Source: Phorcus lineatus
Taxonomy: Eukaryota; Mollusca; Gastropoda; Trochida; Trochidae
Length of the DNA: 64,000 bases
Direction: 5' to 3'
Assembly (NCBI GenBank): GCA_921293015.1
Contig: OV121086.1
Coordinates: 28,010,254 to 28,074,253, forward strand
Below, one piece after another: positions 1-64,000 of the stretch; the first letter of the stretch is position 1; each line of letters starts with the position of its first letter. Position numbers and translations under genes: made by a program. A model generated the notes under the pieces. That model did not search any database. It was not told the origin of the DNA and saw only the letters and a list, made by a program, of their open reading frames with translations.

Positions 1-3000
1 TAAGAAGTTCTGAAAGAATGGATGATTTTAACGAAATAAAATAAACTTTATAAAAACAAATAAGGAAAAATAGCAATGATAATTTAGAATTTGTTACACG
101 TTTTTACAGAAAGGTTTGTGTATGCAATGACTCATTATGCTATTTTTCATTGTTTTTATACAAACACACGATCCACACCTGTTTGGAACTTTTTAACGGT
201 ACTTATACCAAAGTTAATATTGAACCTTGAACCGTTCGTTTAGGAATTGACAATCAGTTTGGAATGTAAAGTGAACGATGTCAAGGCCTCATTCAAACTC
301 TTGTGAACCAAACGCCCTGACATTCAATTCTTATAATTTCGTACGATATAAGGTAATGGATAACGGAGCAAAACATTTTCTGTCTTAGCCTCTGAACCAG
401 TGACATTGTGTATCGAGATAAAAGATCCTATTAAAATTCTAACGTACGTTTATTCCGCAAAATATATTTGATATTCGTACCAGAAGTGCTTGAACATGAC
501 GAATGAAGCGTGCCCAGAAAAAATATCCACGCCAGGATACAGATCAAGAGTTATCTGCCTCATGAATAACCTTGTCATGGCAGCCTCCACATGCAGCTAT
601 TTGCTCGTGTCTTTTTAAAACATATATGTAAAAAACAAATGTTTAAATAAGGTGTTGATGATTAGGACTGTCTGTTCGCCCCTCCCTTACCAAGTATGGA
701 TACATAGAGAGTGTTAAGTTGGGTTTGGTACATCATGGTTCCTTATATTCATCGTAAGGATCTAGTTTTCATTACTTCAGTTATACAACCAAATACACCT
801 GAAGCGACTTTTATTTGAGAATCATGGAAAATCTTTGATTGAGCAAGTGATTAAGTTCAATTTATTCCATTAATATTTTTAAATAAAGGAATACAAATTT
901 GGTGAGTCGTGAATTATATCGATGTGGGAACCGAGAAAGTAGTTCGACTGACTGTTCACACGCCTTAGCTCTGCTAGAAAAGGTTTACAAAATATGAACG
1001 ATGGAAATGAATCTCTGAAATTAAGATCACATGACCGCGCTGTCAACCAATTACCGTTAAGGATTACTTGTAAACTTCAAAGGGTGAACTTATTATACAG
1101 TAAACAGGAAACAAACATATAGGGTTGTCTCGTTTAATATATGATCATAAACATGTTATGAATTGCTGGGACTACATAAAATTCCGCAAACGAAAACCAT
1201 GACATAATCTTTGTTCGTCGCGCATGAATACAATGACGGGGTTAACTAAAACTCGACTTCACGAAGGTATTTTCAAAAAGTACCGTGTATATTCTTAGCT
1301 TTGACTTTAGTTAGAAAAAGAATAAGCAACTCGAGGATTGGAATAACAGTTCATCTATCCCTCGTGAATTATTGTGATAAATTCCTCGCTATCACTATAA
1401 TCCACTCAGGACAGATACACCGTAATTCTTTGCAGTTTGTCAATTATTCTTATTACAATTTAGAAATATAACAGATTGCCATTAATGCATATGGTTAATA
1501 TCTAAACAGAACAAATAAGTTGAGTCTCAACCTATATTTGGGATAATGCATAAGAATGCTAAACATGTTTTAAACAATAACAAGTTTAAATGCCACTAGC
1601 AGCGTAATATCTCCACCGACAGAAAGAAACGCCATCAAATATATTTAAAAGAGTTAACTTTGTCTGCAGCTGGTGATAATGAATGAAAATGAAGATTATA
1701 ATTATATTTGTCTTTTGTTGGTAAATAGAAGTATAGACACGATCTAGTTCTCAAAATCAGACGAATCTCTTGTTTCTAACGAGATATAATCATTTTGATT
1801 GCAATTGGTATAGATTAACTTTGAATCAAAAAAATTAACAAATGACGTCATCGGTTTGGTCATTATGTCGGGGCACAACTAATACAACATTCAAATCTAT
1901 TTTCATTAGTGATTTATAAACAGGTTTATCAACGTGTATAAATCCACGTATAACACTTGTTAACATATGATTACTATCATATATAGTTTAAAGTTTCATT
2001 TTGTATGCAGATACCAAAATATGCCGATAATGCCATCGAGTAAGCCAAGCAGTAAACCAAATTACATGAATTGACATAATTCCAATGAAAAAAATTAAGA
2101 ACATATTTACTGCCCCATTATTTCATTTGAACTTATATTTTAGCTGTTCTGTGTTCTACTTTTTTAAATTTTGCATACATAATCGTGAAAAAGAAGTACT
2201 AAAAGTTTTAGCAGAATTGAATTCTGGATACATGTACTTATGTTTTTCTTTTTTAAAATAACAATAAACAAAACAATATAATGATTATTTAATGATAGGT
2301 ATTATTTAAAACATTTATAAACAAAACACAATTCCAGAGTAATAAATGATAGCGGGTGATACTATTTTAAACATATATATACAGCTGCATACCGAAAGTT
2401 TGTTCACTTACCACTGAATCGTAGTGCAAATATCATGTAATTTGGGTTTCGTTTCAACGTCAATAGAATAACTTCAGCGAGACTGACAATGGATCACCCA
2501 CTCTTCATGTGTGAAATAGCTATTCTTGAACTCATTTTGGCATTGTCTTGTCACTCGTGCCAAATTTCGAATTTTGGCATATTGATATACACAGATGGGG
2601 TCACATTTTCGAAATTTCGATTTCGTTAAATGTCGAATAAAATGTTCGATATCGACTCTCTGAAATTAAAACCAACATAATCATATTGACTTTGTGCTAA
2701 GAAATAAACGTGACTAGTGTTTAAAGAAGTTGATAACTTATCAAGGATTTTATGGAGAAAAATAAAAAAACAGTGTTTTCGGAATTTTGACCCCTGGTCA
2801 TTTCAATGACCAGCCAAAACTGTTACGGGTAATTATGGGGTCCGATAAACCATTACCTTATAGAAGAATGGATCTGCATATGTGTATGGAAAATTCAATA
2901 TTATACATTTCTTTTTCGCAACGGCATCTCAAATTACATGATATTTGCACTAGTATATTTAGGTATGTGAACAAACTTTTGGCATGCAGCTGTATGTGTA

Positions 3001-6000
3001 TATATCTATGTATATATATATAATCAAATTGTTATATTTGTATATTTCCTAAAACGCAATTCTTTCCGACGATTCATAGATAATTTGTATCGAATTTCGA
3101 ATTCGTCACCGACAGATACAGATTGATTCAAATATTGTTTATACTTCAAACATCTTATCGGCAAAATTTGTTTTAATTCATTTTTTTTATCAAAAACTAA
3201 TTTTAAGAATTATCTATCACCGCTTGGCATTGAGGAATGAGGTGAAGTGTCACAGATAACACGTTTTTACCTTGAAACCAATTATTTAGGATAAAAACAT
3301 ATAAGCAACGTTTTACTCTTTTTGAACATCTGTTATTGCAAAGTGACAAAACATTGCAAAGAATGTAATTCAAATGGAATTTCAAAACCTGAATGGTTTT
3401 ATAAGATAAATATGTAACTTTGATCAAGCCAAAACTTGTATTCATCAACAAAAAATGTTCAGTACTTTCGACAATGACCTCAGGTACTTGCAATGGGCAG
3501 TTTTAGAATAAAGGAGAATATCAGCCATAATGATTACAAATCCAACGATTGGTTGTTTTCGCTTAAATATATCGCTTGATTTCACACATTTTTGGAGGAT
3601 GAAATTGTCAATGGTTTACATACTCCTGATATTCGAACTGTATCATAAATTACTTCTGTAAATACAAATTAAATGCAAACCCAAACCATCATCGGTGCAT
3701 CAAGTTCTTCTTTCTTTGACCCTCAGCAGTAATATCTGTTTCATCTTTATCGTTATCGTTGTCTTCATGGCATGTAGGCATCTAGTTCATGATATCCCTT
3801 TAGACCCACATCCTTGCATTGGCTGACATTGTCGATTATGGTAAAACAAATTTGAAGTAAGATATTACGAAAGTCTGAAATCCCAAGTGAAATTTAAAAT
3901 ACCTGATAAACATCTTACAAGTTAATAATGGCTGGAATAACTTGAAGAGGTATAAATTTATACTATAAATTTCAACCTTGAGCAATCAAATTTGTCTTTT
4001 GATATACATGTATGATACAATAAATTTTAAATTTTTCATTCAAAGTTGAAGTCAAATTAGTCATACACAGAACCGGTTTTTATGTCAGTGGCAGCTTGTT
4101 GTTCAAGTGCGTAAAGGAAATATTCAGCGTTTAAACGGTACTTTATTTGTAAAGTCGAATCAAGGACAAATCAGATCAGTTTTTTTAACTTGTCAGGATA
4201 ACTATTTTCATTTATTCAATTTGAAGGGACTATAGAACGCTCTTTCGGTTCAAATTGGCTTTTCCAAGGCATATGATGATAAAGGCTTTCTCTCGAAGAA
4301 ATGAAGTACTTATTATTCTTTACAATTGACCTGTAATCAACAATGAAAAGGTTAAGACGGCCGATGTCAGCTTAGAAATATAAAAAATATAAGGTCATAC
4401 GTGCACAAAATGGAAAAACATTATTGACAATTATAACGGCTGAATTAGTAATGTTTAGAATTTACCTAAACAACGATTTGAGAAAGGGTGAAATATTGTT
4501 TATTAAAGCAAGTTTATAACATAACCTCTTTTATAAAAATAGTATTAGCTGCCGCTTTTGCTCTTTTGGATATAAACAAAATTTGAATATCCGATATCAT
4601 AGTTTATGCAGATTTAATTAAATTGCATTAAATACCTCCAGTCTTTTGTAATCACTTGTATAACCTGAATACGTATACATATTTGTTACATGATTTACAA
4701 GGCAGTTTACCTGACTACTGATAGTGAAATATGACGTAAAGGTGTACTGACAAAGACATCAGAAATGTGACAAGTTCGGCTCAAGGACGAAAATAAATCA
4801 AATCAATCAAATAAACACTAAATATGGTTCGAAATCGCTTGACGAACGACATAGTCGTATGGCGAAAATGTCTTTAAAACACTGTGTTAATGAAAGTTAG
4901 ATTGGTAATTTCTTAATATCGCACATGCTTATTTTCATCAATTGCACAAAATATACGTGCAGTATACCGTTCCATTTCGATACAAACAGCAATTCTGCTA
5001 GTTCAACCATTTGCAGTAGTAATGAGCACTTGAGAAAATTTCACAATACCTATTGGTGCTTAAATAAATATGAAAATTGTTTTTGTAACACAAAATAATT
5101 ATATACCTAACAAGTTACATGTAAATTTTTAAGATTTAAAAGGACAATCCTGTCGGGGTATATTTTGTGGAATTTAAATTTAAGGGGACATTTCTATTTA
5201 ATCATATATGTTATTAGTATATTATTATAAAACAACACAGTTGAAAACGTTCCTGAGGGTAACATTTTGTATGATTTAGATTTGACAATTGGATAAATAT
5301 GAGCGCACACTCGGTAAAAACACATAACGATGGGAAGTAAAGCATTTCAGTGCCACGAGTGTTGATGAATCTTATCACAAATCAGTTGTGAATATGTGGA
5401 TATTCAATCCATGCATATAGTTTATTTATTTAATGTTGTATATTTAGTAAAAGTAAAGCGCTCTTTTCCATGTTATTACCCGAAAAAACATAATGGCCTA
5501 CTGATTGTCGATAGGACGGGGTCTTTAAATCCGTAAGTTAATTAAGACATAGATTCCATAATAAGGCCTAAGATTCCAACTGAGAATACGCCAAGCCTTC
5601 ACTGTATAGATCCTCCCGGGGACGTTTCACTTCACACAAGGGTTGACATATGGTGGTTTGCTTTCGACAGACTCTTCACTACCAATAACTACCATTCTTT
5701 AGGATCGTCTATAGTGCTTTTTATCAGTCAATGAATATGACTACACTTTTATTGTATCTTATAAACTCCATTGACGTCACTCTATTGTTCAGTTTGGTTC
5801 AAGATTTTGAAATCCCACTGTGTAAATGGTGTTCATGAAAGGTTTCGATTTTGCTTTCGACCGTTTGCTTGCTAATTTGACAGTCTTCGCGACTGAGCTA
5901 CGAAAGCCATAATGTTATTAATGATTTTTTGACTGTAATAATCCTATGTTTTCAAAAGACAGGAAGTGAATTGCAGCTCAACTCCACGGCGTGGGAAGCG

Positions 6001-8428
6001 GTGTAAAGTAAGTCAGAGTCCTAAGCACAGATGACTGCAGATGTACTCTCAGCAGTAATTACCATTGAAGCCATGTTGATAACAATATTACGGTTATGTC
6101 TCTTATTAAAATATTCAATCAGTTCATTCAAAGTAAATTCAAAATCTGGTCCACCCTTCACAAAGCCCTAAGGGGATCGTAAGTGCGCAAATAAGGTTGC
6201 TTTGTGAAAGGAGGCCCTGGTCCTTTGTTTTGCTAGAGATTCCCTTGTAAAGTAATAGAGAGTGGAGAATTATAGTTTATGTTTCTATGACAGCACTTGA
6301 CACTGACGAAATGCCGTTAATTAAAGCGCGCTGAACACATAATATCATGTGGTTCACACCAACAACATCATTACCGCCTTTGCGGCTTCTTTCACTTCTT
6401 ATCTTGGAGTTGTCCTTGGTTTCATTCCACTGGAAATGCTTCACATAGCTTTACTGAAACAAAAGAGAATAGGTACATTTTTCAAAAATATCATTTTAAC
6501 CTATCATATTTTATTTATCCCGTATTTTGAAACATGAATTTAATCTTTCGCGGTTTCTTCGACATTTAATGTTTCAGGAACTTCATTTAAGAAGATATTG
6601 AAAACATATTTTTATATAAGTCTTAAAAGACTGCTAAACCCATCATGTTTGCATTCAGGAAACCTCAGATAACTGAAACTCATTTTATCTGTGTCATGAT
6701 TTAAGGTACGGATTGTTCTTTCTAATTAGAGCTATCAGAATGCAACGGAAATCATCGGTTATCATGGCGCCTAAATCACATTGGAATTAATGAAACCGAC
6801 CATCAATTACGACAACATGTAATTAATATTGTTTAAAACATATTATATTAAAGTAAGGGAATTCCGGAAATATTGTATTTTGAGTTTGAGTCCATATCAA
6901 AGAAATATGAAGGTTTTCTAGTGTCCATACTTTATACACACAAAGTACAGACGACATCATACATAAGTTTGAAAATGTGTAATAAGTACTAAGAGATACT
7001 ATCTAAAAGCTCACACTTTACAGTGACTTTTCAGGATGTATGCATCATTTGTAGAATGCCATGTACATGTTATTTTCTATATCAATGTCATTAAAAGAAT
7101 TTCATAATATTGCTGCAAAAAGGTATGTAGATTAAAGTGCTAACAAGGCAATATTGGTCAAGCCAACAAGTTCACTTGTCACAAATCAGCCAATCAGCGA
7201 TTTCACCCAAATTGCTTAGGTTAAATGCGACCTCACCTTCGCGTTGACATGTCCGATCTTTAGTGCAGAGCGAACATTTCCTACTTTTTCCTAAATGTAA
7301 AATCAAAACTATTATAGCCTCGTTGGCCGACGAAGGTATTGAAGTGTTGCATTTAAGCAACCCAAACTATTGGGGGGAAATATTCAAACCAAATTAAAAC
7401 AGAATGCCCAGGTGGAAGAAACACACCAAAAGAGCAAGCTGTAATTACTTTGAAGTTTTTTTGTTTTGATTAAATGATTTCTCTTTTTACTTATAATTCT
7501 TAAAATCGTTAAAAGAATTATTTATAAACAAGGTGATAAATACAAAATATAAATATGACACTGATTATCGTTATATATCTTGTTGATTTAAAAATGTATA
7601 TCAGTAGTGAAATGAAGTAATTATGCAAATTAGGAAGACAAATCCATTTCCGTCGAAGACAGAGATATTGAAATGTGAATGAATGCTATTATACAAATGA
7701 CTTCAATTTGCTGTTCGGGAAATTGTTACCAATGTCTGTTTTAACAAATCAAATCGTCTTTTAATGCCTATATGTCCTTTTGCTTCCAAATTCCAAAATG
7801 AATTCAATATTGAGTAGAAAATCAAAATCAACCTCACAACACAAAACGGACTATAACAGATCCAGAGGTCATAGGTAAACGTGACGGTTTGAGTAAATGC
7901 ATAGGTCTTAATCTTTAAACAGTATAACGAAGTGCACCAAAATCATTAACTTATTTCAATGAGATTTCTTCTTTATGGGATATTTCACGATGATGAGTTT
8001 TCATAGTAATTATTTTTGACTGTGAGAGTTTAATTTTATAGCATTCCAATGGTGGTTGTGAACATTATCAAATACAATAAATGAATCCAACGATACATCA
8101 AAACATTTCAAAGAGTACTTTTATTATCCTCAGTTTTATTTTTCATATATGTAGAGATAGTTGTCTTGATCCATTTAACGTTTTATAAATTAGCTCGCAT
8201 TAAGGTGCATAACAATTATTTGTGTTTGCATGAAATTATCACAAAACTGAAACACAAATTTAAAATCTATGTTCAGAAATTCTTGATGACTTGAGATAGA
8301 ATAAACACAATGTATTTGTTTGTTAGAAGTCGTTTAAAATGCAATCTGATTAAAATCAGATGGAATTCTGCTTGTTTAATTTCATTTCGATTTATTTCCG
8401 TTTCGTTTCAGTTTAACAAGCTATTATA
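1..8428. other. No gene recognised
   Basis: AT-rich, with short chance frames only. Apart from the MITE at 6146-6220 I see no domain, splice-supported exon or RNA gene. Confidence 0.6.
6146..6220. mobile_element. MITE family 1, diverged copy
   Basis: Opposite orientation; cttcacaaagccctaaggg and gctttgtgaaaggaggccc are recognisable, with an internal deletion. Confidence 0.6.
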
Positions 8429-8572
8429 CAATTATAGACTGGTGATGAGGTCAATACCTGTTTTTATAGACCCGGGGAAAGCAATATTGACAGAGGACGA
8501 AGTCCGAGGTCAATATTGCTTTCCTCGGGTCTATAAAAACAGGTATTGACCGAATTCACCAGTCCATAATTG
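8429..8572. repeat. Long near-perfect hairpin
   Basis: Arms of about 62 bp (caattatagactggtgatg... / ...ccagtccataattg) around the centre ggacgaagtcc. Only a few mismatches. Probably a palindromic MITE; related words (agtcaatat, actcggagtgaagtc) recur at 8730-8775. Confidence 0.85.
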
Positions 8573-8664
8573 TTTTATTATGTTTGGAATTAGATACGAA
8601 AAGAAAAGAAAAAACTACAGTCATGAACAGCAATTTGGATCAATTGTTCAACACGACGGTCAAA

Positions 8665-8715
8665 TGACGTCACGATAAAAATAGCATGACGTCATGTAAC
8701 AACGGTTTGACGTCA
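8665..8715. promoter_or_regulatory. Three TGACGTCA (CRE-like) sites in register
   Basis: Perfect palindromes at 8665-8672, 8687-8694 and 8708-8715, spaced 22 and 21 bp, close to two helical turns. TGACGTCA is the CREB/ATF consensus. A CACGTG-type E-box and an inverted CCAAT-like word follow near 8791-8815. No gene is identified nearby. Confidence 0.5.
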
Positions 8716-8725
8716 TTATGTCTAT

Positions 8726-11699
8726 GTCAAGTCAATATCACTTTTGGTCGGACTCGGAGTGAAGTCAATATGCTTTTCTGTCGACTGACACGTGACCGCT
8801 TCTCGACCAATCGGATCGCCAAAAAAATAAGTTTACATAATAAATTCGCATATTAATAATGGACAAATGATAAGCGCGCGATACGTCATCTGATTGTTTA
8901 AAATGTCAATGAATAATGATTTACTTACAAGTCCTTGTAATTATTGCTAGATGGCTGCCCAAGGCGTAACGTTTGTAGAATTAGTTATTGTAAATCAGTA
9001 AATCAGCTGATCGTATTCATTGAGGAAGAAAAAGACAACAAGCAAGCAACAATGTCCTACCAAACTCGCCACTTTCAAATAATATTATGCCCAAATTACC
9101 TAAGCCTTTCCTAAATGTCTCCAGTTATGTGACGAGGCTAAGCTATGTTTTGCATTCAAGCTTCTTGATGCAGCACAAATGGGCAACTTGTATTGATTTA
9201 CAGAGAGACGATATTGTAAAATGCAACACTGAGACTTGTTCTCGACTATTTTATGTTCAAACCCGCTGTCACAGATTTCTCTGATGATGTTTGAGTATGC
9301 CTTGTCACGCAAGCATTTTTATGGCTTTATCAAATAAGAGTGTAAAGCCTTAGCTTAGCCTAAAGCAGTTATTTTATTAATAACATAACATATTTCATCA
9401 TCTTTGCCGTCATTTTGTTTTTCACAATTTCATTCGATGAGTATTTTGTGTTCGGAATTAAAATATTTCTCTAAAGCCTAGCGGCATTCATCATTTGATC
9501 TAATGTAAAAATTGAATTATTGAAAAAGTGCCTTTATGTCTTGTTTCACGACTTAAGATACAATATTTTGCAATAAAGGGGGAATATGAGTGCACAGAAA
9601 CGCGTGCAGTAAATGAACAGAGTCATAATATAATATGTAAATTTGTCATTAAAACTATTTGGAAACAACAATTTCTTAATTATGAATGAGGACCAGTTAT
9701 ACATTAAGTACATGTATGTGTATTCTGTAATTAAACCTGGTAGAATTTTCCGTATGTTTACTTTCGAAAACGAAAAGTGTTCCTTATCTTTTTTCACACA
9801 AGCAGGCAATAAAACACTATAACACTCTTAACTTGAAAGAAATCTCAAATGTCAAAACATCTCACTTACGCTTAAATTCAATGTTCCAGTCACTTGCTTT
9901 GCTTTGCTTAGTACGCATCCGTCTCAAGGAGAAATGGTACCAATATATCTAACAGACAAAGTTATATTGTTTAAAATTACTCATATTCAATTGAATATGT
10001 TGAAAAGCATCTCTAACCGTCAATCAACGACATACGGTATGGTGAGAACGTCACCTGTATTCGTGGTAATTAGGTTCTTTATTTGTGTTCTCAATAACAT
10101 GCATATCTTGAATAAAAGATCATTTAAAAATAACTTGCATATTTAACTGAGAGTTGTTGTTGATTTCTGCCAATCTTGTAAAAACTAGCTCTAATGATCT
10201 GTCATTTCATCTAGCGAATTACTGATTGAGGTCATGTTCAGCTGACCTTTGACGAACTTCGAACCGACTGCTTTGAACCAATCAAAGAACAGTTGTCTAA
10301 TCCTCTAGATGTAAGGGTGGACCTAGGTTCGTACAATATTACAGCTAGTTTGAACTACACTGCTATTACGCAGTCTCAGTATGATAGTGATGTTTTATTC
10401 ACATAGCGGACCATAGAAGTTTAACTTTTATTGATCAAAACTGACGTAACGTCAGTGTTTTACGTCCAAGGCGGTATCTAAAAAATAATGTTAAACTGTT
10501 TAAAAACGGTCTGTGACATCCTATTATTATTCCTTATTATTTCCTTATAATTTATAATCTCATTCAACTGCTTTTTGTTTGGATTGGTGAAAAATCTTGG
10601 TGAGTGTGTGTCATGACAAAAACGGTTACCAAAATGCCGAATTTTAAAAAAGTTGCTTGAGCTTTACACTTATTGAAACACTGTTAATAATTGTCTGTAA
10701 ATAGACTTGTTATATATCCTTATGCGATTAAAATGTACATGAAAGCATTCTTAGTTTATCCACGTAAAGCTCGCGCTTAATGTCAGCAATTTAAAGAGGT
10801 CAAAAAAAGGTTCTTGTGCAAACTCCAATTTTTCTTACATTTTTTTTTATCAAATGCATCATAAATTTGTTGTGGTTTTTTTAAAAATAAACAAATAAAA
10901 TGTTTAGTAATTCATTTGTTCGTCCCAAGTCTCGTCATTTCGTCACCAATGGACAATGTGCACTGATATCAAGAAAGAGGATATTGTTAAACGAAACGCC
11001 TAAGATTGTTCTTAAGTGTTTTTATGTACAATCCTGATGACACATAATTTTCTGGTGATGTTTAAGTATGTCTTGTCACGCAGACATGTTGTCTTTATCC
11101 AGCGAGAATTAATGTAGAAGCTGAAGGCGAAACATTATTTTATGGACATTGGAGACTTAATCGATTATCGTCGGTTATAAGCCTTCTCTTATTAGTTCAT
11201 CCAAGACAATGCTATGTTTGAAACGAAAAATATTTCCTGAACGGTTATAAAACACCTTTTTTTTCTCATGAAATAATGAAACATTGACCAAAAATTATTT
11301 GGAAATTTTAATAAAAGATCTTTTTTTCAGATGATAAGTTGTATATTATATAACGAATGCACAGAAACACGTTTAGTACATTTTCGAACAGTAATGCAAA
11401 AATACTTTAAAAGCTAAGATAAGAAAAGCAAATAATGGATATAAATTCAGAAAAAAAACATTTTTACCTTTTTAACTGAGAAATCATGCTAGACTGAAAC
11501 TTCTCAGCACTTACATTGATCAATGATCACCCTTTTTTCAAGGTTACAAAAGTGATTAAGAAAGAATCATCGTTGAAAAAGAGCAGTTTTAGATTGTGTA
11601 ACAATTCTAAGTGTTCTGATTACGGACCAATCAGGCGAAAAAACCCCGAAAACTCGCGATACCAAAAATCATTGAGTTTATATAGTGAATATAGATGGT
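8726..11699. other. No gene recognised; internal old duplication
   Basis: 9250-9650 and 11030-11400 share words in the same order (gatgtttgagtatgccttgt / gatgtttaagtatgtcttgt, gcacagaaacgcgt / gcacagaaacacgt), indicating an old 1.7 kb-spaced duplication. No coding support. Confidence 0.5.
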
Positions 11700-13619
11700 C
11701 GCATGCGAATGTGGTGATTGAAATATTGATCTTAGATGCAATTGATGTAAGAATTCGTGAGAATTGTCATGGTTACCAAACGTTATGCTTATTTAATTAT
11801 GGATGTTACATGGTTACATGATGTCCTCATTATCAACCCCTGACATTTATGTCTGTTAGAGGGAACATTGTCATGTATTGGTAATTGGTTAATTTCAATG
11901 TTCGTGGACTCGTATTCTGCGTCAAGCGAAATGTCAACTTTCATTATCCCATTATTCCGCAAATGGCGACGTGTACTGCCACCGCTATACCCTTTCGACT
12001 TCAGATCAAGGAAGAGGTTGTATAAATTAATAACCCCCATTGCATGAGGTTATTATAACAATCTTAAATTTTTCTAAAAATACGTCCGGTGTTTTAATCC
12101 CTACATGCACATGTGTTTGCTGTATAAAATGCGGTATAATGCTAAAAAGAATTAAATTAGAAAGTAAACTTACTAATCTGTATTAAATTTGTTTTCTTAG
12201 AAAACTACTGATCTAAACATGCAGGACTGTAACAGATTTTCTGCCTAGGTATCTCGCAAAACTAAATATAAGGCAGTAACGATAGGAATTAAATTACGTG
12301 AACTTAAGTAAAAAAAGTCACTAATAATTCCTGGAGAAACGATTATATAGATGACTTTAGAGAACCTGAAATCCACTTTAACCATTTACTCTTTTCTCTA
12401 GTAAAAAATCACCCAGATAATATGAAATAAATATTCAGTAACTTCAAATATGTTTTCTAGATAAATAATAATGTTAAATGACTTATAATCTTGTCAAGAA
12501 CATTCACTCCAAACAGAGGTTCCTAAAATCATTTCTTCACGTACCTCGGTTGAAAGTGGATAGTTTTTCTAGCTTGTCTAGATTCTTTATCATTGAAAAA
12601 ATTGCAACATTAATATCGTCCCTATCTATGATGAAGATAGTCTGACATACCTGAAACTAAATGTGCAGCACGCAAGTGAAAATCTCAAGATCACAGTTCG
12701 GGAAAAGGTAAGGGAAAGAATCGAATGCTCTCTTTCAATTAGGATTCCATATTGCTTGCACAAGGAGTTATCATGATGGAACAGATCATTCATAGGTCAG
12801 TTATAAATTGCGATGGAATGGGGAGGGGGGGGGGAGTTCACAGACTTTGTACCAATTTTGTTGAACGTTTAATCAGATTCCTTCTTAGTCGTGAATGAAA
12901 ATGTTAAAAATATGTTATGAACGTTCACATTCACATCTTGGATCAAAATGGCCTTACCGCAAGACCACTTTCAAGTAATCATCACACTATAAGTTTAGGA
13001 TTATTATGACATGGATTGATACCGATTTCTCTTAACGTAAAATCTAAAATTGAAAGTAGATAATCTCGAAAGTAAATATCTGATTTATTAAGGATTATCA
13101 TCTGAGTGCACGACAAACCCCAAAATGTGCCTCTTCGAGGAATTTATGTTTCCCCTGAAAAGGTAGTAGTTTGAACGTTTTTAGACTAGGAATCACATCT
13201 TTCAAATTCATGTGAATTTAAGATTAGATATTTATTCGGTGGGGTCTGACGACGCCACAACATAAACCTCCTTCGGCGAGGGCTTTAAAAAAAGCAACAT
13301 AAAACAACCGAAATTGTTGCTGCTAACTTCCGAACTTCAGCAAATAAAGTTTGCCTCTCAACTCAGGGGCCTTTAACAACAGTGGGAAGATTGTTGGAAT
13401 AAGCTCAGCTTTTATATTGAACTGATCTTAAGAGATATTCATAAATGACCTAAATGCCATATATGATGATATGAATTTATAAAATCTCAAATTTTCAACC
13501 GCAAATAAACTATATATGACGAATGCTCGTTTTCAATGTAAAACAATCCATATATATTCAAAGTAGCTGAAAGATCTAGGCAAGTTTACATGAATTCTTG
13601 TGACATAACATAACATAAC

Positions 13620-13684
<65 letters not shown>

Positions 13685-13970
13685 AAGAAGAAGAAGAAGA
13701 AGAAGAAGAAGAATGAATTTGTAAAGCTGTTCAGCGGCGCTATAACATATTAAACACAGTCGAACTCGTAACTGTCTTTGATGACCTTAGAAAAGTTTCC
13801 AAAATTTCAGTAGACCATTAGACGCAAATCATTGTCCAGTTTTGATCATTTTTCAGCAAAATTGCGTACTTCTTAAAAATGGCAACAATGATTAAGTTTT
13901 GTATATATGACTCCAACAATGTATATAGTGACCCTTTAAGGCAACATAACACCCCTGAAAACAGATATAG
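11700..13970. repeat. 3'-flanking duplication block of gene A
   Basis: Non-coding sequence homologous over most of its length to 29480-32132 (gene B) and 60616-62608 (gene C), e.g. ccaaacgttatgct, ggaaatggcgacgtgta and gacgacgccacaac. Parts of the shared stretch 30270-30340 (B) / 61190-61290 (C) are missing here. Confidence 0.85.
13607..13714. repeat. Compound (TAA)n(GAA)n microsatellite
   Basis: (AAT) units to 13681 followed by about ten GAA units, just downstream of gene A; absent at the corresponding places in B and C. Confidence 0.95.
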
Positions 13971-14166
13971 TTATACAACAGTTCCAGTGACGGGTGTCTG
14001 CAGAAGAACGATATGCCGGTGCTGGTATCTGACCCCGTCGGCAAGGTGATGGTCCACCAGTTCTTTCAGGGTAAATGCTTCTTTCTGATCCTTATACAGG
14101 AAGTACTTCATCCCGGCATAGCTTCTCCGTTTCTTGATCAGGAACGTCATTAATGATCCACAATAT
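13971..14166 (-). CDS. Gene A exon 7: C-terminal half of SH2 and stop
   Basis: 196 nt, last exon, TAA at 13973-13971. It carries MKYFLYKDQ, FTLKELVDHH and LADG, matching the SH2 pattern F.sLqeLVehY...DGL. The protein ends 15-20 residues later at LLQTPVTGTVV. The same exon is nearly identical in genes B and C. Confidence 0.87.
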
Positions 14167-17100
14167 CTTGCGAACAAATACAAGAATGAGACATATATAC
14201 ATTCGTGAAACATAATAAAATGGCTTTATGATAGCTGGCCATTAGTCATGTTAATGCAAACATGAGTTGAATATTTTGTTAAATAAATGCCTTCATAACC
14301 TATAACCATTGAATTAAATTATCACAACAATGCAAAAAAAGGTTAAAAACTTTATAACACGTGGTCCCTTAGCTGAAGATATTCATTTGCATTTCAAGAA
14401 AGGGATAAAGTACAATTTATCCAACTTTTATATCCTTCTCACAATTATTTACAAAATGTATATATATATTTGATACAAGTAATTAAAGTGATATAGTGAA
14501 TACAGAAATGGTAGAGAGAATCACAGGGTAGTAAGAATAGTGTACATAGTGCGATCAGGAGAAACGCCTACTGTTTATATTAAATGTTTGAACTGCTTTG
14601 AAGATGACATGCTTTTGAGAATCTGATAAGTTCTTCCTGCCACTTAGAAATTTAACTAAAGTAACGGTATAATCTTTTCAAATAGTTTTTAAAATATTTG
14701 AGTCTAGTTAATGGAATGAAGCTCCCCAACACATAAGCAAAAATGTGTATTCTATTGATCTTTATCATCAATGAGGAGATACGACAGAGTGCAGTTTGTA
14801 AAGAACACTATTTCGACAAATCATTTACTTTTTCTCTAGATGCATTCTGGATAAGAAAGAGAAAAATTGAAATATGTTTCGAAATAGAGACTTACATTAC
14901 GGTTATTGCTGGTTTTCTTAATCCTTTAAAATACCAGATGAGATAAGTTCCATCCTTTTTGTTCTTCATTGCCATCTCAGCCTTTCACAAAAATTAAATG
15001 AAACTGTTAAGAGGACATGTCTAGTATTGCAAGTGACAATATTTTTATACCACACAGATACAACAATGATATTATATTAACATGAATATCTTAAGACCAA
15101 ATTTTAAAATCTAATCGTGTTTTCATATCATTTTAATTGATTATACAGCTGCTGAACATAAGTTTGTTACAATTTTTATAATTCCTTATTTTGTAAATTG
15201 TCAATAATCATGAACATTACTATTTACAAATCACACTTTTGGATCTTTATGTTCTTATCTACATAAGTACCAACATGTGGTATGTCGGAGACATTTCTGG
15301 CATAACCAAAATTTTGCAAAAGGTAAAAATTCAAGAAATTTAGATTTTGTTATTCCTGCAATAAAATGTATAAGTATTGCAATTTGGACCCCGGTGTCTC
15401 ACAAATCTATTCACATTGTGTTCTAGTGGAATATGAATATAATATTTAAAATTTGATAGAAACTTGATATTCTTCATCTCCTCCAACAAAAACCATAACT
15501 TTTGGCAGAAAGATGATTGAATAAGCCGAACTTAAGTTGAAATCTTTTAACATGAAATTTTGTAATTTGAATTTTGAAACATGAATGTTTGCAAGTAGTA
15601 ATGTAATGTAATTGAATATTTTCTAAAGGAATATTCTTCAGCAGTTGTATTAAAAGAACAAACAGCAAACAATATTCGAACAACACGCAGATGATGTTGA
15701 TAGTGATATTTTTCATTGACTCCTTCTTGTCGCAATTTCACATCTTTGAAACACAAACAACATGAATAAATAAAAAATAATAATAATATTAATGGCACCA
15801 AAGAGATATTCCCTAAATAAATAAATATGGCATAATTTGGGCCAAAACTTTGTTTGTAACCCTGTTAAACACACCTCATCCTCGGATATTCCAGGGTGAT
15901 ATCCCGGCATTGAACCAAGCTCGTTGTCCACAGAGGACTGCATGAAGTCTATCTCGGGGTCGAATTCTCCTTGTCGATCAACGATCTCCTTTCATTTACA
16001 GAAACATGTTACCATATAGTTATAATCAAACAAAAACCCAACGCGTTTGTCATCGCTTTTATAGCCCATGTGTGTCAATAAAGTATTTGTAGTTACGATT
16101 CTGTGTATCAAACGGTTTTGGAACAATAAATGACGGGCTGCGAATTGGTGTATTATTTTCAATTTATCGTCTGAGAGAGTACAAGTGAAATCGTTTTCCC
16201 ACTTTATCTTATAACTTTGTATTGTGTCATTTATGTTTTCAAGTTGCAATGTATCGTAAAATTCCCTACACCCAGTTTTATAGTATATAGTATATAGCAG
16301 TATATTATATAGAATATATTTATAATATTGTAGTAATATAGGAAATTGTCAAATTCAAGGTTGAAAAATAGAGTTGAAATGTGGTTTTCATAGTTTTCAG
16401 AATTATCATCGCATGTGGATAACAAGGCTGACTTTGACTAATTAAATTGTTTACATGTAGTAAACTTCAAACACAACACAAGCATGTCATTTAAGCAGAT
16501 ATTTCCCATTAATGCCAAAAAGATAATACAATTAATTCATCGAAAAATTCAAATTTTTAACGTGTTACAGTTTGTTATTATCTATAAATAAAATCCAATA
16601 TATTTCTATACAGGTTACTAAGATAATCAGACATCCCTTATCGGGAAAAAGGACACTTTGTACAAGTAGACTCTCCTCTGTATGTAAAACGGGTTCATTT
16701 AAGACACAACTCAAAGTAGATGCGTCAAATGTAAAAACCTTTGTCTTCTTGACTGTCTGTGTAGTTGACAGATACGTTTTTTCTTTTGATGGTGAGGAGG
16801 CTTTACTTTTCAATCTTGATTTATCTCCATTTTCTTTTTCTGCATGCAATCTACCAGAGTATTCATACTTGCTTGTTTCTCCTGCTCGGAACTGGAAAAG
16901 GCGAGGCTTGAGAATGAAGTTGTCTTTGAAGTTTAATCCAAAACGGCGAGGTGTATTCCCTTGCTCGAGGGAGATCTCTGTTTTGTCTTCCTTAGTCTGA
17001 AATAAGGTTATTCGTGAGTAATAAATATTGTTTATCTATCTTTGTTTCTCAGATCCAATTTCTTTAGAATAGTTGGCCTCCTTATATTTCCGGCAAAACA

Positions 17101-20100
17101 AATCGAAAACACAGCTATCTGCCTTTGGTTAAAGTATATTACAGTACATATAATGTATTATCCAGTAGTTTCAAGGATTCGAACATCAATTCTTTTTGTC
17201 CAAGAGAGTCCAAGCCTATTTAAAAAAGGAAAAGATTTTCCATATAAAATTTGCAAGTTAGAACGAGAAAATAAAGAACTGATAAGTTATACTACGGTGG
17301 TAACTACATTATCGACAAGAAGGAATAATTAATAGACCGATCCAGCCTGTCAATCATATCTCGCGCATGCGTGATTTCAGCCAATCAGAGCGGCGATAGC
17401 ACCATGCTAATATGTCAACTGTACTTCCGGGGACAAACAAACCGATAATGGCGATATGTTTCGGTGGTTGCACGTATTGTTAACAATAACATTCTATGAT
17501 TCTACACACTTTTTATTCATTGATGTCACGACATATGTATTCTCGAGGTGTTAGGTATCTAGGATTATCGATTTTAATCGATGAATTTGTGAAAAAGGGG
17601 CAACAATTAGTAAAAACCAATCGCGAGTCGGATGAGTGCTCGGAGGTGAGAAATTGCAAGAATTGTACACTTTTCAAAGTGCTCTAAGATAATTCTAAAA
17701 GGGTGACAGCTCTAAAATGCTTTTGACAATGTCACTTTATGACCTCAAGATTTTAAATCAAGAACCCTTTTAAGTTGGTTAAGATTAAGTTTTTGCGATT
17801 TTACCTGATAACATTTGGGTAAGTTTCCTGTCAAGTTTTGTCATATTGTAAATAAACACTGTGTTGTGCAAAATATCTCATTAAACTATAATTTGAAAAT
17901 AAAAATAAAAACCAACTCAGTCACGGGATATGATTCTATATGATACTTTGTCACATATTATGTTTCCAAGAATCATGCTCCAGGTGGTAATTAATTAATG
18001 TATGTAATAATCAAGCAAAATGTCTCATTTGTTTTCATGAATATGAAACTAGATAACACAAAACTAAAAAATAATCTTTCCTTTCAGAGTTTGTGATGCA
18101 TTTGAATCAACTTTCATCATGAATGATCTGTATGTAACAAGGGATATATTTACACAAATAATAATATGATAAATGAAGTTATAGATATTTATAAGTTTAA
18201 ACTTGAAATGATATATATAATATAATTTCACAAAAGAATCTTGTTGCAGCTAAAACATCCATTGACTGATGAATATTATTTTCCCAATCCGGTTACTATC
18301 TTTGTCATTTTGAAACCTGGAAAACATAAACAACCATTATTTCATAAATTCCAAATACATTTCAATGAGAGGCTGTATCTTTTGAAATTAATATGTTATT
18401 TTCATCTTTTCTCTTAGGCCTATAAAATAATTTAAATTGGATATCTAAAATATCATTTGAATATGTCCGAATTCAGACTCAAAGTCATCACTGTCAAATA
18501 CTTAAAATTGTATGTGTCTGTACAAACTAATAATATATGAGGACCTATGTTTATCGTTGTTTAAAAATTTCTTATATTCATTTACTGTTTCTATTTTGAT
18601 GACTACTTTTAGTTTTAGACCATTTCAAATATTTGGCTCTCAACCTCAATTACTTATAGTTATTTCTGTTTGTGGAATAAACATAAACATTGAGGAATAA
18701 ATAGACAGGTTTATACACAGCCTGTTGTATATATTTGTGAACTTTGACTAACTGCAACCCTTTAAATTCTTCAAAAGAAAGTTAATGAAACGTTGATGCA
18801 ACTTTGACTGATATTTTATCGATATTTTTCTTATAAATTAATAATCTATTTGAATAATAACATCTTTGATCAACGTTTATAATCAAAGCATAGACAGTAA
18901 AACAGTGAAAGTTTTGCCAAAGCATTTTTGAATATTTTTTCCCAAGGGATGTTGACTAGCCCGGAGACCAATGAGTGTAACACTGACAGTGTTAACAAGC
19001 CTGAGTGACCTTGACCTATACAACTACGTAAAAAAATATTCAATTAATTATCATACGAAGCTTTTTCAATATAAAATGACCTACACTTGTTAAGTATAAG
19101 TGAGATACAACAATTTACTGGTAATAGTATGTTTTGTAAGTTTACAATCTTGTAGATTGTAGAATCATTCTCAGTGAAGGTGTTTGTTTACAAAGTAGCC
19201 GAACTTGATCAATCGCTCTGTTATTTCATAAAATTACTTCATAAATATTTAAGAATAAAGAAATTATGAATGTTATATGGGTTTTACAAATACAAACTTG
19301 GAAAATGAGCGTGTAGAACGACGTCTGTGAAAACGAAAGCCAAATGTTTTGGAAAGTGACATTGTTGAGTTATGCGGTCCGGCTCGCCTGAGCTTGAAAG
19401 TTGTCCACCAAAATATTTCAACCAATCACGTTTTAGGAGGCGGGGCCTAATGGCTCTCGACTGGATCGGTCTATTATGTCCAGGTTTAGCCGTTAACAAG
19501 CATTTACCTCTTTCGATTCTGTTTTGAGACAAATCTTAGGAGTGATAGCATCATCGTAAAACTCTTCATCGTAAAGACGTGCATACCCTTCTCGTTTTTC
19601 GTGGGCTGCGAAACGTTTCACAGTGTTATATCCAACCGGGGGAGCCTGTTGTGGGGAGTGCTCAACACAGGTCATGACTTGTCCTGGTGGGGCCTCATCT
19701 ACCAAGGTGTCATAACCATCAAATTGTGGGAGATCTGCGCAAACATAATCTCCATCATATGCTACCGGACTCACAGAGTCATACCAACTCTCTTCGTTTC
19801 TATCAGATGCTATGCTGGCATTTTGGTTACGGGACAATGCTTCAGAGTTTGAATATTGTTCTCTTCCGCGTGCAGCATCATTTCCGGCAAACCATGGCTG
19901 GCGATCTACCAGTTCACGGGTATAGTCATATTCATGTCCTAATATTGAATCATATCCGTCCTCTTGTGAACTTGGAGTGGTATAAACTGGCACGTTCATG
20001 TTTTGCATATCGAGATAATCACCCGTCATTCCACCTTGGTTACGAGAAGAATGACGACTAGTGGCAGGGCCGTCGGCCACGTCTGGTTGTTCCGGTTGCA

Positions 20101-22123
20101 TTCTTTCAAAGTCACTTTCGGTTTGTTCTTGGCTTTCTAGAAGATATGCTGAAAAGAGATAATAGACAGACAACTTATTATATCTGTTTCAATATCAATT
20201 TCAACAGCCAGAATACTAGAAGAAGTCGACTTACAATACAGCTTTCCATGAGTCAACATTTGAATGATTAGATTTGAATTCCATGTTGTACTTTGCCTGT
20301 TTTAAATCCCTAATTAATGATATTCGGTCATCTTTCACTACCAACATGCTTGTTTGATTTGACATGCAACATCAAATGCAGGATGATGACATTGTTGTGA
20401 ATGTTGTTCGATAGTCATGTTGTACTTGTACTCCAGCTACAGCAATCTCATATCTCCTTACATGTACATATTATCAATTGATTTCAATTACGTCTTATAG
20501 CATTTTAATTTTTTTTATATCAATCATGAATTATGTGTTCCTATGCTTAAGTACAAATCATTATAATAATTAAATGAAAACTCACCGAACGTTCTCACAG
20601 TATAATTAATGATAATACATTTCATTGATATCAACATTCTTACTTCATGAAAGTGCACGTTTCCGTGAGATTTCTTCCCCTTTTCTAAACATGGAATATC
20701 TAGAACAGTAAAATTATTTTGATATTTAACGAATGATATTGAAGTCATCACAAGTACATTTGTCTTCAGAAATGTATGTTACATAGAATAGATAACGTAA
20801 CTATTTATTACCTTTTTCCTTTTCAAACTCCTGAGCCAAAATTGATAAATCAATCCTCCTGTCTTTCAAGGCTGTTAAAAGACCACTGAACCAATTTTTT
20901 TTCTGTGCCAGACAGTCCAAAAGGAAAACATTCGCCCTAGAGCGTCCTTTACGGGTTTTGAGTTCGTCCTGGATAAATATCATGTGAAAATAACAAGAGC
21001 TAGCAATTGCCCTTTTTGTAAAACATCACAATACATGTTACAAATTCGGTCTAATTTCTCCTTAATGATCAAGTTAGTATTCCAAAAATCATAATGAGAC
21101 TAAGCCTTAGCTAACACGAGCTAGCACTTGCCCTTTTTAAAACATCACAATACATGTTACAAATTCGGTCTAATTTCTCCTTAATGATCAAGTTAGTATT
21201 CCAAAAATCATAATGAGACTAAGCCTTAGCTAACACGAGCTAGCACTTGCCCTTTTTGTAAAACATCACAATACATGTTACAAATTCGGTCTAATTTCTC
21301 CTAATGATCAAGTTAGTATTCCAAAAATCATAATGAGACTAAGCCTTAGCTAATCTTAACGCTCTAAGAAAGCCTTCGTATTTTATTAAGGGGTGCGGTT
21401 AATCAAACCATAGTGATACAATTATTTTGCACCTATTCGAAGAAAGATAACCATGACAATGAAATATTCTTTTATAATGGTAATAGCAGTTACATCGAAA
21501 CCTTACAATAAGTAAAACAAGAATTTCAGTTTAGATATCTTTAGAAATTCTTAAATTCCTTTTCGAAACCTTTCCCCATTGCCAGAAAAAGGATAATTAA
21601 AGGGGCAGTAGCACGTTTTGAACGACTTTCTTTACACAAATTTTCCTGAATAATCATTATTTGCCAAGTGAATTATTTTTGGAGGGTCAAATCTTCTCAC
21701 TTATGTATCCAATCATCCGTAGTAAAGAATCCATTATCTAGCAAAGACCACTGGCGGCCATTTGTTTGAACAACTATTGAGGAAGGGAAATGGATTCTCA
21801 TAGCTTAACTGATGGTAAGTTCGTTTTCAAGTTCTGTTAATTCAATTTATTTGTTTAAATTGAATATCGTGTTACAATTTTTGTTACCGTGAGATGACTT
21901 TGTGTAATTTGATTCTCACCTCTTGGTTTGTATTAAGAAATATCCCTTGACTGCAGAGGACATCGTACAACGACTGAGGGTAAACCTTTTCACAGAACGA
22001 TTTGGATATTCTTGCCTTCAGAACGTGATAAAATTTATGGTCGCCAATAAGTGGTGGTGTACATCTCCCCGCCATATTTTTCAGAAAGAGCTTGTATACT
22101 TCTTTCAGGGTCTCAGATAAAAG
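13971..22123 (-). CDS. Gene A: CARD - tyrosine-rich linker - atypical SH2 adaptor (7 coding exons)
   Basis: Spliced model, minus strand, coding exons 22075-21920, 20968-20812, 20148-19508, 16996-16739, 15988-15875, 14981-14896 and 14166-13971 (1608 nt, 535 aa). All junctions keep frame (phases 0,1,0,0,0,2). Residues 1-104 form a CARD-like helical domain; 105-318 are acidic and contain 15 tyrosines; 319-404 are basic; 432-530 form an SH2 domain (YHPGIS, then AE, DGTYLIW, later FTLKELVDHH and ADG). In this family CARDs make homotypic contacts in innate immune and death signalling, and SH2 domains bind phosphotyrosine. Here the FLVR arginine is Trp458, so canonical binding is doubtful. No kinase, caspase or transmembrane segment is visible, so a cytosolic adaptor or scaffold is inferred. 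Exon sizes match gene B almost exactly, which supports selection on the reading frame. I do not recognise a named orthologue. Confidence 0.82.
14896..14981 (-). CDS. Gene A exon 6: SH2 core with the altered FLVR motif
   Basis: 86 nt, acceptor gtgaaag, donor gtaagt, exit phase 2. It encodes the SH2 segment DGTYLIW followed by the next strand (ITV). The DGTFLVR consensus aligns without gaps, placing Trp at the position of the invariant arginine beta-B5. Genes B and C have the same Trp. Confidence 0.85.
15875..15988 (-). CDS. Gene A exon 5: pre-SH2 linker and first SH2 strand
   Basis: 38 codons, phase 0 to 0, donor gtgtgt. It ends PGYHPGISEDE, which matches the W.hG.IsR.eA opening of SH2 domains with Tyr in place of the usual Trp. 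The next exon continues with AEMAMKN, completing the alpha-A helix pattern. Acceptor aaatgaaag lacks a strong pyrimidine tract but is conserved in gene B. Confidence 0.78.
16739..16996 (-). CDS. Gene A exon 4: basic Ser/Lys linker
   Basis: 86 codons after acceptor cttatttcag, phase 0 both ends. Shared with gene B: FGLNFKDNF, GETSKYEYSGRLH and a Lys/Ser-rich tail ending TVKKTK. The donor in this copy is gttttt whereas gene B has gtatgt, so splicing here may be weak. Read-through would add about 58 residues and stop at 16565, removing the SH2 domain. Confidence 0.7.
17331..19474. mobile_element. 2.1 kb TIR element in gene A intron 3
   Basis: Bounded by the inverted repeat TAATAGACCGATCCAG / CTGGATCGGTCTATTA. 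Gene B lacks it: its intron reads aataattaattatatcc where A has the element. The target duplication is ambiguous (AT or TA). No transposase reading frame is visible, so this is a non-autonomous DNA transposon or a decayed one. A CCAAT-containing, GC-richer stretch lies just inside each end. Confidence 0.7.
19508..20148 (-). CDS. Gene A exon 3: tyrosine-rich linker
   Basis: The exon is 641 nt with acceptor ctcttttcag and donor gtaaat. It encodes residues 105-318 and has 15 tyrosines, most in acidic YD/YN contexts (GYDSI, HEYDYT, WYDSV, GYDTL, GYNTV, EFYDDA). Tyr149 lies in YLDM, the YxxM pattern recognised by PI3K p85 SH2 domains; Tyr203 lies in YSNS, a YxN pattern recognised by GRB2. No globular fold is evident. 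Likely a multisite phosphotyrosine docking segment; the modifying kinase is unknown. Confidence 0.8.
20812..20968 (-). CDS. Gene A exon 2: second half of CARD
   Basis: The acceptor is tttatccag and the donor gtaata; entry phase 0, exit phase 1. The 52 residues contain the CARD signature ANVFLLDCLAQKKNW followed by LLTAL and LAQEFEKEK, matching the later CARD helices (kA..LLd.L...g...f...L). The same exon type recurs in genes B and D. Confidence 0.82.
20990..21355. repeat. Threefold tandem repeat, about 120 bp unit, in gene A intron
   Basis: Three near-identical units start at about 21000, 21121 and 21240 (ctagca..tgccc to ccttagctaa), between CARD exons 1 and 2. Gene B has a single diverged copy at 37221-37345, so the expansion followed the gene duplication. 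Confidence 0.9.
21920..22123 (-). CDS. Gene A exon 1: start codon and first half of CARD
   Basis: The ATG at 22075-22073 sits in a good initiation context (aaaaatATGGCG). The homologous ATG in gene B is the first usable one because an in-frame TAA lies just upstream there. It encodes 52 residues ending NTNQE before donor gtgaga. The exon appears to start at 22123 after a 'ttctag' acceptor, which leaves 48 nt of 5' UTR. FYHVLKARIS and the SLYDVL segment correspond to the first CARD helices. Confidence 0.8.
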
Positions 22124-24332
22124 CTAGAAGGTTGAATCGATTCTGCAATCAGATGATATAATAGAGGTACAGTTATGTCAATGATACATTTGTCAAAAAC
22201 GGACCAATCAAGACAGAGGATATGAATACCTTTGATAAGCTTATGGATGATAAAAAAACATGTTATATTTGATTTAATTTAATGTAGTTAGATTATGTGG
22301 TGTTAATGTTAAACTATGTTGTTGTGGAGTTATGTTGGCTATAGGTGTCATTTTTAATCCTTGAATGTATAAGACTTGTACTTGTGAACTCTTGTCCGTG
22401 TTTGATAATGAAGTGCATCACACGACAATTGCCTTAGGTGTCATTTTAATTATGACCAGATTATTTCCACTTGTTTACAAGTATTTCAACAGTGCGGGGC
22501 TTTTTCAACATTAAAAACTTCACACTGTTATACATCACCACCCCTGGTCATCCTTAAAATTATTGTGAAGAGGGTTGTGAACCTCGGCAATTCTCGTACA
22601 TTTCCGTATCTCTTATCTGTGAATCAGTAACCTAATCCTTATTATCTTTTGTTTATTTTCCATTCAAACCTGGTCATTCTAAAGTATTTAACTGATGATG
22701 GTTCTGATCAGAAATTATTCAAAGTTGAAAGACTTTTTGGTGTAAGCATCTTGTGTGACACGTAGTCATTCCAGCCAAGTCACCAAAGAGAACGGAGGCA
22801 AGAAATTTAGCTGGAATGCCAAATTTATGAAGTCTCAGATTTAAGCTGTAAGTACACTTCCCCTTGCTATGAAATTGTTTTTTTGTAATAATTTTCAATC
22901 TATATTTTGTTGTTGTGAAATGTTTATAAAGAACTTTGTAATTTTGTAAAGATGTGTTAAAAGACAATGTCATTGGTAAAGATAAATATTTCTTATAATA
23001 AAGTTATCTTTTATGAAAAGTATATAGAAAATGTTAGTTGCATAGTTTGAAGCACTCATTTAATACTTATTTTTGTTTACATCAAAAGTAAGGTATTTGT
23101 CTATTGAATAAATGGGCCAAAGTTGTAGTTTTCTATGTGAAACCAAAGGAATGTAACTTGGTCGTAGTTATCACTCCAAGTCATCTCTCTTGGAGTCAAC
23201 TAACTGGCCATTGTGATTCAGACTCACAGGAGTTATCTCCCTTAGTTGAGCCGTAGTTTGCTCACTGCTTGCAATTGTCACTAGACCTATCTAAGCCGAT
23301 TCCATCAGAGTAGCCAGCTGCATTCAGGCCTCAAATGGAGTTACCTCCCTTTGACACTGAAGGTTACATAGAGACCAATTATAAATTTTGTTTACATATT
23401 CAGGTTGTAGAAGTTGTTTTGTACTTGTTTACTTCCAGATTGGATGAGATTTTATGTGAAAATATAAAAAATGATTAAGAATAAATGATATATATATTTT
23501 CATCTTTGTGCCAAAAGATAGAATTGGTATTTTCTTTATTGTTCTTTCTATTATTCAATAGAATGGTGCTATGGAAGAATATGATGTGACGAAAACTTTA
23601 TAGTTGCTGTATTGTCACCTTGGGGTGAGTGGCATTGAAAGTCATATTATGTTTTAGAAACATACTTTGTAACAGTTTTGTATTTCTTTCAATATTCTTT
23701 TGAATACCAGTATCACTTGTACTATTACATAATGTTGTAGATTAGATATAAAATATATTGACAATGAGTTTATTTCGTCAAGTGTTTTAATTGTACAAGT
23801 TTTTGATGTTTTCAATCTTGTATGAATTAATTGGTTTTAGCAAAATGTATGTTTTATCACTTTACAATGTTAGATGAACGAGATGATTTTATCTGACTGA
23901 AGTAATGTTTTTGCTCTTCAGTTTAAATGATTTCTTGTTGGTTCTGACCATTTATATTGTATTGTAATATTAGGTTTTTCTTACTTCACAAAGGATCCGT
24001 CCACGTGTGACAGGATGCAATAAAATCTACTCTTGTCAACACAGCCTTGTGTCATATTTTGCCCCCCACATTATTACCACATCAAGTGTCTTTTGATATA
24101 TTTTATTCAAATATCTAAATCCATGAGTTTTGGTAATACACCCATTATTAACTCTCGCCCTGTTGGTAACCCGAGAAGAGATTGCCATTCGATGACGTAA
24201 GATGTTTCGTAACATTGTTTTCAGCAATTACAACAGTTACAACAAATGGTGATTAGTGATTCCTATTGATATTTAAAAACTTTAGACATTGTTTATTACC
24301 TAAATACAAACATGAAAGACTGAAGTCCTTAC

Positions 24333-24420
24333 CTGAACTTGCTTGTGAGCTAATGTAATTCAGTGGAAAGTTTGTAGTGTATTAATAGTCACAATGCGGA
24401 TATATAAGGGAGATAATCCG
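24333..24420 (-). promoter_or_regulatory. Gene A putative 5' non-coding exon and proximal promoter
   Basis: A donor (gtaaggac) at 24332 follows a segment conserved with 39664-39745 upstream of gene B, including ACTACAAACTTTCCACTGAA. A short TATA-like tract (cttatatat) lies at the distal end on the minus strand. A 5' UTR exon spliced to 22123 fits, but the true start site cannot be read from sequence. Confidence 0.4.
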
Positions 24421-24629
24421 GGTATGTCTGTTTGTATCATTGATCCTGGGTGTTTCTTGGAGATGATAATTCATTCGAACTTTTTTCTCAATATCATTTC
24501 TCCATATGATCTTAATGTTTAATATAGATATTCACCTTAAAATCAAATTTACATTGCGCTAAAACAACAACATATTTGAAGTACACGTCTCCGTTCCAAT
24601 TTCCATCACTTCACTCAATTGCTTATCAC

Positions 24630-24850
24630 GGTGTGGTGGTTTGCACGCTTCAGAGACCCCGAGAGCTATGCTAGCTGGGGCTTACATGCTCCTGATAGGG
24701 TCACCAAAGCTGGGCAGTTCCACGGGTGGAAGCCAAACCAAATGTTAGTCGTTCTAAAACCTCATCCTTTCGATCTCTTTCTCTAGTCTATTCACTGTCT
24801 GTCTACATCGTTCGCCCTCGCCTGGTCAATAATCAGTTTTTAATTTCAAG
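24630..24850 (+). mobile_element. SINE-like repeat copy 1
   Basis: Contains cacggtgtggtggtttgc, gagagctatgctagctgg and acatgctcctgatagggtc, shared with copies at 39878 and 40245. No coding capacity. Confidence 0.7.
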
Positions 24851-25290
24851 TTGTAAACAACTTCAGCTTTCATCAAATTGTGAACATTTTTGTGACTAAC
24901 TATTTTTATGAATGTTTCTAAAACAGAATAGTTATCAAGATTTACTGTTTTGGTACGATGTGTCTGGGTTTTTTGTTGGTTTCTCCTTTGTTAAGGAAAT
25001 TACACTGTGTCGGAAAAGAGGAAAACAAAAATGATGTTTATTCATCATTTATTTCCTAATAAAAGTTTTGAATACATGTGTGACATGTCAAAACCACTTT
25101 TCTAGTCAGATTGTATTAAGGACTCTGTTATACATACCAAATAACTTAAGATTTCACTAAATTGGAGGGTAACAACACACACAAAAACAATCATATGGTG
25201 CTGCGTGCTTTATAGGTTTTTTCAACACGGTTACTTGTTTGCTGTTTGTGTAACTTTGTCATAGTGTCGGATACAATTCCTAGTTTCGAA
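24840..25290. repeat. Duplicated block upstream of gene A
   Basis: Non-coding, homologous to 44640-45240 (e.g. atacataccaaataactt, caatcatatg, agtttgctgtttgtg). Ends where the TA tract and Penelope insertions begin. Confidence 0.75.
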
Positions 25291-25705
25291 CATATAGTAC
25301 ATCAAATTGTTCGTTTTTTGCAATATGTTCTTTTCTTTCTCAAATATCTGTAGACACTGGGGAACTCTTGAACAATGTTTCATTTTGAATGAAGGTAAAT
25401 ATAAACTGTAACAGTACCTTTCCTTTTCACTCTTTTTTATCTTTTCTTTTAACAAAACCCGTTAAACGACTCTGCTTTCAACCATTGACCATTATCAAGG
25501 AAATTACAATCCTTATTTTGAACGCTCTTTTATTTTTTTTACGTACATTACATTACGATTATAATCTTTACATTTACATTTCCATAATCCATTGTCATCT
25601 CCCATCATATCATGGTAAAGATTCTCTTTGTACAAAACTTGAAAAGAGCGATCCCCTAATAACTAATCTGTTCATTTCTTTACAAATAGATTATTTTAAA
25701 TACCT

Positions 25706-25707
<2 letters not shown>

Positions 25708-25763
<56 letters not shown>
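25708..25763. repeat. (TA)n tract
   Basis: About 28 uninterrupted TA units, directly beyond the 3' end of the minus-strand Penelope fragment. Confidence 0.95.
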
Positions 25764-25769
<6 letters not shown>

Positions 25770-25795
25770 GAAGAAGATGAAGTTGAATTACATTT

Positions 25796-25849
25796 GGCAA
25801 ACGTTTTCAGCAGGTACGAATGTACCTGCTTCATCAGGCCGTTTAATGC
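25796..25849 (-). ncRNA. Hammerhead ribozyme in the minus-strand Penelope tail
   Basis: Minus strand: CUGAUGA (plus 25831-25837), perfect 9 bp stem II AGCAGGUAC/GUACCUGCU with loop AUUC, GAAA (plus 25805-25808), then palindrome AAACGUUU as a minimal stem III. Stem I starts GGC/GCC and resumes after an internal loop as UGCAUU/AAUGUA. Sequence differs from the 27.7 kb motif but the architecture is the same. Confidence 0.8.
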
Positions 25850-25877
25850 AGTAACTGACACTAAGTACATAATACTA

Positions 25878-25905
25878 TGACGTCACACAGGAACTAATGA
25901 CGTCA
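25878..25905. promoter_or_regulatory. Pair of TGACGTCA sites in Penelope tail
   Basis: Sites at 25878-25885 and 25898-25905, 20 bp apart, between the GIY-YIG fragment and the minus-strand hammerhead. Could be an internal promoter or enhancer of the element. Confidence 0.4.
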
Positions 25906-25944
25906 TAATGAATTTGACAACAACAAATTGTATTGTAAGCAACA

Positions 25945-26110
25945 TTATGTTTTGCCGTTTAATTTTGGCGCGTATTTACGGATGAAATATGATTCTTTCA
26001 AAAGTAAATCATTATCATTGTTATAATTGAGTTTATATATCGGGAAAACCTTGAACTTGCCATTACCACATTTTTCTAAATGTTCACTGAGAGGGATAGT
26101 TCGATTTATA
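25945..26110 (-). mobile_element. Second Penelope-like fragment: end of GIY-YIG domain
   Basis: Minus strand encodes HLEKCGNGKFKVFPIYKL followed by ESYFIRKYAPKLN, the C-terminal end of the Penelope GIY-YIG endonuclease. It differs clearly from the plus-strand copy, so it is a separate element in opposite orientation. Its 3' tail holds two TGACGTCA sites and a hammerhead, then a TA tract. Confidence 0.85.
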
Positions 26111-26159
26111 TATATATATAGATTAAATATAACATACTTCACATAGTCGTTTGAAGAAT

Positions 26160-26222
26160 CATTTTAATCCGATACTAGTATTTTGTCAATAGTATTGACT
26201 CATCAGGCATGAAACGATATGA
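26160..26222 (-). ncRNA. Inverted, core-mutated copy of the same hammerhead
   Basis: Reverse complement of 27703-27763 apart from a few bases, 5' of the plus-strand Penelope element. The core GAAA has become AAAA: plus position 26184 is t where c is expected, changing the conserved G12. One stem I pair is also lost (AUGC for AUCC). Predicted inactive. Confidence 0.8.
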
Positions 26223-26246
26223 TATATATATATACACTTAAAATTT

Positions 26247-27459
26247 CGCCCAATAATTGCAGGCCCACAATGCCCTACACACCGCCTAAGCAATTTGGTA
26301 GATATCCTTCTTCAACCACTCCTTGAACATGTAAATAGTTATGTTAGGGACGATCTAGATTTTCTAAAGCATATTCCAGATAGAGTCACAAGTGATACAA
26401 TCTTAGTTAGCTTTGATGTGACTTCCCTATACAGTAATATCCCACATGAGCTAAGCAAAACTGCACTAGAATTCTGGATTGACAAACATCCTGAGTCAAT
26501 CCATCCACGTTTTAGCAAAGATTTCATCCTTACATCAGCTGAATTTATTCTAGAAAACAACACATTTCAATTCAATCAAAATTCATATCTTCAAATTCTA
26601 GGTACGGCAATGGGGACAAAATTTGCGCCAGTCTATCCCAATTAAGTACTAGCGTACCTAGAAGAAAATCTCTATACCACCATAGAGGAAAAATTCGACA
26701 AGGATTTTGCAAATGAATTCATCTTAAAATGGAAAAGATACCTTGATGATTGTTTCACATTTTGGGAAAAATCCAAAGGGGACATATACCAAATATATGA
26801 CATTCTACAAAACATGCATCCCAACATCAAATTCACAATGGAAACAAGTGAGATAGAATTACCTTTCTTAGACATACTTATCAAGAAGGATAATACTCAC
26901 ATCATAACTGATATTTTCCATAAGACAACAGACACAAAACAATATCTCCATTTCAAAAGCGCACATGAACGACATGTCAAAACAAACTTGCCCTATTGTC
27001 TAGCTAGGCGTGTCTGTGCCATAATTAGCAATGAAAACCTCAGGTCTCTAAGATAAGAGGAACTAAAATTTTCACTATTGCAGCGAGGCTATCCAGAACC
27101 TCTTATCAAAGATGGAATAAATAAAGCACAGGCACTCACTCTTGAAGAGTTACGTACTCCTAAAGATAAAATAAATGAGGACCAAAACACATGTGCCCTA
27201 AGTGTAAAAAATCCTATATTGGTAAAACTGAATGCCTAAGAAATAGGGTAACCTTACACAGACAACACAATAACGATAGCAGATACCGCTGTTTATTTGT
27301 AAATAAACATCTTTCTACTTGTGCAAATGGTGATTTCAAAATATTTCCTTTCTATAAATTATTTCATAAATCTAACATGAGCAGTGTCTCAAATGCACTT
27401 TTACGACTTGAAGAGTCCTTCATTGACACCTATAGACCCTCACTAAATAAACAATGAGA
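26247..27459 (+). mobile_element. Penelope-like retroelement, 5'-truncated and decayed
   Basis: The frame at 26247-27056 reads RPIIAGPQCPTHRLSN, LVSFDVTSLYSNIPHE, GTAMGTKFAP and RYLDDCFTFW, the reverse-transcriptase boxes of Penelope-like elements. TAA at 26643-26645 and another at about 27054 interrupt it. A GIY-YIG endonuclease follows in a different frame at 27191-27457 (CPKCKKSYIGKTE, HRQH, HLSTCANGDFKIFPFYKL). The N-terminal part is missing; coding begins abruptly after a short TA tract. Two stops and a frame change make it inactive. Hammerhead motifs flank it on both sides in inverted orientation. Confidence 0.9.
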
Positions 27460-27702
27460 TGATTACCCTTCAATCACTGACATATATCTCAAACTACAAT
27501 TGAGCTATTTAAAAACAAAAGGGATTATGTCACATTAACATATTGCTCAAGGGGTAAACTTATAAGAGAGTGATTGTGTCAATCAGAAGACCAACAAGGA
27601 AGAACCATGATGTCACCTGATTAGCATAATTTACAATATATCCTTGTACATTGTACGTATATTTTGTTATAAAAACGCTTGTAATGCGATGCTAACGATC
27701 AT

Positions 27703-27763
27703 ATCGTTTCATCCCTGATGAGTCAATACTATTGACGAAATACTAGTATCGGATTAAAATGAT
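27703..27763 (+). ncRNA. Hammerhead ribozyme (type I) in Penelope 3' tail
   Basis: Core CUGAUGA at 27715-27721, stem II GUCAAU/AUUGAC with loop ACU, GAAA at 27737-27740, short palindromic stem III (AUAC-UA-GUAU) and cleavage-site C at 27750. Stem I pairs AUCC with GGAU and, past a small internal loop, AUCGUUU with AAAUGAU. All conserved core bases are present. Such ribozymes are known in Penelope-like elements; the tiny palindromic stem III suggests it may work as a dimer. Confidence 0.87.
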
Positions 27764-27788
27764 TCTTCAAACGACTATGTGAAGTATG

Positions 27789-27789
<1 letters not shown>

Positions 27790-27865
<76 letters not shown>
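27790..27865. repeat. (TA)n tract between two hammerheads
   Basis: About 38 TA units separating the Penelope-tail hammerhead (27703-27763) from the second one (27866-27930). Confidence 0.95.
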
Positions 27866-27866
<1 letters not shown>

Positions 27867-27930
27867 GCACCATGCTGATGAGGTTCGAAAGACCGAAACA
27901 GCTGGCTGTCCATGGTTATATATATAATAT
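27866..27930 (+). ncRNA. Hammerhead ribozyme with a longer stem III, next to TA tract
   Basis: Stem I ACCAUG (27869-27874) pairs with CAUGGU (27911-27916) and can extend through the flanking TA runs. CUGAUGA 27875-27881; stem II GGUU/GACC with loop CGAAA; GAAA 27895-27898; stem III ACAGC/GCUGU with loop UG; canonical GUC cleavage triplet ending at 27910. Every core base is intact. No coding sequence is attached; resembles retrozyme-type ribozymes. Confidence 0.88.
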
Positions 27931-27979
27931 GCATATGGTTATATATATAAACAGTGCTTTAAAGTGACACTAGCAAGCT

Positions 27980-28610
27980 CAGCGGACACTATATTCCAAT
28001 CCATATTTCATTGGTTTGCACTCAACTCTTCTACATATGATATTTCACCTTACTGTCTAACGTTGACATGCATGTAAAACAACATTCATGATTGGTTTGT
28101 CTTTGTCGTCCTAGAGTTGCATGATACAATCAAACATGACACATTGTTACTTTTAACAGTGATGTTGGCAACATCCCTAAAATTCACACGATAATCACAG
28201 GGACGTCTTTATTCTACATATTCAGACGTCAAGTTTGCAAACGCGGGTTCTTAATTTAAGATTGAATCTGATTGGATGCAACTAAAGTTGGTTGTGGAAA
28301 TTAACGACTCCATTTTATTTTCATTTGCGTCACCTACGGGAAGACAATCACCTCTCATTTTGACAGAAGCGGTCACGTGGTATAGCGAATATCATAGGCC
28401 TCATTGATGACAAGCATGCTTGTTTCTATGAAGCTTTTTCACTCGCTGAAGTAATGATAAGTTTGTATTGTTGCTTTTGCCGCTAGTAGAATCTACCGAA
28501 AGTGCGGGATAAGCTTAGAGCACAGGTTGGCGTGTGATTTTCCGACTTGAAGTACCTCTATGGGGAGAGAATGCCAATACCGGGAGTCGCATTTCTATCA
28601 ATCAAGAGAT
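27980..28610. repeat. Duplicated block, second part
   Basis: Homologous to 46385-47220 (ttcaccttact, aacgttgacatgcatgtaaaa, cctacgggaagacaa, gaatatcataggcctc). In the other copy it leads directly into gene D; here gene D exons are not found. Confidence 0.75.
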
Positions 28611-29479
28611 GTGCAGGGGGACAAATTAAGATTGTAAAGAGTTTCTGAATTCTGCAATAAAATAGTAGTTGGACACGTTTCGACAAATATTTGGCGAAAA
28701 TAGACAGAATTAGTTAACATATTATAGGAGACTATTATTAATCAAAATATGTTTTAAAATGATAATTGTTTTTATCATCTTCAAGACATTAGAGGCTTTG
28801 CATTTAGCATACAAATTTGTCAGATGTGATCCTGCAGGGCTAAGGGTAACATTTTTAAGTATGTGATTAGAATATTTTTTCTTCACCCTCTAAACATTTT
28901 TTGGGGGGAATTTAGATGGGATTAGTCGGGGGAATGTAGAGGGAACTAGTCGAACTTAAGTGAATACAATATTACATGATATTTGCACTAGGTACTGAAC
29001 TATTTAAACAAAGTTTCGTTAACAGCTGAATAGACTTCTTTACCCATGTGATATCGAGTGGGAAGCAAGCAAAAGAAGCATCTCTCTTAAGATGTAGTTC
29101 GAAGATTTCTATAATTGATTTATTGTTCTACAAACATCTTAGCATTCTTGAGCTATTCACATTTTTTCATTGTAAGGTTGGTAAATGCCACATTTCTTGT
29201 AGTACGGAGAGTGTATCAAATTTTTAAATTCACATTGCGGTGGCAACATAATTAAAGTTTCAGAAGTTTGTTTTCTTTATAGAACAGCTTAATGAAAGGA
29301 AGTAGCCATATTCACAGTAGAATAATCTTAAAGCTAAACAACAACGGATGAAATATTATCAAATCAGTTGTACATCTATTATACAAATTTATAAGTTTAG
29401 AAATTTCTCGAAGATCAACTCAATAAAAACCAAAATTCGCTATATCAAACAACATTGAGATTATAAAGCTTATAGAAGG

Positions 29480-32132
29480 TTGCATGTGGTGATTGAAATA
29501 TTGATCTTAGATGCAATTGTTGTAAGAATTCATGAGAATTGCCATGGTTAACAAACGTTATGCTGATTCAATTATGGATGTTACATGGTTACTTGATGTC
29601 CCCATTATCAATCCCTGACATTTATGTCTGTTAGAGGGAACATTGTCATGTATTGGTAATTGGTTTATTGCAGTGTTCGTGGACTTATGTTCTGCGTCAG
29701 GCGAAAGGTCAACTTTCATTAACCCATTATTCCGGAAATGGCGACGTGTACAGCCTAGGTTATAGGCTTCGACTTCAGATCAAGATGTCTATTGAAACAA
29801 AAACGGGCTGTAAAACTAAATAACCCAAGAGTGCAAGAGTCTCTTATTACATTCTGAAATTATTCCGATCTTTTCATCTCTAAAGGCATATGTGTTTGCT
29901 GTATAAAATGAAGTATAATGAAAACTTTTTATTACAAATTATTATTGATAGTATTTATTTAGAAAGTAAACTGACAAGCTTGTGCTAACCTGGTTTTGTT
30001 AGAAAACTACTGATCTAAATATGCAGGAGCTGACCACATTTTCTGCCAAGGCATCGTGAAAAGTAGATATACGGAAGTAACGATAGGAATGAAATTACCA
30101 GATTTAACGTAAAACAATCACTGATAAATCCAGGAGACATGATAAGACAGAGGACTTAAGAGACTCTGAAATCCACTTTAACCATTAGCTCTTTTCTGTT
30201 AATATATAAATAATCACCAAGTTAATATGCAATAAATATTCGGTAACTTTAAATATTTTATAAAGGTTGATATATATAATTATTTATGTAAATAAATGTA
30301 CGCTCTCGTGTACCTTCAGTTTTGCAGATGGATGAATCAAATTGAAAAATGTCAAATGACGCTGGGACTTGTTCAAGAACATTTACTCGAAACAGAGGTT
30401 TCTGAAATCATATTTAAAAATGGAAAGTATTTCTCGGTTTTCTAAATCCATTATCATTGAAAAATTGCAACAATGATATCGCCCCTTCCAACAATACATT
30501 TCAACTGATCTCTGTTTCCTAAAAATATGTGTGCAACAAACGAGTGAAAATCACAGTTCAGGTAAGGGAACAAATCAAATACTCTCTTTCAATTAAGATT
30601 CAATATCGCTTGCACAAGGAACTGTAGTGATTGACCAGATCATTTATACGTCAGTTAAGTTGCCAGAGAATAGGCCAAAGATTCACAGACTTTGTGCCAG
30701 TCGTGAATGGAAATGTTATGAAAATTTTATGAACAAGTTATGAAAATGTTGGATAAGATCATTTTGACATATATTGATACCAATTTAACATTGAATTCTC
30801 TTAACATAAATTCTAAACTGAAAGTAGAAAATATCGAAAGTAGATATCTGATTTATTTTTATTTTTGTTAAAGTTGTTATTTTCCCAAAAAATAAGTATT
30901 ATACATATATGTATTCATCTGTTAGATAACAATATTCGTTCAGCTGTGAAGGCTAGTATATTCTTGATACACAAATTTTATATCTATAGTAATTAAGAAA
31001 CAGCATTTCACATTATGTTATGAGTGTGGTACAGGTATTTATAGTAGAGTGAATTGAAATTGAATTGTACAATCTTTAGGTAGCTGATAAGGATAGTCAT
31101 AGATACACAAGATTTATGTTAAAAATACAGTAGTGTAAACATTTCAAGTATCAAACACTGATCATGTACATATATTAATGGCAAATGAATATTTTAATAT
31201 ACTTGTACATTCACACTACAAAATAACCATAATTGTTTCTTATTTATGGACAAGCCAAATATTTGTTGTAGAAAGGTCACTAAAAGTTGAGAATAATGTA
31301 TGGAAGGAAGACCAGAATGTGAAGGGCTTTTCTGGTTGTGCATTTCAAAATGCTATATAGCTTTGTAGCTTTAGATATCTGATTTATGAAGGGTTATCAT
31401 CCGAACTCACGACAAACCCCAAAATGTGGCTCTTTGAGGAAATTATGTTTCCTCTGAAAAGGGAGTAATTTGAAGGTTTTTAGACTAGGAATATTTCAAA
31501 TTCTTGTGAATTTAAGATTAGATAGTTATTTATTCGGGAAGGTCGGACGACGCCACAACATTAACCTCCTCCGATTAGGAGTTTTATAAAATGGAACATT
31601 AAACAACCGAAATTGGCGCTTTGGGCTTTTGCCGGTTATAACAAGAGTGGTTAAGGTTGTTGGGTATAGTTATTGTCATAATTCTTCACATCACAGCTTT
31701 TATATAGAACCAATCTTAAAGAAACACTCTGCGATAGTCATAACATATATTTTAGCCCTTAAACAGACCTAAATGCCATTTATGATGATAAGAATGTACA
31801 AAATCGCACACATTCGACTATAAACAGCAAATATATGACGAATGCTCGTTTTCAATGTGAACAAATGGATATGTTTTCAAAGAAGCTGAAAGAACTCGTC
31901 TAGTTTACATGAATTCTTGTGATATAACATGTCAAACACTGTCAACTCGTAAAAGTGTTTGACGACTTGAGATAACTTTCCAATATTACGTTTGCCCAAT
32001 CGACGCAAATCATTGTCCGATTAACGATCAATTTTCAGCAAAAACTCCGTACTTCTCACAAATGGCGCCTATGATAAAGTTTTGTTTAGTGTAGGGTGTC
32101 TCTTTAAGGCATCATTTCCTGAACACATATAG
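29480..32132. repeat. 3'-flanking duplication block of gene B
   Basis: Same block as 11700-13970, with the 515 bp insertion at 30857-31371. No coding sequence supported. Confidence 0.85.
30841..31387. mobile_element. 515 bp insertion with a perfect 16 bp target duplication
   Basis: TAGATATCTGATTTAT occurs at 30841-30856 and 31372-31387; genes A and C have the single uninterrupted site in the homologous 3' flank. The insert starts with a T-rich run on plus (an A-rich tail on minus), so it is probably a retroposon inserted on the minus strand. I do not recognise the body. Confidence 0.75.
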
Positions 32133-32328
32133 TTATACAACAGCTCCAGTGACGGGTGTCTGCAGAAGAACGATATGCCTGTGTCGGTCTCTGACTCCGT
32201 TGCCGAGGTGATGGTCCACCAGTTCTTTCAGGGTGAAGGCTTCTTTCTGATCCTTATGCAGGAAGTACTTGATCCCGGCGTGGCTTCTCCGTTTCTTGAT
32301 TTGGAACTTCTTTAATGATCCACAATAA
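32133..32328 (-). CDS. Gene B exon 7: C-terminal SH2 and stop
   Basis: 196 nt after acceptor gttcgccag. Contains FTLKELVDHHLGNG and ends TPVTGAVV. Same length and stop position as in A and C. Confidence 0.86.
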
Positions 32329-35300
32329 CTGGCGAACAAATATAAGAATGAGACATATTTACATTTGTGAAACAGAATTAACCAGATTCAAAGGGCTTTA
32401 TTATCGCTGGTCTGTAGTCATGAGTAGAATATTTTGTTAAATAAATTCCATCATTACTTATAGCCCTTTAATAACATTATCAAAACCAAGTCTAAAAAGG
32501 CAACATTTAAATTCCTTAAGTCCACATGGAACCTTAGCTGAAGATATTCAACCACCTTTCAAGAAAAGGATAGGCTACAATTTATGAAACTTATACATCC
32601 TTCTCACAAATATTTACAAAAGTTATATCTAAATTAGATACAAAACAATACAATGATATAATACAGGAATGGTTGAAAGGAATTTACAGGGTGATTAAAA
32701 TACTGTACATACTGCAGTCAGGAGAAACGCTTACTGTTTAGATACATATTGCTAAACTTCTTTGAGGATGACATGCTTTTGCGTATCTGATAATTATATA
32801 AGTTCTTACTACTTAAAACTAAAGCTAAAGAAACAGTAAAATCATTTACAGAGTTTCATTATTAAAAAAATATTTGATTCTAGTTAATGGAATGAAGCTC
32901 ACCCAAACATAAGATATAACGTATTTTCTTCTGGTGTTTTGGTTAGAATTTTTTTTCGACAAATGATTTAATCATTCTACAGATGCATCTTGATAAAAAA
33001 GGAAAAGATTGAAATATGTTTGGAAATAAAGACTTACATGACAGTAATTGCCGGTTTTCTTAATCCTTTGTGATACCAGATGAGATAAGTTCCATCCTTT
33101 TTATTCTTCATTGCCATCTCAACCTTTCACAAAAATGAATTGAAACTGTTAAAATAGGAAGACACCCCTAGTGTTGCCAGTGACACTGTTAGAGTTGTGG
33201 TACCACACAGACATATCAAGGAAATTATTAATCGTATATCCATATTGTTTTAATTCATTATACAGTTTCTGAATAAAAGTTTGTTACAATGTTCATTATT
33301 TCCTTATTTGAAATTCAACAGTTCTGAACAGTACTATTTACATACCATACTAGTGTGTTCTAGTTGAATATGAAAATAATATTTCAATATTTGATAGAAA
33401 CATGATGTTCTTGATCTTTTGGCAGAAAGATGATTGAATAAGCAGAATAGGTAAACACCTTTTAAGATGAAATTTTGTACTTTAATTTTGAAACATGAAA
33501 GTTTGCAAGTAACGTAAAGAGATATTGTTCAGCAGCTGTATTAAAAGAACAGCAAAAAAAATTCGAACAACAAAGCAGCTGATGTTGATACTGATGGTTT
33601 TCATTAACTCCTATTTGTCGCATTTTCACATATTTGAAACACGAACAATATAACTGTACAAATAATAATAATACATATGGCAACAAATTGATGTCCACCA
33701 AATAAAGAAATATCGCATTATTTGACCAAGAACTTGTTTGTAAACCTGTTAAGCACACCTCATCCTTGGATATTCCAGGGTGATATCCCGGCATCAAACC
33801 AAGCTCGTTGTCCACTGAGGACTGCATGAAGTCCTTCTCGGGGTCGAATTCTCCTTGTCGATCAATGACCTCCTTTTATTTAAAGAAACATGATACCATA
33901 TTGTTATAATGAAATAAAAATCCCATGCGCTTGTCATCTTCTTTATAGCCAATTTTTTGTCAATAAAGTGTTTGTAGGTAGGATTCTGCGTATCAAACGG
34001 TTTTGTAACCGTAATTGAGGGGATTTGGGATTGGTGTATTATTTTACATTTTCCTTCTGAGAGAGTACAAGTTAAATCTTGTTTCCACTTTATTTTGTAA
34101 CTTTGTTTCATGTCATTTATGGTTTTGAGTTGCAACGTATCATAAAGAATTCCCTACATCCAGTTTTATTTCCTGTTAGATTTTTAAGGAAATAAGGTTT
34201 GGGTTGCTTACAGTATGTGGCAATATTTTATGATTATATGTATCGTTTTACTGCCGCGAGGACACTATGAGTATCATCCTTAAGTATTTTATAGGAACAT
34301 ATTTATTTCCTCTATTTAAAAATCTTAAGTGGTCGAATGATGGTAGAACAATTCCAACTAAACCGGGCAACGTATTTTAGTACATAAGCAACAAGTTCGT
34401 AGTAATGAAAGAAACTTTTGTTAAGCAGCGGTATCTTAAATCTGTTTTTAACAGCTTACAATTTTTGTGTGAAATAAAATTGTAAATTGTCAAATTCAAG
34501 GTTAAAAAAGGTTTCTTGGTTAAAACGTAGTTTTCAGATTTTTCATCGGATGTAGATAACAAAGCTGACTTTGACTGATTATAACGTTTTCATATGAGAA
34601 AAACTTCAAACACAACACTAGCATGTCATTTAAGCAGATATTCCCCATTAATACCACAAAAGATATTTCATGCAGCAATACAATCATTTCATCGAAGAAT
34701 ATATATTATAAAAATATTAGTTGGTAATTATCTATATAAAAATTCCCATATATATTTCTATACAGGTTAGTAAAATTATCGGACATCCCTTATCGGGAAA
34801 AAGGACACTTTGTACAAGTAGATATCTTGTAATGGTGTAAAACGGCAAGTTTAAATGTACATACCTTGGTATTCTTGACAGTCTGTTTAGTTGACGGATA
34901 ATTTTTCTCTTTAGGCGCTGAGGAGGCTTTACTTTTCAATTTTGGTTTATCTCCCTTGTCTTTTTCTGAATGCAATCTACCAGAGTATTCATACTTGCTT
35001 GTTTCTCCTGTCTCACGGGACTGGACAAACGGGCGACGCTTAAGAAAGAAGTTGTCTTTGAAGTTTAATCCAAAATGACAAGGTGTATTCTCTTGCCCGA
35101 GGGAGTCGATCTCTGTTAGGCCTTCCTTAGTCTAAAATAAGATTATTAGTGAGTGATAAATATTGTTTATCCATTTTTGTTTCTGAGATCCAAATTATTT
35201 AGAACAGTTTGCCTCCTTCTAGGTCAGGCACATGTGTCTTCTCAACGACAAATCAAGTTTAAAACACAGCCATCATCCTTCACGTAAAAGCATATCTTTA

Positions 35301-38300
35301 CTACTATACATTGAATGTACTATCCAGAATTGTCAAAGATTTGAGCATTAATTCTTTTTGTCCAAGAAGGGGTACCTAGAGGAAAAGATCATTTTTAATT
35401 TCAGTGAGAACGAGAAAATAAAGTGGTAAGTGATATCACAACTATATATTTTTTTCAGTGGCACATCTTTATTATATTTATATCATCGTCAAGAAGAAAT
35501 ACTTTTTCATAATCAGGTTTAGCCATTAACCAAAACTAACCTTTTTCATTTTGAGACAAATCTGAGGAGTGATAATATTATCGTAAGTCTCTTCATCGTA
35601 AAGACGTGCATATTTTCCAAGTGAGAACGAGAATTTAAACAACTGGTAAGTTATATCGAATTTATAGGCTTTTGTCAGTGGCCATTTTTTATTATAATTA
35701 CATTACCTAAAAAAAGAAATAATTAATTATATCCACGTTTAACCATCAACAAACCTCTTTGGATTCCGTTTTGAGACGAATCTGAGGAGTGATAGCATCA
35801 TCGTAAAATTCTTCATAGTAAAGACGTGCATATCCTTCTCTATCTTCGTGGACAGCAGAACGTTTCACAGTGTTATATCCCAACAGAGAAGCGTGTTGTG
35901 GTGATTGCTCATCACAGTTCATGACTTGTCCTGGAGGGGCCTCATCTGGCAACGTGTCATAACCATCAAATTGTGGGAGATCTACACCAACAGGAGCTCC
36001 ATCATATGCTGCCGGACTCAAAGACTCATTCCAACTCTCTTCATTTCTATCAGATGCTATGCTGGCATCATGATTATTAGAAAATGCTTCTGCTTTTGAA
36101 TCGCGTTCTCTTCTACGTGCAGAACCATGTCCAGCACCTCGTGCCGAGCTTTCTACCAGATCACGGGTATTTACATAGGCGTGTCCATATATCGAATCGT
36201 GTACGTCCTCTTGTGAACTTGGAGTGGTAAGAAAAGAGAGGTTCCTGTGTTGTATTTTGTGAGAATCACCCCTACTTCCTCCTTGGGTTTGAGAAGAATG
36301 AGGACTAGTGACAGGACCGTCGGCCACGACTGATTGTCCCGGATGTATGCTTTCATAGTCACTTTGGGTTAGGTCTTGGGTTTCTAATAGATAGGCTGCA
36401 AAGTGAAATTGGACAGACAACGTAGTATATGTGTTTAAACACCTTCGATCTCAGTTTTAACAGCTAGAATACTAGAAGAACTCAGCTATCAACAAAGCTT
36501 TCGTGATAATAGGGGCCAACATTTGAATGCTTCGATTGAAATTCCATGTCATACTTTGCCTGTTTTAAATCACCAATTAATGAAATCAGTAATATTTCAC
36601 TACCAACACGCATTTTTTATATGATTGAAATAACATGCAATATCAAATATAGGATGATGACATTGTTGTGAATACTACAGGAATCGCATATGTCCTTGCA
36701 TAATATCCATTGATTTCAATAACGTCACATATCATTTCATTTTATTTCAATCAATATTTATATAATCAAATGATATGTTACTTATAGTTACACATCATAA
36801 AATGAAAAGTTTACGCACAGAACGTTCTCACAGTATAATTTGTGATAAAGTACAAGACTTTGAGAATATCAACTTACTTTTTTAATGAAAGTGCACGTTT
36901 TGGTGACAATTCTTTCACCTTTATTGAACATTAAAATTATTTTGATATCTTAAGAAATTTATTGAAGCCATCACAAGCACATTGGTTTTCAATAACGTTT
37001 GTTATGAATATATCGACAAAAAAGTTACCTAAATATTTATTACCTTTTTCCTTTTCAAAAGTTTGTGCCAAAAATGCCAAACCAATTCTTTTGTCTCTCA
37101 ATGCCGTTAAAAGACCACTGAACCAATTTTGTTTCTGCGCCAGACAGTCAAGAAGGAAAACATTCGCCCTAAAGCGTCCTTTTTTGGCTTTTAGTTCGTC
37201 CTGGAATAATACCATGAAGATAATATCATAAACGAGCAATTGCCTTTTTTATGACATCACCCTACATGTTACAAAATGGTCGAGTTTCTCTTTAATAATA
37301 AAGTTAGTATTCCAAAAACCATAATGATCCTAAGCCCTTATATACAGCTAACAATCATCAAACTTTATTCACTCAAAAAAACCCACTTACGGTGCAGAGC
37401 AGAATAACAGTACGATATATATCAAACTAGACCTGTGTATCATGGCCTTAGCGCCGAGACAATATATCTCGATTCAAGTTTTACTAGGCGAGACAATATA
37501 CCATGGCAGTATTGCTAAGGAAGCCGCGAGACGATTATCATCACGATACCATGGTTGCGATACAATACGTATCCCGATGCTCTACAGTTTCATAGATATA
37601 ACATAAAAACTTATGTTATTTATCTGATACCAACCTGTCATAAACATTACATGAATGGAAGAATATAAATTAAATACTGTTAAATTAAGAATTAAAGTGT
37701 CAGAAATATTATATATCTTCTGTTCTTCTTATCCCAGTTATTTTTTCTAAAAACAGAATAAAAAACTAACTTTGTCAGTTTATAAAGTTATTTGTTTAAA
37801 ACAAATTTTGTAAATAATATCGGGATATATTGTCTCTTTTGGCGATACATCGATGTATCATGGACCCTCACGACATAAATATCCTGATATATTGTCTAAA
37901 TGTGTTTTGTATCGATGCACTCATATTGGGTAGTAGACGATGCAAACATCGATACTATCGATGAATCGTTACACCACTATATCAAACAATATACATGCGT
38001 CTAATGCACTATTTCTTAGCATCAATTGCAAGATAATTATAAATCTAGAAATACCTTTCATTTCTTTTGTACATTTAGGGGTCATTTTACAAAGGGATTA
38101 AATATTTGGGTATTTGCAATATTTTGGGGAATATGCAGTGCTCTAGTTGCGTGAAGAGCTTCACATGTATAGATGTAGAGAAACTCGTCTCGCATTACAT
38201 TTTGGTTTCATAGCTTACATAGGCATTCTTCCCTCGCAATAACCTGCCACCTGCCAGTCTCTATGGGTAGGTTATGATTTGAAGTGTGAAATTAAAGGAT

Positions 38301-39037
38301 GGAGATAGAAATAGACTTTTGTAAAAATAGATATCGTTCAAACTGTATTTTTTTAATGCAAAAATGCCTTATCGCTCTAAGGTAGCCTTCGTAAAATATT
38401 ATGGGATGTTATCAATCAAACCATAGCGATGCAATAGACTATCAATTCAATTTAGATATCTATACAATTCTAAAACCTTCCGAAATCTGTTTCCATTGCT
38501 AGCTAACGAAAAATTAAGAGGGACAGTAGCAGTTTTTTTTGGACAAATTTCTTTTCTCAAATTATCCCGAATAATTATGAGTTATGCCAAATGTATTACC
38601 TTTGGAGGGTCATTCACCTCATTAATCAACCCGATCAGTAGAGATATTGTTAATAATCAATTTTCTAGTAAAAACCACATTTTTGTGAGAACCCGTTTGT
38701 ATCGTTTGAGGGAGGGAAGCGGATTCTCATATCTTAACTGAGGATGGCAAGTTCGTCTTCAAACTGTTAATTCAATTTATTTGTTTTAATTCCAAAACCT
38801 TGTCTTAATTTATTTTTGCTACCGTGAGATGACTTTATGTAACTAAAAGAAACGCTATTTTCCCTGTAACTTGATTCTCACCTCTTGGTTAGTATTAAGA
38901 TATATCCCTTGACTGCAGAGGACATCGTTCAATGACTGAGGGTAAACTTTTTCACAGAACGATTCGGAAATTCTTGCCTTCAGAACGTGATAGAATTTAT
39001 GCTCGCCAATTAGTGGTGGTGTACCTCTTCCCGCCAT
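32133..39037 (-). CDS. Gene B: paralogous CARD - linker - atypical SH2 adaptor (7 coding exons)
   Basis: Minus-strand exons 39037-38882, 37200-37044, 36395-35755, 35131-34865, 33872-33759, 33123-33038 and 32328-32133 (1617 nt, 538 aa). Six of seven exons equal gene A in length; exon 4 is 9 nt longer. All frames stay open and every intron phase is conserved, so the copy looks functional. The CARD starts MAGRGTPPLI and continues ANVFLLDCLAQKQNW. The SH2 contains YHPGIS, DGTYLIWYH and FTLKELVDHH, with Trp461 at the FLVR arginine position. The linker keeps GYDTL, GYNTV and the YARLYYEEFYDDA cluster but has lost YLDM and several YD sites. The exon 3 donor is gtttgt, weaker than in A. Function is inferred as for A, probably with a reduced docking repertoire. 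Confidence 0.82.
33038..33123 (-). CDS. Gene B exon 6: SH2 core, DGTYLIW
   Basis: 86 nt, acceptor gtgaaag, donor gtaagt, exit phase 2. Trp replaces the FLVR arginine as in A and C; the following residues are YHKG rather than YFKG. Confidence 0.85.
33759..33872 (-). CDS. Gene B exon 5: SH2 entry
   Basis: 38 codons, identical in length to A, donor gtgtgc. Ends MPGYHPGISKDE, the start of the SH2 domain. Confidence 0.78.
34865..35131 (-). CDS. Gene B exon 4: basic linker
   Basis: 89 codons, phase 0, acceptor cttattttag, strong donor gtatgt. Shares FGLNFKDNF and SKYEYSGRLH with A and ends QTVKNTK. Confidence 0.75.
35541..35615 (-). pseudogene. Partial duplicate of gene B exon 3 3' end
   Basis: Minus-strand codons for YARLYDEETYDN and ITPQICLK repeat the end of exon 3 (35757-35840) inside the following intron, as part of a tandem duplication of roughly 220 bp (35395-35615 against 35616-35840). 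A donor-like gttagt is present, but no acceptor precedes it, so it is probably not spliced in. Confidence 0.65.
35755..36395 (-). CDS. Gene B exon 3: tyrosine-bearing linker
   Basis: 641 nt, the same length as in A, acceptor actttgcag, donor gtttgt. It has about 11 tyrosines against 15 in A. Conserved motifs are GYDTL, DEAPPGQVM, GYNTVKR, GYARLY and EFYDDAITP. GDYLDM of A is replaced by GDSHKI, and SWYDSVSP by SWNESLSP. Confidence 0.8.
37044..37200 (-). CDS. Gene B exon 2: second half of CARD
   Basis: 157 nt, acceptor tattccag, donor gtaata, exit phase 1. Encodes DELKAKKG through LAQTFEKEKG, including the LLDCLAQ helix. Same size and phase as gene A exon 2. Confidence 0.82.
37428..37979. mobile_element. 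hAT-like non-autonomous element in gene B intron 1
   Basis: The 552 bp element is flanked by an exact 8 bp direct repeat TATCAAAC (37420-37427 and 37980-37987), the hAT target-duplication size. Ends are an imperfect inverted repeat (TAGACCTGTG... / ...CGTTACACCACTA). The interior is rich in CGAT and atcgatg words; no transposase frame is visible. Absent from gene A. Confidence 0.7.
38882..39037 (-). CDS. Gene B exon 1: start and first half of CARD
   Basis: 52 codons, phase 0, donor gtgaga. The ATG lies in aaaattATGGCG with an in-frame TAA seven codons upstream, fixing the start for the family. It differs from A at only a few residues. Confidence 0.8.
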
Positions 39038-39663
39038 AATTTTCAGAAAGAACTTTTATACTTCATTCAAACTTCCAGATAAAAGCTAGAATCGTGTCTG
39101 CAATCAAATGAAATTAGTTTTATCGATGTTACATTGTTAAAGAAGAATCAAACAAGAGAGATTATATTTTATATATATATGTATTTGATAAGCATGTTTT
39201 ATAATGAAACATGTAGCTTTTCATCAGATACCGTTTAGTGTTTTTGATATACCATTTTTCTAATCATTTCAATATATACCTATATAGATGTTCTGTATAA
39301 TATAATATTTCAACATTGAAAAAGCTGCACACTGTTAAACAGACGTATTAGCAAGTCGAAAGCACCGTCCCTGGTCATCATCTAAACAATGCCTAGAGAA
39401 AGTGTCTTTCTATATATTTTATTCAGATATGTAATACCTTGAGTTTCGGTACTTTACCCATCTTTAACTCTCGTCCTTTTGATAACCCGAGAAAATATCA
39501 TTCGATGACATGACATCCTATTTCGTGAGATTGTATTCAATAATTTGACAACACTGCCGCGGTATGGGTCACTAGACTTACCCAGGTATATCAAATGATA
39601 TTGATATTCACAGTTTAGACATTATTAAGTACCTACATACAAGCAAGTCATAGATATCCTTAC

Positions 39664-39745
39664 CGGAACTTCCTTTTGCGCTAATCATAGTTCAGTGGAA
39701 AGTTTGTAGTGTATTTTTAGTCACAATGCAGGGATACAAGGGAGA
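39664..39745 (-). promoter_or_regulatory. Gene B putative 5' non-coding exon / conserved upstream block
   Basis: Counterpart of 24333-24420, with donor gtaagg at 39663. Conservation with gene A extends over about 39405-39770 although no reading frame is shared, as expected for 5' UTR and promoter sequence after a recent duplication. Confidence 0.38.
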
Positions 39746-39877
39746 TAATTCGGGTATGTCTGTTTGAGTGAGTGAATGAGTTCCGGATTGACGTGTGTTT
39801 GAATATAACATCCTAGTAGAGGTGTTTTCTTCGAGATGATGAATTATTATTTCAATTTTTCCAACCACTGGATTCAA

Positions 39878-40172
39878 TACCTTATCGTGGTGTGGTTGTT
39901 TGCGTGCTTAAGAGACCCTGAGAGCTATGCCAGCTGGAGCTAGCATGCTCCTGGAAGGGGCGCCCACGCTGGAAAGGTCGACGGGTAGAATCCAGACCAT
40001 ATTTGACTCCTTCTAAAACCTGCTTTCTTTCTCTCAATATGCCTTTCTTTCCCCTTAATGTTTCGATCACTTTCTCCCTGATCTGTCAACTCTCTTTTGG
40101 ATGCTTGTCATCCACGTGTTTAATAACTGAAATATTGTTGAAAGCACGTTAAACCTTAACTCACTCACTCAT
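39878..40172 (+). mobile_element. SINE-like repeat copy 2
   Basis: Same family (tatcgtggtgtggttgtttg, gagagctatgccagctggag, ggtcgacgggtag), ending gcacgttaaacc then (actc)n, the tail expected of a short retroposon. Confidence 0.75.
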
Positions 40173-40244
40173 TAGATAATCAAATTTCGTACACTGCGCT
40201 AAATCAAAAACCTATTATTACATGTACGTTCCTATCTTTCCAAC

Positions 40245-40470
40245 ACGCAATACCTCGTCGTGGTGTTTTAGAGAGCCCGAGAGCTATGCCAGCTGGAGCT
40301 TACATGCTCCTGGCAGGGGACAGGTCGACGTATAGAACCAGACAAATTTAAATCGTTCTAAACCTGCTTACTTTCTTGACTATCTTTTTTTCCGTTCCTT
40401 TCGATCCCTTTCTCTCTGATTTGTCCAATCTCTGGATTATTTTTCATACACTCACTCGCTAACTCGCTCC
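40245..40470 (+). mobile_element. SINE-like repeat copy 3
   Basis: Shortened copy (cctcgtcgtggtgtttta, gagagctatgccagctggag, ggtcgacg) immediately following copy 2, ending in cactcactcgct. Confidence 0.68.
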
Positions 40471-40559
40471 ATGATAAGATAAATGAAGTAGAAACACTAA
40501 ATCAAAATTGATGTTTATCGTTTCCCAATATAAATATGGCCTTTTTTAATTTAATGTTA

Positions 40560-42480
40560 CGGACGACGTTAAAGATCTTGTGACGTCAACCCTATATCTG
40601 TTGCTGTCAAATGCGACACCTATCCACTTTCTTTGAAAACGAAAGAGGGTGAAGACAGGGTGACCTAATTTCCCCAGATCTGTTCCTTTTCGTTGCTGAA
40701 ATACTAGGAATAATGATTAGAGATAATGAAAACATAAGGTAATTGTCATCAACGAAATTGAATATATCATTGGTCATTGGTCACAGAGTAATTCCTAGAC
40801 CTATGAGAACGCTTATGAAATTTTATGATATGTCAGGTCTCAAAATCAATATGGACAAAATCAAAGCAATTTGGATTGGGTCAATTTCTGGCAGAACAGA
40901 ACGTTATGACCTGGATTTTAAGCTTGATTGGCATACGGAAAAGTTTGATGTTATGGGAATAGGAAAAACTTTGGGTGCTAAACAATAAAAAAAAGACTGG
41001 AAAAAATAGGAGAATTCTTTTGAACTGTAAGAAGCGAAATTTAACTTTGATAAGGAAGATAAACCGTTATCTAGCATTGTTCACATTCTTTCGTCAATCC
41101 CAAACCCGCCTAAAGATTTTATTACAAACTTGAATAAAATATTTTTCAACTATAATGGAACGGTAAAAGGGACAAGATAAAACGTATACATCTAATTAAG
41201 AAATATGAAGATGGCGGTCTCAGTTTGAAGTATAAAAGATTATTGATTCATTGAAAATTTCTTGTTTAAACAGATATGTATCAAAATTAAACTGCTATCG
41301 TCTGGCTGATTTCCCTATTCGATTATTCTTCTGTGAGGATCAAATGTCAACAACAAAATAAAATTATTAACCCGTTTTGGAAAGATGCACTTGATGCTTG
41401 GCAAAGATATATTAAAGCTTATGTTGTGAATGGAAACAATGTAAATGAAAAACGTGAGCAACCGCTCTGGTTAAATCACTTTTGCCGCAACCCAGATTTG
41501 ATAATCATTGACTGGCTCAAACAAAGAATAACTTACGTGAAAGATATATGCAAAGGTAGAAACTTTCTTACATTTACGGAGCTTAAGACAAAATATTATA
41601 TTAAAGCGTACGGTACTTGACCTAAACCGGGTCATTCTCGGTATTCTCAAAAAATGGAGAGATCTCATTCAAGCATCTGATTCTTCAACAATAATCTACC
41701 TATATCCCTTGTACCGAGTTTACCAAAGCTTCCAAAGGCTCGAAGTTATTTTATGACAATCTTATTGATGCAAAATATAATTTCCCAAAAGCATGGTCCA
41801 CATGGGAATGCGAACTAAATGATCATATCAATTAGAAGACCATATTTCGAAGAAAAAGACAAACTACCAAAGTTACAAAACTTTTGGAATTCCAATACAA
41901 ATTTATTCACAGAGCTGTATATACTAAACGATAGTTATTAAAAATGAATTTAGTTGATAGTGATGTATGTTCTTAATGTGGTTTGAGCGAGAGTATTTAT
42001 CCTGTATACATTGAATGTTCAAGTGTTAGAATTTTCTGGAACGAATTCACCGATTTTATCAATAAGTTTTTAATAGAACATCCGAACTCAATGTATGTAT
42101 TATTCTGTGCGAACGATAACCATTTGTTGAATCATATCATACTAGCAAAGCGCCATATTTTTGTTATGAATAGGTGTGAAACCAAGTTTCAAAATATATA
42201 AAGACATTTAAAAGAATGTTCTTGACATTGAGAGGGTTATTGCAAGAAGAAACTTCAAAATGAATTGTTTTGTGAGAAAATTGAACATTTTTTAGAATGC
42301 CTTCAAATAAATCTCGAATTTTACTTGTGTAATACTTTTGTTGATCTCTTTATACTTCTCCCAAATTTTTGTGTTTTGAAGTGCATGTTATTATACTGTC
42401 ATGCCATGATATTTTGTTATTGTACCAAGAGTTACTGATTGTAACCAGTTCAAGTGAATAAAAAAAACAACCCAAAAAAC
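40560..42480 (+). mobile_element. Degenerate L1/Tx1-like LINE
   Basis: Readable remnants: RQGDLISPDLFLFVAEILG (40660-40715, with TGA in place of the preceding Cys codon), FYDMSGLKINMDKIKAIWIG (about 40820-40880), LDWHTEKFDVMGI, then NPFWKDALDAWQRY at 41360-41410 and CSSVRIFWNEF near 42015. Order and spacing fit an L1/Tx1-type ORF2 with the FADD box deleted. It ends in an A-rich tail near 42455-42480. Many stops and frame changes; inactive. Confidence 0.8.
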
Positions 42481-44449
42481 TACATCTGTTAGTTATACTG
42501 TGTATCATTTTAGTGTCATTAAACTTTGTGAATTTAGTTGTGGGATCGTTCTTAAGATATCATCATTTATATGTAAAACTTTAAATCAATTTTTCATCCG
42601 AAGTACTGTTGATTTTTTAAAACCCCAGAACCTAGTAAAAAAACAGAGAACTCATAGCAGAGATAAAAAGAGATAAAAATACGGTTTCAGAATCAAAATC
42701 GTACACTTATCTCCCGATAATGTACTGCTACGAGTTCTCCGTCTATCTTAGAGCACAGTTAGATGTTTGAGTCATGAAATACATATACATGTCTTTGAAA
42801 ATATAAAATTTAAATATATATAATATATTTTAAATAATTTGTCAACAAATTTGGGAAATATTCTCTCGAACACATTAAACAAAAACGTTAACATTGCTAA
42901 TTTTCTTGTGCAAATGTTATGGTCGTTAACGTTATTATCGGCACTGTGAGCGCTGATTTCTTGGTTTGTCCGCTATGCAGGGGGCGTACATTTTATACGA
43001 AACGTATACATTAATCGTGCATTAGCATAATCTTTGTGATTAACTTACGAAATTGAATTAAAAAGCACGTTGTAATGAAGGAATATTGAGAAGTTAAAAA
43101 GTTATATGCTAATGCGCATTAAGTCTATATTGAATGAAAAAAATGTCAGGTAACTGAAGCAACAACGTTGTTCTCAAACGGTTTCCACAAAGAGTCTTAC
43201 AACGTCGTATTGGACATCGCTCTGTCCCAGAGAGACGACCCTAAATGTCTAATATTCAACAGTCTCAATTCTAAAAAAAAACTCTCCAAAAAGGTTAATA
43301 TTTTCATATCACTTATGTTATCATTAAATGTCGCTCTTTCCATTTTGATTGTGAAACTCATTAATAGCATTATCTTTGAATAATTCAAACTTTGGCAAAT
43401 GTTTAAGATGGCATTCTTTCAAAAAAGGTCGTGATATAAATGACATCAACTTCAAAGGGACGTTTAACCAAGACTGACCTCACCTGATTTTCTTATATAC
43501 TGTTATTCTTCATTTACGACGATGGATCCTAATCTCCAGAGGATGAATGGGAGGGGCCCCCGAGGTATCAGTTTAATAAGAGTGTTCTTGATTATTGTCC
43601 AGACAAATAAGACAGCCATGATGCATTGTTGTTGTGGTGGTTTTTATACAACTCTGTGAACCAGTTTGTTTCATGGTACTCCACGTGACAATAATACTTT
43701 AATGAGTTTTGACAAAAGCATTTCACTGTGCTCTAATGATTGTTATATTCAAATTATAAAGTTTTCCTAGCAATAGGAACGTATACTTATTTCACGTTTT
43801 CTACAGATCCTCTTGCATTACTCTTTTCATTACTTAATATCATCTTTTATATTTTTTTCATATATGTGGTTCCAACTGAACTTATTCAGACAATTCTGTC
43901 GTTCTTTCCAAACTACAGTGTCTAAAGGTCCATCCTTCATGTACATGAGTTTTGATACGATGTAAACACTAATTCATGGAAAGCATCATCAGCCATAAGT
44001 GAGGTTAATTTTTTATAGGTATGCTTGTGCTCATACATGTATCACCTTTTTCTTGCGACCATTGCATTAAGCTCGATTTCAATCTTTCTTGATTGGAAAG
44101 TGGATATTTATTTGGCACTTTTTTAATGTACATGCTAAAAGCGCTTCCTACTTCATAACCTGTAAGAAAGAGTACTTAGCGGTAAGAGTTACCGTTTAGG
44201 TCCGTACATCCCTACATTTCAGGTACTTATGTGACAGCTGTGTGGCCTGAGAGCAACGTTGATGTGGTGCCTTACCAAAAGACACACAAGAGCATCGGAC
44301 CGAGGTCACAATTGGCGTCTACATCGAGCTAAACTAAAGAAACACCATGACGCTTGTGAAGTCATGAAACAATTGACGTTATTACACTTGCCAGCCAACC
44401 GACTCATCGTGGCTCAACCGAAATATGCGTGAGACATCCTTTAACGCAT
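42481..44449. other. No gene recognised
   Basis: AT-rich sequence between the LINE and the 23 bp repeats. The two overlapping short frames at 43168-43388 show no known motif. Confidence 0.55.
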
Positions 44450-44760
44450 AGTGAAATGGTGAATGAACTGATGACGAAAAAGAAAGGAACTGATGACGAA
44501 AAAGGGAATGAATTGATGACGAAAACATGAATGAACTGACGATGAAATAGTTAATGAACTGATGAAAAATTAGCGAATGAACTGATGACGAAATAGTGAA
44601 TATTTCGCCCTCGCTCATCAATACTCAGTTTTGAATTTAAAGTCGTATTTAAACGCAAAGTCTGCGATACATTTATGACGAAATAGTCAATGAACTGATG
44701 ACGAAATAGTCAATGAACTGATGACGAAATAGTCAATGAACTGATGACAAATCAGTTGTC
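44450..44760. repeat. About 23 bp tandem repeats in two blocks
   Basis: Units gaactgatgacgaaatagt..aat occur at 44450-44605 and 44671-44755, split by unique sequence with similarity to 24815-24860. Non-coding. Confidence 0.88.
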
Positions 44761-45284
44761 AGTAACTTGCCCTCTCATAAAATTGTCAACTTCTTGTTGC
44801 TAAATATTAAATATTTTTTATTAATGTAAATTGTTACTGTTTTAGCACGATGCATCGTTGTTTGTTTTGTTGTTATTTTTTTGGTTAAAGAAGTAACACT
44901 GCTCGTATATTAGAAAAGAGGAAACATTTTCGTAAAATAATGTAGTTTATTCATAATTTTTCCTTAATTCATTTCATGACAAAAGTTGACCATGTATAAC
45001 AGCACATGGTGTAAATACTTTGAAAACCACATTTCTGGAGTCAGATATTTACCATTCGAAGGACTCAGATATACATACCAAATAACTTCATTCATAGCTT
45101 TCACTAAATTGGAGAGTAACAATACACAAAAAACAATCATATGTATCGCCATGCTTTAAAAACCTTTTCAACAAAAATATTATATATAATTAGTTTGCTG
45201 TTTGTGCATCTTTATCATTGTGTCTCATATGATTCCTAGTTGACAAAATTCGTATTTTTATATATATATATTGACCGGTTAATT

Positions 45285-45291
<7 letters not shown>

Positions 45292-45348
<57 letters not shown>
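45292..45348. repeat. (TA)n tract
   Basis: About 28 TA units at the point where homology to the 24.9-25.3 kb block ends, i.e. near the position that holds Penelope elements in the other duplicate. Confidence 0.93.
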
Positions 45349-45352
<4 letters not shown>

Positions 45353-46064
45353 GAAATAATATATTAATCAGATATGCATTTGTTAAAATATGATTGGTAG
45401 CATATAACAGAAACTCGCCAAACTAAAATACTATCGGAAAATTGAGCAATACTTTTGTCAATAAGACCAAACAAAACAAGATGTACAAAACACGTATAAA
45501 AATAGAAAATTTATAGACACTCAATTGATTATCACCTGAGCATAAAGGACGATCTTAGCTTCAAGCAAAAAGGTATACTGGCATGACAATTTATTGATCA
45601 CAATTTTAGTTACAGTTATCATCTTAACACTGCATATATAATCTTTCAATAATCTTTCAAAATTTCTTTTATGTTCATCATCCCATCACAACATACATAA
45701 TTCATATTCACTGGCATAACGCATTTACCAAAGCTTTGTTTACTGATTATCATAATAAATCATGACAAATATTCAATATACTCTTGCATAAGAACTTATT
45801 AATCATTATTGTATAAACTGTTTTTCAGTAACAGTCTATACATATTTAATATTCACTAAAACATATTTCTAATTTACAATTTGCTGACTGAGTATCATCC
45901 CTCAATATACAGGCATTTCATATTCTATTGGACGTAACACTGTTAGATTGTCACAACAGATTGATCCAACTGACTTCCAATACATATATTCATTAAGGGA
46001 AATTTTAATATGAAGAAAATGTGCTACTACCCCTTTAACATCATCAACTGAACATTAATATTAT

Positions 46065-46380
46065 CATCCTGCTAAATCAGCGTATTTGAATCCGCCGAGC
46101 TCCTTCCAAATACCCTGATCTATATCGGACCAAATGCCTCGTACAGCTGGCGGATTGATATTTGTGCATATTTTCACCTGTTATTGGATGTGATTAAATG
46201 TCGATAAACAAGGAGCTTGAAGCTCAACTAACTTTTTCATCCACATCGTGTCGCTGTTGATGGATGCGAGTCGTCTCATTGGCTGGTTACATAGCTAGGG
46301 ATACGAGTTTTTTTGCCTGAAGGAGATCAGGGTATTTGTAACGAGCTCAGCGGATTCAAATACGCTGATGTAGCAGGATG
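46065..46380. mobile_element. Foldback MITE family 2, copy 1
   Basis: Ends catcctgctaaatcagcg / cgctgatgtagcaggatg, with an inner inverted pair ataccctgatc / gatcagggtat. Arms pair over about 40 bp with short gaps. No coding. Confidence 0.78.
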
Positions 46381-46384
46381 GAAC

Positions 46385-47220
46385 ATTATATTCCAATCAA
46401 TATTTAGTGGGTTATCACTCAACTCTTCTCAAATGATGTTTCACCTTACTATATAACGTTGACATGCATGTAAAATATCATTCATGGTTGGTTTGTCTTT
46501 GTCGTCCTGGAGTTGCAGTCAAACGTGACACATTGTTACTTTTTTCATCACACATATCTTGCATACCCTCCATAAAGAGATACCTCAAGCTATATCTTCC
46601 CATATAAGCACTGCATTAATTTCATTGGATCGCCCATTTTGAAAGAAAATTTGTTGTTACAAAAAACACAAGGATTTCTAACGCCGTTACTAAGTTTCTG
46701 CACTTTGCATATTCCATTCGTAATTATTATCGAAACAGTGATGTAAATACGCTCATCTTTTAGCAACATCATTACGATTTTCAGGATAATCACAGGGACT
46801 TCTTTATTCTAAATAGTCAGACGTCAAGTTGTCATACGCGGGTTCTTGATTGAAGATTGAATCTGATTTGATGCAAGTTGGTTGTGGAATCAACGACATC
46901 ATTTTTTTTTCATTGGCGAACCTACGGGAAGACAACAGTAACACTTTGCATTTTGAGTCTTCTTGACAGAAGCGGTCACGTAATATTGCGAATATCATAG
47001 GCCTCGGTGACGACAAGAATGCTCTGTATGTGTGAAGCTTTTCATTGGCTGAAGTGATGATAAGTTTGTATTGTATTTTTTTTGCCGCTGGTAGAATATA
47101 CCGAAATTCGGGATAAGCATAGAACACAGGCTGGTGTGTGATTTTCTTACTCGAAGTACCTCCATGGGGAGGGAATGTCACAACTTGGAACCTCATATAT
47201 ATCAATCTTGAGATATGTAT
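46385..47220. repeat. Duplicated block next to gene D
   Basis: Counterpart of 27980-28610. Frames present here are not conserved between copies, so it is taken as non-coding. Confidence 0.72.
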
Positions 47221-47452
47221 ATTGCACAGACGAAGAAACTAGTCTTGCCGACATTTGGATACGACATCGCGAATACAACCGATCAACCTTTAGTCGTACA
47301 ATAAATTCTTTTAGTTGCTTACGTGGTAAGATAGATATTACTCTTCTGTGGGGTGAAAATGTTAAACGAAATGCATCCTTGACATATATATTGATGAATG
47401 TCCTTTTAAAAAAAAAAATATGTGGTAGTAAACATGATTCAATGACAACTTG

Positions 47453-49253
47453 TTACAATCGTGTATATACAACTTTGTCACTAATCTCACTATTATCGAT
47501 AGAATGTGGGTCACATGGAGATTCACAGCTGATTGGCAACTCTTGATTCAGGCTTGACGCTTGTGGAATGTACGAGATACTCCTGGAGATTGCTTCATCG
47601 CTGTAATAAGCATCCATTAGTTTCCCTGAAAGTTTAGGACTTCCTGTTAGTTCATGATGTAATATCTTCATTTTTTAACGGTAAAACTGTAAAATGTAAT
47701 TTTGAATTTTAATATCATTGAATTTATGTATTGTTGACATCACTTGCGAGATAATTTTGCTGGTCCTTACATAATTTACATCAATCTTTGTATAGAATAC
47801 AGTTCCTTTTCCCTTATTCGCTACTCTAAAGTTGTTACCAATCAATCAAATGTTCCAAATTGATAGTGAAAATACAAATATGTTTCAAACAAGCGAAATA
47901 AGAAATTCATGCATTTGGTTTTGTTGTATTACTTCTGTTTAGTTTTTCAAATCAGTCATCCCTGAAAACCTATAATTATCTTTTCCACAATTGTAACAAA
48001 CAATTAATGGTTTTACAAAAAGAACCAATGTGCTTGGAACAAAGAAATTTGGATTTGCATACTTTTTTCAATTTCAAAATTTACAGCAAGGAAGTCGAGC
48101 CCACTGCCAGGTTTCCTGAGCGCCATGATGAGATACTTAAACCAATTCTTCTTGTTGGCCAGACAGTCGAGAAGAAACGCACAGGCTTTCCATCTTCCAC
48201 TGGACGATTCTACTGCTTTGAGCTTGTCCTGAAATGATACATAGTTTGGAAGAACATGTCCAAATTTGATAAACAACTTCGAAAAGAATGCCCCTCAATG
48301 AAATTTAATTTGGCAGAGCTTGTCCTAATATGACATACAACTTCGAATAGTTTATCCTAGAATGAAATATAATTTTGTAGAGCTTGTCCATGAATGATTA
48401 CAACTTGCCATAGCGACTCCTAAAATGCTATACAATATTGTGAACTTTCCCTTGAATGATAAACAATTTTGTTGATCTAACCCAAGCTTGTCCTTAAACG
48501 TTAAATAGATGGGCAGAGCTTGTCCTAGAATGATGTTCAACTTGACAGAGTTTGCCCTAGAAGGACATACAATTGTGCAGATACATATTAAGTATTAGTT
48601 ACTCTCTCATAAGAAGGTATAACACATAACACTTGTGTTTTTACTTATAAGAAGATTTTGCAGTTTGATAACCACACGTAGTTGGTGTATAGTCGTCTAA
48701 GGTCTTAAGCATCTCATACGATGTCCAAAAACTGATTGGTCAGATCTATGTACGCGATAGATTTCTGATTAAGCTGTTGGTTCGCAAACAAGATTACGTG
48801 ATCCCATATTCAATATCCAAATATAAATAATGTTCACTTTAAGGTTAAAAGGAGGACCATGTATATTTAGTATATCAATAGACAGGTGGGTTTTCTCACC
48901 TGTTCTTCTTCAGTCAGCAGTACCCGTCTATATTTGAGCAGTGTGTTCAGGTGTATTGGGTCCACACAGCGACAAAACTCTTCCGCAATGTTCTGCTTGA
49001 GAACATCATAAAACGGCTGACCGCCAATGAAGATATGGGTCTCAGGTGATATCGCCATGTTGGTTAATTCATGTTGTAAAAGCAACCATTGGGCATGGGC
49101 AAATCCGTCAGCTAGAAAGTCGAGTTTACTGATAGGATCCCTGAGCGCTTTGATGAAATGCTTGAACCATTTCTTATTGTTGGCCAGGCCGTCGAGGAGA
49201 AACTCACAGGCTTTCCATCTTCCACAGTACACCTCTACGGCTTTGAGATTGTC
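47453..49253 (-). CDS. Gene D: CARD-only (or tandem-CARD) protein without SH2
   Basis: Minus-strand exons 49253-48900 (354 nt), 48228-48063 (166 nt) and 47625-47453 (173 nt, TAA at 47455) keep frame with phases 0 then 1, the same as genes A and B. The first exon begins DNLKAVEV, encoding the second half of one CARD (ACEFLLDGLANNKKW), then MAISPETHIF and GGQPFYDVLK open a second CARD, finished by exon 2 (ACAFLLDCLANKKNW). The last exon gives a short tail with DAYYSDEAIS and SISYIPQ and stops. Two readings are possible. Starting at Met 49058 (aacATGGCG, which aligns with the A/B start) gives a 165-residue CARD-only protein. Alternatively it is a tandem CARD whose first exon, seen at 53.1 kb, is now dead. 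Dominant-negative or competing function is inference. Confidence 0.65.
48229..48600. repeat. About 32 bp degenerate tandem repeat derived from a CARD-exon acceptor
   Basis: Roughly ten units of the type agcttgtcctagaatgatat..caacttggcag follow the acceptor of gene D exon 2. On the minus strand each unit resembles attctag followed by GACAAGCTC, i.e. the end of the intron plus the first exon bases. Related arrays are at 49254-49415 and 50935-51060. Confidence 0.75.
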
Positions 49254-49415
49254 CTAGAATGATATATGGATAGACAAATATTGTCCTAAAAAGATTATAT
49301 ACATCTTGGCAGACATTTTCCTAAATTGATCTACAAATTGGCAGAATTGTCATAAAATGATAAACAACCTGGTAGACCTTGTCCTTTAATGTTATACAAC
49401 TTGGCAGTGTCTGTC
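49254..49415. repeat. Second acceptor-like tandem array
   Basis: About five degenerate 32 bp units (ttgtcctaaaatgat...ttggcag) immediately 5' of gene D's 354 nt exon on the minus strand, same family as 48229-48600. Confidence 0.7.
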
Positions 49416-49444
49416 ATTATAAGTTACCATGTGTCAGCGAAGTT

Positions 49445-49890
49445 CGATTTTGATATTTCACTCGGACCGTTCTCGTATGATATTTCACTCAGACCGTTCT
49501 CGTGTGATATTTCACTCGGACCGTTCTCGTGTGATATTTCACTCGGACCGTTCTCGTGTGATATTTCACTCGGACCGTTCTCGTGTGATATTTCACTCGG
49601 ACCGTTCTCGTGTGATATTTCACTCGGATCGTTCTCGTGTGATATTTCACTCGGACCGTTCTCGTGTGATATTTCACTCGGACCGTTCTCGTATGATATT
49701 TCACTCGGACCGTTCTCGTATGTTATTTCACTCGAACCGTTCTCGTGTGATATTCACTCTGACCGTTCTCGTATGATATTTCACTCGGACCGTTCTCGTA
49801 TGTTATTTCACTCGGACCGTTCTCGTGTGATATTTCACTCAGACCGTTCTCGTATGATATTTCACTCGGACCGTTCTCACTTGATAATTA
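49445..49890. repeat. 27 bp minisatellite, about 16 copies
   Basis: Unit: gatatttcactcggaccg plus ttctcgtgt, highly uniform over 450 bp, decaying at both ends. Because 27 is divisible by 3 and the unit lacks stops, long frames stay open on both strands (a nine-residue repeat such as ISLGPFSCD on plus). No start context, splice site or domain supports coding. Confidence 0.92.
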
Positions 49891-50934
49891 TCTTGGACCA
49901 TTCTCAATTTATATTTAACTCGGACACATGATATATCTCCATCTTAAACTTGCGGACACATGGTAACGCATTTATCTCGACGAGGACCCTTACTGTATGC
50001 TTGAAAATTTGGATTGGCCAAAATGGCAACTGATCTTGTCAATGTTTTTCTTTTATTTATGAATTTAAAAATATGATTTTCATATCACCGTTTAGAGCAC
50101 AAAAAGTATAGTTTTAAGTTTAAATTGTTTGGTCAAGTGACCTCGTCTATATGGTCCACCTTGGAAACGTTCGAAAATCGCCGTAGATTTCTAAATGTCG
50201 TGGCGGAACGCCGTGAAAGTGTCAGACGCACAGAACATGAGGGCATCATAATGCTCAGGTTGGTTTGAAAGTTTTATATGAATGAAGAGTCTGCGTTGGC
50301 TTCGACTAATGTGTGTATAGATTGGATTTCTTGTCCACCATTCCAATCCCCAACTCGCTGAAGGACAATCTCGTTGCGAGCAAATGAAGCGATAGGCCAC
50401 TGGCAAGTCTTGTGACTTGTAAAGGTTTTTTCACACGAACATTTTATTTTTACAAGAAATTGATTGTTCCAGTGCAGAAAAGGCTTAGTTAATTAATAAA
50501 TTTATTAATTAATTAGTGGCAAAATACACTGAGTTCGTAATGGTAGGGTTCAACAAACAAGCATAGCATAGCCTTTGTTTACCTAAAATTGGACAAGGGA
50601 TATATATCTTGGCAGTACGTCATCTATTCTTGGAGAAAATCTAATATTTGGCTTTGTTCAGAGATCACTTTCAGATTTTGTCTACAGGTTAATATGATAG
50701 CATATACATTTTAAGTGTTTCATATTTTTAATCTCATTTTAACCACTAGTTTTAATGCTGATCGCATATAGGTCATGTTTGGCCCAACGTCACCCTTAAA
50801 TCCAGCTCCCTACCTACCTCATCTCTTGTTACTAGGGTTGAGCATGACGCAGTTTAACATAGAAAAATATTCCTACGTCACGTGACCGCTTTTGGCCAAT
50901 GAGTATCCAACATTGCTGTGCAAGTCGAAATAAG

Positions 50935-51060
50935 AAATTATATGCAACTTGTCAGAGTTTGTCATAAAATGATATACAATTTGGCAGATCTTGTCCTAAA
51001 ATTAGCTACAAAATGGCAGATCTTGACCTAAAATGAGCTACAAAATGGCAGATCTTATCC
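50935..51060. repeat. Third acceptor-like tandem array
   Basis: Four units of the same family (tggcagatcttgtcctaaaa...) next to the exon relic at 51065-51110, suggesting each array marks a present or former CARD exon boundary. Confidence 0.65.
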
Positions 51061-51064
51061 ATCA

Positions 51065-51110
51065 CATTGGACGCCACTATGACTTTGATGTCCTAGAATG
51101 ATCCTTAAGT
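51065..51110 (-). pseudogene. Relic of a CARD second-half exon start
   Basis: Minus strand: ggatcattctag followed by GACATCAAAGTCATAGTGG resembles the acceptor and first codons of gene D exons (attctag, then GACAATCTCAAAGCC). Similarity fades after about 25 bp. Short, so uncertain. Confidence 0.35.
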
Positions 51111-51218
51111 TTTCAGGTGACGTGAAGGATATGTAACCTTTTCTCATGTTTACATTTGTTACTCTTCTCCATAAAAAGTTTCATTTCCCTTTCTTTTCGA
51201 GCTTATAAATCGCTGGTT

Positions 51219-52893
51219 GAATGGCGATTGTTGCCTGGCTTTTAGGGTATTGGTAAGAATTCGCTGAACAAAAATGCTGAAGGCGTTCTTTAGCCCGAAA
51301 ATGAAGAAACTTATCCAGTCTATGTATGAAAATATAAAGGCTTGCGTTAAAAATAATGCTGACTTTTCAGATTCTTTTGAAATACAACTTGGGGTTCGAC
51401 AAGGTTGTATACATAGTCCATTTCTATTTTGCTTTTTCATTAATGAATTATCAATTCAAATTGAAATCAATTGTGAGTACGGAATACAGTTACACCCAGG
51501 TTTGGTACAGATTTTTCTTTTGCGTTTTGCCGACGATATCGTACTGTTCTCAAGCACCGTAGCAGGTTTACAAGGACTAATTAATGAACTTGAAACTTAT
51601 TGAGATAATTTCAAGTTGACAGTAAATAGAAACAAAACCAAAGTCGTAGTTTTTAAGGAAGGAGGAATTTTATCCAAAAAGGAGAAATGGTGGTACAAAA
51701 ATAAAGAATTGGACTGCAAAAGTTCATATAAATATTTGGGATTGATTTTTAGCAATTCATTATCTTGGTCAATCCATGTTAGTTACGCTTGTTTAAAGCA
51801 CAAAAGGTGATGATCAGTATCTTTAAACAACTTAGTATCCTCGGAAATATAAATATAAAATCATATTTTAAAATATTTGATGCAAAAATTAAGCCGATTT
51901 TAACATATGGAGCTGAAATCTGGGGTTTGAATTATTACAACGAAATTGAAAGAGTCCATCTGAGAGCATGTAAAAAGTTTTTCGGTGTTAAATTGAGTAC
52001 GACGAATACAATTGTGTATGGAGAATGTGGTAGATATCCGTTGCAACTATTTACAAATATCAAAGCAATAAAGTATTGGTTAAAGTTACTAAATATACCG
52101 TCTTATTGTCTACCTAAAAAGTCTTACAACACGATGATGTTATATGATAAGAATGGTCATATCAAGTGGGTCACTTCATTTAGAAACTTCCTGTTTTCAA
52201 AGGGGTTTGGTTTTGTATGGTTAGACCAACATAAAGACTTGAATGATAAATTTATCTTTCAACTTACAAAAAGACTAAAAAAATAATTATTTACAAGAAT
52301 GGCTAGAAAAGATATCACTTTCCAGTAAATGCCTGTATTATGGAATGTTTAAATGTACCTTGGAGTCAGAAATATCTCTCTCATGTTTAAATGTAAAAAA
52401 GTTTCGTATAGCTTTAAGTAGACTTAGGTGTTCTTCACATGACTTATTCATCGAGAGTGGAAGATTCAAATCAATCCAAAATGAAAATCGAATTTGCAAA
52501 CTTTGTAATCTTATCGAAATAGAAGATGAATATCATTTTGTTTTAATTCGCCCTGTCTACAATTTTTTAAGAAAGTTATACATTAAAAGAAATTTCCTTG
52601 ACCATCCAAACCTTTTCAAGTTCGTTGACTTGTTGAATAACACAAATCATACAGTGCTTCAAAATCTGTCCATGTTTGTTTACTATGCAATGTTATTTGG
52701 ATCAGAATTTATCAAGAAACATGATATAAATTACACTTAATTGTTGTCAAGTTAAGTTTAGTACATAAGCGTGTACACATGCAAGCATTGTACTACAGGC
52801 CTGTGGCCTTTCAGTACCGGAAATATATTGAATTGAAAGAATGGCGATTGTTGCCTGGCTTTTAGGGTATTGGTAAGAATTCGCTGAACAAAA
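51219..52893 (+). mobile_element. 5'-truncated LINE flanked by 55 bp direct repeats
   Basis: Coding remnants at 51274-52740 include reverse-transcriptase boxes LGVRQGCIHSPFLF and LLRFADDIVLFS, then KLTVNRNKTKVVVF, SYKYLGLIFS and PILTYGAEIWGL, and a late CKLCNLIEIEDEYHF motif. A TGA at 51601 and two frame changes (about 51790-51810 and 52286-52345) show decay. The 3' end is attgaattgaaag. 51219-51273 and 52839-52893 are identical over 55 bp, an unusually long target duplication. Clade probably CR1/jockey-like; not certain. Confidence 0.85.
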
Positions 52894-53101
52894 TTGTTGA
52901 AGCCGATATTTAAATCCCCCACTTGGATCAATAAAGTTGAGATACTCGGAACATCTACACTTTCTGCTCATTTTTATATCATGGAATGTGAATTTTTGCC
53001 CATGCCTACCCATTGATAACGGAGTTGGTGACATTCTTAGAACAATGAAAAATTCTTTGATAGAATGGTAATTTTTTGGACAGGTAGGAATTCTTTCCTG
53101 T

Positions 53102-53235
53102 TCTTCTTCAGTCAGCAGTACCCGTCTACATTTAAGTAATATGTCCAGACGTATAGGATCAACGTGACTACAAAAATCTTCAGCTATTTTAATTTTGAGA
53201 ACGTCATAAAACGGCTAACCGCCAGCGAGCATCGG
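53102..53235 (-). pseudogene. Dead CARD first-half exon
   Basis: Minus-strand similarity to gene D: FYDVLK, VDPIR and RRVLLTEEEQ are all readable. The frame has TAG where D has CAG (just before PFYDV), upstream codons are shifted, and the donor is CAGgaaaga instead of CAGgtgaga. A MITE lies about 60 bp further upstream. Confidence 0.75.
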
Positions 53236-53298
53236 GGGATTGGGACATCGCCCATTTGTCGACGTTGTGTTATGAAATGACGATTACTTTTATCTAAA

Positions 53299-53420
53299 CT
53301 GGGCCTGCTTTCACAAAGCTACCTTAACTAAGGTTAACCTTAACTCCCATACTTTAACATTGCACTAAGGTTACCATAAGGACTTACGATCACCTTAGGG
53401 CTTTGTGAAAGGAGACCCAG
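53299..53420. mobile_element. MITE family 1, copy in gene D upstream region
   Basis: 122 bp with inverted ends CTGGGCCTGCTTTCACAAAGC / CTTTGTGAAAGGAGACCCAG. Same length and interior as the copy at 58624. Confidence 0.82.
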
Positions 53421-54978
53421 AACTATATCTAAGTGACTTAGAAAGAGTATTTGAGTCAACCATTATCAATGGTGTTAGTGCATGTATATCGAGAGGTATT
53501 GACTGTTGCTGAAATCAGTTCAATGCTTGAAATATTGACAATAAAACGGAGCAAGAGAAAACCGGACAGTAGATAGAAATAGTGTTAAATAGGTATTTCG
53601 GGATTTATATGATTTTAATTGGGTTTATGAGAACTTAAATCAGTACATAATATATTTTGGCTCGAAAGCAGGCCAAATGAAAACGGTTGGTAAAAAAACA
53701 ATCGTGGTCACTTCAACATTATCGCTACCTTAAACGATGTATAACATATATAAAGATTACCTTATACATCAACATATAAAGTTTACACGTTTTGTCGATC
53801 AATATGGTAAAACAATAGAGCTGATTTGTATGGATACTGTACAGTCACTTTTTTGTGGCTTTTTGTTGATTTTGTACATGATTATGGTATTAAATAAATT
53901 ATAAATAATGAGGGCCTCAAGAACATGGAACAATTACAATTGTCACAATATAAAATCATATTTCCATAGTTTTATAAACTTAGACATTACATTATTTTGT
54001 TATACAAATTACTCTTCTCACGTGTCATATTTTTTCACCTCGAGTTCAGATACGATTTACTATCTAAATATCGAGTATGAGTTCAAGAATTATTATCAAC
54101 ATCGTTCTTTAAGTTGTCACTAAATTAGTCCACTGCACTACCAAGGAAATACGGTGAAACCTAATGGCAACTACTGGATCTTCGTATAATATAATCGCGA
54201 GTAAAATTAATGATAGCTTAAACCACAGGTGATAAATATTACTTAACTCAAAAAGCTGATTAAGGTACGTTTTAATTACCTCTTCTTCTTTCTTATATAA
54301 CATGCATCTATAAAATCGTCGCTTTGAGAGAAAAGGGCGTAAATGACGTCGTATATCAATTGCAAATGAATGGTCAACGAAGTTAAATTCAAGATGGTAC
54401 AATTTGTCGGACACATACATATTTTATACATTTCCTTCATAAATGCTAAAAAAGAAATTTGAAACAGCGATTTCAACTACTTTGGTGTGTGAACAGATAT
54501 ATGATTGAAAGGAATTTACCCTGATGAGCGACATTTCGTTTATGTCTTGACTGAAACAACTATTTTAACACGTTAAAATTCGAAAAATATGAATATGATT
54601 TAAAAAAATATGTAATACGTAATATGTAATATGATCAAACCAACCGGCAAATACCAAACCGGCAAAGAAACGAACCCGTTACACCTGTACTTTATAATGC
54701 TACAGGTAAAGTTACAGGTATAAGCGAACCGGGAAGTAGCAAGTCATATGATAGTATAGTGACACTGCATTAACAATAGATCGCGATGGCCTTTCGGGAT
54801 TGTATTTATTCAGGGGTTGATTTCGTTCACCTCGGTATTGTATAGTTTTGCATTTTGACTTGTAACTCATACAGTTCAATATAAACACTTTTACTCTATT
54901 GATTTCGATTCCATTTAAAGTGAATTCTGTTGAATAGTTATGCATGTTAGAATACTATTTATAAAATTTGAACACAAG

Positions 54979-55104
54979 CAGTGGCGGATACAGGAATGCT
55001 GAAGAGAAGAGAGGGGGTACCCCTCAGGGGGGATGGGGTGGGGGTGGGGGGGAGGACGGGGAGTTTATCTAATCACCTGAACCCTTCTCCTCAATCTGCC
55101 ACTG
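54979..55104. mobile_element. hAT-like MITE containing a G-rich core
   Basis: Inverted ends CAGTGGCGGATACAGG / AATCTGCCACTG over 126 bp. The core has G runs of 6, 4, 5 and 7 separated by AT, T and T, a textbook quadruplex pattern on the plus strand. Confidence 0.65.
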
Positions 55105-55906
55105 TAAACATTACTGGTAGAGTAATTTCAATGTTTAAACAGTCCTACAACAGCATGTATTACACGTTGCACATATGATTAATTACCTAGGAAGTTGCAG
55201 CTTGCCTTCTACTTACTGTGAAGTGATTAATGCCCGACCAACACAACGACCAGGAACTAAATTGAGTTATACTTTAACATCGGTATGCCAATCAAAGGGA
55301 GGTAATTCATGCCATGGTATCTGGTATGAGACTTATCAGACCAGGAAGTTACATAAAATGGTCTTTCCCTCCATCTGTAAATCTATCCTTCCCCGAAACA
55401 CAACCTCTTGAAGTGCATATTAAAATGGGAAATGATAAAACTCATTGGCCTGAGGCTTCTTTCATATTGAAATAAAATGATAGTTTTTAAGAAACTTAAA
55501 TTTTGAAGACTTGGTGCATTTTTACCCCTGGATTTGATATCAAACCGAGCATGCGAGGTTTGACATGTTAATTTAGGGGTAAACAAATGCACTACATACA
55601 TGTTCAACCGAAAATACAAAACAGAAAGGATTTATATCCATTCCAGCATGACTAATAAGAAAAGTAATTAGAAAATAATTTGCCTTGCGCAAAAGCAATG
55701 TGATTAGGTCGAACCAGTTCAGACCGGTTCCACTTTCTTGCGAAACCACGGTACATTTCCATTTTCGAAGAACACACCTCAATAACATTTATCAAAATAC
55801 ACACCAAAAAGATTGTCAATACAAATCTTCTTCATTTCCTTGAGGATACTTTCAACAGGGGACAGATATTTTATATCATCAGAATTATAACTTTCACGTA
55901 AAGACA

Positions 55907-56170
55907 CATTCTGCTACATCAGCGTATTTGCCTCGCCTAGCTCCAACATATACCCTGATATCCTTCGGCCTAAAAGGCTCGTATCGCTAAATATAGCAAG
56001 CCAATGAAATGACTCGCATTCAGCAATAGCAGCACCACCCGGATGAGAATAATGTAGGCTATAAATAACCATGAGTAACCAGTCGTAAGCGATACGAGCG
56101 TTATAGGCCGAAGGATATCAGGGTATATGATGGAGATAGGCGGAGACAAATACGCTGATGTAGCAGGATG
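55907..56170. mobile_element. Foldback MITE family 2, copy 2
   Basis: Same family: ctgctacatcagcgtatttg at one end and caaatacgctgatgtagcag at the other, and the inner pair atatccttcggcct / aggccgaaggatat is perfect. Confidence 0.82.
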
Positions 56171-56378
56171 GTAAAGACATAGGTCGACCTATCACCCCTT
56201 GAAGACCGACACGGACTGACACAATCAAGGGACGTTAATCTTAAATTTGTTGTTCAATACAAGTACGAACCCCTCACGCTACAAGTGAGTTGTTTCAAAG
56301 AACGGACAAGCAAGCTTTATACTTTATCATTGTTGAGAACAATGTGCCAGGAAATGTTGTCACTTGTAGATTAGAGGC

Positions 56379-56400
56379 GGGGGGGGGGGGGGGGGGGGGG
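56379..56400. repeat. Poly-G run of 22
   Basis: Uninterrupted G tract; may be unstable or mis-sized in assembly. Confidence 0.9.
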
Positions 56401-58623
56401 AGGGAAGCATTTTTGCAAAATTGAAGAATAGCGTCGCTCCTGTTCATTCGACGAATCACTGTTAAGCGCTAGCGTTTCTGTACGAAGCTATACCTCGATT
56501 TGAAATTAAATTTAGAGTTTAAAAAATGACCTACAATCAACTTAACAATAAAACCAAAGAAGGATTTATATCCTAAGTTTCTTCAAAGTTATGGGTTTCT
56601 TAGGAGACTTAGCGGCCTCGCAATGACACTTCGGTGTGCTATCAGGTTGAGTGTCGAGCCCGGGGCCCCCAGGTGGGCGGGGCTGTGGGTCCCGTGAGTT
56701 TATCTGGGTAAGGTCGACACAGTCGGTCCCCAGCTCCGTGCTTCTGGGGAATTAAAAATCATCTACTGGGAATGTGAAACAACGTCCATGGATGCTAAAC
56801 ACTATGCCATGGAGACTAAACACTATGCCATGGAGACTAAACACTGTAGGTGGACATGTTTGGCGGGTGAGAACAAATGTAATGTAAGTGAATGGTGGTA
56901 AATATTGATTTATATATATTTCTCTTAGTATGTGGTAAATTTGTCGAGCACAGTTAAAACCGTGGATTAATGCCATAGCTATATGAATACAAGGTGATAT
57001 AATTTCTTACATTTTGATTTGATATGTTTAGGTAAATTATATGTGTTACATATATCATTGACTCTTATAAGGGATTTGTCTATAATAATATAAATTTATT
57101 ATAAATTTTATACGATTAAAATTAACAAAGAGTTTGAATTAAATATTATTCTATATCTAGTTATATAATTTTTATATTGGCAATAAACAGTTTTGAGCTA
57201 CACTTTATATGTGTTTTCTGATAACTGCAAATATTCAGTGACGATGAAGAAAACCGTAATTCGTGTCGTTAACATGGTATATCATGGGCGCGAATATGAT
57301 ATACTGTTTTTTTACAGAAGTAACAATCAAACCCATAATGGATATATCTCCTTAATTTCTTCAAATTTATAGGTTTTAAGTATGTCGGTAAAAATTTCGA
57401 TTTAAAAATTTCGTATTAAAAAGGATGTACATTAAAACGATTAAAATCATTTCTAAAAACAATATACAGATTTAACAGATACGGATTTTGTCTTTCTTAA
57501 ATTTGGATACATAGGATAATGTGTTGCCTGGCAACGTCGTTTTGAAGAGTATGACATGATTACATTCTTATTTCACAACATTAGTAAGATAGACATAATG
57601 ACATTAAATTCTAGAATTTAACGTTGGTAAAAAATGATGAATCTGCTTTCTCATGTTGTTAAAAGCTTCTTGTAATCAACATTTTATTTATAGTATAAAT
57701 ATATGCATTTTACTTACACTTACATAAATCAGCTATACGTTTACTCAATGGAATTTTAGGGGTCTTTTTGGATGATAATATTAGATCTGTGTTAATTAAT
57801 GCATAAGTTTAACTTCATTTTAATTTTTTAATTTTCGTTTTCATTGCAACCAGAACATGTGAAACACATAAAAAAATATGTCTTCACCAAGTACAATGTA
57901 TTTTCTGTATGACAAAATCTTAATTGTTATAGTAAATTGTTATTTTTAGGAGTATTTCCTTGAATTGTGTCTCAAAATAGATTACAAACGACAGTCTCAT
58001 TGTCCTTTAAATGTAGTCAACCATTTTATTTATTGGACCTCTCTATTTTGCAGCGTGACCTATATTGTGTTTATCCAAGCGTTGACTCCTTGTAAGAAGC
58101 AAATGTTATTTTTCATGCATGTCAACAAGTATGTTTTCTTTCTTTATGATAATGCTTATATTTTCAGATATTATTTATGAGAATATATTACAATAACCAA
58201 TGATTCTGATTCATGAAAAATTTTAACTTTCAAATTTGAATTTACCTTTTAAGACGATAGCAAATATGACTTAATTCTTCAACAATTCACATGCGATTGA
58301 TAACATCTTTTGAAAACAATACAAGCGTTACTAAAATCAAAACTATTGACCTTCTCCGATGATCCCATTTTTCAAGAATTTTCCTTCAACCACAGAGGTC
58401 CTGAGAAATGAATAGAAAGACAGGTGATTCACGTTAATGGGGCAGTAGCACAATTTCGGGGTAGACAAAGGGATCTCACGAACATCACGAATATAGAACT
58501 AAATATTACCAGTTGCAAGGCAATCTATAGAGGCAGTTCTAAAATGAACGTAACATGATCGGTTACCTAACGCGATTAAAGGTGTTCATACTAGAATGGC
58601 CACCAACAGTTTTCGCTTAATAC

Positions 58624-58745
58624 CTGGGCCTGCTTTCACAAAGCAACCTTAACTAAGGTTAACCTTAAATCCCATTCTTTAACATTGCACTAAGGCTACC
58701 TTAAGGACTTACGATCACCTTAGGGCTTTGTGAAAGCAGGCCCAG
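58624..58745. mobile_element. MITE family 1, best-preserved copy
   Basis: 122 bp, near-perfect inverted ends CTGGGCCTGCTTTCACAAAG / CTTTGTGAAAGCAGGCCCAG, flanked by ATAC on both sides (possible 4 bp target duplication). Confidence 0.85.
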
Positions 58746-60609
58746 ATACTTTCTTATAAGACCACGGACAATCGAGTTGGGATATGAGGCGTTTTACCCT
58801 CTGGAAATTACGTATTGGTCATAAACATAAATTTATTGGGGAATTCAAGAAATCACAATTTCCAAAACTTGCTACTTCTCCTTTAAAGGCGTCTGGTTCA
58901 TTACACTGTATACCTGGTTCGATTTGATTTAAATGAGATATGTATTAGTCTAGATACACCGCAAACTTGAAAGGCTTACATTAAGAAATATTTGGTTTTC
59001 CTTCATTTATACATTTCGGAGATATTTTCTTATTGCTCAACCGTTTAAAAATCTGTTATTTAGAAACTCTTTAATTCCACATTCTTTCGTTCATTATCTT
59101 GAACTTTAACACTGTTATGACTGGTCTGTGAATATTCACGTCAGTGTCAACATTGACGGGTGTGTTAATATACATATCAGTGGAAAGGGGTGAGTAGATT
59201 TTCGGTTTTAAACTGTTTAACTATTTCAAAACAATTATTTACAAAACAAATCTTTCTATTGGTATCTTTAACTTTAACACAGTTCCGATGGGTCTATGAA
59301 TATACAGGTTGCTGGAAATGGGTGAGTGGAGCTTAATTTTCTCTAAATGGTATATTTGTCTTTTGCTCTCATGCCAAGGGTAATTTGAAATTGTTTACAT
59401 GTATATAAGGATATACTGCTCCAAGGGAAACAAATGCTAATTAGTATCATTGCTTGTCATACCAGTATGCAAAGTGCACATTGTTAAACTGTTGTATTAT
59501 TCAGAATTATTCATACGTAATTAACAATAAAATGCTAGGAAATATCGGAAATAAGTATAATGTAAGTAGTACGTAAGTTTAAGGTTCAGCAGATGAACTT
59601 TCATGTATACTTCTGTATCCGTTTACGATTTTAATATCTATATTACAATTTTAAAGATAAAAAATTTCATAAGATAGATTTGAAATCAAATCAAGAGTTT
59701 TATCCTGTCTTCTGTAAACATATGTAAAGCACATCACCCAATAAAATGAACATGATACCTGACAAGTTTTGTAAATTATATATTACGTACATGTATGTTC
59801 TGTTCATGAGTAATAAAATGAAAATTATTAATAGGTTTGAATCATGTTATGAATTAGCTTCTAAATAAATCTCGATATTAACTTACCGATTTCTCAAATC
59901 TTTTGGCGATTGACACTCAGCTCTCCCAAACCCCCTTAAATACATGCCCTTGAAAGTGATATGAATAGAATCTTTGAACAGAAGTTTCTTCAGATATCAA
60001 ACATTTTTAAGTTATGAACAACCGAGTTTTAACAGCTGATCTTCTTTATGCATATGCCTAAATTAGATAAAGAATATGCACCATAGGTACAATACAAAAT
60101 TGTAACTCGTAGATATAAATGACTGCTTCGTGACATGATATGATTCATGAAATGTTTAAACTAGCTGTTGAACTAGCTTTTAGGCTAGCTGTTGGGTTTA
60201 TGGTGTATATATTTTGTATACAACAAAGACAAAATTATGAAGGGTGTGAGAGTTGTCAAATCAGACGACAACATTTTAAAATGATTTTAGTAAACGTGAC
60301 GTACATTGTGTCTCAGTTTTTGATATCCAAATACTATGAATGAGAAATCCTATAAAATGGAATACAAAAATAGTAATGATTAAACTTAAGTTTGCCTTTT
60401 GTCAACTTCGATATGACATTAGTTTTTTCATTTGTCATTTTTTTATCACGCATACGTTTCACGAGGCACCTGAGGGTAAAGAATGAAGTGACAAACTCAA
60501 ATCAGATCTTTAAGGATTTAATGATTTCATTTCATCAACAACTGGTAATGGTTTAATTCTCACGTTATTTAGGACCATAATCCAATGGAATTTTGAAGGG
60601 TTTGACGAT

Positions 60610-62608
60610 CTTTCGTGAGAATTGCCATGGCCACCAAACGTTATGCTTATTCAATAATGATTGTTACATTGTTACGTGATGTCCCCATTATCAACCCCTG
60701 ACATTTATGTCTTTTTGAGGGAGCATTGTCATGTATTGGAAATTGGTTTATTTCAATGTTCGTGGACTCGTATTCTGCGTCAAGCATTATTCCGGAAATG
60801 GCGACGTGTACTGCCAACGTTATACTCTTTAGGCTTTAGATCAAGATGTCTATTGAAACAGAAACAGGTTGTATAAATAAATAACCCCATTGCATGTGGT
60901 CCGGTGTTTTAGTCTCTGTAGGCACATGTGTTTGCTGTATAAAATGCGGTATAACACTGATTTTTTATTTTAAAATTATGAAATTAATATACTAATGGGT
61001 ATCATTATTGAAAGCATTTAGTTAGAAAGTAAACTTACAAGTCCGTGCTAAATTGGTTTTGTTAGAAAACTACTGATCTAAATATGCAGGAGCTCAACAG
61101 ATTTTCTGCCTCGGCATCGGGCAAAACTATATATGAGGAAGTAATGATAGGAATTAAATTACGAAAACTTAAGTAAAAAAATCACTCTATATATTTATAT
61201 ATCATAATACAGCTTAGAGTATTGAAAAAAAGTACGGTTTGGTGTGCCTTTAATTTTTTCCGATGGTTGAATCAAATTGAAAAATGTCACGTGAATCATA
61301 ATCTTGTTCAAGAATATTCAATCCAAACAAAGGTTCCTGAAATCCTTTCTGGGAAGTATTTCTCGGTTCCCTAAATCCAGTAACATTGAAAAATTGCAAC
61401 ATTGATATCGTCCCTTTCTATAATAAAATTGTCGACATTTCGACAGATCGCTGTTACATAAAATATATGTGCATCACACAAGTGAAAAGTTAGGGAAAAG
61501 GTAAAAGAACCAATCAAATTCTCGCTTTCAATTAGGATTCCACATCGCTTGCACAAGTTAAGATGCCAGAGAATTGGGCGATGATTCACAGACTTCAACT
61601 TTGTTGAAGGTTTATTCAGTTTTTATATTTGTACTGGATGAAAGTGTTATGAAAATCTTTATGAAAGTGTTGTGAAAAAGTTATGGAAATGTTGGATGAG
61701 ATCATTTTGACATAGATTGATACCAATTTAACATTGCATTCTCTTAACGTAAAATCTAAATTGAAAGTATGAAATCTCGGCTGTAAATATCTGTCCTTGA
61801 AGGATATTTATCTGAGTGCACAAAAAACCCTTATTGTGCCTATTTTAGGCATTTATGTTCCTCTGAAAAGGGAGTAATTTGAGGGTTTATAGACCAAGAA
61901 TCACATCTTTAAAATTTATGTGCAATTAAGATTTAATAGTTATTTATTCGGGACGGTCGGACGACGCCACAACATTAACCTTCCTCGGTAAGGAGTATAA
62001 AAAACCACGCAACATGAAACAACCGAAATTGCCGCTGCAAGCTTCTGAACTTCAGCAAGTTAAGTTTGCCTCTCAACTCAGGTGTTTTTAACAAGAGTGG
62101 GACGATTGAAGGGAATATTTATTGTCATAATTCTTCACATCACAGCTATTATATAAAACTTATCTTTAAGAAACACTCAGCAATATTAATAACATATTGT
62201 TTAGCCTTTAAACGGACCTAAATGCAATATATGGTCATATGAACTTACAAAAATCGTACACATTCAATTCCAATGACAAATGCTCGCCGTCTTCAATAGC
62301 CAAAAAAATCCATATCTATTCAAAGAAGCTGAAAGCACTCGTTAAGTTTAAATTAATTCTAGTCATATATAACACATCAAACACTGTCAACACGTAACTG
62401 TCTTTGATGTCTTAAGATAAGTTTCCAAAATTACGTTTGACTAATCGACACGATTTTCGATCCGGTTTTTGATCATGATCTTGATCATTTTCAGCAAAAC
62501 TCGGTACTTCTCACAAATGGCACCAATGATTAAGTTTTGTATATATGACTCCAACAACGTATATGTGTCCCTTCAAGGCAACATAACACCCCTGAAAAAC
62601 ATATATAG
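60610..62608. repeat. 3'-flanking duplication block of gene C
   Basis: Same block, colinear with A and B and without the B insertion. Confidence 0.85.
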
Positions 62609-64000
62609 TTAAACAATAACTCCAGTGACGGGTGTCTGCAGAAGAACGATATGCCGGTGCTGGTATCTGACCCCGTTGGCAAGGTGATGGTCCACCAGTT
62701 CTTTCAGGGTAAATGCTTCTTTCTGATCCTTATACAGGAAGTACTTCATCCCGGCGTGGCTTCTCCGTTTCTTGATCAGGAACGTCATTAATGATCCACA
62801 ATACCTGGCGAACAAATATAAGAATAAGACATATTTACGTTCGTGAAACAGAATTAACCAGATAAAAAGGTATACATTGTAGCTGGGTTATAGTCACGTT
62901 AATGCAAACACGAGTTTAATATTTTGTTAAATGAACGCCATCATTACTTAATAGCCATTGAATTACATAGCACAAGGTAACCAAAGACTAGTAAGGCCAT
63001 ATGTATTTCCTTAAGTCCTTTATACCACATGGTCCCTTAACTGACGATATTCAACTTCCTTTCAAGATAGGGATAAGGTACAATTTATCAAACTTACACA
63101 TCCTTCTCACAAATATTTACAAAATTTATATCTGAATTAGATACAAAACAATAAAGTGATATCATACAGAAATGATAGAGAGAAATCTACAGGGTGATTA
63201 AAAAATATACACACTGCAGTGGGAAGAAACGCTTACTGTATAGATACATATTGCTAAACGTCTTTGTGGCTGACATGCTTTTGCGTATATGATAATTTCT
63301 TTCTGCCACTTAAAGTGACACAGAGTATGTTTTTAATTGTTTATGTCCCTTAAATAAGAACCAATTTACTGTCCTCAATTAAGTTCAAATCGCCTATATC
63401 TCCTAAATTCCAAAATTGTCCTATTTTTATGTTTTCAATGATAAATGAAAAATGGCCATATAAATGTTAGGAAGTCGAAATTCTACGTACATTTTACATG
63501 TGAGTCAAAAGTCCTTATTATTATTACAAATCCATATTTGTATTTGTGTCTGCTGTAAATAAGTTTCAAAAATTATGTTTGAGTCATTAACTATTTTAGT
63601 CTTATTTCTCGCCTTAACATAAGAGAAAACGTGGTTTTTGACCTTTTCATCAATAATGATATATGATTTAACGGAAATTGAATATAGTTTTGGTGAGATT
63701 ACTTTTTCGAAAAAATCGTTACTTATTCTATAGATGCATAATGAATTGATAAGAAAGAGAAAGATTTCAAATGTTTGGAAATGAAAACTTACATGACGGT
63801 AATTGCCGGTTTTCTTAATCCTTTGAAATACCAGATGAGATAAGTTCCATCCTTTTTATTCTTTATTGCCATTTCAACCTTTCACAAAAATGAAATGAAA
63901 TTGTTGAAAAAAGAAGACGTCCCTGGTGTTGCCAGTGACAGCGTTAAAATTGTGATACCACACAGACATATCCATGAAATTATTAAAAAGAAGATTGTAA
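62609..64000 (-). CDS. Gene C (partial): last two exons of a third CARD/SH2 paralogue
   Basis: Exon 7 (62804-62609, 196 nt) and exon 6 (63878-63793, 86 nt) match genes A and B in length, phase and splice sites; the remaining exons lie beyond the right edge. Exon 6 reads VEMAIKNKKDGTYLIWYFKG and exon 7 carries FTLKELVDHHLANG and ends TPVTGVIV. Trp again occupies the FLVR arginine position. The N-terminal CARD cannot be verified in this window. Confidence 0.8.

Follow-up and report, generated by a model that had tools for sequence, protein, structure and literature searches.

Three neighbouring genes of Phorcus lineatus, A, B and C, encode proteins in which an N-terminal CARD, by sequence of the RIG-I/MDA5/MAVS type, is followed by a tyrosine-bearing linker and an SH2 domain whose FLVR arginine has been replaced by tryptophan. 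The original prediction had called this domain order uncommon. The order is supported in all three genes, and no description of a CARD combined with an SH2 domain was found in the literature searched.

An array of seven-exon genes

Genes A (22075..13971, 535 aa) and B (39037..32133, 538 aa) lie on the minus strand of the window, the 64-kb stretch of DNA that was analysed, and positions 13971-39037 run from the stop of A to the start codon of B. Both consist of seven exons, with GT–AG introns and entry phases 0,0,1,0,0,0,2, confirming two complete genes with conserved phases. The third copy predicted at the right edge exists, but that edge holds the 3' end of a minus-strand gene, with exons 1-5 beyond the window. 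All seven exons of this gene, C, were recovered with the phases of A and B (C11:28082434-28072865 without the stop, 482 aa). It is complete immediately past the edge, and the idea of a truncated copy was rejected. The predicted local tandem expansion is thus borne out by three neighbours.

All 18 introns of the three genes are GT-AG. Identity among them is 82-97% in exons and 57-84% in introns, and the open reading frames contain no frame-breaking gap. Across the three pairwise comparisons, which are not independent, all 10 gaps in exons and 76 of the 260 in introns are multiples of three (Fisher p 7e-6). A full-length CARD match in the A slice crosses joint 1-2, and the SH2 match joints 5-6 and 6-7; joints 2-3, 3-4 and 4-5 are predicted from phase, splice signals and threefold conservation.

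Table 1. Exons of the array genes and a decayed CARD copy (window positions unless marked C11)
Feature	Position	Strand	Content
Gene A exon 1	21920..22075	-	CARD first half, ATG at 22075; CARD_2/CARD match of A slice covers exons 1-2
Gene A exon 2	20812..20968	-	CARD second half; same match
Gene A exon 3	19508..20148	-	Tyrosine-rich linker, 15 Tyr
Gene A exon 4	16739..16996	-	Linker
Gene A exon 5	15875..15988	-	Linker end, SH2 start
Gene A exon 6	14896..14981	-	SH2, GTYLIW in place of the GTFLVR type of other SH2s
Gene A exon 7	13971..14166	-	SH2 remainder, stop
Gene B exon 1	38882..39037	-	CARD first half
Gene B exon 2	37044..37200	-	CARD second half
Gene B exon 3	35755..36395	-	Tyrosine linker, 11 Tyr
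Gene B exon 4	34865..35131	-	Linker
Gene B exon 5	33759..33872	-	Linker end, SH2 start
Gene B exon 6	33038..33123	-	SH2, GTYLIW
Gene B exon 7	32133..32328	-	SH2 remainder, stop
Gene C exons 1-5	C11:28082434-28075093	-	Right of window
Gene C exon 6	63793..63878	-	GTYLIW
Gene C exon 7	62609..62804	-	With stop (62804-62612 without)
Gene D exon 1	48900..49058	-	First half of CARD (RIG-I/MAVS type); D lies between B and C and is CARD-only; passes CARD_2 cut-off (E 4e-9)
Gene D exon 2	48063..48228	-	CARD second half
Gene D exon 3	47457..47625	-	Short tail, presumed joint; stops here or splices on
Gene D candidate last exon	46804..46921	-	Ends AYDNLTSDYLE; phase fits
Decayed CARD copy	53083..53253	-	CARD first half; in-frame TAG, donor lost

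With protein B as query and only the best candidates scored, the family was found at a single locus of the 958-Mb genome: of the 23 matches, 21 are the exons of A, B and C and the other two are single exons of two CARD-only neighbours. Other CARD–SH2 genes scattered in the genome were rejected, as 23 of the 25 best candidates matched, all in the array, and none elsewhere reached E <= 0.01. The array SH2s are absent among the 63 genome SH2 matches listed, unsurprisingly for a weak domain divided among three exons, and such genes elsewhere are therefore not countable by that search. The SH2 part alone gave 174 pattern stretches in viral_contigs, none confirmed as a relative; Rfam elements gave no match, and NCBIfam (a bacterial and archaeal library) no family for A or D. 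A block in the 3' flank is conserved in three array units (about 11650-12010, 29430-29780 and 60610-60890). Read for coding potential, these blocks gave short, partly conserved frames, with no named product.

CARD and SH2 domains

The CARD of the original prediction was recovered in A, B and C with CARD_2 (PF16739, E 5e-6 to 1.7e-4, 21.9-26.8 bits), but always under the 28.2-bit cut-off, and PF00619 scored weaker and likewise under its own. The CARD of D, 49% identical to that of B, passes the PF16739 cut-off at 36.8 bits. Despite their sub-cut-off scores, A, B and C likely belong to the CARD fold. A profile of the A, B and D CARDs, run against PDB sequences, found RIG-I (E 6.9e-5), MDA5 (0.003) and MAVS (0.14), and 16 of the 17 sequences listed were one of these three. 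The CARD of B alone returned the same names without significance (RIG-I E 0.05, a ribosomal protein 0.24). Among 22 rows, which included 17 other CARD rows of the genome (nine CARD_2-type, several half domains; eight PF00619-type), the five nearest to the CARD of B were CARD_2-type, and the sixth was tied with a PF00619-type row (phmmer, E 2.5e-4 to 0.06). Judged by these comparisons, the CARD of A, B and C is of the RIG-I/MDA5/MAVS type, which narrows the likely pathway.

The genome holds nine RIG-I C-terminal-domain matches, seven with a CARD_2 match up to 50 kb upstream on the same strand, by coordinates only and not as joined gene models. Four CARDs of a RIG-I-like receptor (RLR) cluster on C15 also have an internal intron. 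In the two read closely it is of phase 1 and lies about 5 residues upstream of the phase-0 intron of the array; since phase and position differ, a shared intron was rejected, and none backs descent of A, B and C from those genes. The original prediction made no mention of the RIG-I/MAVS type of the CARD.

The predicted SH2 domain was found by Pfam (PF00017), with weak matches. Slices of B (E 3.6e-6, 27.4 bits), A (1.7e-4, 22.0 bits) and C (1.2e-4, 22.6 bits) all exceed the cut-off of 21. As whole proteins, B is over it (E 4.4e-5), A is just under (E 7.1e-4, 20.1 bits) and C is not listed; exons 6-7 of C alone score 14.3 bits (E 0.046). Comparison with solved structures was not significant, the best being p85 (E 0.06 and 0.1); polyketide synthases and antibody light chains, which are unrelated, reached similar scores.

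In all three genes the betaB5 (FLVR) arginine is replaced by tryptophan. Writing arginine for this tryptophan as a scoring control raised the C slice from 22.6 to 29.1 bits, which shows that the tryptophan occupies the conserved column. The usual betaD4 histidine is threonine in A and C and lysine in B, and alphaA2 is lysine in B and glutamate in A and C. The expectation that this SH2 reads phosphotyrosine thus finds no support in that form: with tryptophan at the FLVR position in all three, ordinary phosphotyrosine reading is unlikely. Human SH2D5 has a PTB domain and no CARD. Its FLVR arginine is also replaced by tryptophan, according to the available text of PMC7530234, as in A, B and C, and the array SH2 would be a further case of this substitution.

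The linker and selection

Exons 3 and 4 together encode 18 tyrosines in A and 14 in B; the 11-15 originally counted agree with exon 3 (15 in A, 11 in B). Seven linker tyrosines are invariant across A, B and C, but tyrosine columns show no extra conservation: 7 of the 17 without gaps are invariant, against 166 of the 270 columns of the linker. Windows over residues 279-317 are 80-88% invariant, and earlier exon 3 windows 36-64%. The conserved block is YNTV-x11-YARLYxEEFYDD (YNTV…YARLYDEEFYDD). Its relaxed ITAM-like pair, YNTV-x11-YARL, is present in all three genes and occurs in 8.4% (A) and 6.1% (B) of shuffled linkers; no clear excess over shuffles was seen for this pair or for the count of YxxPhi motifs (fractions 0.06-0.09 for A and B). 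The strict pattern YxxI/L-x6-12-YxxI/L is absent from A and B, the two linkers scanned. TRAF, pLxIS and YxN motifs gave scattered matches only, in a scan run without a control.

Purifying selection acts on CARD and SH2 in most comparisons, and the linker evolves faster. For the three pairs, omega was 0.25, 0.44 and 0.34 in the CARD (N vs S Fisher p 0.0002, 0.03 and 0.009) and 0.20, 0.13 and 0.37 in the SH2 domain (p 0.0005, 0.0008 and 0.06), where constraint is significant in two. The linker gave 0.78, 0.90 and 0.71, and its contrast with the domains is significant in two pairs (p 0.001, 0.013 and 0.096). The last 23 residues showed no clear constraint (0.64, 1.63 and 0.46).

Proposed role and alternatives

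Several known systems resemble these proteins in part. MAVS of vertebrates and oyster (CgMAVS) likewise has an N-terminal RIG-I/MAVS-type CARD. In the accessible portion of PMC5557890, MAVS is anchored by a C-terminal transmembrane segment and the oyster protein additionally carries a Death domain, whereas A, B and C have no anchor-like segment and an SH2 domain instead. RIG-I/MDA5-like receptors share the CARD type but carry a DExD/H helicase and a RIG-I C-terminal domain, neither of which gave a match at E <= 1 in the three array proteins. The adaptors SLP-76, BLNK and CLNK combine a tyrosine-bearing linker with a C-terminal SH2 domain, its FLVR arginine intact in SLP-76 and BLNK, and SLP-76 has an N-terminal helical module, SAM; the overall plan is alike, but A, B and C begin with a CARD match, not a SAM, and have the tryptophan. 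Some TRADD-N proteins (NCOA6-clade) bear TRADD-N in place of the CARD and a C-terminal SH2, a natural immune/apoptosis adaptor combination in the available part of PMC8195603. The DED-SH2 chimera, engineered along with DED-PTB (Howard et al. 2003, as cited in the available part of PMC2575513), joins a death-fold domain to an SH2 as do A, B and C, but is artificial, with a DED and a working SH2.

The maximum 19-residue Kyte-Doolittle hydropathy is 0.83-1.27 in A, B and C, with peaks inside the SH2 or CARD, so there is no obvious membrane anchor, and the products may be soluble cytosolic adaptors. In the proposed role, the CARD would join or be seeded by RIG-I-like receptors that carry CARDs in this genome, or by the neighbouring CARD-only protein D. 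Clustering would expose linker tyrosines, chiefly those of the conserved block, to a Src/Syk/Abl-type kinase, the phosphorylated sites would draw in ordinary SH2 proteins, and the adaptor's own SH2 would be a module for binding or holding that does not depend on phosphotyrosine. Of these elements, the phosphotyrosine-independent SH2 is probable and CARD-driven assembly fairly probable; the RLR link is plausible if tentative, and tyrosine docking more tentative still. As a whole, a CARD-nucleated adaptor in or beside RLR signalling is a largely inferred reading that we put at just short of an even chance. A scaffold joining CARD assemblies to tyrosine kinases, as originally proposed, is likewise something we still infer. 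Src phosphorylates TBK1 at Y179 (PMC8592830, from its available text), a vertebrate precedent for tyrosine kinases near the RLR pathway.

Alternatively, the proteins could be brakes or decoys that enter RLR-MAVS-type filaments through the CARD and cap or divert these, with the arginine-less SH2 inert or holding and D of the same kind. Regulatory CARD-only proteins are the model for this, and the unseen membrane anchor, the lost pocket residues and the presence of D in the array fit it. However, an inert module would not be expected under purifying selection, seen for the SH2 in two of three pairs, and the long linker is retained in all copies; we regard this reading as unlikely. A true bridge from kinases to CARD assembly, the natural equivalent of engineered DED-SH2 chimeras, would require the SH2 to read phosphotyrosine via other basic residues, as in the C-terminal SH2 of p120RasGAP (available text of PMC7530234). 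The two lysines aligned at alphaA2 and betaD4 in B would suit this, as would the redirection of kinase signalling by engineered DED-SH2/PTB chimeras (PMC2575513, available part), but A and C have glutamate and threonine there and the tryptophan is invariant, making such reading quite improbable. Nor do we favour two genes head to tail, CARD-linker (exons 1-4) and SH2 (exons 5-7): exon 5 contains a conserved ATG and all six acceptors of exons 5 and 6 end in AAAG, a weaker splice signal, but an exon 4 GT donor and in-phase exon 5 AG acceptor occur in all three genes, 12 of the 15 exon 5 residues upstream of the ATG are invariant and the domain order is kept throughout, so that a split is very unlikely. 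Least probable of all is that the array is recent, restricted to its lineage, of little function and heading to decay. The single locus (best candidates scored) and nearby decayed CARD pieces might suggest this, but all three seven-exon genes are open, no gap breaks their frames, and their domains are constrained.

A bolder form of the CARD-nucleated adaptor, which we consider unlikely, is a new class of RLR adaptor in which a MAVS-type tail has been swapped for a tyrosine-docking linker and arginine-less SH2, with D as partner; if true, viral RNA sensing would be tied directly to tyrosine-kinase signalling. The array would also be a natural death-fold–SH2 fusion, for which the counterpart found cited in the literature searched, in the available text, is engineered only. 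It touches the open question of RLR signalling in animals that apparently lack MAVS: in the available part of an Aplysia immunome study (PMC9334734), no MAVS or STING was found, and a divergent MAVS-like protein or a new axis was speculated. In this genome, where nine RIG-I C-terminal domains were matched, A, B and C offer a concrete candidate: a putatively soluble adaptor that combines a CARD of the RIG-I/MAVS type with possible docking sites for kinases and a constrained SH2 domain.

Gene models and the array

The original prediction of two complete seven-exon genes with common phases, each joining a CARD to an SH2 domain through a tyrosine linker (genes A and B), was borne out by in silico splicing, which gave identical exon phases, by GT–AG ends at 18 of 18 introns of A, B and C, and by gap lengths. 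In comparisons among the three genes, gaps were multiples of three in 10/10 cases in exons vs. 76/260 in introns (Fisher p 7e-6, for pairs that are not independent). A predicted third copy at the right edge proved equally real: two 3' exons of gene C lie inside the window, and genome sequence beyond it completes all seven (482 aa, phases as in A and B), with a shorter exon 3 that keeps the frame. Identity among the genes is 0.816-0.965 in exons and 0.568-0.837 in introns. Splice acceptors usually end in pyrimidine-AG. All six acceptors of exons 5 and 6 end in AAAG, and despite this the SH2 profile match is unbroken across the exon 5-6 and 6-7 joints.

When protein B was searched against the genome (957,807,699 bases, 74 contigs, with the window at C11:28010254-28074253), 23 matches were obtained from 25 candidates scored, all in the array on C11. 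They comprise 21 exons of A, B and C together with a single exon from each of the CARD-only neighbours, D and D2. Gene D gave 14 matches (E ≤ 1), again all in the array, adding pieces of D2 and decayed copies. Its short tail ends AYDNLTSDYLE; in D2, a deletion in exon 3 seems to shift the reading frame. An LxIS string in D (ELPISCES; ELHISCES in D2) is reminiscent of pLxIS, a motif of MAVS and STING. A decayed CARD second half reads in frame into D exon 1, hinting at an ancestral tandem-CARD gene. Between A and B lies a copy of D's flank with a broken version of D's last exon, so a D-type gene was probably once there too.

Coordinates of genes and other features (window positions unless prefixed)
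Feature	Position	Strand	Remarks
Gene A	22075..13971	minus	complete, seven exons, 535 aa (spliced in silico)
Gene B	39037..32133	minus	complete, seven exons, 538 aa (spliced in silico)
Gene C, 3' two exons	63878-62609	minus	remainder outside window
CARD-only genes D and D2	49058-46804 (minus); C11:28096567-28094854		clear RIG-I/MAVS-type CARD in D
Decayed CARD halves	53253-53083; 49346-49068		one with in-frame TAG, donor lost
CARD second half and D exon 1	49253-48867		single ORF
Copy of D's flank	28165-28610		80% identical
Copy of exon 3's 3' end (YARLYDEETYDN...)	35612-35544		inside intron 3 of gene B
Conserved block 3' of each SH2 gene	11649-12010; 29432-29784; 60612-60887		units 81-91% identical pairwise
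Tandem array	49451-49925		self-matches stepping by 27 bases
Frames resembling reverse-transcriptase or retroelement pieces	26223-27457; 51268-52740		judged by eye
RLR gene clusters	C15:25410387-25479668; C13:40009681-40105417		four and three C-terminal-domain matches

The CARD and its relatives

The proposed Pfam check for CARD and SH2 divided: SH2 regions scored by themselves (slices) exceeded the cut-off in A, B and C, and PF00619 scores (14.3-18.1 bits) fell below theirs (23.9). Against CARD_2 (PF16739, the RIG-I/MAVS-type CARD) the three genes scored 21.9-26.8 bits, below the cut-off of 28.2; gene D, whose CARD is 49% identical to that of B, scored 36.8 bits (E 4e-9). Among PDB sequences, the CARD of B alone matched RIG-I at E 0.05, while a profile built from three CARDs (A, B and D) matched 17 sequences at E ≤ 1, best RIG-I (6.9e-5), MDA5 (0.0032) and MAVS (0.14-0.23), with one ribosomal protein (E 0.033) among the 17. 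In a phmmer comparison with CARDs of the same genome (22 rows, of which several cover half a domain), the five rows nearest B's CARD outside the array were CARD_2-type, and the sixth was a tie with a PF00619-type row. Because of these profile matches and neighbours, the CARD of A, B and C most likely groups with those of RIG-I, MDA5 and MAVS, sharpening the original interpretation to a RIG-I/MAVS-type CARD.

At exon level, the genome holds at least 9 matches to the RIG-I C-terminal domain (E ≤ 0.01), at least 19 to CARD_2 (E ≤ 0.1, five inside the array), at least 61 to PF00619 (E ≤ 0.001) and at least 63 to SH2 (E ≤ 0.01, none inside the array). Judged by coordinates, with exons not joined into genes, 7/9 of the C-terminal matches have a same-strand CARD_2 match at most 50 kb upstream, so CARD-bearing RIG-I-like receptors (RLRs) probably exist in Phorcus lineatus.

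The SH2 domain and the linker

Against the Pfam SH2 profile (cut-off 21 bits), gene B scored 23.9 bits as the whole protein and 27.4 as a slice, and gene A 20.1 and 22.0; for C the slice scored 22.6, exons 6-7 alone 14.3, and no match was listed for the whole protein. Since PDB matches of the SH2 part (p85α SH2 at E 0.06-0.1) were level with unrelated proteins, SH2 identity rests on Pfam. In alignments to the SH2 domains of p85α and PLCγ2, the W of GTYLIW falls on the FLVR arginine, the residue that grips phosphotyrosine, and its presence there in 3/3 genes makes the ordinary phosphotyrosine reading implied by the original interpretation unlikely. This is the one correction to that interpretation: the SH2 belongs with those that lack this arginine. 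As a scoring control, writing arginine for this tryptophan in C's slice raised the score from 22.6 to 29.1 bits. In the same alignments, the columns that we take to be the βD4 histidine and αA2 hold Thr and Glu, respectively, in A and C, and Lys at both in B. According to a review (PMC7530234), the human SH2 domains of RIN2, TYK2 and SH2D5 lack the FLVR arginine, and SH2D5 has tryptophan there, as in A, B and C.

Across three gene pairs, ω was 0.20, 0.13 and 0.37 for the SH2 (constraint significant in two), 0.25, 0.44 and 0.34 for the CARD, 0.78, 0.90 and 0.71 for the linker, and 0.64, 1.63 and 0.46 over the last 23 residues; the contrast of domains vs. linker gave Fisher p of 0.001, 0.013 and 0.096. 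The SH2, constrained yet without the FLVR arginine, is best read as a putative phosphotyrosine-independent binding module.

The linker has 18 tyrosines in A, 14 in B and 11 in C, seven of them invariant. Its most conserved windows are residues 279-317 of A (80-88%), and the exon 5 start (residues 401-425 of A) is likewise well conserved (84%). The former, with Y278, includes YNTV-x11-YARLYDEEFYDDAI, which looks like a relaxed ITAM. Because a pattern search found no strict ITAM in A or B, the relaxed pattern arises in 8.4% (A) and 6.1% (B) of shuffled linkers and tyrosine columns are conserved no better than others (invariant 7/17 vs. 166/270), we grade the linker as a plausible, putative tyrosine docking region. 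The copy of exon 3's end in gene B closes at a possible donor and is a candidate alternative or decayed exon.

Standing among known adaptors

As a whole, the observation of CARD-linker-SH2 genes was right. Its description as an uncommon combination agrees with the literature searched, where we found no account of a CARD and SH2 architecture, a weak absence as subscription journals are thinly covered there; the available parts of PMC2575513 and PMC8195603 likewise contain none. In related work, some TRADD-N proteins end in a C-terminal SH2 (PMC8195603), DED–SH2 chimeras have been engineered (cited in PMC2575513), lophotrochozoan RLRs carry grafted N-terminal domains (PMC8998645), oyster MAVS comprises CARD, Death and TM (PMC5557890), and MAVS is reported absent in Aplysia (PMC9334734). 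The mechanism of the A, B and C proteins is largely inferred; the proteins are a variant of adaptor kinds already known.
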